Below, piece by piece: positions 1 to 64,000 of a stretch of DNA of 64,000 bases. This DNA comes from Zeus faber (taxonomy: Eukaryota > Chordata > Actinopteri > Zeiformes > Zeidae). Both the position numbers and the translations under genes were made by a program. Each line of letters starts with the position of its first letter. The first letter of the stretch is position 1. The stretch is from the NCBI GenBank assembly GCA_960531495.1, contig OY482851.1, positions 9,592,214 to 9,656,213 of the forward strand, in the 5' to 3' direction. The notes below the pieces were generated by a model. The model ran no database searches. It worked only from the letters and a program-made list of their open reading frames with translations, and had not been told where the DNA came from.

Positions 1-241
1 ATTCATTATGCCGGTCGGTTTGTCTTCATGTCAAACCGGTTTGAAAATGTTTACACAGGGCCTCTGTAGTTTGTGGAGAGAACCTAAATGTATTTTAACT
101 TTTTCTCAGGCATTGTGCTTATATAACCACTTCATCATTGAAATGAATCATATGCATTAATTTCGTACCTGAATAGAGATGTCTTTTGATACACGTACGC
201 ACGCACACATTTAAAAAAAAAATTTTCTCCATGCTTTCCAG

Positions 242-634
<393 letters not shown>

Positions 635-1275
635 AGCGACCCCATGCACTTTTTTTTTATTTTCATTAATTTGCTCTCATGTACATATGCCTGTGCCCTA
701 TTGTCTTTTAAAATGCATGACTATTAATTTAGTTTAAAATATTTATTAGAACTGAGACACATATTTAGAGGCGAGAGTGTAAATCCACAATTTAGGACAA
801 ATGGACTATTTGTAAGAATCTTGAGTGTTTGTAATAACCACGAGCCTCTGTTTCACTATCTGTTGCACCAGCTTATTAATATTTATTTGAAAAAAACAAA
901 ACAACGTGCGTATCTGCAGCCAATGACTGTTTTTTTTGGCTGTTTATCTTTTTTCCATTCTGCTGGATATTTATCTAGAAAGCAGACATTGCACAATATA
1001 TTATGGCATTCTGTTAAATATGGACTATAACTTACACTGCCATAGACTTTTTTTTAAACAAAAGCATTGCTGCCTGAAGTGCAAATTTTATTTTTATTTT
1101 TTATTGAAGACTGTGTGAGCTGTTAAGAAAGGTGTTAGGCCTGTTCAAAGGGGCAGGAAGGAAACCAGAATATGGTTAGAAATTGTTGGTCTCAGAATGA
1201 CCCTGTTTCTTTTATTTTCTGTCCTTTTGAGTCAGTACGCGCAATATCCTAATAAAGGGCGGTTAAAACACAGAA
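635..1275 (+). other. pradc1: pradc1 3' UTR with AATAAA
   Basis: AT-rich sequence follows the stop codon. A canonical AATAAA lies at 1251-1256, so the transcript probably ends near 1270-1280. No other coding potential is visible in it. The end point is inferred from the signal only. Confidence 0.55.
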
Positions 1276-3010
1276 AAAGCTCAAGTTTCTTCATAAGGAT
1301 GTTTTTTAATTTTTAATTTTTTTGGCAGAACACTAGTTTTGTAAGATGATCCAATGGCCCAGCTGTTAATCTTTTCGATCACGTTGTGGATTACAATCAA
1401 CATGTGAGACACTCCGACATGTCTATTTAATAAAGCAAGTGTCATAGTGTTGGTCCGGGCTGTGTGAATGTAAGTTTGTGATGTGTTTGTCATTCAGGTC
1501 CTTTTCTATTTGAGTACAAGAATAAATGGAGGACTTTCACGGAAGTATTGTTTCCTTAGGGCATTTATAATTTAAATGTACTTATACTTACTAATAATTT
1601 TAACTTCTAATTAACTATATGATGTTTTGTTTATGAAAGTTTTTTTTTTTTTTTTTTTTCAGGAGCCATAAACATGAATTTAACCCCAGGAACTCAAGTT
1701 ATCATATGTCTTATTCCCAAATCTGTAAAAGAACAAATGTAATGCCGCAAGTTGTCGATTTTGCCTTAAATAACAAACCACAAGAAGGTTTTCATTCACT
1801 TAACTTTAAAATATGTTCAAATAATGGTTAATGAAAAATATCCAGGCATTCTTTCTTATATGCAGATGTTCTATTTGTATCCTTAAAATGTCAGCAATGG
1901 AACAAAAAATAAATAGAAGCACTGTAAAAGAAACCCTCATGTGCTGTTTACATGAATTTCTAAAGTCAAGACCCACTACTTGAGGACTCTATGATGGTGC
2001 AAACTATGGTGAGGAATATTTTGAAAATTGTTTGGACAAGTTCACTAATTATTTGAGACCAAAAATTTGAGAGAAATGAGGATTTAAAATAATTTGTGGT
2101 GGCATGATCCATCCTCAAATGTCTCGATCTAAATTGATGACACAAAAGTGAAAATTTCTATAATATTTAGATATTTTTATTCAATACATTTTGCTTCGCC
2201 TTTTTATAGTTACTGTTTGATTGCCTTCTATTAATGTCAAAGACTTTGATTGGTGCATGATGTGTATGAAAGGTGTTATAATAGGTGCTGTAATAAAGGC
2301 AATCAATGTCAAAGTGTGTTTAAATTGTGTGAAATGAATCCATGCATTTTTCTTATTTATTTTCTATACCAGAGTATAGGCCTATTTTCAGAATACAATC
2401 TTCAAAGAAATAGTCAATAGAGAATTACCATGAAAGAAACTCTGAACACAAGCTCCTTCCTTGAATTTAGTTGGTAAAGACATCTTGGCAAATGGTAACA
2501 TTAAGGTTTAGACAATATTTGGCGTCAGACTTGTATTTGGAGACAGAACATTGTTTAAAGTGGAAATCCATCAGATTCTCTGTGTTGGATGGATTACACC
2601 AAGTCCCAGAATTTCATTTTTTAAACTGCAACGTGATTTTTCAACATCTGAGTTTACCCTGGTCTTCGCCCTAACATGGTTACTTTCATTTCTCCAAAGT
2701 TTGCCTTTTTCTGATCGATTGACTTCCGCTTCATTGTCACTTTAGGTGGTGGCGTTATTTTTTTGCGAGGGTGCTCTTTTTCGTGAATTTTCATCCATAT
2801 TGACAGTTTACTGACCACAACTAACTAGTCATGCCGGTTTAATAAAATTCACCACAACTGTTTTTCATTTCTTGCTTGTAGGCTACTTAATCGTTGCGTT
2901 CTTACCGGCAAAAGCGTACCCTGTCGCCAACAATGGGAGCAGCATATAGAGCAGTACAAATACATTGAAGGGTTTTTTAATAAAATAAAAAGTACCAGCA
3001 AAATAAAGTA
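1276..3010. other. AT-rich intergenic stretch, no gene seen
   Basis: This stretch separates the pradc1 3' end from the first receptor gene. It is AT-rich, has a poly-T run near 1641-1660 and only short chance reading frames. I see no splice-linked coding, RNA gene or clear repeat. Confidence 0.5.
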
Positions 3011-3871
3011 TCAAATATGTTGTTGTTTTTTTTGTTTTGTTCTCCAAACCGCTGCCCTCAGGGAGGGACTCGCCCACAGGTAGAGCCCCGGGGTGGACAG
3101 GATGTTGCACCGGGCTAGGATGCCCAGAGGACTCACCGCCTCATTTTCAGACATCAGACCCTTTCCAGTAATACGCCTGACGATCAGATTGAGCATGGAC
3201 GGCGACCAGAAAGCCAGGAAACACACCACCACCAGCACCACGATCTGCAGCGACTCCCTCTTGCTCTCCCTCTCCGCACTGGGCGGGTCCCTGTCGATTT
3301 GGTATTTGGCAACAACCAGCAGTTTAACAGTCATTGTTATTTTAGTCAGGATGATGATCTGCAGACTGATCAGGCTGTACACCTGGATCTGTATAGCTTT
3401 AGACAGCGGAAGCAGCCGCTGTATCAGCAGCTGGCTGTAGATGTGGAACCAGCAGTACACATTCATGGCTATGACGAAATAGCGAGTGATGAACCGGCTG
3501 TAGAAGAAGGGATGGCAGATGGCGAAGTAGCGGTCAAACTGTGCAAAGAGAAAGGTCAAGACATTCACACCGAGGAGGGATGATAAAATGTAAAAAGTTC
3601 CGTTTCTGGACGGAAAACCCACTCGCACGTCGAAGAGGCAGAGGTAAAAAACAGCCAGTCCGGACAGGGCGTCACTGATGCTGGTGTTGAGCATGAAGAT
3701 GAACCGGTTCTGGATCCGCAGCGCATGGGTGCGGAGGATGGCCACCGCAACACAACCAGCCAGGAGAACCGCGCTGGTTCCAAATAGTATGTGGAAGAAG
3801 AACAGCAAATAGTCCCCCACGCCGGCAAAGTCAAAAGCCAGAGGCACCAGCGTCAGATTGGCCAAAATCAT
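3011..3871 (-). CDS. single-exon rhodopsin-like GPCR, cluster copy 1
   Basis: An intact 286-residue seven-helix receptor. The N-terminus has a glycosylation site (NLT, residue 5). TM1 is about 20-45, TM2 contains NRFIFML and the sodium-site Asp (SISD, residue 67), and a second glycosylation site NGT (residue 90) lies in the first outer loop. DRY is at 113-115, FWSP in TM6 at 221-224 and TPGLY in TM7 at 260-264. There is no Cys at the top of TM3 or in the very short second outer loop, and TM5 lacks proline. An in-frame ATG exists at 3913, but a TATA-like box at 3922-3929 places the likely transcription start below it. The ATG at 3871 also matches the paralogues. The tail after AVW diverges into a Lys/Gln-rich end. 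Closest in the window to copy 2. It is an orphan class A receptor of the plasma membrane; ligand unknown. Fish genes annotated GPR148-like may be the same family, but I cannot verify that. Confidence 0.85.
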   Translation of the reverse strand: MILANLTLVPLAFDFAGVGDYLLFFFHILFGTSAVLLAGCVAVAILRTHALRIQNRFIFMLNTSISDALSGLAVFYLCLFDVRVGFPSRNGTFYILSSLLGVNVLTFLFAQFDRYFAICHPFFYSRFITRYFVIAMNVYCWFHIYSQLLIQRLLPLSKAIQIQVYSLISLQIIILTKITMTVKLLVVAKYQIDRDPPSAERESKRESLQIVVLVVVCFLAFWSPSMLNLIVRRITGKGLMSENEAVSPLGILARCNILSTPGLYLWASPSLRAAVWRTKQKKQQHI

Positions 3872-3921
3872 GATGACGCTGCACCCGTGATATACTGACT
3901 GTGTCCTAGTCAAGCCTAGGG

Positions 3922-3929
3922 TTTAAATA
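3922..3929 (-). promoter_or_regulatory. TATA-like box of receptor copy 1
   Basis: On the minus strand this reads TATTTAAA, 51-58 bases above the ATG at 3871. A homeodomain-type palindrome CATTAATG at 3968-3975 lies about 40 bases further upstream. The spacing suggests a transcription start near 3895, between the two candidate ATGs. Motif evidence only. Confidence 0.5.
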
Positions 3930-5440
3930 CAGCCCTGCTGCCGCGTTTCATAATTCTTGTGAGACTTCATTAATGCGGAGAGTTTTTTGCCTGAAGTTGC
4001 AGCCTCCAAGCGATCGCAAACGATCACAACAAATTTGTTTATTCAGCACCACGGACAGCAACTCCCTCTGGGGCCCTATTTAGGAAGCTGGATGCTAAAA
4101 AATAACCATGCATTGCCCCAATTAAGAAGTTTTATTTAAAAATGTATGATTTAAATCTCTGTTATAGGTGGTCTGCAGATAGCTGGACCAGCGTGAAAAA
4201 GTATACATACAATTCAGGTTTTTCCGCAACCTTAGTGGGTTCTTATACAAGAGGAGGCCCGAATAACAAAAACACTACATGAGAAATTATACAACATAAA
4301 ATGATCTAAATGTCCTGCATATGTTGACATGAGATTACTAGTAATCGTTGTATTAATATTAGTGGAAGTAATTGAACTAGTAGGCCTCACAGTACTAATA
4401 GTAGAAATAGTTGCAGTCGAAGTAGTAAAACTAGCAGTAAAGGGTAGTATTGCATCAGTAGTATCATAGCCATCAGTAGTAGTATAAGTAGTAGTAGTTT
4501 AAGTAGTAGTTGTACAAGTAGTAGTAGTAGTAGTTGTTGTTGTAATGGAATAGTACAGCAGTAATGGTAAGAACAGCAGCAGTATAATCTATAGTGGTGG
4601 TTAATACCATACTCCTGGGGTAATCTCTGTTTATATAATGTTCAGTGTTTTGTAATTCTTTCAACGCGAATGTACAACTGGACTCCAACATGTATAGGTT
4701 CTTGTAACTATATAATTGTTCTTATTATCGTCACTTCAGTCGCACATTCATTTGGCAGATGGACTAAACAAACTGTAACAGATGAACAGATAAAGTTCCT
4801 GACAAAGACTAACGCCTGTAACGGGGAAAAAAAGACATCTGAATATATATGCAAGCCAAATAATTATAATATTTTAAAAAGCTTTGTTCCAATATCAACT
4901 CCCCTGCGTCACATACCTTGTTGACCCTCGAAATCTAGTTTTAAGGTCTTGTGGTTTTCGTGGGCCACAAGCTGCGCTTCCTTATCTTCAAACACTATGA
5001 CAACGCGGATAAGGGTATAGATTGGAAGCTTATAGTCAGGTTAATTTCTTGTTTTGCTTGTTAAGTTAAATATCAACTTGAAATATCGGACTTGGCTAAG
5101 TGCAGAAAGTCAGAATATTCATCAGTCAGCCTCTTTCGAAATCGGCCTGTAAGTTGCTGGTTTGGTCTCCGGTTGACATTTTGGTTCAGATTCTTGTTTC
5201 AAAGTGAGTGACAAAATAAACTTCCGACTTCCTACACTCTCTGAAGAATGCCACAGCTCCAAGGTGCTTGAGCAAAAGGGCAAATAAAAATACCAGGCCT
5301 TAACAGGTGGAACATTTAGAATGAAGGATGATTATGAAAAAGCCCCAATTTGTATTTATTTTTAAAGTTAGAGTCACTAAAAAATTCCAAGAACAAGAAA
5401 TTGCCATCCAGATGAAAGGAACCAAACACACATAGGTGTA
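3930..5440. other. intergenic stretch with degenerate AGT-rich repeat, no gene seen
   Basis: This is the upstream flank of receptor copy 1. About 4370-4600 is a degenerate (AGT)n microsatellite. The rest is AT-rich without recognisable coding or RNA genes. Confidence 0.45.
4370..4600. repeat. degenerate (AGT)n microsatellite
   Basis: Repeated AGT units are broken by point changes; the purest run is near 4515-4533. Short reading frames here are repeat-driven Tyr/Asn runs. Confidence 0.6.
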
Positions 5441-7235
5441 AAGATAAAGACAAAGATGAAGATAAAGGTACTTTATTAATCCTCAAAGGGAAATTCCAGT
5501 GTTGCAACAGCAATGACATTCATGACAAAACACATATCATTTACAAAAACACACGTTGTTCAACAACGTGTGCCTTAATACATATAAAAGAACTAAACAA
5601 ATAAATAAATTGCAATAATAACAATAGAAATAAACAGAATAAAATAGAATTTAACTTAGTGAAAGGTAAAGCTTAAAAGTGGAAGTCAAATGTAAAGTAA
5701 AAATGTGCCTTGTGCATCGCCATTCAGAGGAGTTTCCTCCCCTGGCACAGGGCGGAGTCATTGTAGGTGGCTATTGCGGTGGCAGGAATGACCTCCTGTA
5801 ACCGTCCTTATTGCAGCGGAGCTGATGGAGCCTCTGACTAAAGACATTCTGTTGTCTGACCAGAAGGTTGTGTAGCGGGTCGCCCAGTGTTGTCCATTAT
5901 GCTGAGCAGCTTGTGCAACATCCTTCTCTCCACAAGCAGCTCCAGGGGCTCCGGAGCAGCCCCCAGCACAGAGCCAGCCTTCTTCATCAGTTTGTTCAGT
6001 TTCTTGGAGTCGCTGGCTCTAACGCTGGCTGCCCCAACAGATGGCTGCAAAGAATGTTGCGCAACAGACTGGTAGAAGATATGTAACATCCTGCTGCCCG
6101 CATTGAAGGACACTGAGCTTCCTCAAGAAGTTGAGTCTGCTCTGTCCCTTCCTGTAGACAGCCTCGGTGCTGCATTCCGAGTCCAGTCTGTTGTCCAGGT
6201 GAACGCCCGGGAAGCTGTAACCCACCACCGCCTCCACCTCTTCTCCCAGGTTGGAAACAGTGTTCGGGTCCCGGTCCTCCTGAAAATCCACAACCATCTC
6301 CTTCGTCTCAGTCGCATTCAAGAGGAGGTGGTTGTTTCCACACTGTGCCACAAAGCCGTCCACCGGTTCCCTGTACTCAGTCTCCTGTCCACCGGGGATA
6401 CACCCTACAACTGCAGAGTCGTCCGAAAATTTCCGCTGGTGACATTGCATTGGAAGTCCGAGGTATACGGGGCGAAGAGGAAAGATGAGAGTACAGTCCC
6501 CTGCGGTGCTCCTGTTTTGCTAACCACCCACTCAGACATAGCATTCCCTCAGCCGCACAAACTGTGGTCTGTCCGTCAGGTAGTCACTAATCCAGGAGGC
6601 TGTGGGGGCGTCCGCCCTCATCGCTTGGAGCTTCTCTCGCAGCAGTGCGGGCTGGATCGCGTTGAAAGTGCTGGAGAAATCAAAAAACGTGATCCTCACG
6701 GTGCGGCCTGCTTTGTGAGAGCGGGCCTGCCGAAGCAGGTCGATGACGACGTCTTCGACTCCAAACCTGGGGGCGGGGGGCAAACTGCAGTGGTTCCAGA
6801 GAGGTGCTCAACTGAGGTGTGAGACGGGCCAATATCAATCTCTCCAGGACTTTCATGATGTGTGATGTTTAGGCAACCGGTCTGTGGTCATTGAGGGCCG
6901 ATGGAGAGGACTTCTCAGGTAGCGGAACAAGGCAAGATGTCTTCCACAGCACTGGAACCTTCCTCTGGCTCAGGTGAAAGAGGCGCTGTAGAATCCCACA
7001 TCGCTGGTCCGCCAGACCTTCAGGACCCTGGGGCTGACACCATCCGGGCCCGCAGCCTTGTTCTGGTGCAGTCTCTCCAGTTGCCTCTTCACCTGACTAC
7101 AGGAAACAGATGGGCGGGTGGCGGAGGGAGGCTCTTTGTTGCTCTTAGGGGGGGGGGGGTTGTTGATGGGGCTGTATTGAAGTCCACGTGGGGGTTGGGG
7201 GTTGAGGGGAGGCACAGTGTGAGTCAATGATCAAA
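5441..7235 (-). mobile_element. decayed, 5'-truncated LINE (jockey superfamily, CR1/L2/Rex1-like)
   Basis: Reverse transcriptase pieces are readable on the minus strand in several frames. From the 5' side they include a palm-entry block with LHQNKAAGPDGVSPRVLK near 7020-7080, then FFDFSSTFNAIQP, WISDYLTDRPQFVRLR near 6550-6600, a degraded catalytic SDD, then KTKEMVVDF, GVHLDNRLD and DSKKLNKLMKKAGSVLG towards 5960. These are hallmark segments of fish CR1/L2-like LINEs. Several stops and frame changes break the ORF, so this copy is dead. The 3' end, at 5441-5490, has the usual short A/T-rich tail with GATAAA-like units next to TTTGAGGATTAATAAAGT. The endonuclease and the ORF start are missing, so it is 5'-truncated, the common result of target-primed reverse transcription. 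Clade assignment within the superfamily is uncertain. Confidence 0.8.
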
Positions 7236-8190
7236 ATGTAACTCAAAAGGTGTGGGTTTACACAGCATGTAGTGCTTTAAAATAAATATTCAAATTTAAT
7301 GTTGGCCTATTATTATATGATATATACATATTTGTTGCTTTAATATTGTTCGACTATAATTTTTTGATATGGTACTTTATGGTGCATTGCAGTACAATAG
7401 GCCTGTCATTTCAGTATCTGTCACGGACCACAAAATATAAATCTAATTAAGCATTCCTTAAAAGCTCCTGCAAACTATATACTAGGGCAGTCACCATTCT
7501 GACATTAAGCTGGCGATATACAAATACCAATAACTACAAATAATTGTGATTACAACTCAGTTGTCTTTTTTGGTTCATGGAATGACACTACCCCCAGTAT
7601 AAGCGCATAACCGTGCATACAATTTTATTAAATATAACATATAATTAAAAATGCTATGACCAAGACAATTTTGGAAAATTAATGTGGATTTAAATTGGTC
7701 AAGGATTAGCTACTGACAAATTCAGCATTTCTCCTGTGCTAAATACACTATGCATTTATTTAGGACAGACCTCGTATATTTAATTACTACAATGATTTAC
7801 GAAACGACAAATACTACACCCGGTTTGAATTTTATCGATAAAAAATATTTTCAAGAACAAAACCCAGGCCTCCAGACAAATCTGATTTCAAAAGACACAT
7901 GATTTAGGAACTATAGCGTGATTAATGTCATTAATGGTTCAGTTATAGCTCATTAAGTCAAATCACAAATGTGTGTTTCGTTACATGTTCATAGGCTTCA
8001 AACAAAATGAAATACTGTTTATACATAAGCACCTTTACTTATGGAGAGCAGATGCACCTTTATTTCAGCACAAAGGCTCAAAAGGCTCAACTATAGGTCA
8101 CATACATCTATATGGGCTATTATAATGAACAGTATTTAATATTTTTACCAATTAAAGAAAATCAACATTTGGATTGTTGGCCTTCTTTAA
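7236..8190. other. AT-rich intergenic stretch, no gene seen
   Basis: A very AT-rich region between the LINE and a LINE tail fragment. It has only short chance reading frames. No RNA gene or clear repeat family is recognised. Confidence 0.45.
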
Positions 8191-8250
8191 TCAGAATCAG
8201 AATCAGAATCAGAAATACTTTAATAATCCCAGGGGGAAATTACATAACAC
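8191..8250 (-). mobile_element. LINE 3'-end fragment with (ATTCTG)n tail
   Basis: Read on the minus strand, AATTTCCCCCTGGGATTATT is followed by AAAGTATTTCTG and about four ATTCTG units. This is the typical 3' terminus of fish L2-like LINEs or of SINEs that share that tail. Only the tail is recognisable. Confidence 0.65.
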
Positions 8251-10049
8251 ATCATATTTAATTTGAACATCTGTCGATGTGAAAATAATACGATTGCAAA
8301 TTTACAGATCCACCAGCTTATAGTCAAGTAACCTTGAATTATATTTTTTTGATTATTAAAGTGCAATTACATACAGGATTTCAATCATGAAAGCAATGCT
8401 TTTAATGACGACAACAACTCTATTCAACTCATTTATTAAAAAAAAAGCTTTGCTAAATTTATTTTTTATTTTATTAATGCAGTGTTATAAACCTTTATAC
8501 AATTTTATACAGTAAGTTTCATGATTAACATTTTTTATTGGCTGAGGAATTTCGTTTCTGAAGTCACCACAGGGGTACTGCTCCACTCACTTTCTACCAC
8601 ATGGTTGGAGCTTTTGTCGCATAAATTTCACAATCTAATGTTTTCTTGTGTTAACACTAAGTTTAAATAATGACACGTGTGCTTCTTGCAAAGCAGCTTT
8701 GGATAAAAGCTGCTAAATTACATAAAGCAAGGGATCAGCAGGTTGCTTGTCACTTTTGTTTTGTTTTCAAAATCCACATTTTTCTGTTATAGGGCGACTA
8801 CAAGATGGATGGGAACAGATATAGTGTGGCATTTATTAGACGTACATCTAAATGTGAGTACATTCATCTCATCAATCTGAAGTTATGTAGCTATGCTTTT
8901 TTTTGTTTGTTTGTTTGTTTTTTGGACAAGTGACCCACTTCAAGAGAAGTCACTTGCCGCAGAAATGAAACCAAGCTGTTGCTTTTACAACGCAGTTAGA
9001 ATTTGAGCCCAAAACAATACCTTAACTGAGAACGTCAGCTCCAAAATTAAGCCAGTTGCTTTGACTCAGTCACAACATCTACCGAATAGAAGCACAAGTG
9101 TATATTCTGCAATGAGCAATATACTGGGGAAAAAAGGGTTGCAAAGGCAGTTGAGAGGAAGCAAATATTTATCATTTTAATCCCAAATCAAACACGTGAA
9201 CGGGGAATCAGTGTTTGTTCATTCAGCTCAATGGCACACAATGATTTCATCCCAATTCATATCCAGGTGTTTTCTCTCTGTCTATATGCCGTGTGACTTT
9301 AAAGTTTTTACTACAACAACAACTACTCCCATTTGCCATAAATAGGATGAATCATTTTGGTCCTCACACTGTGTTTATATAAACACACAAACACACTTAA
9401 CATACTACTACTTCCTTCGGTTATGGTTAGTATAACATTTAATTGATATCTTCGTTATCAGATCTTGGTCCTTGTGCTTATATTATAGTAACGCAAAGTT
9501 ATAGATGCAGGCGTATGATCTTGAAATGCCTCGTTCAGTCTATTCGTTCCCATCGATGCACAAACCATGGTTTTGTGTTTCTGTAATAAGTATAAAATGC
9601 AGCCTCTCATTGCGGTCAATGTGGAATCCCCAAAGTCACTCCGTCCCCCTTCGCAGCTCTACAAGGGAAAGATTGTTGTTCAGAATGATTAGAAACTGTT
9701 AAAAATGCCCCAAAAACCTTAAGTCATCCATTTGAATTCGTGATTCCCTTCTCACAATTAAAAATAATACTAATAATTAACTCATACCACAACAAACAGA
9801 AAACAATAACTACAATGAAAACATTCTTGATACGCATGGAATAATCTGAAAGTAAAAAATGAGGCGTCCCGTGAAGCTTTGATATTTTTAATCCCTATCA
9901 TACTGACCTTTCCTTCCTAGCTCTCATTTAAAGCCCTTACCAGTCAAAACAAATGTTTAAATTCACTCGGTGGCAAAGGACCCAGATGATGCTTTAGAAA
10001 GCCATTGCGCCTGTTTTTTATAAGAATATAATACAGTATATATATAATT
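8251..10049. other. AT-rich intergenic stretch with repeat remnants, no gene seen
   Basis: Downstream flank of receptor copy 2. It contains a likely transposon remnant near 8687-8880 and a short TTTG run near 8903-8920. Otherwise it is unique-looking AT-rich DNA without coding signals that I can support. Confidence 0.4.
8687..8880. repeat. probable fish interspersed-repeat remnant
   Basis: The block CAGCTTTGGATAAAAGCTGC followed by TAAAT resembles the very common fish repeat terminus 'CTTTGGATAAAAGCGTCTGCTAAAT'. About 150 bases on, AATGTGAGTACATTCATC also resembles a segment near 56763-56790. Family and borders are uncertain. Confidence 0.4.
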
Positions 10050-10988
10050 TTAAGAATAATATTGGTTTGTGGGACAGTTTAATTTCGTTTTCCAGTCGCA
10101 CGGAACAAACCTCTTCCTTCCCCGGCAAGGAAACACTCTGCTCCAGACGGCGGCCCAGGCCGCGGCCCTCAGGGAGGGACTCGCCCACAGGTAGAGCGAT
10201 GGGGTGAAGATCGCGTTGCTCCTGGAGAGAATACTGAGCGGATTCGTGGCTTCGTTTCTAATCACTAAACCCTTTCCCGTGGTTCGTTTCACCACGGTGT
10301 GGACTACCGCCGGGGACCACAGGGCCAGAAAAAACACGACCACCACTATTATGATCAGCAGGGACTCTTTCTTGCTGTCCCTCTCTGGGCCTGGTGGGTG
10401 TCTGGCCAGCTGGTATTTGGCCACAATGAGCAATTTGATGGTCATGGTTATTTTGGTGTAAACGATGATCTGCAGACAGACCCTGCTGTACAACTCGATC
10501 TGTATGGCCTCTGACAGCGACACCACGTGCTGGACGAGCAGCTGCCCGTAGACGTGCAGCCAGCTGTACAGGTTGACGCACACCACCAGCCGCCTGCTGC
10601 CGAACCTGCTGTAGAAGAACGGGTGGCACACGGCGGCGTAGCGGTCGAACTGCGCGAACAGGAAGGTCATCATGTTGACCCCGAGCAGCGAGGGCAGGAT
10701 GTAGAACGTCCCGTTCCTGGACGGGAAGCCGATCCTCACGTCGAAGAGGCAGAGGTAGAACACCCCGCAGCCGCTGAGCGCGTCCGCCAGGCTGGTGTTG
10801 AGCATGAAGAGGAAGCGGTTCTGCCGCAGCAGCGGCGGGGTCCGGGCGATGGCGAGCAGCACCGAGCCCGACACCAGCGCCGCGCCGCCGCCGAACAGCA
10901 CGTGGAAAAGGAAGAGAAGGTAGTCCCCGGGACCCACGAAGCCCACGGAGAGGGGGACCCGCTGGCTCACATTGACCGGGGCCGGCAT
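10050..10988 (-). CDS. single-exon rhodopsin-like GPCR, cluster copy 2
   Basis: An intact 312-residue receptor paralogous to copy 1. Glycosylation sites are NVS (residue 6) and NGT (residue 92). NRFLFML leads into TM2, DRY is at 115-117, TM6 has LWSP and TM7 has TPSLY followed by LWASPSLRAA. Like the others it lacks the TM3 and ECL2 cysteines. The intracellular tail is the longest of the set and carries several Cys and basic residues (CRGRKR, CDWK, NCPTNQ), so palmitoylation is possible. An open frame extends upstream to 11213 through an Arg/Pro-rich stretch, but that crosses a TATA-like motif at 11072-11079 and has no counterpart in the paralogues, so I take the ATG at 10988. The coding sequence is strongly GC-rich against its AT-rich flanks. 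Ligand unknown. Confidence 0.85.
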   Translation of the reverse strand: MPAPVNVSQRVPLSVGFVGPGDYLLFLFHVLFGGGAALVSGSVLLAIARTPPLLRQNRFLFMLNTSLADALSGCGVFYLCLFDVRIGFPSRNGTFYILPSLLGVNMMTFLFAQFDRYAAVCHPFFYSRFGSRRLVVCVNLYSWLHVYGQLLVQHVVSLSEAIQIELYSRVCLQIIVYTKITMTIKLLIVAKYQLARHPPGPERDSKKESLLIIIVVVVFFLALWSPAVVHTVVKRTTGKGLVIRNEATNPLSILSRSNAIFTPSLYLWASPSLRAAAWAAVWSRVFPCRGRKRFVPCDWKTKLNCPTNQYYS

Positions 10989-11071
10989 CCCTCGGTTGTG
11001 CTCGAGGAAGCCGGGGGGGGCGCGGCGGGGAGTGGGCTGGACGGGGAATGGGACGCGCTGGATTCGGGGCC

Positions 11072-11079
11072 TATTTAAG
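11072..11079 (-). promoter_or_regulatory. possible TATA-like box of receptor copy 2
   Basis: Minus-strand CTTAAATA lies about 84 bases above the ATG at 10988. It is a weaker match than in the other copies, and the surrounding region is GC-rich. Low confidence. Confidence 0.3.
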
Positions 11080-11289
11080 CTCCGTCTCGGCGTGTGACGG
11101 CGTCGGCGGGGACTGCGTACGAAGTCCGTGACGCGACGGAATTCGAATGCACGGCGTGGAAGGGCGTGGAAGGGCGTGGCGGACTTTTCCTCTTCTTCTT
11201 CTCCCCATCCCATCTTAGTTAGTGGAGAATCAGCTTTTTCTAACTGAAACTATGGCCTGGCCTGCTGCTCAAACATTTATATTTAAACG

Positions 11290-11334
11290 TAAATAGATAA
11301 ACAAACTAACAAATAATAAAAAAAAAAAAACGAA

Positions 11335-11365
<31 letters not shown>

Positions 11366-11635
11366 ATAAATAAATAATATAAATAAATAAATAATATAAA
11401 TAAATAATATAAATAAAAGAATGAATGAATGAACGAATGATTGAACAGATGAACAAATACATTTAAAAAACAAGCAAATAAATAAATAAACAAACAAATA
11501 AATCAATAAATAAGTAGATGAATGAATGAATGAATGAATGAATGAATGAATGAATGAATGAACAGATAAATAAAGCAACAAATAAATAAACAAACAAACA
11601 AACAAATAAAGACATAAATACAACAGTATAAATGA
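11290..11635. repeat. tetranucleotide microsatellite cluster (AACT, AAAT, GAAT)
   Basis: Compound low-complexity tract: poly-A, then (AACT)n near 11334-11365, (AAAT)n-like stretches and (GAAT)n near 11518-11562. Reading frames here are repeat artefacts. Confidence 0.85.
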
Positions 11636-11804
11636 TCAAATTTTAATAATAATCAAATCATTGTAAGATGTAATTTTACATTCAGACAACAGAGCATCTC
11701 CTCTCATTTTGGCTTTCACAGCCATTTTGTGCCTTTTTTACAATTTCACACTTGCAAGGCCCCATTTGTCCATGACCATCTATACTCAGTATATATACAG
11801 TTTG

Positions 11805-11810
<6 letters not shown>

Positions 11811-11881
<71 letters not shown>
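11811..11881. repeat. (TA)n microsatellite, about 35 units
   Basis: An uninterrupted TA tract. It directly abuts a LINE-like 3' UTR segment. Confidence 0.95.
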
Positions 11882-11883
<2 letters not shown>

Positions 11884-12105
11884 TGCAACCTCTTGCCCGT
11901 ATTTGTAACTCGACTCTTACTTTTTTTATATTCGACTTTTATTTTATTTAAAAAATGTTATTTCCTCCTTATCTTTGCCTTGTTATTTTATCTTTTTATG
12001 CCCACTACGTAGTTGTTGCCTGTCATGCCCTAAGAATTTCATTGTACCGAATGACCTTGTGTCGTACTGTACACTTGACAAATAAAACACTTTGAACTTT
12101 ATATA
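11882..12105 (+). mobile_element. probable LINE 3' UTR remnant
   Basis: T-rich sequence ends with AATTTCATTGTACC, then ACTTGACAAATAAAACACTT and TGAACTTT. This is the characteristic non-coding end of fish LINEs ('ATTTCATTGTAC ... GACAATAAA ... TTGAA'). No ORF part is retained. Confidence 0.55.
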
Positions 12106-12789
12106 TATATCAATTTGCTATCAACAATTAAGTTGTTTACTTTATCAAGTGTGTTAGTTTGAAATAGCAATGTTGGGTATCAAACAGAAAATAAAGTTGA
12201 CATTTATATGGAGTTGAATTAAGCATATTATATTGCATATAATTTGGGAATACTAAGTTATATGCATAAATATTACAAGCTCTTTTTTTCATACCTCCCA
12301 TTATATTTTGGGATTCTGCAGTTCACGCAAAACATTCTTCCTTCGGGGTCAATCTAACGGGGTTTTTTTGTTCCACATTTATTTTAACATTCTTTATATT
12401 CATTCTTTAAATAAATAGGACGCTGGATGTACACAAATAACTATTATTGTGTCACATGTTTATCACAGAGGGGCTTTGTTTTCCGAGAAGTGCTATGAAG
12501 TTCATTTATTTCTTTGTGTGAATTGTAAGAGGCTGTAGACATGATAGAATATGCCCTGCACGCCTGAGAGAAACAGGGCTGTACATCAATCTAGTATAAA
12601 AAAAACAAAAAAAAAAACGAAAACGAGTAACAAAAAATACGTGATGTCTGCTGCAATAGTCTGCATTTTCAATTGTGAAATGATAATTTCTCCTGAATTT
12701 CAAGGGAAATAAACAGAGACTATACCGTGATCTAAGCATCCCAACGTCGACAACGTCACTCACTTTATAAATACAACCCCAATGTGTTG
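12106..12789. other. AT-rich intergenic stretch, no gene seen
   Basis: No coding, RNA or transposon signature that I recognise, only short chance frames. Confidence 0.4.
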
Positions 12790-12797
12790 TTCTAGTG

Positions 12798-13098
12798 CAG
12801 TGTTGCTCATATTGTGCCCCCTAGGGGTACTGCAGGGTTACTACATGGGGTACTCGAAAAAAAAAAAAAAAAAAAATAAATTAAAAAAAAAAAAAAAAAA
12901 AAAAAAGTGTTAATTGCGTTAAAATATTGCTTGTATATAATAAAAAAAGCACATGCGACCCACATACAGCACATCATTTATGTTCATTTTCTTTTTTTTG
13001 TCTCCCAATGCCAGTGAAGGGGGTACTCAGCTGAAAAAAACATCTTACTACATGTTAGGAGTGTAATCATACACTACTAAAATAAAGGTTTGACACTG
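12798..13098. mobile_element. hAT-type non-autonomous element (MITE) with 8-bp target-site duplication
   Basis: The 301-bp element starts CAGTGTTG and ends with GACACTG, so the outer six bases are inverted repeats. It is flanked by TTCTAGTG (12790-12797) and TTCTAGAG (13099-13106), an 8-bp target duplication with one difference, as made by hAT transposases. Inside, the phrase 'GGGGTACT' recurs near both ends and a poly-A/T tract occupies about 12857-12906. It encodes no protein, so it would have been moved in trans. One changed base in the duplication argues for a moderately old insertion. Confidence 0.7.
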
Positions 13099-13494
13099 TT
13101 CTAGAGTATTTGTGTTTGTAAATGTCAGGAGTCGAGTGAGATAGATATTCATCATCAATCCCTGAACATATCTGATCTAAGATAATATATCTTATCCCTA
13201 TATTATATCATCCTATGATAATAACAGCATTACCGGGTGTCAATACCTCGGAAGCGTCCACACTTATACCTCCCGTTTATTTCTAGATTTAATATTGAAT
13301 AACAGCGGTTTAAAATAATGGGGTGTGTGTGGTTTAATGTGCTCCAACCACATTGTGTCCTCGGGTCACTTCTCTGTCCAACCGTCCGCGGTCTCCTTTC
13401 ACGCGGCAGCAGGAGCCGACTCTGTGGAGGGAAATAAGATGAGTTCACTTTTTGTCCTCGTCTCACAAAGCTCGACCGCCGCCCCCGACCCCCT

Positions 13495-13830
13495 GTGCAC
13501 GGGCCTGCTGCTGCTGCTGCTGCGGGCGGGAGCGTCGTCTTGGTGGGGGAGTGGTACCAAGACGGGCTCTGCGCCGAGCGGCCTCCCTCGGGGTCCGGGC
13601 TGCCCCACGCGTACCGGGACGGCGTGCACGCCGCGTTCGACCGAGCCGTGGCGGCGGCGAAGGGGTTGGTGCCCGCTGCAGGGCTTCCGCGCCCGGGATC
13701 CCGGCGACCACTGTGTCAGTTCGTGGCGAACAGGACGTGGAAAGTCAAGATTAGTGGTCGAGCTCCGCCGCGAGGGGCAGCGGGCCCACGCCCCCGCGGG
13801 CGGAGGCGCCGTGCGGTTGAGGGACCGCAT
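13495..13830 (-). pseudogene. internally deleted receptor pseudogene of the GPCR cluster
   Basis: On the minus strand two ends of a receptor remain. The start reads MRSLNRTAPPP near 13830, like the MMLFNTT start of copy 4. The beginning of TM1 (FHVLFAT) near 13718-13738 runs into a stop. The next recognisable part is the loop before TM7 and TM7 itself, GTNPFAAATARSNAACTPSR, then YAWGSP, near 13590-13670. About 600 bases that would encode TM2-TM6 are missing, and the frame changes between the pieces. After WGSP the sequence loses similarity and enters a (CTG)n-like run. The NAACTPS and WGSP wording is closest to copies 3 and 4. It is clearly a dead gene and shows local birth and death in the cluster. 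Confidence 0.75.
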
Positions 13831-14057
13831 CGTCGCGGTTCGTCCGGGGGTGTAGTTTTGCCGCGGTTTATGTGTCGTTTACCCCGAGAGACACGTGGCC
13901 CGGTGACACGATTCCCACACGTAAGCATCCATTCAAAACGACACTGCATTTTAAAATACCTCCTATAAAAGTATGTTCAATTCAAAGAGTGTGTATGGCT
14001 GACATTTTGTCGATTTTATAATTTTATATTTTATTGATTTTATTTCATTGAGTTTTT

Positions 14058-14059
<2 letters not shown>

Positions 14060-14103
<44 letters not shown>

Positions 14104-14150
14104 TCTGTGTGTGTGTGTATATGTATGTGTGTGTATATATTTATATATAC
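14060..14150. repeat. (TG)n microsatellite
   Basis: TG tract with a few interruptions, grading into TATA-rich sequence. Confidence 0.9.
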
Positions 14151-15733
14151 AATTGTAATATATTATAGTAATGATCATGATCATAATCATAATAATAAGA
14201 ATTAGAATAAACAACTTTTTTCACAAGAATTTGAGGGAAGCATCTTTCAACCCAGCCCTTATTAAAATGTTGGTTCCCATCATTTCCAACTGTCAATTTC
14301 ATAACCTTGTTGAAAGATTTACTATACCTACCTTTTTTGAAAACGGTAAGCTCACAGTAGAGAGTCGAAAAACAATTGACAGAATCTGTGCATCAGGTTT
14401 ATCAATGTTTTATTGTTTTGCTCTTCCGCAAATCAGCTCTTTTGACTACATCTGCGCTAAGGTAAGGGACTAGAAACAGGACGTTGCGCCCTTCTTTATA
14501 CTGACACGTGCTTTGGATGTACTGTACTGCAGTAGTTAGTTAGATGTACTGCTAAATAGCTCCCATAATTCCTTCAAACTCTGACCACAGATATAGGTTT
14601 GAAAGGAACTATGTCACTTACTTATATGTAAGTAAAAGTGTGAAAGCAATATTTAAAGTCGTTGTAAAGGTGAAAAAAAGTTGTCTCTTGGCAGCTAGTC
14701 TGCTTCACTTTACTGCCTCAGATAAGACGTTAGACAGCGTTTGTCTGATCTGAAAGGCATTTTGAATGCTTAAAAGCTCTTTGGTTCCGTCTCATCTATT
14801 CATATAATGATTGCTCTAACAAATGCTTGTTACTATTTTGCAACAGGCGCGGAATCGCATAATAAACATGACATGCTCTTATAACCGCTCTGGATCTTAA
14901 TCCCACACGTCCATTCCTTTATTAAAAACACATGTCATTATACCAACTTGCATGAATCAAGCTACATCATGCAATTATTAAAAAAAAATAAAATATAAGT
15001 AGAGATCCAGAAAATAAGGCAGCCCCACAGCAAGTTGAAAGGTCAAAAAGAGGTCATCTGAATCTTTGTGGGCTTAGATTCGACCTTTTTCTGTGCAATT
15101 TTTCTGTATACAAATACTCATCACTTTCATTACATTTCATATTAGGCGTGGCTGCTTGGAACCTAAGTCAAAGAAGTACATGGAGAAGTTTAAGAAATGT
15201 GGTACAGTAGGTTGGAAATGTGAAAATGTCAAGGCCGAAAGGTAACTTCATTTTCGTCATTGAAGGGGGTTCTTTTTTATGCTAAATAAATAGGCTTTTA
15301 TAGATCAAAGAAAAGGGTTATTGGATCAATATTTCTTCAATTTATTAAACAAATACATATTTTAGGTTTTCTAAACTTAAAGGTGAAAAATTATGAGTAC
15401 ATTTTAAGTAAAGGTAACCTAAAAAATATAGGTTTAACAAACTGAAACATTATTTGAAGTTTATCTAATGACTCCAATCAGATGTTTGTTTCAGTGGCTT
15501 AAACATTTATGAAGTCCTATCTGGAACATCCGGATCTCATTTTAAAAAGTAAATAAGTAAACCTGATTTTGTCCCATTGATTTGGTCTCAGCCCCCTCCA
15601 TGATGGTGATATGAGGAATAGAGAATAGGGTAGAACAGTGCATTAGAATGGAATAATAAATATATTTATTTTTCGGTGCCGGTGAACTGTCCATGAACCA
15701 AACACATCTCTCCCCTTTCCACGATGTTACCTC
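14151..15733. other. AT-rich intergenic stretch, no gene seen
   Basis: Downstream flank of receptor copy 3. A 100-codon open stretch near 14171-14473 begins in Ile-rich repeat sequence and has no family I recognise. No repeat family or RNA gene is identified. Confidence 0.4.
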
Positions 15734-16624
15734 TTACCTCCCCCGGCCCCGGGGACAGACTCGGCCCCACACGGACCTCAGCGCGGCCCCCTGCAGCGCC
15801 GGACTCCCCCAGATGTACACGGACGGCGTGCACACCGCGTTGAACCGGGCCATGATGGCGAACAGGTTGGTGGCCTCGTTCTCGAACCGCAGGCCCCGGC
15901 GCACGACGAGCCGCAGGACGATGTTGACGAACGAGGGCAGCCACAGCAACAGGAAGCTGACCACGACGAAGATGATGATCCTCAGGGACTCCCTCTTGGC
16001 TTCCCGGTCCGCGCTCGGCGGGTCCCGGTCCAGCTGGTACCTGGCCACGACGTACAGCTTGACGGTCATCGCCACTTTGGTGATCACGACAATTTGCAAG
16101 CTGACGACGCTGAACGCGTGCATCTGCGTCGATTTGGAGAGGGGCAGGAAGTTCCTGACGAGCAGCAGGAAATAAACGTGGAACCAACAGTATACGTTCA
16201 CGGCGATGACCAGCCGCCGGGTGATGAAGCGGCCGTAGATGAACGGGTGGCAGACCGCGACGTATCGGTCAAACTGCGCGAACAGGAACGTCATGATGTT
16301 GACGCCCAGCAGCGAGGGCAGGACGTAGAACGTCCCATTCCTGGACGGGTAGCCCTCCTGGACGTCGAACAGGCCCAGGTAGTACACGGACAGGCCCACC
16401 AGCGTGTCGCAGATGCTGGTGTTGAGCATGAAAATGAACCTGTTCTGGAAGAGGAGGGATTTGGTGCTCAGGATCCCGACCACCACGGTGCCGGCGACGA
16501 GGACGGTGGTGGTGGCGAAGATCAGCTGGAAGATGAAGACGCAGTACTCCGCCGGGCGGTCGAAGTCGAACAGCAGGGACGCGCCGCTGACCACGGGCCG
16601 CTCTATGGTGTTGGAAGTGGGCAT
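15734..16624 (-). CDS. single-exon rhodopsin-like GPCR, cluster copy 3
   Basis: An intact 296-residue receptor. NRFIFMLNTS opens TM2, the first outer loop contains VQEGYPSRNGT, DRY is at 119-121, TM6 has LWLP and TM7 reads CTPSVYIWGSP. The third inner loop has the family motif DPPSADREAKRES. TM3 and ECL2 cysteines and the TM5 proline are absent. The frame is open up to an ATG at 16732, but that lies above a good TATA box (16659-16665), so the ATG at 16624, which aligns with the paralogues, is preferred. This leaves a very short 5' UTR of roughly ten bases. It is closest to copy 4 (shared YYLGLFDVQEGYPSRNGT). The tail is short and Arg-rich. Ligand and tissue are unknown; it should sit in the plasma membrane and couple to G proteins through DRY. 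Confidence 0.85.
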   Translation of the reverse strand: MPTSNTIERPVVSGASLLFDFDRPAEYCVFIFQLIFATTTVLVAGTVVVGILSTKSLLFQNRFIFMLNTSICDTLVGLSVYYLGLFDVQEGYPSRNGTFYVLPSLLGVNIMTFLFAQFDRYVAVCHPFIYGRFITRRLVIAVNVYCWFHVYFLLLVRNFLPLSKSTQMHAFSVVSLQIVVITKVAMTVKLYVVARYQLDRDPPSADREAKRESLRIIIFVVVSFLLLWLPSFVNIVLRLVVRRGLRFENEATNLFAIMARFNAVCTPSVYIWGSPALQGAALRSVWGRVCPRGRGR

Positions 16625-16658
16625 CGTTTGGAGCGCGCACCACAGACCGTAGGTGCGC

Positions 16659-16665
16659 TTTATAA
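16659..16665 (-). promoter_or_regulatory. TATA box of receptor copy 3
   Basis: Minus-strand TTATAAA lies 35-41 bases above the ATG at 16624. An ATTAAT core (16709-16714) and a CACGTG E-box (16701-16706) lie 35-55 bases further upstream. Confidence 0.6.
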
Positions 16666-17610
16666 CGCGGAGGAATCGACCCCCCGAAGTCCCCACCCAC
16701 CACGTGGTATTAATTTTGTCAGGATTCGCCACTGCCCAGATTTATCCACCCACCGTTCTATGGACTCCCTGGATCCCACTGAACCGAATCGTTTTAGTTC
16801 GTTTATGAAACTATAATAAACTGTATGAAAACAAATCCACCTTATATTATTATTAATGGCACTAACCTTGAAATAAAACGGTGATATAAAATGAGGTTAT
16901 TTTAACACACATATTTGTTCTGTTCAAAATAGAGGGATTAGAAATTACACTTTAAGTTGAGGAAACCTAGAAAAAAACGATATAGGTTTAAAGGATCAAA
17001 AAAACATGAAGTTAATCAAACGACTCCAATCTATTGTTTTTTTTGTTTTTTTTTTGTTTTTTTTACAGATTACCGGTAAATCAATGTAGTAAGGGCCTAA
17101 TGGCCTGTAACGGCCTATGAATATAAACCGTAATTTTATTAATGTTGTTTTATTTTTCTATGTACGAAAAACGTAACTTTCCCTTTGGTAAAATGTTTTC
17201 TTGAGAAAACAAACAAACAAAAATGGTTTAACAAATAAAACATATATATCCATCTTGTTTCCACTGTATTTACAAATATGCCTCGGAAATACAACGTGCA
17301 TTTCCCATTAAGCCAATATAGCTCAGACATCTCATTCAAATATCGTGTTCACCATCGAGTGAAGTAACACGGATTTAAAAAAGACGACTAATAGATTGCG
17401 TAAATAATTTGAAACCCAAGATTTGGATTCACTATCATGTCCCTTAAAATGCTATTTCATTATAAACGTATTAACGTTGATTGATAAGATTCAAGATAAT
17501 CCTCCTCCTGCGAATAAGTTTGGCCTTAACGTGCCAAACATGAACGCACGCATGTTTTAATGTACATTCAAAACCGTTTAAGAAATAGGCATTAAAATAA
17601 ACAAATGAAA

Positions 17611-17685
17611 TAATAATAATGATAATAATACTACTAATAATACTACTACTAATAATAATACTAATAATACTAATAATACTAATAA

Positions 17686-17716
<31 letters not shown>

Positions 17717-17830
17717 AAGAAGAAGAAGAAGAAGAAGAAGAAGAAGAAGAAGAAGAAGAAGAAGAAGAAGAAGAAATAAATAATAATAATAATAACAACA
17801 GCAACAACAACAACAACAACAAAAACAATA
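17611..17830. repeat. compound (AAT)n-(GAA)n-(AAC)n microsatellite
   Basis: AAT/ACT units lead into about 29 pure GAA units at 17689-17775, then AAT and AAC units. The GAA part is a long polypurine mirror repeat. Confidence 0.95.
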
Positions 17831-18358
17831 TATGTGCCTTTCATGAAACCCAAGGACAGGTGAACTTCAAATGAGGTTAATTGTCCAAAGGTTGAACGGG
17901 TGTTGAACATTTCATTGAACGAGATATACAAACACAAGCTCCAAATCCGACTTTTTACAATACAACGTAGTTCTATAATGTCTGCATGTAGACCACCATG
18001 TTTTGTGCAAAGCCTGAAATGCACTATTTGGGCTTCATAAATAACCAAAAATAACTAGAACATCATAACGGAGCGTGTAACGATATGTGTGGTTCATTAG
18101 ATTTCTTCTGTCAGGACCAAACAACTCGTTCGTTCCAAACCCAAATTTGAAAATGATTCGACTTATTTCCACGGGAGATTGCTGTCACAAGCTTAAAGAG
18201 CTGTTTGTCCGTAATCTCAGTGTCAGTGAGGGCCTCACTAACACGGTCCTCACCGTGAGGGCCTCATGGTGCCTTGTTTACGGTGCTCGATTTATGATGC
18301 GAGTTATTTTCCAAACCGCACTCTGCGTCACCCCATCACGTTTAATGCCAATTCTGTT

Positions 18359-18359
<1 letters not shown>

Positions 18360-18412
<53 letters not shown>
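18360..18412. repeat. (GA)n microsatellite
   Basis: About 26 GA units. A shorter GA run follows near 18495-18508. Confidence 0.95.
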
Positions 18413-18418
<6 letters not shown>

Positions 18419-19468
18419 AAGATGGTCAGATCACACTTTAAACACTCAGCTAGGCAGCAGTAGATGCTGATAGAACAAAAAAAAAAAAAGACGGAAAGAG
18501 AGAGAGATGAAAACCATTGTCTACGAAGTACACTACCCTGATCTACTGGAATAAAACTCAATATTCAGATAAAAAAAAAAAAAACTGGAACCGATGAAAT
18601 TAATAAACAGACATATACACAGCACCTATTTCTAAATAAATGTGTTCTGATCTTTACTTTTAAACTTTCCATATAGGCCTACATGATGAACAATGAAGTT
18701 CTGTGTAATAGGTAAATAAATCAGTGAATTAGGTCTAAAGTTGGTAAAGCCGGGCTTCTCAAGTGTGGCCCATGCATTAATGCACAGTGACTTGAAACCC
18801 TTTGAATACATTTCAAGGTAAGCAGTGAACAGCAGTTACACTCGTTTAAGAAAAGTACCAACAACCACATGACTATGTACATATACAATGTGCATTTAAG
18901 AATATACCGCTTGAGAGAATATTATCCAGAGAAACGTAATCGCTCATTTTAAGCTGTTTTATAAATTGGTGAAGATAATTTGAAGAAAATTAAGGTTGTT
19001 TTTGCATTTTCGATTTCGTTGCAACACGCTCAACAATGAAATTTGCTTATTGAATTAGCCAGGCCCCTGAGTCAGTAGGAGGTTGGGGAACCTGGCCCCC
19101 AGCTGGATGCATGCATAACTTCTGTATAAAGCCCTATAGTCCTTCAAAATCTTCCCGGTGGTCTTTGTAGTGTACACACAACCAACACACAAGAGTAGAT
19201 TTGTTTCCAAAACCACCATGAAACGCTTGGTTTTCCTGCAGCAGTGGCCTAAGTACAGACGTGGGCCCAGTGGCCGCTAGAGGCCCATCCCATAGGCGCT
19301 GTCAGCGATGGGGCGCCCGCTGTGCGTCCCCGTTCCTCCAAATAAATAAGAAAAAAACAGTGTGTTTTTGTTTTAGATGTGGGCTATTTTATCTTACGGA
19401 GGTTCCTCACGAAGCACCGATGGGGGACACTTACGGGGGGACACTTTCCCGGACACTCTCCCGCAGAC

Positions 19469-20335
19469 TCACCTCCTCCGCCGGGGCCACACCCTGCGCC
19501 ACACCGACCTCCACACCGCCTCCCGCAGTGACGGGCTGCCCCAGATGTACAGAGCCGGGGTGACCAGGGCGTTCACCCGGGCCAGGATGGCGAACAGGTT
19601 GGTGGCTTCGTTGTAGAACCTGAGACCCCTTTTGGTTAACTGTCTGACGATAATGTTAACGAAAGACGGACACCAGAGCGCCAGGAAACAAATGACCACG
19701 ATCACGATGATGCGCAGGGACTCCTTCTGTTTGTCCCTCTCCATGCTGGGAGGCTCCCGCCCCAGCTGATTTCTGGCTATGATATACAATTTAATAGTCA
19801 TCAGTACATTGGTGAGAACTATGATCTGGAGGGTCATCACTCCAAAAGCATTAATTTGCGCCGCCTTGGAGATGGGCACCATGTTCTGCACCGTAAGTAT
19901 GAAGTAGGTGTAGATCCAGCAAAATGCACAAATGCCGACGACGAACGACCGGGTGATGTACCGGTTGTAGAAGAACGGGTGACACACGGCGAGGTAGCGG
20001 TCGAACTGGGCGAAGAGGAAGGTCAGCACGTTGACCCCCAGGAAGGAGGGCAGGATGTAGAAGGTCCCGTTCCTGGACGGGTAGCCCTCCTGGACGTCGA
20101 AGAGGCCCAGGTAGTACACGGAGAACCCTGTGAGCGTGTCGCTGATGCTCGTGTTCAACATGAATATGAACCGGTTCTGCACCCGGAGATATTTGGTGCT
20201 GAATATCCCGACGACCACGGAGCCGGCGAGGAGCACCGCGCCGGTGGCAAACAGGATGTGGAAGATGAAGATGAAGAAGTCTGCCGGGCTGTCGAAGTCT
20301 ACCGACAGAGGGACGGTGGTGTTGAAGAGCATCAT
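19469..20335 (-). CDS. single-exon rhodopsin-like GPCR, cluster copy 4
   Basis: An intact receptor of 288 residues from the ATG at 20335 (20332 and 20353 are alternatives; 20353 is too close to the TATA box). Glycosylation sites are NTT (residue 5) and NGT (residue 89). TM1 is about 19-43. TM2 has NRFIFML and Asp66. DRY is at 112-114, CHPFFYNRYITR is in the second inner loop, the third loop is short with EPPSMERDKQKES, TM6 has LWCP at 220-223 and TM7 has TPALY at 259-263. The conserved TM3/ECL2 cysteine pair is missing. The tail is short and basic (RRVWPRRRR). It is closest to copy 3. The gene is GC-rich in AT-rich flanks. It is an orphan receptor, probably functional given its complete frame and conserved DRY. 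Confidence 0.85.
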   Translation of the reverse strand: MMLFNTTVPLSVDFDSPADFFIFIFHILFATGAVLLAGSVVVGIFSTKYLRVQNRFIFMLNTSISDTLTGFSVYYLGLFDVQEGYPSRNGTFYILPSFLGVNVLTFLFAQFDRYLAVCHPFFYNRYITRSFVVGICAFCWIYTYFILTVQNMVPISKAAQINAFGVMTLQIIVLTNVLMTIKLYIIARNQLGREPPSMERDKQKESLRIIVIVVICFLALWCPSFVNIIVRQLTKRGLRFYNEATNLFAILARVNALVTPALYIWGSPSLREAVWRSVWRRVWPRRRR

Positions 20336-20373
20336 GGCGAACCACCCCCCCAAAGTCTTACGGATCTATTGGT

Positions 20374-20381
20374 CTTTATAG
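20374..20381 (-). promoter_or_regulatory. TATA box of receptor copy 4
   Basis: Minus-strand CTATAAAG lies about 40 bases above the ATG pair at 20335/20332. Three ATTAG homeodomain cores are packed at 20453-20473, about 70-100 bases further upstream. Confidence 0.6.
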
Positions 20382-21990
20382 ATCCGTCCTTCCAGATCAC
20401 CAAGCTCCAGGAATACCCTGATGGATCTCTGGGGGTAAACGTCACGGTGCCAATTAGGAATTAGGCCAATTAGGCCTCTCCGGCAAAATGCCCCACCGGG
20501 GGGGTTGTATTGATGAAATGTTTACCACTAGACGTGAAGGCCTGGCTGGTCTCCATGACAGGCTGTGGTGATCCAGGGTGTGACACCAGCCAACCTCAAA
20601 ATGTGTATATTTTTGTAAATAATAACTTTGGACGACAGCCATGATTCTCAAGTATCCTCATTTTGATAACCAGTAGGACACAGACGCATTAATAACCAAA
20701 AATGTATGAGTTCCAAGAACTTGAATATAACAGAACCACAGACACCAAGTTTCATATAAACAGTATTTTTGCACTATATACAATTATTCCACCGAATAAA
20801 ACATTGAGTGCAGTAATCAAAATACACCAGTACGAAAAATAAAATCAAAAATGTTTTTATAACTGCATTGCCAGTGGTTCCAGTCATTCAAGATACTCTA
20901 AAAAAACAATAAACTAAAAGTTAAAATTGTCCAACTGTACTGGGGCCTTTCAACCATGCATTGGTTAGCTTTAGGATACAGGTTTTTAGGCCTGGAATAA
21001 ATAATTCTCTAAAGATTGCATTAGGAAATAACCAAAAGAACCCGAGAGTATAAAAGGTCAATGTTTTTGTTAAAAAGATGCACCCTGTTAGTTGGCTGGC
21101 TGAAGGTCAGATGAATGATGAGGAAATAAGGAATATATTTGAAAAACACAATTCTAAATGACATTTTCCTACAGACATAATAAAACCTTTCTCACCCCAA
21201 AACTGAACAAATTGATGCAACAAGCACTCCCGCTCCCTTTAGTGCAGCACACAGCTGGCATAAATGCAAGACAATTCAAAGGGTTAGGAAATAAGACTGT
21301 TGACTGAAAGCATACAGCCTCCAGGTGTAGGCCATATATTTTGAAGGATTTTAGCCTCTTGAACAAAACATAAATCAAGGCCTGTCATAGTCCACAATTG
21401 AATGGATGCATCCGATTTTAACCTCATCAGAAAGATAACAAGGAACCGTTATGCTCATGTGTATCTACAGTATGATGCTGTACAGACTTCAGGCTGATCT
21501 ACTCCTGCAAATAACAGAGACTATGAGACCACCAGTGGGCGCCATAATCTTGGATTTCTGTCGCGCTGGAGACTGCCGCGCTGGTCCAGTCTGTCTATTT
21601 TACAAGCCTAATCTTGAGATGAGAAACATGTGACGCCAATATTCCTGTTTCATTTAATTTGATATGTGCATCGTTATTTTTCTTTATTTTCCTTATTCAC
21701 TTTTTTTAAAATCAAATCCTGATCTTTTAATTTCAGATCATCTTAGTGGGTTCCAATCAGCACTGATGCTTTTAAAACCCATAAAACAATAAGTATGCAG
21801 CATCTTGTATAAAACCCACGATTAAACAATATGGAATTAGCTGCAATTTCTGTTTTTTTGTTTGTGTGTTTGTGTGTTCGTTTTGTCTAAGTACACGTAA
21901 CAGCAACCTTGTCACCTTGTTAATGAATTCATTGGAGTCACCCCTGTCGCTGTTTCCTTGTCAACCCCCAGCCCGGTTTGCATATCAACC
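20382..21990. other. intergenic stretch between the divergent receptor copies 4 and 5
   Basis: This gap separates the minus-strand copy 4 and the plus-strand copy 5, so it contains both promoters. The middle is AT-rich with short chance frames only. I recognise no gene or repeat family. Confidence 0.45.
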
Positions 21991-21992
21991 CG

Positions 21993-21999
21993 TATAAAT
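21993..21999 (+). promoter_or_regulatory. TATA box of receptor copy 5
   Basis: TATAAAT lies 92-98 bases above the ATG at 22091. Upstream are an octamer-like TTTGCATA (21977-21984) and a perfect 12-bp palindrome AATGAATTCATT (21922-21933) with homeodomain half sites. A CA-rich 5' UTR follows. Confidence 0.55.
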
Positions 22000-22090
22000 C
22001 AGGGTGCGGGGCCTCCTGTCTGTGGGTGCTGAACACACACACACACACCCCCCCACACACACACACACATCCCCCTGCATATCTGCATCC

Positions 22091-22960
22091 ATGAGTAACG
22101 GCAGCTTCTTCCCGAGCCCCGCGCTGCCCCTCACGTCCTTCGGCAACGTGCTGATGTTTCTCTTCAGCGTCTCTCTGGCGACGGCGATCGTCTTCCTCAA
22201 CGTGTCGGTGCTGCTCTCCATCGTGAGCGACAAGTCGCTCCGCAGCGAGAACCGCTTCATGTACATGCTGAGCACCTGCTGCAGCGACATCTGCACGGGC
22301 GCCTCCTACTATTACGTCGGCGTGCTGGACGTGAAGGACCACTTGAACTCCCCCACCAGAACCTACTACATCGCGCCCACCTTCCTGGGCCTGTCCTACA
22401 TGGCCATCCTCGCGGCCCAGGCGGACCGCTACCACGCGGTGGCCGCGCCCTTCAAGTACTCCCAGCGAATGACGCGCAACAGGACGCTGCTGGTCATCCT
22501 GGCCTACTGGCTCTACGCCTTCGTCATCGTGGCGGTCAACAACCTGGTGACGTTGGGGGTCGCCCTGCGGGTCACCGGCATCGGCACGTTCGTGGGCAAC
22601 ATGTTCACGGTGGTCATCATGATCGGCCTGAACATCCGGCTGTTCTTCATCGCCACGTTCCAGCTGAACAGGGAGCGTCCCTCCGCGGAGAGGGACAGCA
22701 AGCGCGCCTCCATCTACCTGGTGGTGGTGGTGGCGGTCTGCTTCCTGGTGGCCTGGCTGCCCCTTTTCATCCACGTCATCGTGTGCACTTTCCTGGGCTC
22801 CACGTGTTACTCGGTTCAGAACGAGGGCACCGACCCCATCCGCATTTTGCCCCGGATCAACGCCGCCGTGACCCCCATACTGTACACCAGGGGGTGCGGC
22901 GCGCTTAGGGCGACGCTGCTCGGCAGGGTGTGGAGGAGGCCCCGCTGCTGCGGGAGGTAA
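22091..22960 (+). CDS. single-exon rhodopsin-like GPCR, cluster copy 5 (divergent, opposite strand)
   Basis: An intact 289-residue receptor. The open frame continues upstream to 22004 through a CA-repeat-encoded His/Thr run, so I start at the ATG before SNGSFF (glycosylation site NGS, residue 3). It keeps the family skeleton: SENRFMYML into TM2, Asp66, DRY at 112-114, RERPSAERDSKRAS in the third inner loop, AWLP in TM6 and VTPILY in TM7. It lacks the SRNGT glycosylation site of the other copies and the W(A/G)SP after TM7, having YTRGCGALRA instead. TM1 has LNVSV, so an Asn near position 1.50 may be kept where the others have Ala, Ser or Gly. As in the others there is no TM3/ECL2 cysteine pair. 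An AATAAA at 23161-23166 could end the transcript. Probably an ancient sister within the family. Confidence 0.85.
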   Translation: MSNGSFFPSPALPLTSFGNVLMFLFSVSLATAIVFLNVSVLLSIVSDKSLRSENRFMYMLSTCCSDICTGASYYYVGVLDVKDHLNSPTRTYYIAPTFLGLSYMAILAAQADRYHAVAAPFKYSQRMTRNRTLLVILAYWLYAFVIVAVNNLVTLGVALRVTGIGTFVGNMFTVVIMIGLNIRLFFIATFQLNRERPSAERDSKRASIYLVVVVAVCFLVAWLPLFIHVIVCTFLGSTCYSVQNEGTDPIRILPRINAAVTPILYTRGCGALRATLLGRVWRRPRCCGR

Positions 22961-23064
22961 GGGGGTGGGGGGACACCTGAGTTGGGGGGCCCGTGGAGCC
23001 CTCTCGAGGTTTTGAATCGACTCCATTTAAAGTCCCGTTTAAAACACATAGTACCCTCCAAACG

Positions 23065-23103
<39 letters not shown>

Positions 23104-24632
23104 CAAAGGAACCCCATAACTTATGTCAACTATAAGAAATAATGAGGCAGCAAGTCAGTAAATAAAGGAATAGGTTGCCTTTCGCCTTTCTTGCATTTTA
23201 ACCTTTGCCAGCTTCCCATATATTCAAAAGAGTCAAAAGATCTATTTGTCACATACATATTGCGCTGTGCAGCATAGTGACATGTTTTTGTGTTGTTTTT
23301 TGCAACCTCCACAGAGTGTGCTGGGCGTACTAGCCTACAAATATAAAAATATAAAATACACAAAAAAAAAAAAATTATATATATATATATGCATCCGATA
23401 AAAATGGAGAATACATAGACAAAAATATACAGCTATCTATACAGCATTTCAACATATAAAAACAACAGAAACTATTTGTATATTTATGTAGATATATGTA
23501 TATATGTATATTGCACGTAGACATTCACGTCTGCAAAACAGTACTATTCAGTTTAAAGAGCTTTCTTTCCTTTATTTATTTTCCTTTCCCTTTCCCCGCG
23601 CCAATGAGTGACAATGTCTGCATCATGAAATGACGGGGTTATGTTTTATAGTCTAAATATGGAACTATTTTCTTTCCAATCTTTTTTGAATCACAAAATT
23701 CTGTAATCTTTCTACAAATCTCTCAATCTACAAATATTGGAGTGGTTCGTGTAAAACGAGTTAATTTAAGTCAAAATCAAAAAAAATCTTTAGGCAAATT
23801 TGAGGGGCAGCCGAACATATCATTTGTCATTGTTCTTGTGACTTCATGGTATTTTAATTTTATTTTTTTATTGTTAGTTTATCAGTTTTACATTATGATT
23901 TCAAGTCCAATTTATCATATTTGTCCAAATGTTTAAATAAACGGTTTTATTATAAAGGTGTAATTGGTGTCAAGCCGTATCCTACATGATTATTGACGTA
24001 TTTTACCTTTTTAAGCCTGAATCGCGGAATGAGGAGACCTGGCCCCATCGAACAACCGACGGTCCCCAATATCTAACACATCTGTGGATTGTACAGGAGG
24101 GTGAGATGGATCTTAAAACCCATTGCAAAACTGATTAGAAATAGAGTAGTGAATTTTTTTCTCCTTTGCTCGGGAGATGTGTTAATGTCTATTTTGTAGG
24201 CGACTCAGCGGGATGTCCGTTCTTGTGCAGATAGGACTTCTGTAACCAACTAGAAAGAAAGAGCCTTTATTAAAAAAAAAATGTATTTTCCAATGTTAAA
24301 CTGTGTCCAAATTTGATCATGCTTGGGGCTGTTACACTGCAATTTCCTGTTACCTCCCCGAACCCCCGACATAACCCAGGTAGACCTTTTAATTATGGTG
24401 CATTTATTTCCAATGTACATTTGTTCTAAATTGTACACCCGAGGGGATCCGAGTTAAAATAAAATAAACTTGCTGAAACGAACCAGTATCATGTACACGT
24501 TTGTTAATTTGCCAACGTCACGGCACCGGTGGCGTGTGCGTTTGAGTGTCGGGTTCAGTTACAGTTCCCCCGTTGACCACAAGGCGTCAGGAGAGCACCT
24601 TGGCACGTCGCCATGACGTCCAACTGCGAGAA

Positions 24633-24684
<52 letters not shown>

Positions 24685-25290
24685 CATCCATCCATCCATC
24701 CAGCTATCTATCATCAAATTATCTATCTATCTATCTAACTATCTATCTATCTATCTATCTGTGCAAGAAAATACGCTTCTCTACTTACACCATTTGCTCT
24801 GGAAAGGGCCACAACTCGCCTCTACCAACCGATGTTAATCAAGATCAAGACGTAACGCTGACAACCGTCATAACAGCAACGTATCATCGTGACGTCATCA
24901 ACTGCATGCACGCAGTTGAAAAAGTGGGCCTATCGAAGTGGAGTATGTACATTACGACTGGTACGTTTTATAATTTTAAGGAAACCCAATTCCATTCAAG
25001 TGTTACTGCAAAAAAATTTCCTTCGCCCATAAGGCGTAGAATTATTCACTTTTTTTCGCATTTCAATTGGGCTAATTTAAACAAATCATCCGCATAACAC
25101 GGGGTAAAACCGGTCTGCGGGCGAAGTAAATATTAGTTAGCTTGGTTTTGAGGCTTTACCTTGTTCAGGATTACCCTATCCCTACATCAGAAATACCATA
25201 TGTAAATACTTGTCCGGTCCCCAGAGAAGAGCTGCGAGCAGGGGTGGTTTCTGCCTGCGTTTATTATATTCTAATTTGGGTCAGGGGTGA
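22961..25290. other. AT-rich intergenic stretch between receptor cluster and hic2
   Basis: It contains a poly-T run at 23070-23099, candidate polyadenylation signals for copy 5 (23161 and 23936) and a compound TGTC/ATCC/TATC microsatellite at 24633-24762. No gene is seen. Confidence 0.45.
24633..24762. repeat. compound (TGTC)n-(ATCC)n-(TATC)n microsatellite
   Basis: About 12 TGTC units, then ATCC units, then TATC units with small interruptions. Confidence 0.95.
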
Positions 25291-25391
25291 GGAGGGCGGG
25301 CGTGACGTCACAAACTTCAACATGGCGTCCCGAAGGCAGTGAGAGGAGCGAGAGGATGGTACACTGAGGACGATCCTACCGATGAATTAAG
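25290..25391 (+). promoter_or_regulatory. hic2: candidate hic2 core promoter and non-coding first exon
   Basis: A GC box GGGCGGG (25294-25300) and a perfect CRE TGACGTCA (25303-25310) precede a YY1-type AACATGGCGTC (25319-25329), a common initiator of TATA-less housekeeping promoters. CpG-rich DNA continues to about 25850. An exon could run from about 25315 to 25391 and end at AAG|GTATTT. The ATG inside the YY1 site opens a six-codon frame (25322-25342) that ends at TGA, so it would be an upstream ORF. The nearest downstream plus-strand coding exon with an acceptor is hic2 at 36078. The link between the two is inferred; no transcript data are available. Confidence 0.5.
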
Positions 25392-27931
25392 GTATTTGCG
25401 CCCAAACCGCCCGTTCGCTGTCGCGCGGTAATCGACGCGGGGCGCCGCGGCTTCGACGCGTCCGCCCGGTGGGTTTTGTCACGGGGGGCCCGGGGCTCTC
25501 TCTCCCCCTCGCTCTCCCTCTCCCTCTCGGACGAGGGGGACGCTTCTTTGCTGCGGAGGTTTTTTCGCCGTGTGCCGACCGACAAAAAAAAAAAAAAAAA
25601 AAAAAAGGGCTCCGCGGTGCCTGCTCCGCTCTGCCGGGGGGCTGCTCGCTGGCAGAACCGGAAACCAAACCCCGTTTCTGCGCCTCCCGACCTACGGGTT
25701 AAACCCGTTTGAAAGGAACGGAAAATAAACGACCGCAGAAGGCGCCGCTTTTGTTTCTGGTGGCGTGCGCTTCACCCGGGTGATGCCCACAACACGGTGT
25801 TCCGCCGGAGGATGAAGCCAGGCTGGCAAAGAGCAGCCCCTGCATTTCGACTAGCGACTGTAAGACATATATTTTTATACATGTGTATATATGTATATAT
25901 ATATATTATATTTCCCCCAAATAAGACTCACCCGGAGCCCACTGTGCTTGTTTACCTGTGGAAGGTGAAGCTAATTGATCTCGTCGTAATCAAAACAAAG
26001 TCGCCGTCGACTAATTCGCGTGATACCGCTTTGACTAAATCGCCGGTCGTTTCGTGTGTATCTTTGTATTCTATTTATTTTTTTCTAATCTAAAAAAAAA
26101 TAATGCAAATTTTCTACATTCATATTTTCCTTCGTCGCCAGGAGCCCGGATTTATACGAACGGAGCAACAATAAAAAAAAAAATAACGACTCGATTAGCT
26201 AGATGCTGTATCCACCCCCGGTGTGCAATATCGGTGTCACAGCAGCAAACACCGCAGTAGACCGCCACCGTTCTAGAATTTAAAATGAAAGTAAGAAAAA
26301 CGGAGGGGAAAATGGCAATATACAACGATCAACCCACCTAGAAATAAACAAGGACCAGTAAACCTTTGTGTGAGCTATTCGACGTGTAAAGCAGGATGTT
26401 GTGCATGTAAACATAGATATGTGTGTATATTCCGCATGAGGACGACATGTAAACAGGCTCATAAACACTGCACGCGTGACATTACAAACGTTACATCTGT
26501 GACTGGCTTATAACTCTTTGTTCCAGGTTACACTCAGTCTTGGAAAACAAAAGTTTCCCGTTTTTAAAGGGCGTCTTCTTTGTAATGACAGGCTTTGGGG
26601 GTACAAGGGGTCCGTCGCATCTCCAGATATACGTTACACACTTCCATACACATCGACCGTGTTCCTGATGCGGTCTGGGTGTAGTGTTACACGCTGACCC
26701 GAAGCAGGTTCCCTCTGATGCTGTAAAACCTTAAAATGTGTCCATACATGTCACCGCACCTTTTTTTTTCTTTCTTTCTTTATTTTCCACAAGCAAAACC
26801 CTACTATATACTAAATACTAAACCAGCCTTGTCATGTGCAGAGCTGCGGATTTTTTTTTTTATTGTGATTGTAAATGGTGCCGTTTGAAAATACAACTTG
26901 TGCTGCTGATGTGTCAGTGCAGTTTGTCTTTACAATTTTTTTTTTTTTTTGGGTGATTGGTGCTGTTTAAGTAAGGGCATGGAGATAATAAGTCAGAAGA
27001 ATGTCAGTAATGTGGGTTTCTTTGACTGGCCCCCAAGTTATGTGTACGCAACTAGTATTTAAGTTCCATCAGCTTACTGGGAAAGGTTTAACTAAGCTGC
27101 AAATGTCAGAATCAAATAAGGACGTAGTTGAAGACGTACTTTTGATTGACAAATGTAGGGAGAGGTTCGATTGTAGAGACAGGGCCTTCTGCATATGCAA
27201 CATAATGTTAACTGTGTTATACCTGTAGTAACAATTTAAATTACACTAACAAATAAAATGGAAAATGCTCACTATTGGTTTGTCAGTCACCTTGAAGTTA
27301 TTTAGGAAAAGTTATTGAGCAAGAAAAATCTAATACACATATCAAATTTTATTAAAAAAATCAAATTTCCCTTTTGAAGTTTGAATATAGTCTTGTTCTT
27401 ACTTATAACCACATAAAACTCAATACAGAGTATAAAGTGTGTTTCCTTTGCCTTGAGAGTAATACGCATGTCACAGTATTAAACAGATTCATAGTTATAA
27501 AGGAATTATTTCATATTAGAACATTGAATGGTATGTTTAATATCACTCTGTCCTTTGCTGGCGCCTTTCTCAAGTTTATTTTTATAGACCCATTTCACAG
27601 GTATGTATGATTAAACAGCTGTAGGAACAATAGATGAATACAAATTAAGGTTGTGTTTGCCTTTTTTATAGTGAACTGTCAAAAAACAGTTTAGATGAGT
27701 TGAACAGTTTCAACAAGGACTCACCTACAATAACCGTGTCTTGTGTGTATTAGTAGCCTATTTCATTCACCATTTAGATGTTGTCCAACGTCCATTCAAC
27801 ATGATCTTTTAAAACCTCTGCACATTTACAATTGACCAACAAGTTGACGAAAGACTTTAGAATGACCATCACCTGATCAATGTGACAAGCTAGAATGATA
27901 ACCATAGACCTCTGAGTTAAGCCTGCGGGGA

Positions 27932-28054
<123 letters not shown>

Positions 28055-28415
28055 CCTCATGATCGGCTGGTTAGTTTTGCCTCAACCCCCCTTCCCCTGC
28101 CATAGCCACACACTCTATACCCTCTATACATTGCGATTGTGGCTTACAGTGCAGAGTGGGGGCAGTGCCTGCAGTAAGAAGGGTACTTAGGCTATATGTT
28201 CTGCTGACATGTTGCACTGGGACTTATGGATTTCGCGAGCCTGTTGTGTCCATATTGGTCTGTCTGTTCTGTCCTGTTTGTTCCAGGGCAGTTGAGTTTG
28301 CTCAGTGGCTAAACCACCTCAGGGTAGGGTTGCTGTTGTTCCTTAGAAGAAACAGTTCTTGGAATGCAGGGCTGATAGCCAGAAGGGTGTGCAGTGTTTA
28401 AAAGTTGGGGGGTGG

Positions 28416-28526
<111 letters not shown>

Positions 28527-31247
28527 CTTTACCCAACATGCCTGATTTTTTGGAGGCTAGTCTTGTGATGGTCAGCATGTTGCTTTTACAGTTGTTTTTG
28601 TTTTTTTATCTCACAGTTATTGTTTCTTTCAAAGTATTAACAAAGTACTTGGCTTGTAATGTTACATCACATTGAAGGAGAAATTGCATGTCACTAGTAT
28701 AGCCATTTTGCTTTCAAGGTCCAACAGTACGATGTATAGCAATATATATTTACTGCATTACACAATATGCTGACTCGAACAGAACCTAAACCTTCATATG
28801 ATCCTCGTACTGTGTGAAATAGTAATTTGGAACTTTTAACCACTGACATGGCAAGGTCGCATAGAATCACAATCAATAACAACTTTATGTGTCCAGTGTG
28901 CAGTTAGGGTCACCACTGGGCATAGCTTTAAAAATTTTAAAGTTATCATTTAGAAAATAACTGTTATGAACATTTTATCTGAAGTTCAACTCCTAAGGTG
29001 CCAATGACTAACAATATGAAATTGTTCAACCTAAGTAGGAAACCTTAAGCTATTTTAAATGTCTGCGTGAAGTCATTCTGCCCCATTCACCCCCCAATGT
29101 ATGCGTGTGTATGAAAGGTGTTGCCGGAACTGTAGGCAGTCGAAACAATTTAACGTAGATAATCTGGTTCATTAGATCAGGGACAGAGATGACCAAGTTT
29201 GTTTTGGAACACAATGGGGTGTTTTGTATGGAGTCGTCCCTTGCAGTGGTAACTACGGCTACAATGCTTAAGTCTCGTAATCTCTTTCCATTCATGTAAC
29301 ATTGTGCTTAAGGGAAACCTTTTCTTCTACTTTAGTACTAGTTATTGTGATGCATTATGTTGATTGCATCTGTGTGAGCCTTGCCTTTGTGCATGTATGC
29401 GTGTGGGCGTCTTGCCTTTTCTTCTCTCGCTGCACAGTACTGGCACATCTGGGGTACGCAGCAACCAAAGGCCTCCCCCTGTGATGAAATGGACAGGGTT
29501 CCTTTCATTCCACAGCACCCTGGGCAGGACTGTGTTTGTGTTCAACATGGCTGACCTGCCTGATGGAAAATGGGTCTTAATTGGAAGGGTCCCACCCAAA
29601 CCGTGGTAGGCGCACTGTAAATGGAAGTCACCCCCTACCTCAGCCCTGCTACACTAGGGTCACTGCACCTGTTCACTGGGATTTATATCCTCACAATGCT
29701 TTACGATTCCTCCATTTTTCAAGACTAGACGGATCAGCGTGTGTCTATTGTCTTTCTCTGTCTTTTTTTTAGATGTCACACACCAGGGCTCTTCTCCAGC
29801 AGGTTGAGTGAAGATATTATTTCCTGCATTAAATCAATATCCAGAATTCCATTAGTCTATAGATGTGTCACATTGACTATTTTAAGTATCGTAAATGAGT
29901 AGAAGTGTGTATGGGATGCAATATAATATTTGACAGTGATATTTGCTCAGGAAAAAGTTAGCTTGTCTGCTCTAATAACTTACGTTTTTTTGGGTTTTTT
30001 TTTTATAATTGTTTGTTACAGAAATAGGTTTGTTGATTTATTCGTTGGCATACAGGTGGTTCTTATTTTTTTTTTATATTGGAAATATCTGGGAAAAAAC
30101 ACATTTTTTAAACATTTACAAAGGTGGTTAACACAGTTGGGGTGCTCCCAATGTAGGTGATACTTTGTAGAACGGCATAAGCATTACGGCCATTCTGTAT
30201 TTGTGTGATATTCTGTTGTCGGCCTCCCTTTCAATACGCAACAATGGCGAGAGAGTGGGCAGGGAACTGAAACTTTTGTAATTGCAACACTCTTTAAGTG
30301 CAGAATGGATCAACCTTGTCTGTGTAACCACCGTCAGCCATGATGAAATGAGCTCTGAGCGGGTTGCTCAGTGTTTGCATTTCAAACTGGCTTTGTACCA
30401 TCCCCCCAAACCCTCCCCCACTCCTTTTGCCCATCAGCCCAGGGTGTGTGTGTGGGTGTGTGTGCCGCTGCCTTTACATGTGTACATGATGGGCTCTCCT
30501 TCCCTCCCTGTCTGCTTCAAATATGACTTACCTCCACAAAGATTCAGGGCTGGCTGATATTTTTGACAAATACCTCAATACTGATAATTTGACCTTGAAG
30601 TTCGGAAAAGTGCGTTATTTTACTCTAATGCAGCCTAAAAGAAAACATTTAACTGTCTCACGATTTCCGCTAACGAAAATCCAGGAAGATATGTAGTCTC
30701 GGTACTGATATTATATCAATATATTGCACGGCCCTACCTTCACATCTCTCCTGATACCCTCACCTTTTCTCAGACAGTGTGACCATCTAACACAGAAGCT
30801 TACAAAAGCCAGCGGAAAGTAAAATAATGTTAATTAAAAACAACCTATCTTGCAATAAAGGGTTGGTCAGGCGTATTCTTGAAATCCCCTGTTTTCCATC
30901 GGTCAACAGTAAGACAACAGTAGGGTTTGTGTTCTTTGCTGATTATTGCACTACTGGACTTTGCCTCACCTCTGGTCTCCATGCTCCCTCCCAGCCTTCC
31001 ATTCAGGAAACTAGTCCCATAACCCTCTTACTGACCCCTTCATCTTGTGTCCAGAGATCTCCAGATCCAGTCACACCTGGCATTAACGTTAGTCTCAAAT
31101 GTGTCTCCCGAGGACGCTTGTGATCCGATTCACTGTTTGACATTGTTGCCTTTCCCGTACTGTTAAGATGTTTAACTTTTCTGTTTGTTTTATTTTTTAA
31201 TTTTCTTGTATCGCTTGATTGTGACATGAGTCATCATGTTTACTTAA

Positions 31248-32343
31248 AGGGTACCTATTATTGTAATTTTCCGAAAGTTAATATAGGTCTCTGAGGTCCC
31301 CAAAACATGCTTTTGAATTAATATTTTTTATTTTTATTTTTTTTGCTGGAAATACAACTTCGATTATGCATTCTAACAACCCTCAAAACCTCTCCTGTTC
31401 CTGACAGTCTGTTTCAGTGTGTGTCACCTCCCTCCTGAGGCCCTCTAATTCTGTGAGCCAATGGGGTTTGAGCATGACGTTCCTCCCGAGGCCCCGGTTC
31501 TGTGACCCAATGGGGTTTGAGCATGAGTAGTAGGGTTCCGTTGTATGAAGTACTTAAACCTTCCCTTATTTCACCCTAGCAGTCCGCCAAAATCTGTTTC
31601 TGGACAAATTTGAGGCGAGAAATAAGCAATCCAGTTGCTTAATCTTCACTCATTAGATCCACAAGGCCTTATTTAAAAGTTTCTTCCGACTTTCGTAAGG
31701 CAATGAATGGCACTATTCCACAGCCGGTTGCCACTGCGTCCTGCTTGTGAGGGACACCACACGGAGCTTTTTTGTTTCATTCAATTAGGAAATGTCAGAA
31801 AATTAAATAAATGCATCTACAATCAAAACACACTGTTTTTGTGTTTGGGGGAAAACGCGCAGCGGATCACGCAAAACCGAAAGCACAATTTTTTTTTTTA
31901 AAATTTTATTATTATTATTATTTTTTTTAAATACTTATATTTTTTTAAATACTTAGATTTGCCTAGTCTGCAATTTTGTTACAGACAGTTGGAATTAATT
32001 CCTCTTTCGCTCAAAAGATTTGTGCTGGTCTGTGCAGCCAGCAGAGCAGTTCCCAAGCTTTGCTCTTAGCTTCGACAATGCTAGCAGATCCAGTAGTTCT
32101 CAAGCCCTGGGTGGAGTTACTCTGGTGGGGGGCAGTTCTAATTCTAGTGAGTATAGAGTATAGATATAGTAGAGGGAGGCAAATCTGAATGGCTTGTTGA
32201 ATCACATGTTTTCTGATGAAATAGGGACCCCACAAAAAACTGACTGGGTTTTCTTATTTCACACTTTGTGTGTTAGTCGGCCCATCAGAGACCCCAATCT
32301 ATGTGCTCAAGCACTGAAATGGGATTTTTATACAATGTCTCCT
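31248..32343. mobile_element. piggyBac-like non-autonomous DNA element flanked by TTAA
   Basis: The left end is TTAA (31244-31247) followed by AGGGTACCTATTATTG. The right end is CAATGTCTCCT followed by TTAA (32344-32347). Read inwards, the two ends agree as imperfect inverted repeats (AGGGTACCTATTATTG and AGGAGACATTG). The TTAA duplication is the signature of piggyBac-type integration. No transposase frame is present in the ~1.1 kb. Inside, a roughly 55-base unit with GAGGCCC...CTGTGAGCCAATGG is present twice in tandem (about 31436-31530), and AT-rich simple sequence lies near 31890-31965. Family is inferred from the termini and target site only. Confidence 0.6.
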
Positions 32344-35300
32344 TTAAAACTGAATTTTTAAATCAAATAGGGTAGCCATTGTTGAATGATTTAAGCTGAA
32401 TGATTTAAGTTAAGTCACTGTTTGCTGTGAATAGACATGTACTTCCAACAGGCTTGCCAACCTTAAATTAGGTTGACCCAACTGGCTATTGTTACAGACC
32501 TTGATCCGAAAAGTCTGGGAGAAGCATTGTACGTTTCGAAGGAGGATGTTCATTCCCATATCCATTTCTTACATAGTCCAAGTTTAATTTAGCCCGATTG
32601 ATAAATGGATTAATGGCTGATCTCTTTTAGTTATCAACCTTATTAGCCTAGTGAATGAAAGTATACACCGTGTCACGCCAATCCTTTTTCCCTTTGTTTA
32701 GCTCAAAATCAACTTGTGCATGTTGTCCTATATGTTTATATGAAAAGCAAACACGGTATATGGTCAGTGTCTGCTCCCACAGAGGTGTATATAAGTAGTC
32801 AGGGTTTCAAAAAAGGCTAGCAGGGCAATGTGTTTTTTAAAATGAGGTTGACCCCCTCTATCATTAAGCCAGGGTCAGTTTCTGTAAAGGTTAAGATTGC
32901 GGGCGAGGTAAGGCGATCCTGTGCCTGTACTTGGGGCATATCTCCCATGGACCCTGGTTCAGGCCACCTTGGTTTGTATGAGGTGCCGTATTTGGTTGGG
33001 AGAATGTCTTGTCTCTGGTGTCAATAATTCATGATAGCTGTCCTGGCAAGCCATTTTCAGCCCTTTTGCCAACTAACCACAATTTTAGATTTTTATATAA
33101 GACCACAAGAGAAAAAAACTGCTGACCAAATTCCATATGGACAATCTAAACATTGTAAAGCAGATCATTGCTGCCACTGGCATGCTTCAATCCATTCTCT
33201 ATTTTATGATTCTTTTGAAGCAGTTTGGGTTATGTTATACTCCGTCATTTTCCTTGTTGTTTCATAATTGGCTAAACTCGAGTCCTAAATGTTGAAAGTA
33301 TCTGCACTGTGCCGAGCGCCCAGCACTCTGCTAGCCCCTCACAGATGGGGCCACCAATGTGCAGCTCTATCTGCTCCCTGCGGTATTAAGCCTGCTTTCC
33401 TGGGCAGCACCAGTGGTAGTGGGAGCTGGGTCTACACGTGTCCCACCCTAGCTGCATATAGATCAGCCATAATCCATTAGCAGCTCCCTGGAATCCAGCC
33501 GGCACAGCGCAGAAGGGGCCAGGGGTGAGTGTTGGGGGGGGGCTCTTTTTTCTTTCTCCTAAGCAGGCTTCTCTGCTGTCAGCCCAGCCCCCTTTTACGT
33601 TGGTCTGCTGGAAAGGACTCTTGACCCCCCCCCTCCCATAAGCCTTGCAGAGGTGTATGTTTGTGAGAGGGGGGAGAGACTTGACTGATATATGGCTTCC
33701 TGACTGGCATCATAGCAGAGGCCCTTCTTTTTCACCAGTTCCGTCACTTAGCCCCTGCAGGGCTGAGTGGTGGACAGCTTTTTAGCACATCCTGCATTTA
33801 ACTGCTGATCTGGGATATGTGTTTCTAGAGAATAGAGCGATGATCCCTGCAAGGAACAGGGATTTGGGTGAGTCCTTAGTTTTGTTTTTGTTTTTTTACT
33901 TTTCTACCCCCGCAAATGGCTGGTGAGGGTGGAGAGTAGAGGTAAAATGGAAAGGAAGAGCAGAACAGGGGAGTGGGGGAGGGGAAGACCATGGGTAGAA
34001 GTGTCAAAGCAGAGGAGGCAAGCCCAGGCCTGGACTCGATGGTAATGATCACTGCAGCTGATTGTATCAGCCAGCCTGACTCTTTAAACAGAGCAGACTG
34101 TGTCTGTATTATTATATCAGCCAGCCATCCTTTGTTGACAGTGTTTACCATTATACTGTTGCATAATATACATAGTAAGGTATTTCTTGTCCTACGTTTT
34201 ACCCTCAACGACCAGAAATTGAGGGGGGGGCGTCCTTTTTTGTGATTTATTTTTTATTTATTTTTTTACCTTGTTTCTTTAATGAATTTGTTCAGTGGTC
34301 ACTGGGTCTGGTGATGACATCACTCCTGTTTTCTCAGCAACATCTGTGCAAGGGTTTTAAAGCTTAAATTAAGTGCCTTTGGCCAAGGCATGTGTAGCAA
34401 CCTACTAGATTAGTGGACTGCTCTGTTTTATGGAATGGTTTGGCTAGGAATAGCTGATGTGCTGTGGGTGCAGTCAGTCACCACCAGAACCCCCAGGATT
34501 CCCATATAAATCCGAAAGTAAGCTGGCCATTAAGTTACTATATACAGATTAAAAAGTTATTTATACACATCTGCCATCTTAAATGGACTTATTAATCAGT
34601 CCATAACAAACTCAATTCTGTATATGGTGATGGGTAAATTATTTGTCATAATGGTGTGTGGTTGATTGCAGGTCAGATAAATGCCACAATGACAGACAGC
34701 AAGGTGCCACCTTTCCAAAAACTTCTGTGCATGTATGTAAAATCAGTCGTGAAGTATTTTGGCAATAATTCATTGCTTTGCATTATATTTTCTGTGCATT
34801 ACCAGATAACTGTAAGTAAATCTGTAGGTTGGCACTGAGTTAAAATGGTACATTCTCGTGTGTGTATTAATTTTCTGCATTATGGTATAATCTCCTCTAA
34901 TACAGTATACCCTACGCTGATCGGGGGCATTACGTGTATGTGTCCATTTTGCAAGGCTTTGACAACATGTAGCTCATGAGTGAGGCCAGGCCCCGCTGAC
35001 ATGCTTAACATTCAACACTATGGATGGATGTACTCCTGTCTTTGCATACTTCTTCGAAATCCCAAATTGTATTTGTTTCTTGAGTAGAACGTGAGCTGCA
35101 CGAGTTGTAATACCTACTCCATCTATAGTGACACAATGGAAGAGGGTGATCTGTCCGAATTCATGAATGAGGGTGGCTGTGGGAGCAGTTGGCGCTGTTG
35201 CAGTCTGTGAGCCACACCCTCTCCCCCTCCTTCTCCCCATCTCCTGTGTAGTTTTACCTACTCAGGTGTCACCTAATCCCTCCCCCCTGGCCCTGCAGTG

Positions 35301-36133
35301 CCACCGACCCCCAACCCCAGACAATAGGGCAGGGCTGACATTACCATGACCTAATCGAGGCTATCTTGAGCTGAGCTCCCAGAGAGGGCACCCCACTGAA
35401 ACTAGAGGTGTTCTCTGGAGAAGGGGAAGAGAAGCTGAGACGAGGAGGCAGCCTAGATAACTTGCTATTTTATTCTTTCTTTGTATCCAACCCTTTGGCT
35501 TTTGTGCCAGAACAGTGGCACGGTGTACAAATTCTAAATTTGATACATGCAGCATGTAAATCTTGTAAGAGACAGGTGAGAAAGTGTCCATGTTTCTCAG
35601 TTACTGTGTTATCGTTTAACATGCCTTCGTGATTGTTCGCCAGTTATTGATAATTATTTGGGTAATTTCCTGAAATAACCCGATGCGTTGGCAAATCTCA
35701 CTAACATATCTACACTTCTGATGTTTTGGCACTACAGATTAATAACGAAATAGCTGTTCTACATTAGGTGGATGTGCATTGTGAAAAAAGTTAAATAAAG
35801 AATAAGAGATAATTAAATCATTTTAGTTACAATGATATTTCATGATCATGACAGCCCTATTTAATATTTACAATATTTACAGCCTTAAATGGTTCCAAAA
35901 TGTTTTCTTTTTTTACATTCTCCGAATTTTTTTTTTCTCTCTCTGGGAATTGTTTTTAAAGCTTATTAATTCCTTCGAGCCAAAATAGGTTCAAAAATGG
36001 CTACTTGTAATGCTGGTAATTCCTGAGTTTTTCACCTACTAACTGATTTCCCCACTTGTTTGTCTATTCTCTTGCAGCTTCAGGTGGTGCTCGTGTAGGA
36101 AGAGAGAGAGAGAAGGAAAGACGGAAGGTGGAA

Positions 36134-37903
36134 ATGGAACTGCCAAATCATGCCAAACAATTGCTGCTGCAACTCAACCAGCAGAGAGCCAAAGGCTTCC
36201 TGTGTGACGTTATTATCGTGGTGGAAAATGCGCTCTTTCGTGCCCACAAAAATATCCTGGCAGCCAGCAGCGTCTATTTCAAATCCCTGGTTCTCCACGA
36301 CAACCTCATTAACCTGGACACGGAGATGGTCAACCCCTCTGTGTTCAGACAAGTCCTGGACTTTATCTACACTGGGAAGCTCCTTTCGTCATCGGACCAA
36401 AGCAACGAGCAGAACTTCAGTGCCCTCTTAACCGCAGCTAGCTACCTCCAGCTCCATGATCTCGCCGCCCTGTGCAGAAAGAAGCTCAAGCGCAACAGCG
36501 GAAAACCCTTGCCAGGTAAACCCTCCACTCCAGGTCCGCTCAGCCGCTTACGCCTCAATAACCAGCGCCTATCCTCCTCCACCCCCTCTAACAACCACTA
36601 TCCCCCCGCCCCCTCTGATGCCGACCAACCACAGCCAGATGAAGGCCTTCGGGACAAACTCTCAGATGATGAGATGTTTGTTGGCAGCTCCGGGAAGAAT
36701 GCGAATGGCGGGAACGGCAGCAGTAACGGTAACCTCAGCAGTGGAGGGAGTGCTGGGGAGCCGGACCTCGGCCTCGATCTGTCCAAAAAGAGCCCTCCCT
36801 CTGCGGGTACAGCCACGGATGCCCTCAGCCCACACAGCAACTCACAAGAATCCCCCCAATCTGCCTCAGTATCCACAACCAACAGTGCCTCACTGGATGA
36901 CTCCTCCACCACCCTACCAGGCCTAGACACCTGTGGCCCAGAACCCATGGAGCTCACCCCCAACCTCAAAGCACCAGAGGAAACCCCAAATCAAGCTGAC
37001 GGCCCTCCACCCCATAAAAAATCCAGACAGGTCTCTCGCAAGAAAGAATGGCCTAAGAAAGATGCCTCAGGGCTGAAGTCGGAAGACCACGACAGGCCCC
37101 TGGTTAATGGGGTGATTGTAGTACCTAAAGATAGCCGCTCCTCCATTGGGGGTGTATGCGGGGGCAGCGGCAACAGCTTTGCCTCCGACCAGTCCTTCCA
37201 ATGTAAAGAAGAGGAAGAGGGCGGGGAAAATGGCCAGGATCACAGCGACGAGAGTGGGCAAAGCGATGGCGAGAGTGCAGGAGGAGGGGGTACGGGAGGA
37301 AGCGGAGGGGGACACCAAAGCGCCAACTATGTATACCGCCAGGAGGGTTTTGAGCCAGCATTCGGAGACAACCTTTATGTGTGCATCCCTTGCGGCAAGG
37401 GCTTCCCCAGCTCTGAGCAGCTCAATGCCCACGTGGAGACGCACACAGAGGACGAGCTCTACATCAAAGAGGAGGGCGGAACTTATGTGAAGGAGGAAGA
37501 TGAAGACGAGGCTGAGGACCTCTCTGCCCCCGTGGGTCCCTCCAGCTTTGGTTCTGAAACGCGTCCCTTCAAGTGCACTGTCTGCAGTAAGAGTTACAAA
37601 GACCCGGCAACGCTGAGACAACATGAAAAGAGCCACTGGCTGACCAGGCCCTTCCCCTGCAACATCTGCGGCAAAATGTTCACCCAGCGGGGCACCATGA
37701 CGCGCCACATGCGCAGCCACTTAGGCCTCAAGCCGTTCGCGTGCGAGGAGTGCGGCATGCGCTTCACCCGTCAATATCGCCTGACGGAGCACATGCGCGT
37801 CCACTCCGGGGAGAAGCCCTACGAATGCCAGCTCTGCGGGGGCAAGTTCACCCAGCAGCGCAACCTCATTAGCCACCTGAGAATGCACACCTCACCCTCT
37901 TAG
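36134..37903 (+). CDS. hic2: hic2, BTB/POZ and C2H2 zinc-finger transcriptional repressor
   Basis: One coding exon for 589 residues, starting MELPNHAKQLLLQLNQQR. Residues 1-118 are the BTB/POZ domain (FLCDVIIVVENALFRAHKNI, LQLHDLAALCRKKL), used for dimerisation and co-repressor contact. GLDLSKK at 213-219 is the CtBP-binding motif of the HIC family. The middle is Ser/Pro/Gly-rich with acidic runs and possible SUMO sites (IKEE 444-447, VKEE 452-455). There are five C2H2 fingers at about 415-437, 479-501, 507-529, 535-557 and 563-585; the last four are contiguous, as in HIC1/HIC2, and end HLRMHTSPS. From memory it aligns along its whole length with human HIC2, including GLKPFACEECGMRFTRQYRL. 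An in-frame ATG upstream at 36056 is intronic, above the acceptor at 36077, so it is not used. It is a nuclear DNA-binding repressor. Very confident. Confidence 0.97.
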   Translation: MELPNHAKQLLLQLNQQRAKGFLCDVIIVVENALFRAHKNILAASSVYFKSLVLHDNLINLDTEMVNPSVFRQVLDFIYTGKLLSSSDQSNEQNFSALLTAASYLQLHDLAALCRKKLKRNSGKPLPGKPSTPGPLSRLRLNNQRLSSSTPSNNHYPPAPSDADQPQPDEGLRDKLSDDEMFVGSSGKNANGGNGSSNGNLSSGGSAGEPDLGLDLSKKSPPSAGTATDALSPHSNSQESPQSASVSTTNSASLDDSSTTLPGLDTCGPEPMELTPNLKAPEETPNQADGPPPHKKSRQVSRKKEWPKKDASGLKSEDHDRPLVNGVIVVPKDSRSSIGGVCGGSGNSFASDQSFQCKEEEEGGENGQDHSDESGQSDGESAGGGGTGGSGGGHQSANYVYRQEGFEPAFGDNLYVCIPCGKGFPSSEQLNAHVETHTEDELYIKEEGGTYVKEEDEDEAEDLSAPVGPSSFGSETRPFKCTVCSKSYKDPATLRQHEKSHWLTRPFPCNICGKMFTQRGTMTRHMRSHLGLKPFACEECGMRFTRQYRLTEHMRVHSGEKPYECQLCGGKFTQQRNLISHLRMHTSPS

Positions 37904-40560
37904 AAACACATCAAGCCAAAGAACTCTGGGAAAAGATGAAAGTACCTTGCTCTTTTTGACCTGTTTTCCATCTCATCAAGCAAAGAAACGCACACTTATA
38001 CTCATTCACATGCAGAAACAACTATTTCTAAATGCTGATTCCGGTTTAAGCTCCCCATCTGCCCGGCCCAGTAAATTATGTAGCTGTTGGCTGTATTGGG
38101 CTCTCGGTGGTGCTGGGGGCGGGGTCTTTTTGACGTAAGAATCAAGGGTTCATTTATATCGACTACACCGCAAGTGATGTCTGCTCACGCCTCAGGAGAT
38201 GTGGGGGGATGGTGTACGTCTCTGTCTCACTCTCTTACGTCACCGGGGCCACGATGGTCTGTGTTCAAAGTCTGATAAATGTGAATGTTGGTACTGTCAT
38301 ATTAAGCCCCGTTACCCCTCCTAGCATACACTTTAGCACAGACTCCCTCTCCTCCGCCGCGGAGTCTGCGTCTTTTTTCAGATTGATCCTCAACTGGATA
38401 ACTTTCACAACCCCCCCCTCCCCCCATATCCCTCACTGCTGAGATTTTTACCTTGACCAAAAACACATGCAAACATTACAGGCAATAATTTAAACAAAAT
38501 ATTACTTTTTGTTTTTACCAAGGCAGCTTTCTGTCCTTGGTTATGTTGGTGATGGGGATCCGTGTGTAAAAGGAGGGTTAACAATGTTCGGGACCATCTC
38601 CATGCTTTAACTTCAAGTCCGAAAAAAGGTGGTTTCTACTGTGGGGGCGACGTCGGCTCGAGATTTTTAGTTCACAATACAGACAAACTATTATAGTCCT
38701 CCGTACGGTGGGGTGGAGAGGATTTTTTAAATTGTTTTTTTGTTTTGTTTTTTGCCTGCTAAAGACTTCCCAGGAGCAAATCCCGGAAAGAAAGATGATC
38801 CCTTTCGAGGTACTTGTTTTACTTAAAGAACTTGTATTGTTTCAGTGAATGTTTTTAACTGGAAGCTGTTGAGGTGTTTATTGTGGAGGGAGGGTTTCAG
38901 GTTTGTTGTGAGGGTGGGGTGTTAGTTTCATTGTGGGGGAGGGGGAGGGCGTTGTAGACTGAACAAGGTGTTCAGTGGGTACGTTTATTTTAATTTTTAT
39001 TTTTTTTTCGTCTGTATAGCTTTCCCCCCCCTTTTCCCTCAGAAAAAAGAGTCTATTTCTATAGGCTTGTGACCTCGCTACCTCTGATTACTCTTACAAA
39101 CTCTATGTTGATTAGTTGAAAGTTCCTATGTAATTAATTGTAAAAAGTGTAGATTATGGTTACTTTATCACCTAATGCTTTAACCTGCCCATCTCTCAAC
39201 ACAGGTTTTTAATGCTCGTAGATTTTAACACATTTTAATGATTTTTTTTTTTTTTTTTTTTAGCTGTGGTTTTCACCTGTCATGAAGACAGCTTTTTTTT
39301 TTTTTTTTCCCCCCGGGGGGCCCTGCTCAATGCGCCCCCACCTCAAAATGTACTGTAGTTTCCTGAATGGAGCAAATGGTAGTCGGTTTCGTTAGTTAGT
39401 TAGATGCACAGTGTTCCAAAGATCTTATGAATGTTAAGGAGAACAGAGCTGACTAACAAACATTGCTAGACAAGTTCATAACCAAAGTTATAAAAAAAGA
39501 TGTACTAAAGATATATAGCATACTAAATTATTTCAATTTTGAGTTCTTTATTTCGCTGTATAAATAAAACAAAATACAAATTATGAATTATATTCTAACT
39601 CCAGACAGACTCCACTTGTTGTGATGGATATCGACCAATGATTCTTTAAGACCGGGGAAGAGTTTTTTTCCGTGTTTTGCAAGGAAAGCTTGTGCTGATT
39701 GGTGGGCCAGTATAAATGTAAACTTTACAACCCGAGGAAACGGTGAAGTTTGAGACATGTTCCCATAACGTGTTTTTTTTTTTTTTTTTTTCTTTCGTTG
39801 GTATCCAGAGTCCATCACTTTATATTCCCTGATAAAAATAAAAAATAAATAAAAAGGAAAAAAATAAATGGGGGGGGGGGGGCGAAACAACATTTTATTT
39901 GTTCTGTTCAGACCAAAAAAAAAAAAACAAAACAAAAAAGATAGACTTTATAATCAGAATTTTAATGTGAAGTTCAAGTTTGCTTATTAGTTTTTTTTTT
40001 TTTTTGTTTTTGTTTTTGTCTTTTTCAAGCCAGACTTGTGAAAAACTTGGAATAACGGAGAGGCAGGGGATGCGCTGGACAGACGGACAACTCTTCTTTC
40101 TCTCGCAGCATCCGTTTTTTGTTTTGTTTTGTTTTTTACTGATTGTCATTCTGGTAAAGCGCAGAATGTGTGCGTTATCCTTTTTCGTTAACTTTCTCCC
40201 CCAATCGGACGCCACCCTATTCGACCGGATGCTGACCCTGGATTCCATCCTAACCTGTCCGGCGCATCTCGACTCTTAAACAGTTAGACGGCAGAGCATG
40301 AACCTTCGCTGCAAGTTTTTGGTATAGGCATTCCTCTATTATGTTATTTTTAACTTAATTTTTTATTTTTTAATTCCTCCATTGTCCTCATGTTATGGTC
40401 TGTGAAATGTTTATATTGGGGATGCAGCTACAGCTAAACAAGCACCGCTAACCCTTTAAAGGGTGTCTGCATCGTGGACTCCCCCACAATTTTTACTTCA
40501 TGTTGCCGTCTTGCTGCAAAGCGGTTACTGCTCAGTGAATAAATGGTAATGGATTTCTCA
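37904..40560 (+). other. hic2: hic2 3' UTR, long, with two candidate polyadenylation sites and a let-7 seed match
   Basis: Non-coding sequence with many homopolymer runs follows the stop. AATAAA occurs at 39563-39568 and 40538-40543, suggesting UTRs of about 1.7 or 2.65 kb. A let-7 seed match CTACCTC lies at 39078-39084. Ends are inferred. Confidence 0.5.
39078..39084 (+). promoter_or_regulatory. hic2: let-7 seed match in hic2 3' UTR
   Basis: CTACCTC pairs with let-7 nucleotides 2-8. It lies about 1.2 kb after the stop and before the first AATAAA. Mammalian HIC2 is a reported let-7 target, which gives this 7-mer some prior support. A 7-mer alone can occur by chance. Confidence 0.4.
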
Positions 40561-41270
40561 CACTCCCTCCCCGTACAAAAACATGTTATTTATCACCGGA
40601 TCCACTTTGCTCGTGAGCGCGTCTGGCGTGAGAGGGAGTCCACGATGCGTTCCCTTCGAGGGGTTATTGTACTGTAATGTCTGTCATGCAAAAGGTGTTT
40701 TTGTGCAACCAGATTGCTAGCCATCTCTGCAAACTTCTTTGCAGCTGCGGTCGAGTGTTTGTTCATTCGACATAAAGAAGAAAACTACGAACTCCAAACT
40801 GTGACCATATTACTACTACTCATATACTTCAGGGATTGTTCTGCATCTATGAATGTAGGGCTCTCAGCTACACTTGTAAGACATAGTATTGTATCGATTT
40901 TTCTCTGTATTTTAATCATGGGAAAAGCAAAACACTAGTTTCATATTTAAGACAAAAGGGGGTACTTTTTTCAACTAACACAAAGAGCCTTGACAAAGGC
41001 GAGGCAGCTCAAAACAAATCTACATTTTCGTTTGTGACACTATGTTCAGAAATAGTTGCAAAGTTGTACAAAGAACTAAGATGAAAAAAAAAAAAAGCTC
41101 ATACCCAAATCCACAAACTATTTTTTAAACCAAAGCACATTTGAATGATTATGGAACCGTGTGTGGCTCTAAAAAAGATACATATGTATTTATCTCATTG
41201 TTTACATAAACTTTTACAGTTTTACAGACCTCAGCTGAGGCTTGGCCAGTCAGAGAATTGGTTTTGTGTG

Positions 41271-41302
<32 letters not shown>

Positions 41303-44300
41303 GCTTTTCCACAGAGGTTGCTGCCATATCCCAAGCATAGCGTAAAACAAGTGAGGTGCTGCATATTCAAATAGGGGGAGGAGTGTGCAAAGGGGAGCCC
41401 CTCTTTGCCAGCTGGCTTTGGGGTGACCCTGTGCCCCGAGTCCCCCTGCCCTCTGGCCTGTCTTCAGATGCGAGAGCAGCCGTGGGGGGTTTGCGATGTG
41501 CCCTTGACATATTCATCAAAAGGCATTGTTAGTCTAGATGTTGGCTCGATGTTTCTTCTCCATGTTTACCCAAACAGACTCGAGGACTATCTCTGCTCTT
41601 GGGTTTCTTAATTTGTGGGAGTGGGTGGGTAATGCTCGAAGGGTTTACCTCTGATGCTTGGTGTTGACCTGTTATAGCCAACCTGGAGATAACAGCATTG
41701 TTCTAATAATTGCATGTAAACAGGATTTCTGGTAGAGTCTTAACTGTGAATGTTGATGTTTTTTTTGTTTGTTTGTTTTTTTTTGATTTTACAATGTTTT
41801 AAATCAAAGATATTTTTTTTATTTTTATTTTTGTTTTATTTTATTTTTTTCTCAAGCTGCCTGGGTTCTGTGTGTTGAAGCAGCACAAACCTCTGACTGG
41901 CCGGGCCTCATACAAAGTTGGTGCAAACACTTATTGACAGTGTTCCTTTTTTTATCAAATGTCTATTGTTGTCAGTGATGAATGTATTTATTTCCGGTTC
42001 TGTCCTCAGCTCTGTATAGAATTTGCTCAGTGTGTGAGACTGAGCTGGTGGCAGGATCCCCTTTTTTTTTTTTTGTTTGTTTTTGTTTAGAGGATTTCAA
42101 GCTGAGAATCAAAAATCAGACACAAAGCATAGCCATTAACTACAATCTGTGAAGATGACTTTTTTTTTTTTTGTGGTGCAGGAGAGGCTCTTTTATTTTT
42201 GTTTTCATCACAGATACTCAAAGAAAATGGTTTATGGCATTTTATATCATCTTTCTCAGTTACAACAGACACTCTGTAGGGATTTTATTTCATGTAGCCC
42301 ACTTTGGGTGTTTACGCCCATGTATTCTTGGGTTCCACACACTTGGGGAATTGAAGCAATATCCCCGTGTGTGTGTGTGTCTGTGAATGCAGGCAGGGCA
42401 TGTGACCTGTGTGCAGAATGGAGGCTACTGTATCTTCTCTAAGCAGCTCTACCTGGGTGTTGCCACGCCGTTGCCCATCATTAGAACATACTCCTCAGTA
42501 AACACATGAAACATCAACATATCAACACAACCTCCACTTGGAAATTCTGTTTGTGAATAATTGTGGGGTTTTTCTTTTTTGTCTTAAACCAGTTGCCACT
42601 ACTTCCCTTTATTGTGCTAGTTTTTTTTTGTTTTGTTTTTGTTTTTTTAAGTAGTTAGTTTTACATTGGAGGGTCTTGAAAACATGGGTTGAGATAGCTT
42701 TACTAAGTGCACTTTGTATGTTTTTTCAAAGCCTCTGGGAATTCCCGGAAGCTCTCATATCTGTTTTCATTAACCCGACGGTTTACTCTCCTTCTCTCTT
42801 ACCTCATCTTTGTCGTTTGTGTCTACCTAAACATCATATCAATACGCAGTGTTATGAAAGCTTTAACGAAAAATCAATAACACAAAGCAGAAACCAACAC
42901 AAGCGGGAGTCTGCATTCAGCTCTGAAAGTTCCACGTTTGTGATTTATTTTTTTAATGCTACTGTTACACCTCACAGTCTTCTATCACGTGGGACACTCC
43001 AATGCTTTACTCTAGGTTTTGATGTGAGGGTCGAGGGCCCAGTCTGTCCAGTTAATGCGGAGATGCTCCTCCCTGCTTCGACAGACCAAACCAAAGCTAG
43101 TTGTAAAATGGCCTCCAGCGCATTGCTCCAGATGCTCCAGACCTGAGGAGGCCATTAAACCCCTGCCAGAGCTTTAGTGTCAGCTTTATCCCAGTTACAC
43201 CTTGCCCACAGTATGGCCCTTTGACCCTCCTGTTCTGTTGCTGTTACCGAAGCGAGTGTCTGAAACCTTTTTTACCTCCCTTCCGTTGTTTTTACTTTGC
43301 TGTTCCTCCGAGGACGCTGTGCAGTACTACTGTATCCGAAGCACCAAATTACCTCAATCTTTCAGTGTTTACAGCAATATGCTAACTTGCCATTACGACT
43401 CAGCACGTATGTCTCTTATCTGTTTCTCTTTCATTCTTTTTTTTTTTCTTCTAAATGTCAGGCTGCAACCAAAATAGTTTTTTTTTTTTTTTTGTTTGTT
43501 TTTTTTTGCTTGGAATGTTGCTTGGCGTAATCTCCGAATCTGTGCATGAATTTACAAAGTAGTGTCACTTTTAAGAGTGCTCTATGTCAAAGCGAAGACA
43601 TTAGCTGCTAAACTAGTACTTGAAAAGTTTATATCACAGGCGCTGTCTGTGAAGTTGGGCGTATCGAGCTTCTCCCCGGTTCCGTTTCCTTCATGAATAG
43701 CCTCTCAATAATGTATCAGGATCCAGGGGCTGAGAGGCCCTGAAATGGACATGTAGGGTCTTGGCCTATGAATAATTGAGGGTGGTGAGCCCTCCCCCTT
43801 TGTGAACACACTTCACGTGCAAAGGTGGACACACGGCAAGATATTTGTTTGCCTGTGAACACATACACACACACATACACTACATTTGCATTCCATTTGA
43901 ACCACAAACTCGTCAACACAAATGTTTTCCATTGACATACACACTGGTATTCAAGGTTGCGGTCCTGTCATCTCCCTGTGGCTAGTGGCAACACCCAGGC
44001 TGGGCTCTCTTTATCTCCACTCCTCAGAGAGCTTGTATTCAGGTCAGAGCCGTCGTCGTGCATAGCGATGGGGCTCGCTAATTCAAAGTGTCATAAAAGT
44101 GTAATACAGCTGACCTCAGCACTCACAACCTTGCAGTCTTAATGTACAGCAGTGAGGAAAATAAACTGTTATTTTATGATCTTTTCATTAAAAGCTTGAT
44201 TGAAAAACCAAATCCGCTCAGAGCCGCCTGTCTTCTTTGGTCAAAGTTGTTTGTGCAACGGTGAGACGATTATTTGGGATTGTTGTTTTTTTTCCATTTT

Positions 44301-45095
44301 TTTTTTCTCCCAGCAAATGTATTACGTAGGGAACACATTTCTCAAAACATCATTCCAGCCCATCTCAAAATAGTTTTTGTTTTAGTTTTACATTCTAAAA
44401 GGTGTCCTTCCAGTGACACGTCTGTGTTTGATTCATACCCTCGCGACCGTAGAGATGGGGAAAAATGACGGTGCCGAAACAATATGACTTTAGTTTGGGA
44501 CTTAGAGCAACGCCTGGAAAACGCCCTTCAGCGGAGTGGAGCGAGGGGCACGCACTAACGTCTTTAACCTACTCATCGGCCCCCTCCCCCATTGTTCGTC
44601 TCACATGCTCCTCTTGCCCGGGCAAGGTGTGGCCGTAGCTGCAGGCTCCCGGCTCGTCTATCAGTTACAGTAAACACACACTTTGCATTTGACTCCCGGT
44701 GCCTGGTGGTAGGATGACGGCCGCTTCGGCCGCGACCCATCTCCCCTCGCTTGTGGCATTCCTTAATTCATCCCCGCGTTACGCGCCTTTGCCGGTTACT
44801 CTCCCCACACGCTTCTCCTCCCGCCCCCTTTGTGGTCTCTCGTCTCATCAGCTCATCTCCCTCTGCCGTGTCTTTAAACCTACCCCCCACCCCCCCTTTC
44901 TCTTTGCCTTCTCATCATCCTGGTTCAGGTCAGATTGGAAAAGCTGGCACGTTTATGGCTCCTCTGTGCCATTAGTAATGTGTCGTGCCCCTGGAGGTGT
45001 CACATGCTAAATGACCCTGAAAGGGGTCGCCTAGGAACAATGACTGTGGTGTCGATAGCCCTACCCTTCCCTCCCCCACCTTAGCCTCTCTCTCT

Positions 45096-45133
<38 letters not shown>

Positions 45134-45139
45134 ACCAGC
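40561..45139. other. hic2 downstream flank, no further gene seen
   Basis: Moderately AT-rich DNA with many poly-T/poly-A runs (for example 41279-41301 and 43480-43507). A 156-codon open stretch at 42676-43146 has no recognisable domain. Another AATAAA at 44159 could serve a longer transcript. I see no exon structure. Confidence 0.4.
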
Positions 45140-45910
45140 GCCAGGCAAACACAATAGTGCAAGGTGGGGTGGGGTGGGTGCAACGAGGGCGTCGGCCACA
45201 GTGGAACCCTCCGCGAAAATAGATGACTTTGAGCTGAGAAGTTGCCACGTTGTAGAGGAAACTCGTCTCGACGCGAGCCCCTTACGACCCGGGGTGAGGA
45301 GCGCCGAGATACCGGGATGGCCTTGCGCCCCCCAAAAAGTTTTCACCACTTTCCTTTAGCCCACGTTAAGGTCGGCGAGAATGAGTGGAATTCACCAGGG
45401 TCTGCCCCGGTGGGTCCGGGCTTGCCTCTGCTCGTCTGCGGCGGCCTGCTAAAACGATCCGGGGAATGTGGATGAAGGGGACGCCTCTCCTGCCCGGTGT
45501 CGGCGAGGTGGTGGACAACGTCTGGTTGTAAGTGGTGTGCACAGAAACTCGTATCTCCCGCGCCGGATGACCCTACCGCCTCCAAGGCGTCAATAACGGC
45601 TGTGTCATAAAGCGGTTGCGCTGCGAGCTCATTTCGGCGACTGGCCACCGGTGAGGAAGCAATTTCGGGACAACGTATCGGCTGGGGCCGGAGAAGTTGT
45701 TGCACTGTAAGGTATCGAGAAGAGTTAAGATCTGGGAATCCAAAAATGTAATTTACGGCGTGCGTTCATCAAGCTGGTTTGGAAGACGAGGGACTACGAG
45801 GGCAGAATAACGGGTTTTAACAAGTATGTTGGTCAGTTGCGCGAAAGGGAGAGAAGGGAGCTGGCGGCTCGGTCGGACTGCTAAACCGGTTGCCCGCCCG
45901 CCAGATGGTT
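45140..45910. other. CpG-rich island without an identified gene
   Basis: Dense CpG dinucleotides (TCTCGACGCGAGCC, CCCGCGCCGG and many others) contrast with the flanks. A (CT)n tract lies just before it (45090-45130). No conserved coding frame was found. It could be an unmethylated promoter or enhancer, for instance of a non-coding RNA. Confidence 0.4.
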
Positions 45911-47603
45911 TTTTTACCTCCCTTGAGAGAATGGATCACCTACAAGTAGAATTTATAAATTCTGATCAGGTGTGCATATATCTTCAATGTTGTCCTGCAC
46001 ATCAATTATTAACAGCGCGTTGAATTAATGCCTCGGAGCTGCAGGTTGTGGTGGTGGTGTAGCGGCTGTCGGATTCTACTCCTGGTAGCGTCTTAAAAGG
46101 GGAGCGATTTGGGGGAAACTAAGCCCCCCCCCCCAACCTCCAACCTGCAAAGCTCTGTCCTGTTTACCACTTACCTCCCTTCCTCAAACTTATAGCCCCA
46201 CCACCACCACCGCCACCTACCCTTTTCCATGTGTGGACATTCCCTTTATTAATCTCGTTCACTTTGCCCTCTTCCTTGCTCGGGGTGAAGCGCGTTGCAT
46301 TCTGTCCCACTGGATAGGCATGTCTCTTGGCACAAAGGAGAAACGCTGCAGGCAAAGTATACATCTCCATTTGTGTGGGATCTCATTGATTCCCGCCCCC
46401 CCCATGGGGTGTGTGTGTGTGTGTGCGTGTGCGTGTGCCCGCGCCCGCCCACCCGCCCCCAACGCCTTCCTTTCACCCTGCCTCTGTGCTTGATTATACA
46501 GAGCTATCCCTCCAACAGGCCCGGTCTTGTGATGGTGCTGTGTACAGGTTTACTCGCCTCTTCGTCAATAACCCATCAGTATTGATGGGGGCTGGAGTGG
46601 ATTCAGAGCATCATTACAGGTTTGGGCTTGATCTTCGATGCAGTCAGCTCCTCCGCGTGGAGCGATGGGAGGGTTCCCAAGGTCCCCCGCGCGGGGCGAG
46701 GGAGGAACGCAGCGGCGAGACGGAACGCGGGCCGAGTGCACGCGCTTACCCCCACCCTCCGCACTCTATGCGGTCCATACAAGTTGGATGTGGCAGGTTG
46801 TGTTTCGGGTTCACGCGGTACATACATTCATCAGCCTCCCGCGAGCGCGTGAGGATCCCATTCAAACGTGGGTGGGTGCCAAAGGGGGAGAGTTAGATAA
46901 ATTCTACTCACTGTTTCAATGCCCATTGAAACCACTCGAGAATGCAGAGCCAGGTGCAGCCTGGGCTCCTTCAGTGGGCCCACTCTTTCAGCGCGAAACA
47001 AAATACATGACCTACGTATCTGTCCGGCCCACCGTTTCTTTTCCTTTTTGCTTTTCTCCCACTCAAGAAATTAATCTTCTCTTTTTTTTTTTTTTTTTTC
47101 TCTTCTTCTTCTTCTTCTTCATACCCTTCACTTTATTCCATGAGGCCTCTGCTCTGAATTGAGGTCGGTGTGCTGAGTCACCGAGCGCTCGCTGGTGAAA
47201 GGGGAAGAGACACACACAGAGAGGGAGAGGGAGAGGGAGAGAGAGAGAGAGGGAGTTTGGGGAGAAAGGACTCGGCAGGTGGTGGGCACCGCCGCAGCTC
47301 CAGCCCGCGGAGTCCTTTCAGCTGGCACACAACTCCTTGGCTGCCACAGAGGCCCTGCTTTCCATCAGAATATTCCCCCTCTCTTCCCCCTCTTTAAACG
47401 ATAAACGGAGAGAACAGGCTTGGGCCCGGATAATAGGATCCTTTCTCTCAGGCCTCTGCCGTGTGCGGGGACAGGAACAATGGCGGGGATAGGGAGGGGA
47501 AATGATTCAAAGTGAGATTTTCACCTGCTCCCTTCAACCCCAGCTCCGCTCCTTTCAGAGCATGCTAATGCCAGCTCATTTACACAGTGCTACTGTAAGC
47601 CAT

Positions 47604-47604
<1 letters not shown>
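45911..47604. other. no gene seen; pyrimidine/purine tracts and GC-rich patches
   Basis: It contains G/C homopolymer runs near 46125 and 46400, a TG run near 46410, a (CTT)n run near 47105 and a (GA)n-rich tract near 47219-47252. The ORFs are low-complexity. Confidence 0.4.
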
Positions 47605-47681
<77 letters not shown>

Positions 47682-47696
47682 CACACACACACACAT
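47604..47696. repeat. (AC)n microsatellite
   Basis: About 45 AC units with one GG interruption near 47679. Confidence 0.97.
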
Positions 47697-48073
47697 AGAG
47701 AACCTTTCTGCTTTTTGTGATGGACAGTTTAGATTATTGTGGTTAAGACAATTATTGTCTGTAAGACAGTCATTTTGATAATTATACCCATTTTCAGCAT
47801 TATTCCATTTCAAGGCTTAATGAGAATTGAAGCCGGTTTTATGTTGGGGGTGTCCTATTTTTTCTGTCTTTGTTCGGTATGAGCTGCGTTTCGGAGCGTT
47901 TGTGTTGTTTCCTCACAAAAGCCAGCAGCGTTAGGGTGTCACTTCACGCTGTCAGCTGTGCAACTTCTTTAATTCCGCTAAACCTGACCCAAAGACTGGA
48001 TGAGCGGTCAGCCCTTTCTCTGTACACGTACTGTGGTTTGTCGGTGTGTAGATGGTACATTCAATCCTCTAAA

Positions 48074-48190
48074 CCAGCAGTTCTCAAGGTGAAGTCCAGG
48101 GACCCCCGGGGGTCCTTTAAGACGCTCCAACGGCTCCCCAGCAAAATTATTAAAAATGGAACTTTACCATTAATTAATTCACAGAGTTCG
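48074..48190 (+). mobile_element. one end of a hAT-like element, right end not found
   Basis: CAGCAGTTCTCAAGGTGAAG followed by TCCAGGGACCCCCGGGGGTC resembles the left end of the abundant fish and vertebrate hAT elements ('CAGTGGTTCTCAA..GGGGTCC'). I could not find a matching inverted right end or an 8-bp duplication, so this is probably a partial copy. Confidence 0.45.
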
Positions 48191-49469
48191 CACCAATAGA
48201 GAATGTCAAATAATGACTGTTTTAATAATAGTTTCCCTGTTATCTCTCATAATCAATGTCCATGGAGGCTATTTCTTTATTCTTTATTTTTTGGTTGGCG
48301 ACTAAAAAATGTGAGGTAATCCAACCCAAATGTTCCTTCAATAGGGAAAACCAATTAAGGCATCACATTCAAATATGGGCTGAACAGCAAACAGCCACAG
48401 CAAAAAAAAAAAAAAAGACAACCAGCAGCGCAGAGTTCCCCTGTGCTCCCGACTGTCCTTAATCTGTCCTTTATAATGAGACATTAACATCATAAACGGG
48501 GGAGGCATGTCGAGGGGAAAAGGCATTAGTCTAGAAGAGTAATCAGTGTCATGGTGTATGAGTAAACTCATTTGCCCTCTCATCTCCTCCCCTTCACACT
48601 AATTTGTTTATCTCTGCATGCATGTGTATGCGATTCTCATGTATGTGTGTTTGTTCCCGTGATTATTTTTTGATTATTATAATTCCCTTTGCTGGAGTCT
48701 GAATTAGCGCTTCCTCCTAATTCATCATTCGCCGACCGACTTGGGTTCTTAATTGCGGCACACGCGCAAATGCCCCGATGGATTAATTGCATTTATGCCC
48801 GTATATATTTCTGCACGACAGACAGGGATGTACAGCCACTTTATTTCCTATATACTGCAAAACCTAGTCGATGATTTCCTATGAAAGAAATTAGCTAGAC
48901 ACACTCGTTCCGTGCTTAATGGGATGCGTGCGGTGATATACTTGATATTAAAATGTTTTGTCCGACATCTCAAATGTTTGTGCGATCCGGCATTTTGAGC
49001 AGATCAAGCAAAGGCGTTATCATCATTGTGTAAAATGAAAATTATTTCTGTCGAGCACATGTTTTATGAGGGAACTGATAATATGTGTGGGGTTTTTTTT
49101 ACGAACGACATTTAAATAAAATCACCATAACTCCACTATTATCAAGCTGGGACTCCCTACACGTCCTACTGATTTATTGCACTTTTTATGTATTTTTTCA
49201 CGTTCCTCTCAGTCACTCCTGGCCTGTATCGCCACCGTCTTCTTGTCATCTGTTCACTTCCTTCCTTCACTCCGTCCTACCTCCCGATCGCCCGGCGTCC
49301 GGTTCTCTTCTCTTCTTTTTCCCTCCTCTCCGGGTGGCTTCTAATAGGTTAGTGAGAGCGGCTTCCTCTCTCCCGAACCTCTCTGTTTCACGCCTCAGCT
49401 CCTGCTGTAATTGAACAGAATTTGATCTGCTTGGCTCTCTCGCTATCACTCGCTCTCACTCTCTCCTTC

Positions 49470-49501
<32 letters not shown>

Positions 49502-49927
49502 CCCTTCTCTCACTCTGAGAAATGAAGACGGACACAGGGAGAGAGAGAGAGGGAAGGGGGGAGTGAAAACGGGAGAAATGGAAGGGCAGTGGGTTAAAGG
49601 GCAGCAGGAAAGGTCCCTTGTGGCACAGCTCTCCACCCCTTGCCCCGGGGCCGTCGGAGGGCATTGTGGGAAAAGACGTTCGGTCGAGTGAAGACCAGTG
49701 ATTAAGTTTTTGCTTTGAACTGTCACAACAATATGCTCCATTTTGCACCAGTTATCCCCAAAGACATGAAATCTCCACTGCAGAAGAAATGCAAAGATGC
49801 GAGCAGACCTTGCATCCTTCCAGGAAAGGGAGCCTAATAACCTAAGAGCCTGTGTTTAAGACGCCATTACGATGGTAATGCTTACACAGCGATAGCAGCG
49901 GTATCATTTTGTGTATGCTTCCTGCAG

Positions 49928-49929
<2 letters not shown>
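48191..49929. other. no gene seen; complex non-repetitive stretch and (CT)n tract
   Basis: About 48680-48830 is non-repetitive, with TTAATT and ATTAATTGCATTTATG homeodomain/POU-like motifs. A (CT)n tract with an adjacent (GA)n tract lies at 49436-49550. No conserved coding was found. Confidence 0.35.

Positions 49930-49969
<40 letters not shown>
49930..49969. repeat. (TG)n microsatellite
   Basis: About 20 TG units ending in CGCG. Confidence 0.95.
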
Positions 49970-49972
<3 letters not shown>

Positions 49973-50590
49973 GGCGCTTGCATGAATGAAACAGCTCCAT
50001 GTAATCACTGTATGTGTACATGCTTGTGTGCACCATCTACAGTGTGTGCCGATGCAATTAGATACTTCCGTATCCGATACTGCCCGAGGATAATGGAGTC
50101 TCCACTGAGTGAATGGCAGTTTGTCTTTGGGGCCTTGGATGCATCAGCCCCTTTTTCTCCTTAACTCCCAAGTTCCTTTATACCCTCCCCGAAACCTCCT
50201 TTCACCACTCCTGGGCTTATGTCGATTGGCGGGGCAGCGGGAACGGATGTTGAATAATTGAAGAGCCGGAGAGAGGGAGATGTGTAAACTGACCCACCGC
50301 TGTCCTCGTGCCAAAGCCCCTTTCGCCGGCATCCAAAGCACACACGGCTGCGGAACACGCGCTGCACTGGACCCGGCGGTCGCTGGAAAGGGTTGTGGGA
50401 AGGGGTTAAGTGTTGGTGCCGGATTTTCCTTTCGAGAGCATTATTTGATGGTCACTTCTATTTAGTGTAGCCTCGTAGGTGTGGGTGGGTGTGCAGTCGA
50501 ATGTGCACGCACGGGCCTTCGCTTGGGAGAGGGGTCAGTCCAATGTTGCTCTCCACTTACCTTTACATTCCCACCAGACTGCTGCTTTGT

Positions 50591-50675
50591 GTGTGTGTGC
50601 GTGTGTGTGTGTGTGCGTGCGTGTGTGTGTGTGTGTATGTGTGTGTGTGTGTGCGTGCGTGCGTGCGCGCGCACA
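50591..50675. repeat. (TG)n/(CGTG)n microsatellite
   Basis: Mixed TG and CGTG units ending in a short alternating CG run, a sequence type prone to Z-DNA. Confidence 0.9.
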
Positions 50676-51020
50676 GTGTGTCCTTGTGTGGGCGCATGTG
50701 CATGTTAGCCAGTGTCAATGTGAGCGAGAGTGTCAGCAAATTAGTTTTATATGCCCTCGTGGTTCCTTAGAAGGATCCCGACGGATCACAAAGGAAGAGG
50801 AGATTGTTGCCATGCAGGCTTGACCCTATTGAACATCTGAAGGATGTGCAGGGTGAATGTATTCATACTGTGTCACTGGTGGGCACTGGAGGCCATTAAA
50901 GGCAAGTTAACACACTGCTCAGTGTTGATATACCCCTGCTCAGTTGCCATGGTTTCTGGGGGAATGCGGACGAGCAAGTTGTTGCATGTCTGGTAATTCC
51001 AGCCTGCCTGGCAGCAGAAT

Positions 51021-51023
<3 letters not shown>

Positions 51024-51074
<51 letters not shown>

Positions 51075-51108
51075 TGTGTGTCTGTGTGTCTGTGTGTGTG
51101 TGTGTGAC
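51024..51108. repeat. (TG)n microsatellite with TCTG variants
   Basis: TG tract with regular TGTGTGTC variants near its end. Confidence 0.95.
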
Positions 51109-51119
51109 CTTCAGAAAAA

Positions 51120-51610
51120 TATCAGTCGCTGTATTTTGTCGCACAGAACAAAACACAAAGCGCGGCAATTAAGAGTTAACGGCGTGAGTTCCATTTGGAT
51201 TAATGCCAATGTCCCCCACGCAACGACAAAGGACGTGTGGACGAAGCGTCACACAAACTGATCCGTTAAATCAATTTGAATAGAATAAATGACTGCACGC
51301 CACGTGTACTTCGGCGCAATGCGCTCCAAGTGCCGTGGGTGTAATTATCATTACATAGCTCCAGCAGTAATGATTATTGATTGGGTCCAGCAGTGGGGTT
51401 GTTGGTCATAAGACCTCATGCTGTAGCATGGTCATTGAAGGGCCGGTTCCTACGCCAATATTTCCAAAGGGCCGTTATGGAGGAGCTCTGCCCACTGCGG
51501 CTTTAATCACATTTTTTTCCGCGGCTGATTACATGGTACTGATCCGAATCCATTTTACAGTTTCACTCAGTGTGCCGGCGTTTTACCAAGACTTTGAAGT
51601 TCTTTTAGCT
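51120..51610. other. complex non-coding stretch, candidate conserved element
   Basis: About 490 bases without simple repeats, rich in homeodomain/POU-type words (GGCAATTAAG, GGATTAATGCC, TGTAATTATCATTACA, TAATGATTATTGATTG). It sits between microsatellites and has no coding frame. Its composition is like developmental enhancers. Conservation cannot be tested here. Confidence 0.3.
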
Positions 51611-52048
51611 TTGAAGCGCTGATGATACAGTCAGTGTCGGCGAGTCTATGGATATTTTTTTATTTTATCGCACACGGATTTAGGTCAAGGCTGGAATGCG
51701 CTTTCTGGACTTTTCACTGTTAAGCCAAAAAATTCTAAATGACTGTCAATCACTGGTGAACTATTATTTCGACTCGACAGTATATACCGTTTATTTCAAA
51801 CGAAAATCACGTGCAAATGAGTCAAAAACGACTCAAATATGACCTTTAAAAGAAAACTGACTTGTCAAATTTTTTAGGTTTGACCTGAGCAGCTTCGTTC
51901 AGCACAAGCGCGCAGATTCATGCGGAGCTGCGTGATGCGGGCAAAGCTGCAGAGGAATATGGGTCAAAGATGTGGCGAGTGAGTCACACCAGAGCAATAA
52001 GTCAGCAGGCAATAAAATCACAAGGTTCCCCGAGGGTCAGATGTCCAT
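51611..52048. other. no gene seen
   Basis: Unique-looking DNA without coding or repeat signatures that I recognise. Confidence 0.35.

Positions 52049-53570
<1,522 letters not shown>

Positions 53571-53641
<71 letters not shown>
53571..53641. repeat. (AC)n microsatellite
   Basis: AC tract with one phase break (ACCAC) near 53610, so two tracts meet out of register. Confidence 0.95.
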
Positions 53642-53642
<1 letters not shown>

Positions 53643-54576
53643 GACCTGCATCTCCACCGAAAAATGAAGGCTTTAGACACTGACGCGTCGCGATCTCAAC
53701 TGCGGCGGTGGCTGCTCGTCTCCAGAAGGAGTCCATCACACACCGAGCGACAGGCTGTCATTAGCGTTGCCGTAGCAACACCCCCCCCCCCCCCCCCGCT
53801 CCAGGTCCACATCCCTCCTCATCATACAAATTTCCCAAACTAATTTAGCCCCGGAGACAGAGAGAGGAGTGGAGGGAGGGCAGCAGATGATTTATAAACT
53901 TGCTGATGGAATTATCACTGATCTTTATTCATGAACATTAATTCCCGTAGCGTTAAAATGCGAAAAATTTCACAAGCAATCATTTGCTGCACAAATAGGC
54001 ATTTCCCAGCTGAGCACTTTACCCGCTGCATCGCTCCCATCGTTCGGAGGGAGCTCGCTCATTCAACACACCAGACGAGAGGAGACGAGGGGAGACGGCA
54101 GAATTTGCCCCGCGGTTCGGCCGGACGAGCTCGCCGCCCCGTCATGTCGTATTCACACATCGAGTTATGGTTCGAATTATCTTGTGATTTCATACGGCTG
54201 TTCTTTTGCGCTGTCTGGTGCCCCCCTCCCCACCCCACCCGCTCAAGCCGTGTTATCGAGTCCCCTTTTCCCTTCACTTTATGAAACATCCCGCCCCGCC
54301 CTCCCCTCGTACCTCTCGCTGCTCTGTTTGTTATGCAGTTGCCCCCGAAGCCCTCGATCGGGGCCGGTTTGGCAACACGGCTGCGCCCCTAACCCCTGCC
54401 CACTGCGGGAGGGTAGTGGTTGTCTGAACCACCTCTTTATCCATCGGCACCCCCATCTACTCCCTCCATCTCTTTTTGCATTTACACCTAACAATATCCC
54501 ATGTATTGAACATCTTTCATAACCTCCGCACCACTTTACCACAGCTTTATTCCCCCCTCTTCCTCACAATCTCTCT

Positions 54577-54618
<42 letters not shown>

Positions 54619-56085
54619 CTCTCGCCCCCCCCCCTCGCTCGCTCGCTCTCCGCTCAGTCGTGTTCATTAGTATGACAGAATAGCGCTGTTAATCGCACAG
54701 GGCGACAGAGGGAGGGAAGACAGTTGCAGGGTCATGATGGGAGCCAGCATGGGGTGTGTGGTGTATAAACACATCCGCGCAGCAGCAGCCGCGGCGCCCC
54801 GCGGACAAGAAATAGATAACTATACTGATGTGTGTTCGCAGGGAGGACGCCTCGGCAGCCATCTCTGGAAACACACACAACGCTGCCCGCGTGTCGTACG
54901 CTCCACAGTCACCCCATAGAGCCAAAGACGAGTGAACAGAAACACGTGGGCGGAGGCTGGAGGGGCAGGGGCGTTAAATACCGATGCTGATGACTATGTG
55001 GCTGTGATGTTGACTTCCATTTGATATGAAATCCACCGTTGAGTTTCCGATGGATGAATGGGACCTCATACGCGGGGGTCTGGCGAGTGTCGCGGGATGT
55101 TCCACGAGGAAGAAACGCTTCCGACTCATTGATGGATGAAAGAGTTGGAAATCTGCTCCGTCCTCTTCTCTGTAGAACTTCCCGTGAAGGGTCCAGTGAC
55201 GTCCGCATTGGTCCAGCCTCCATAATGGCCGTTTCCAAGGTCCGAACAGGAAGGGATACTGTATCTGATGTTTCTCCAGAAGTGAAGTGTAAAGACGTCA
55301 TAATCTACTTCTATCGGGAATTGATGGGGGAATCACACAATCATATCCTATATCTTTAAAATAAATGATTTTGATTTGATTATCGGATTATCTCATTGAT
55401 GTAGCAGTGTGGATATGGGGAGCGTTATCATCCTGGAATTTGGGATTGTCATGAGGGAACATGTTGGCACCACAGTGTCCACCTGGTCCTGCAAAATGGC
55501 CTCTCAGTCCTTGGCTGTCATACAACCAGGCAGAGCAGTGACTGGGCCCAGTGACTCCCATAAAGGTGGCTGCTTGTACCATTACGGAGACCCTGCCGGG
55601 GCAGGAGGACGCTCGGCCGAGCCTCCCTCCTCCCACCGCCTTCGTTACGCTCCGTCAGATGTGTTTCATGAATGTCAGCGTGAACCCCATCGTTCCTCTG
55701 CTTCCACCCCGGTTCTCCTCTGCCTTCTCCTTTATTCGCCCTCTTCCCGCTGTAGAGGGATCCTTCCCAAATGAGCCATCTGGCGCATATACCGCCATTT
55801 ATACCGTATTTTTTGTACATATACTGTATGCCTCGCTCTCTTGCTTGTTGTCTTTGTTTTCTCTGCCTCAGGTTTTCTCACTGTGTTCCTGCCTCTGTCG
55901 TCTCTTCTGGATCTTTGCCATTCCTGCACAAATGCTCATTTACTCTTTCGTTTCTCTTTTCTCCACCGCCGCTCGGGCTGAGCCAATTGTGGTTTCGCAG
56001 CTGTATTTCTCCCACCTCCCTCCCCCTTCCCTCCCCTTCCATCCATCCTTCCTTCCCTTCCAGCAGGACTCCAGTTTTCCTCTAG

Positions 56086-56119
<34 letters not shown>

Positions 56120-56291
56120 TCGTTCGTACCTTCTCCTCTCTCTGATCTCCACCTCGTCCTCCTCTTCTCGGCTCGTCCCCTTTTTATGCAGATGACTCCC
56201 TCTGCTACAAGCTCTGTGGACCTTCGTTGCTGAGATGCTGTGGTCCAGGACCATTCATCTCTGTCAGACTGCATTAGTGCCATGAGAAGTG
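53642..56291. other. no gene seen; candidate regulatory stretch and pyrimidine tracts
   Basis: Around 53885-54020 is an AT-rich complex stretch with TTTATAAAC, ATTCATGAACATTAATT and AATCATTTGC motifs. (CT)n tracts occur at 54570-54612 and 56088-56116. Open frames over 55551-56430 are driven by Ser/Leu-rich pyrimidine sequence. Confidence 0.35.
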
Positions 56292-56365
56292 CACACACAT
56301 ACACACACATACACACACATACACATACATACACATACATACATATAAATATATATATACAGGTT
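56292..56365. repeat. (ACAC/ACAT)n-(TA)n microsatellite
   Basis: ACACACAT units pass into ACAT and then TATA units. Confidence 0.9.
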
Positions 56366-56669
56366 CCTCGGTCTGGTTTGCTGAGGGGGTTGGGGAGGCC
56401 ATGACAGCAGGCCCCTCGAAAGTCGGCCAATGAATATAGATCACCTTCCTATTCTCCACCGCTGGGGCCCGGGGACCCAGGCCGGCCCTCTGGGACCAGA
56501 GGCCCTTACGCTGGGTCAGAGCCACTCTATCTGGACATCTATGGAGGGTCCGCAGATACAGCAAAACACCAGTCAATGGGTGTGTGTATGTGTGTGTGTG
56601 TGTGTGTGTGTTGGTGATTGTTTAAATGTGCTGTGCTGGTTGTGTGGTGGACATACATTTGTAACCCGT

Positions 56670-56800
56670 AGTGTAAATGTTACATTACATCACATCATTC
56701 AGCTTCACGGTTTTTGTCCAAAGTGATTTGAAACTACATTTGTCATCAGTAGAAGAACCGAATGTGAGTACATACACATCATACATTTGTCTTCCATTTA
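56670..56800. repeat. probable fish interspersed-repeat remnant
   Basis: TTACATTACATCACATC leads into TTTTTGTCCAAAGTGATTTG. This resembles the frequent fish repeat 'TTACATTACATTCAT...TTTTATCCAAAGCGACTTAC'. Divergent; family not assigned. Confidence 0.4.
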
Positions 56801-56854
56801 TGTCAAATGGTTGAATATGAATATATATATATGAATGGACAGTATATATGGATG

Positions 56855-56868
56855 TATGTGTGTGTATG

Positions 56869-56924
<56 letters not shown>

Positions 56925-56938
56925 TGTGTGTGTGTGTT
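56855..56938. repeat. (TG)n/(TA)n microsatellite
   Basis: TA- and GTAT-rich sequence leads into TG units with one TATG change. Confidence 0.95.
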
Positions 56939-58839
56939 ACAATTGAAATATATATATATATTTTTTTCCCATACATGTTCTTTATTTTCCAGAAACAAAA
57001 TTTGTTTTTAGCCTGTTAGTTGTCAGTGTGAATGAAAGACGTGCGCACACGCACACGCACACGCGAGCACGTGCACGTGCTCACACGCACACGGCCTCCG
57101 GCCTCGTCCTGCAGAGAAACACACGCACGGCTGCAACAACACGGACGCATCCTTAAACAAGCAGAACGTGTAGCACACGCTGGTGGCACTGTGGGGGCGG
57201 CCTCCCGCGTAACAACACCCTCCGGATTATCTCTAATTACAGCGTGTGGACGTGCACCAGCCAGTGAGTGTGTGAATACGTTCACGCTGGTGGTATATAC
57301 TGTATATTGCATGAGCTGGGTGGTGTGACCTCTATACATGGAAAGGAGCTCAAACAAGTTGATCAGGATCAAGCACTGGGGTACCACGGGTCGGGTCGTC
57401 TATATGTACAGTGTGTGTGTGTGTGTGTAACAGAGTATTTCCTACCCCGGGTGCGCTCTCGTTTCCTGTACATTATGTGAATGACTCGATCGGGGCCCCC
57501 AGCCCGCCATGTGCCACTGCGGATGCTAATCTGCCCAGCCTGGCCTTTTTGGGCTCCGTGCTAGTGTGCCCAATCCCTCCCGAGCATGCAGTAGGCATCC
57601 TAATCTGCTTGGAGAATTACCCAAACCAGCTCTAAGCTCAGTGCTGCTGTTTCTTAGCTGAAAAAAACGGCGGAACATGAAGGGCCGACTTTTCCCGCCC
57701 TCGTCTCACGCCGGCTACCCCTCCCCCCACAATCCGGTTAAAGTTTAGTTTAAAAAGTAAAGTTGTTACCGCGCGTTCATCACGTCGCAGGGAATCTCCA
57801 AGAGAGTGTCCGGGGAGACGGGACTTGAATCCAGAAAATAAAGTCGAGTTTTTTAAAACCGCATATATCGTTTTCGATTTGTGACGACAATAGAGCTCAA
57901 ACAGAGCGATGGTAGACGAGGACCGACCGGAGGGAAACTGGCTTAAAAGTTCCTTCCCAGCCTGAGGCACCGGCTCACCCGGTGCTCATCCCATTTCCTC
58001 GTTAGTTGCAAGTGACCTAGTTGGTGTAAGCAGATTGCCGACCGGCGGAGCGCTTTGTGAGTTAAACGCCATCGATGTAACGGGAGGATCAAGTGCGGGT
58101 CAGACCTGCGGGGTAGAGTTGCTTGGATTATTTTGCCACGGCATGTGTCCTGGCGGCTCAAGGGAGGTTATGATCCATTCGTCGCCACTAGATTTGATGT
58201 GGGCGGTGAAAACAAAGATTACGCACAGGCCCGGGCGGGGGTATTCCGAGGGAGGCCCCCCGACCGGAAAGCAAAGGCGCAGGACACCGATACCTGATGA
58301 TTGACGTCTGGCCCTGAAAAACTAATATAACCAAGCAGCAATAGAACGCAGGCCCTAATTAATACAGTCAAAAAAAAATTTTATTACATAAAAAAAAAAA
58401 AGTTCACGGAAGTTGAACGCAAACCTCTGTTGTAATGGAACGTGCGGAGCTGTGACACGCCCAAGACCCATGGAGGCATCTATCTATTCTGCGTTTGGAA
58501 ATCCTCCCGTTAACCCAAACAGGGGGGTCTGGCGGCGGATGAAGGGGATGAAGGGGTCACTCGCTGGGGCGCGGACCCTCCGTCTAAGCTGCTTCGCTGC
58601 GGGATCTGCTCTGCGTCGGGGGGGGGGGGGGGTTAAGTGAGTTACACGAGGCCAAATGAACACACGGGGAAACACTTTGGGTTCATCAAGCCGCTCTGCT
58701 GGTGTCTATTTTTACCTTTTATGTCGTTGCGTTGTTCTCTCGATTGCGCTCCCTCCTCGCTCTAATGAACTCTGTGCCTCACTTTTACCCATGCCCCCTC
58801 CCCCAACCCCGCCCTCTCCCCCCACCCCTCCCTCTTCAC

Positions 58840-58860
<21 letters not shown>
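56939..58860. other. no gene seen; complex stretch at 57480-57640 and CpG-rich patches
   Basis: CA/CG-alternating DNA lies near 57040-57090. About 57480-57640 is unique, with the near-repeated word GCATCCTAATCTGC / GGATGCTAATCTGC (57522 and 57594). CpG-rich patches follow at 57980-58270 and 58490-58640. No coding evidence. Confidence 0.35.

Positions 58861-58890
<30 letters not shown>
58836..58890. repeat. (CT)n-(TA)n microsatellite
   Basis: A CT run is followed directly by a TA run, then ATTT-rich sequence to about 58950. Confidence 0.95.
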
Positions 58891-58895
<5 letters not shown>

Positions 58896-59289
58896 TATTT
58901 ATTTTTTATTATTTTTTAAATTAAATTTTTATTTATTTATTTATTTATTTTCTCTCTCTCCACCTCCCACCCCCTCCATCTCCCTCCACTCTGGGACATC
59001 CTTCTCTTTAGCATGCAGGGCTGCTGGTCCGTTGCCATGGTAATCTAGTGAAGTAGGCATTATGGTGGAATAGGGCAAAGAAATCGCGGGTGAGTGCTGT
59101 GTGTTGCTATTAGGTTCAGTCTTTTTTTTCTCTTTGCTATTTTGTCATAATACATTTTTTTTTTCGTCAAAAAAAAATCTTTAATATAGTCTTTATTTCT
59201 GTGAACGTACCCGTTTATATTTCTGTATTTGTTTTTGCTTTTTTCCCTCATTGATGTCATTCTCTTTGCTTCGATCCCACTCACATAGA

Positions 59290-59352
59290 TACACATCACA
59301 CGCATGCACGCACACACACACATGCAAACACATGCACACACACACACGCGCA

Positions 59353-59384
<32 letters not shown>

Positions 59385-59402
59385 GGCACACACACACACA
59401 CG
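59290..59402. repeat. (AC)n microsatellite with GC variants
   Basis: AC units with ACGC and ATGC variants. Confidence 0.95.
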
Positions 59403-60320
59403 CAGCCAGTCTTCACTGGTCTCGCAGCAGTTGTTGAAATATACCAAGTCAGTCGATCGGATCGTGGACAGTGGAAGATGTTAAAGTGTGCTTGGACAGG
59501 CCCAGCAGTGGCCAGTCCAGTCCCACACACGCCAGCGTTTCATCACATTTGCCAATTCACCGATGACTTGTGCGTCCCGGGGCTGTTTGAAATTTAAAGT
59601 CAGTTCCCCTGTTCACACACCCTCTCCTAACATGCAAATATAAAGAGAATAGGCCCACAGCCCCTAAGGCAGACCTGCAGAGGGTAGCTATTATTAGAGA
59701 GAGAGAGAGAGAGAGAGAGTAAAACAAGGCATTCCAGCATGCCAATGGCACCAAATGCAGTGTTCTCCACAAGCCCTGTCAATGTGAGCAAAGTTAAATT
59801 GCACATTACAACCAGTGACACAGGTTACTCCGCCTTCAAGTGCTGCCAAATGAAACACAGCATATTTGAAAATGTCTTCCATATGCGTTTTAAAGTTGTT
59901 GTTTTTTTTTTGTGTTCACTAGTCTGGCATGACATCCCTGCTGCATCCTGTTAGATGACAGACTTATTCCAGGGTGACAGGATAACTTGGCCAGTTATTT
60001 TTTATTATTATCTGCATGTGCACACACAAGCCTGTCTCATGACTTGATCAGCTGAAAGTTCCTATTAAATTTAAGATAAAGATAAAATCGGATTAGTCCT
60101 GGGAAATTTATTTAAATTAATTGAACGGAGAGGAGATTATTATAAAAATATTTTTAATGATGATTATAATTATAATTATTATTATTATTGAGCATGGAAT
60201 TTTTGAATACAACCTTGAAAAGAGAGTTCAAAATCAACTTTTCTATGAATGTCACTGTTTTTCATCATATTCCGTTTTTTGAAGTGACCATTACATTCTC
60301 CATGCCGTTGTACACGGGAA
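59403..60320. other. no gene seen
   Basis: It has a short (GA)n tract at 59696-59719. The rest is AT-rich and unique-looking without coding evidence. Confidence 0.35.
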
Positions 60321-60329
60321 ATTTTTAGG

Positions 60330-60475
60330 TAGCCATGGTGTTCAGTCTAACACATATTGTGCGTAAACCGGGTGCGTTGCATTGACATTTCACTGCATAT
60401 ATGTATGAAAGTATGTATATGTATGCAACGAATAAACCTCTTGAATCTAGAATCTTGAATCTTGAAATGAATTGA
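60330..60475 (+). mobile_element. probable LINE 3'-end remnant with (TTGAATC)n tail
   Basis: The stretch contains ACATTTCACTGCATATATG, then CAACGAATAAACCTCTTGAA and three TTGAATC-like units. This is the typical terminus of a fish LINE ('..AATAAA..CTTGAATCTTGAATC'). No coding part remains. Confidence 0.55.
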
Positions 60476-60999
60476 CTAGCAAGTAACAATAAGCACACGC
60501 CACCTGACAGATTTTCACATTCTTCTCCTAAGACGACGGATGAGGGTTCTTCTGGCGCCTCCTTTTCAAGGTCCTCAGCTCCCAATCCTTGAAAAAGCTC
60601 AGAGGTCCCAAAAAAACGCTTTGCTTCGCAGATTGACCACCTCTGCTTCCGAGCTTCGCTATAACTGATCAATTACCGTTAATCACACACACCGGCTGCT
60701 ACGCGTGAAGTCATTTAATTTTATTCCATATTTAAAAGATATCATTTTATTTTGTTGTCTGGTCTGGTCAGACCCAGTGTTGAAGGAAAGAATATGAGAG
60801 AGAGAGGGACGACATGGACGATAAACTGTTCAGTGGCTTATCATGTTTCATATTCCACATATCTCATCATGCGCTTTTTTTATCAACCCAGTTAAAAATA
60901 TTAACATTAATTTTCTTCAATATTCGTTCTTTTTCAAGTGTCAGTTATGCCTGTACCTGTCACCATGTCACTCACATGAAGCACTATTTTGTGTGCGTG

Positions 61000-61012
61000 T
61001 GCGTGCGTGCGT

Positions 61013-61044
<32 letters not shown>
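61000..61044. repeat. (TG)n microsatellite with CGTG variants
   Basis: TG tract in opposite orientation to the longer AC tracts at 61172-61322. Confidence 0.95.
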
Positions 61045-61046
<2 letters not shown>

Positions 61047-61171
61047 CATAGAGAAGCAGAGAGAGAGAGTCGTTGCCTGCTCCCTGACCCCTCTCGTGTA
61101 AACACGGACACACTCCGACGAGGTGCTGAATGGCTGTGATTATGAGAAAGCTGCGACCGACCCGGCCTCGT

Positions 61172-61173
61172 GC

Positions 61174-61233
<60 letters not shown>

Positions 61234-61266
61234 ACACACGCGCATACACACACACACACACTCAGA

Positions 61267-61322
<56 letters not shown>
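61172..61322. repeat. (AC)n microsatellite in two blocks
   Basis: Two AC blocks are separated by ACTCAGACTCTCTCTC near 61258-61275. Confidence 0.97.
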
Positions 61323-61325
<3 letters not shown>

Positions 61326-61418
61326 TACGCACTCAAACACACATTCTGGGATCTGTGCCAGGCAGGGAAGACCTAGAGAGCAAGGGCCGATTGCCAACTC
61401 TCCATTAACAGACTGATG

Positions 61419-61421
<3 letters not shown>

Positions 61422-61488
<67 letters not shown>
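61422..61488. repeat. (GA)n microsatellite, about 33 units
   Basis: A pure GA tract. Confidence 0.97.
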
Positions 61489-61490
<2 letters not shown>

Positions 61491-61874
61491 GCTCTATTTT
61501 AGTTGTTTTTTTAAATTCATGGTTTAAAGGAGATGTAACGGTCAAAGGCTCTCCCTGCTGAAGGAAACAACTCTGAGACACAAGGAATGCAGATGATGAT
61601 GACAAGATAATACACATGCAAAAATGGATTTCGGACTGCATGATATCAGTTCCGTTTTGTACTGTATGTATTTTTATTTTATTTTATTTTGTAAATGGGG
61701 CAAAATAAGGCAGGTTGTAGAGTGACTCTGAGGGATTCATCCAGACCCAAGCAACAACCGATCAATAATTCAGAGCACATCTCTGGAGCACTCAGCCCCG
61801 GTAAAGCAGGGGATGGAAAAAAAAGAAATCACTGAATAAAGGAGTGTGTGTGTGTGCGTCTCTCTCGGGTGTGT

Positions 61875-61914
<40 letters not shown>

Positions 61915-62313
61915 CTTGTCTTGACTTTTTAGGTTCCTTTATTTTCGGTAAGTCATGTCACAACAGCAGAAACCTGATTACGAGGGAACAAAAAAAAACG
62001 ACAAAAATAGAGACAAACCAGGGGTCGGTGATGAGTAGAGGGGGGCACGGCCGTCTTTCTTCAGCGGGGGTCCCGTGTTGTTTGCCGGGTCAGGCTCTTC
62101 CTGTCCTTTGACCGTCTGGGCTGTTATCGGCCTGTCAGCTGACCGCAGATGACTCCGCCGTGACCCCCGCTGACCCCCGATCGGGTCACCTGACGGCCGC
62201 GTGCACACGCCACGGGAGCCGCGGTCGACTGCCATGTGGACGCGGATTGTCCGGCCCCCGATCGGCCCGCGCGGTTATTTTTTTGGGGGAAATCTTTGTC
62301 CGTATGTGTCAAG
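61489..62313. other. no gene seen; (GA)n tract and CpG-rich patch
   Basis: A (GA)n tract lies at 61876-61913 and a CpG-rich patch at 62040-62275. No coding evidence. Confidence 0.35.
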
Positions 62314-62445
62314 TTTGTGTGTAGTGTGCATGTAGTGTGTGTAGTATGTGTGTAGTGTGTGTAGTGTGTCTGTAGTGTGCGTGTAGTGTGTGTGTAGTAT
62401 GTGTGTAGTGTGTGTGTGTAGCGTGTGTGTAGCGTGCGTGTAGCG
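62314..62445 (+). repeat. TGTAGTG-type minisatellite, arm 1 of a fold-back
   Basis: Tandem GTGTGTAGT-type units with GCGT, GCAT and GTAT variants. Its reverse-complement version follows 102-110 bases later. Confidence 0.85.
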
Positions 62446-62547
62446 TTAACGCAGTGCTGGTTCCAGGTCCTCAGACAGTCAGGTCACACAGACATGAAGC
62501 ATCACAGCCTCACTTCACCGGTTCACCTCCGGCTTGCGTTTTGGAAT

Positions 62548-62842
62548 GTAGTGTGCTACACGCACACTACACACACGCTACACACACACTACACGCACGC
62601 TACACGCACGCTACACGCACGCTACACACACGATACACACACTACATGCACACTACACACACTACATGCACACTACACACATTCTACACACACTACATGC
62701 ACACTACACACACACTACACGCACACTACATACATTACACGCACACTACATGCACACTACACACATACTACACACACTACATGCACACTACACACACACT
62801 ACATGCACACCCTACACACACACTACACGCACACTACACACA
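62548..62842 (-). repeat. ACTACAC-type minisatellite, arm 2 of a fold-back
   Basis: The same unit in reverse complement (ACACACTACACGC and variants), more than twice as long as arm 1. It opens with an 8-bp stem GTAGTGTG / CACACTAC around a 7-base loop (62548-62570). The Thr/His open frames here are repeat artefacts. Confidence 0.85.
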
Positions 62843-63667
62843 GTAAAACATTAGCTTTGCTGGCCTCGTTCACCTCGTTACATATGTTATCTTTCAAAGA
62901 CGACTGCCGGAGATCTACAAACGACATGGAAAACAAAAGTCTGTATTAGGACACACGGCACACAGCCAGGAGGGTGTTTGACGTACGGAGACGGTGATGT
63001 CTGTGTTTTATGTCAAATAAGAAAGGCGTGCGAAGGGAGGCGGCGGCGGCGGCGGCCGTTTGAGGCCCTGCGACGCGAACACCTCCACCGGACGTGAGCG
63101 AACGAAACGTCCCCTCTGTCGTCCGCGTCGTGGGGGAAACAAAGCGGGCATGACCTGCAGCCGCGTCCCGTTTAAGAAAAGAAATGAATTGCAGTCGGCA
63201 CACACGGAAGCCGCCGTTTCCCAGAGTCCTAATTAGGGGAGCGGGCACGCCTCCCTCCTTCAGCGAACACTTTTACCTGATTTCTTCCGTCGACGGCGCG
63301 GAGGCTCAACTTTGCCGATGATTGTGCACGCTGTGTGGTTTTGGTTTTTGTGTGAAGGCGTGGGATCGCGTTGGAGCACCTCCAACCCGGCCGCTTTCAA
63401 TAATTGAGTCGCAGGACAATGTTCACCTGGCTTCTTTTTTTTGTCACTCCAGCTCTGCCAAACTTGATGTTGCGACGGTATGATTTGATTAATATACTTT
63501 AACTGGTTTCCCTTTTACCTTACTCCTCCGCTCCCACCCCCCCCCCCCACCACCACCCCCCGCCGAGGGGGAAAAATGTCTCATTCCAATTTAATGCATG
63601 GCCAATTCCCACCTCATCGCAGCAGTAATTAAACTCCACACGCAAGGCCCCATTCATCACGGGAAAT

Positions 63668-63668
<1 letters not shown>
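62843..63668. other. no gene seen; CpG-rich patch and candidate regulatory stretch
   Basis: A (GGC)n run and CpG-rich DNA lie at 63040-63180. A complex stretch at 63390-63640 has TTTCAATAATTGAG, CCAATTTAATGCATGG and AGTAATTAAAC motifs. No coding evidence. Confidence 0.35.

Positions 63669-63746
<78 letters not shown>
63669..63746. repeat. (GA)n microsatellite, about 38 units
   Basis: A pure GA tract. Confidence 0.97.
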
Positions 63747-63749
<3 letters not shown>

Positions 63750-63914
63750 CAGAGGGGCGGCGGAGCCCACGACTCCGAAGCCGCTTTTTTCGGAATCCGA
63801 GCCAGATCACAGAGGGCGGAAGCGGGTTGAGGCTGATTCCTTCGGACGCGTCCCATCCTTCGAGCGAGCGCTGTGTGTTGGCGCGAGCATCTGCGTCGGC
63901 ACGGTCATGTAGTG

Positions 63915-63917
63915 TAG

Positions 63918-63964
<47 letters not shown>
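63915..63964. repeat. (TG)n microsatellite
   Basis: TG tract near the right edge, preceded by TAGTGTAGTAG units similar to the 62.3-kb minisatellite. Confidence 0.95.
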
Positions 63965-63966
<2 letters not shown>

Positions 63967-64000
63967 CTCTTCATCTCCGCAACTTCACCGGCCTCCGTTA

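What the first reader, a model, noticed from the sequence alone, without database searches (positions are those of the whole stretch)
3011..22960. Tandem cluster of a poorly known single-exon fish GPCR family
Five intact receptors and one pseudogene lie within 20 kb, all single-exon, with a shared and distinctive sequence skeleton (NRFIFML, DVQEGYPSRNGT or DVRxGFPSRNGT, CHPFFY, ER(D/E)xK(K/R)ES, TPxxY-W(A/G)SP). I cannot place them in a named ligand class. Tandem, intronless, unequal pairs and a dead copy are the pattern of chemoreceptor-like expansion, but the short tails and missing disulfide are more like lipid or peptide MECO-type receptors. Ligand, tissue and coupling look open.
Basis: partly seen in the sequence, partly recalled or inferred. 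Interest (0 to 1): 0.8.

Follow-up and report, generated by a model that had tools for sequence, protein, structure and literature searches.

The report
Unnamed two-branch fish receptor family
This fish carries a small cluster of cell-surface receptors whose relatives sit in bony-fish databases under dozens of conflicting names, resemble no characterised receptor closely, and share a charged pocket residue that looks very unusual for their class, so their signal molecule is an open and testable question.

Summary
The observation largely holds. Within 20 kb lie five intact, apparently single-exon class A GPCR genes and one decayed relic. Four (R1-R4, minus strand) share the quoted skeleton. The fifth (R5, plus strand) has none of the five motifs and is only 33-40% identical to them: a sister subfamily. 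In the window's own 803-Mb genome these five stand alone before a wide gap. Every species named in three capped hit lists is a teleost, from Paramormyrops and Megalops to percomorphs, under more than 30 conflicting names. No tree puts the family inside a sampled, characterised subfamily. The combined lack of the TM3 cysteine and the TM5 proline is shared, in a 117-sequence panel from the same genome, only with melanocortin, S1P and cannabinoid rows; but trees cannot decide between that side and odorant receptors. New here: Arg at 7.43 (the opsin lysine position) in 319 of 320 members and 0 of 117 panel receptors, Thr at 7.49, and an Asn at 1.50 in one subfamily but at 3.39 in the other. Best guess: a conserved orphan family for an acidic, lipid-like ligand, with faster-evolving paralogues. 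Ligand, tissue and coupling are not shown.

The parts
3011..3871 (-). R1, class A GPCR, subfamily A, 286 aa
   Evidence: open frame; Pfam 7tm_1 35.5 bits; skeleton motifs; clade of four with P0241 (Polymixia), P0242 (Centroberyx) and P0245 (unnamed contig) in the 320-row tree
10050..10988 (-). R2, class A GPCR, subfamily A, 312 aa from the ATG at 10988 (frame open up to 11213)
   Evidence: open frame; 7tm_1 36.8 bits; R2 clade of 29 rows
13581..13752 (-). relic of a subfamily A receptor: TM7 piece next to weaker TM1 pieces, middle missing, one stop in the TM1 piece
   Evidence: TM7 piece 53.6 bits against at most 31.9 in 200 shuffles; TM1 pieces 31.0 and 25.6 bits, in order
15734..16624 (-). 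R3, class A GPCR, subfamily A, 296 aa
   Evidence: open frame; 7tm_1 50.6 bits; R3 clade of 40 rows
19469..20335 (-). R4, class A GPCR, subfamily A, 288 aa, the slowly changing member
   Evidence: open frame; 7tm_1 62 bits; 421 homologues at E<=1e-3; 7TM model, mean pLDDT 77.5
22091..22960 (+). R5, class A GPCR, subfamily B, 289 aa
   Evidence: open frame; 7tm_1 58.5 bits; 253 homologues at E<=1e-3; related to subfamily A
36125..37903 (+). right-hand neighbour: HIC2-type BTB/zinc-finger gene (coding exon)
   Evidence: best solved chain 'Hypermethylated in cancer 2 protein' 7txc, E 1.8e-74; BTB and C2H2 in Pfam
241..632 (+). left-hand neighbour: last exonic pieces of a gene that looks like PRADC1
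   Evidence: recognised by eye in the sequence (name recalled, not searched)

Best explanation
The cluster is one locus of an old, apparently unnamed teleost family of class A GPCRs made of two sister subfamilies (A: R1-R4; B: R5). SHOWN: the family, its spread over many teleosts, its isolation in this genome, its conserved residues, and the short R4 versus long R1-R3 branches. INFERRED: the proteins are working G-protein-coupled receptors (DRY, W6.48, P6.50 and Y7.53 kept). They have a MECO-like, almost lidless outer face (no TM3-ECL2 disulfide, no P5.50, TM4-TM5 loop of about two residues). The invariant Arg7.43 low in the binding pocket, with a hydrophobic residue at 3.32 instead of the amine-binding Asp, most likely anchors an acidic, fairly hydrophobic small ligand (a lipid-like carboxylate, phosphate or sulfate). 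R4 and R5 would be the conserved receptors, and R1-R3 tandem copies whose outer (ligand-facing) half has diversified towards related ligands.
For: In the 803-Mb genome R4 finds the five window genes (39-65% identity to R4 for the other four, E 6e-54 or better) and then a gap to a somatostatin-type receptor, 28%, E 2e-6; R5 finds the same five and then E 2e-5. Homologues at E<=1e-3: 421, 253 and 426 (best 120 listed each; species names seen are all teleosts to my knowledge, taxonomy not looked up). A and B genes carry consecutive locus tags in Channa argus (Car011243/011244), Aplochiton (007812/007813) and Pampus (022015-022017) (names). Arg7.43 in 319 of 320 rows, Thr7.49 in 318 of 320; in the panel 0 of 117 have Arg7.43, one has Lys (rhodopsin), three His (pattern check on 116 of 117). 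C3.25 in 0 of 320 and P5.50 in 0 of 320 rows; absent together in the panel only in the MCR, three S1PR and two CB1 rows. 3.32 is Leu in 194 of 200 A rows and Val/Ala in 119 of 120 B rows. Precedent in print: in the thromboxane receptor the T7.43V mutant loses activity, likely for lack of a hydrogen bond to the agonist, and a conserved TM7 arginine (7.40) meets the prostanoid carboxylate (PMC13039517, two passages). Trees. Model. Mean root-to-tip from the A ancestor 0.21 (94 R4-group rows) against 0.78 (73 R1-R3 rows). Outer TM halves more variable than inner ones in R3 (0.71 v 0.44 bits, p 0.004) and R1/R2 (0.91 v 0.65, p 0.005), not in the R4 group (p 0.84).
Against: No ligand, expression or coupling data exist here. 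Arg7.43 may be structural rather than a ligand contact. The panel is not complete: no adenosine, LPA1-3, GPR3/6/12 or GPR119 row was recognised in it, the nearest MECO kin by name. The free 46-row tree joins the family to odorant receptors (85/65), and the best outside place for R5 lies in the same C18 region as odorant receptors fetched with R4; the second is one of them. The outer/inner contrast treats sites as independent and ignores the tree; subfamily B shows no significant contrast (p 0.11), and the consensus change R3 v R4 is not biased to the outer half (33 of 97 v 26 of 103, p 0.21), only R1/R2 v R4 is (50 of 97 v 34 of 103, p 0.01). Model confidence is low in ECL1 (residues 81-92) and the R5 model is poor (58.6).
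Confidence: 0.42

Rival explanations
1. Chemosensory receptors: the cluster is a small olfactory or pheromone receptor family, R1-R3 being its expanding part, and pocket diversity tracks odorants.
For: Tandem, intronless, a relic; long R1-R3 branches with variable outer TM halves; copy number varies, for example four B rows with one Megalobrama contig length and four A rows with one Megalops contig length; the free tree joins odorant receptors (85/65).
Against: R4-group rows have short branches and R4 and R5 relatives are found across teleosts; the odorant and TAAR rows of the panel have C3.25, absent here; the family is small (five in this genome). No expression data.
Confidence: 0.25
2. Arg7.43 is a built-in cation: it salt-bridges Asp2.50 or another acid inside the helix bundle, replaces the usual sodium ion, and sets high or ligand-independent basal signalling.
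For: The residues around Asp2.50 are altered: Ala1.50 and Asn3.39 in subfamily A (195 and 200 of 200), Asn1.50 and Ser3.39 in B (120 of 120 each), Thr7.49 in both (318 of 320), while D2.50 is invariant (320 of 320).
Confidence: 0.18
3. A divergent member of a known MECO subfamily (melanocortin, S1P/LPA, cannabinoid), fast-evolving enough to escape recognition.
For: Shared loss of C3.25 and P5.50; family+MECO not rejected, p-AU 0.243; MECO side at 85/97 with nine rows removed; GPR119, CB1, S1P3 and ACTH-receptor chains among the PDB profile hits.
Against: Stem of 2.7-3.4 changes per column; in none of three trees does it fall inside MCR, S1PR or CB1; PDB profile hits are below 40 bits and mixed: GPR183, CB1, 5-HT1E, A2A.
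Confidence: 0.08
4. It is one of the clades already listed, without function, by Rinne et al. 2019 (PMC6504862), for example GPR188 near the adenosine receptors.
For: That paper counts 28 likely new orphans; [quoted passage not shown] Several sources name R5 relatives 'adenosine receptor-like'.
Against: Ensembl identifiers in the paper could not be turned into sequence here, so neither shown nor excluded; adenosine receptors have C3.25 (recalled), which this family lacks.
Confidence: 0.2

Closest known systems
MECO/MECA receptors (melanocortin, S1P/EDG, cannabinoid)
   Same: no C3.25, no P5.50; short TM4-TM5 loop in the R4 model (short in melanocortin receptors as recalled); tree position compatible
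   Different: Arg7.43, Thr7.49, loss of N1.50 in subfamily A; outside the sampled subfamilies; no profile match of 40 bits or more to a solved chain
Fish odorant receptors (class A OR)
   Same: intronless, tandem; among the best BLAST neighbours of R5 and weak tree neighbours
   Different: odorant rows of the panel have C3.25; this family keeps W6.48 and D2.50; only five genes
GPR148
   Different: human GPR148 as recalled matches R1-R5 at E 0.02 or worse, but its best panel row (an amine-type receptor) at E 1e-8; the recalled sequence has C3.25 and no DRY
GPR188 and other unnamed clades of Rinne et al. 2019
   Same: fish-rich orphan class A clades without human orthologue
   Different: identity with our family not testable here
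Rhodopsin
   Same: a basic residue at 7.43
   Different: lysine for retinal there (recalled); arginine here; not grouped with the rhodopsin row in the two trees that held it
Prostanoid receptors
   Same: a conserved TM7 arginine for an acidic ligand (7.40, PMC13039517, passage)
   Different: position 7.40 not 7.43; no prostanoid row was recognised in the panel or trees

Membership tests
Class A (rhodopsin-like) GPCR | Pfam 7tm_1 above gathering score | tested here: met
   35.5-62 bits, cut-off 30.5, five of five
Class A (rhodopsin-like) GPCR | D2.50, R3.50, W4.50, P6.50, P7.50, Y7.53 | tested here: met
   D2.50, R3.50, W4.50, P6.50 and Y7.53 in 320 of 320; P7.50 in 319 of 320
Usual, not defining, class A residues | N1.50, C3.25, P5.50, N/D7.49 | tested here: not met
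   C3.25 and P5.50 in 0 of 320, T7.49 in 318 of 320, N1.50 in 0 of 200 A rows but 120 of 120 B rows
MECO (melanocortin/EDG/cannabinoid) | joint absence of C3.25 and P5.50 | tested here: met
   in the panel only MCR, S1PR x3 and CB1 x2 of 117 rows share it
MECO (melanocortin/EDG/cannabinoid) | falls in one clade with them | tested here: inconclusive
   85/97 after nine rows were removed; not in the free 46-row tree but not rejected, p-AU 0.243
Odorant or TAAR chemoreceptors | falls inside their clades | tested here: not met
   beside odorant rows (15, 85/65) but not inside; apart from TAAR rows
Odorant or TAAR chemoreceptors | expression in chemosensory neurons | not testable with these tools
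   no expression data
GPR148 | closer to GPR148 than other class A receptors are | tested here: not met
Rinne 2019 clades (GPR188 and others) | same sequences as the cited Ensembl proteins | not testable with these tools
   identifiers could not be resolved (Results read)

The most novel reading that the evidence does not exclude
A teleost signalling system without a close characterised relative, built on a class A receptor type whose pocket floor carries an invariant arginine at the opsin lysine position and whose sodium-site asparagine sits on different helices in the two subfamilies (1.50 in B, 3.39 in A). The arginine either anchors an undescribed acidic ligand or replaces the sodium ion as a tethered cation.
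Probability: 0.3. Interest if true: 0.75.

Novelty: new variant of a known kind. Interest (0 to 1): 0.52.

Why it matters
Databases call relatives of these genes by more than 30 incompatible names (GPR183-like, GPR15-like, C5a, S1P3, opioid, TAAR, CysLT2, MC4R-like, adenosine A1-like and so on; my count by eye of the lists), so a fish expression or ligand study that meets them is likely to misread them. A clean two-subfamily definition with a diagnostic signature (R7.43, T7.49, no C3.25, no P5.50) lets them be pulled out and deorphanised together, and offers a natural experiment on how a class A receptor works with its sodium-site residues rearranged.
Full report
WHAT IS THERE. Window 3011-22960 holds four class A GPCR frames on the minus strand (R1-R4) and one on the plus strand (R5), all above the Pfam 7tm_1 cut-off. 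R1-R4 are 56-66% identical; R5 is 33-40% identical to them but certainly related (hhalign probability 100, 38% over 277 columns). A relic at 13581-13752 keeps a clear TM7 piece (53.6 bits; best of 200 shuffles 31.9) next to weaker TM1 pieces (31.0 and 25.6 bits) in the right order. The left neighbour looks like the end of PRADC1 (by eye); the right neighbour is HIC2-type. Differences between paralogues are fewest at second codon positions, for example R3-R4 0.31/0.14/0.41 at positions 1/2/3, as expected under purifying selection; dN/dS was not computed.

THE FAMILY IN THIS GENOME AND BEYOND. The window lies at C7:9592214-9656213 of an 803-Mb genome. A search of that genome with R4 finds the five window genes (the other four at 39-65%) and then a gap: the next place is a somatostatin-type receptor at 28%, E 2e-6; R5 gives the same five and then E 2e-5. 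The tool scores only the best candidates and ignores introns, so counts are lower bounds. Protein searches gave 421 (R4), 253 (R5) and 426 (R1+R2 profile) homologues at E<=1e-3; the best 120 of each were listed, and the species named there are all teleosts to my knowledge, including Paramormyrops, Megalops, Conger, Anguilla, Danio, salmonids, gadids and percomorphs. Source names conflict widely. Consecutive locus tags put A and B genes side by side in Channa, Aplochiton and Pampus, so the cluster is old. Lists were cut at 120, so absence from non-teleosts is not shown.

HISTORY. In a FastTree tree of 320 rows subfamily A has a slow R4 group (94 rows, mean root-to-tip 0.21 from the A ancestor) and an R1-R3 group (73 rows, 0.78). 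Among these rows R1 has three close relatives (Polymixia, Centroberyx, one unnamed contig), R2 28 and R3 39. Two anchovy-type rows (Coilia, Engraulis), a Prochilodus row and one unnamed row sit at the base of R1-R3; nine elopomorph or mormyrid rows (Megalops, Conger, Anguilla, Paramormyrops) join next (0.955), but a smaller tree leaves such rows unresolved against R4, so the order of the oldest duplications is open. The outer halves of the helices vary more than the inner halves in R3 and R1/R2 but not in the R4 group; the consensus change from R4 is biased to the outer half for R1/R2 (p 0.01) but not for R3 (p 0.21) or B (p 0.38). This fits, but does not prove, diversification for ligands.

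SIGNATURE. On the 320-row alignment: D2.50, R3.50, W4.50, P6.50 and Y7.53 in 320 of 320; P7.50 319; D2.64 319; Thr7.49 318; Arg7.43 319; C3.25 and P5.50 in none. Position 3.25 is Arg/Lys in 198 of 200 A rows and Pro in 119 of 120 B rows. Subfamily A has Ala at 1.50 (195 of 200; the window's R2 has Ser) and Asn at 3.39 (200 of 200); subfamily B has Asn at 1.50 and Ser at 3.39 (120 of 120 each). In a panel of 117 class A sequences of the same genome, 110 have N1.50 (the other seven have a gap there), 111 C3.25, 102 P5.50 and 113 N/D7.49; none has Arg7.43, one (rhodopsin) has Lys and three have His (pattern check on 116 of 117). The six panel rows without C3.25 are the melanocortin, three S1P and two CB1 rows, and all six also lack P5.50. 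An N-glycosylation sequon starts next to position 3.25 (N89 in R4) in 193 of 200 A rows. Panel names are mine, by eye.

PLACEMENT. A 77-row quick tree and a 46-row careful tree both recover the family at full support on a long stem (2.7-2.9) and join it to odorant receptors at 15 and 85/65, with a long-branch warning. Holding family+MECO together costs 1.1 log units (p-AU 0.243); family+amine p 0.045; family+peptide/purine p 0.030. With five odorant and four other long rows removed, a choice made after seeing the first tree, the family is on the MECO side at 85/97, outside MCR, CB1 and S1PR, which hold together at only 80/52; family+amine p 0.037. PDB profile searches give mixed class A rows below 40 bits. 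So: a separate family, perhaps MECO-side, not inside any sampled subfamily. Adenosine, LPA1-3, GPR3/6/12 and GPR119 rows were not in the trees.

STRUCTURE. The AlphaFold model of R4 (31-row alignment) has mean pLDDT 77.5, seven helices plus helix 8, TM4 129-152 and TM5 from 155, that is a two-residue loop where most class A receptors have a longer ECL2 (recalled); ECL1 (81-92) is low confidence. The R5 model is poor (58.6). Foldseek and VIA do not discriminate among class A receptors.

FUNCTION. Kept activation residues argue for G-protein signalling. No amine-binding Asp3.32, an open outer face and an invariant basic residue low in the pocket argue for an acidic, hydrophobic small ligand; this is inference. 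Precedents: the T7.43V mutant of the thromboxane receptor loses activity, likely for lack of a hydrogen bond to the agonist, and a conserved TM7 arginine (7.40) meets the carboxylate in prostanoid receptors (PMC13039517, two passages). Chemosensation and a tethered-cation, ligand-independent mode are the main rivals.

KNOWN OR NEW. Rinne et al. 2019 (PMC6504862; Results and Discussion read) list many fish orphan clades; ours may be among them (GPR188 is a candidate by description) but the identifiers could not be resolved. Nine literature searches listed no paper recognisable by title as describing this family; one search showed ten of 684 matches, and only openly licensed papers are held.

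Noticed in passing
window 5700-7200: Stretch between R1 and R2 that by eye looks like a decayed non-LTR retrotransposon (LINE) fragment on the minus strand; not searched.
   Followed up: no
upstream of R1-R5 (about -40 to -98 from each ATG): TATA-like boxes before all five start codons, which would leave very short leaders; individually not rarer than chance.
   Followed up: partly
subfamily B in cyprinids (lists): R5-type rows share one contig length in Megalobrama (4), Labeo (3) and Ctenopharyngodon (3), while Megalobrama has one listed R4-type row; Conger has two of each. Same contig is inferred from equal contig length.
   Followed up: partly
G000 as a whole: 803 Mb; the matches listed lie on contigs C1-C22 and the closest proteins are in Polymixia and Centroberyx: probably an early acanthomorph. 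From memory the size resembles the John Dory genome; not tested.
   Followed up: no
window 25300-25700: GC-rich stretch about 2.4 kb after R5 that by eye looks like the promoter and first exon of the HIC2-type gene; not tested.
   Followed up: no
P0121 (Labeo rohita): A 493-aa database model holds pieces of two R5-type receptors; an annotation artefact by its look.
   Followed up: no
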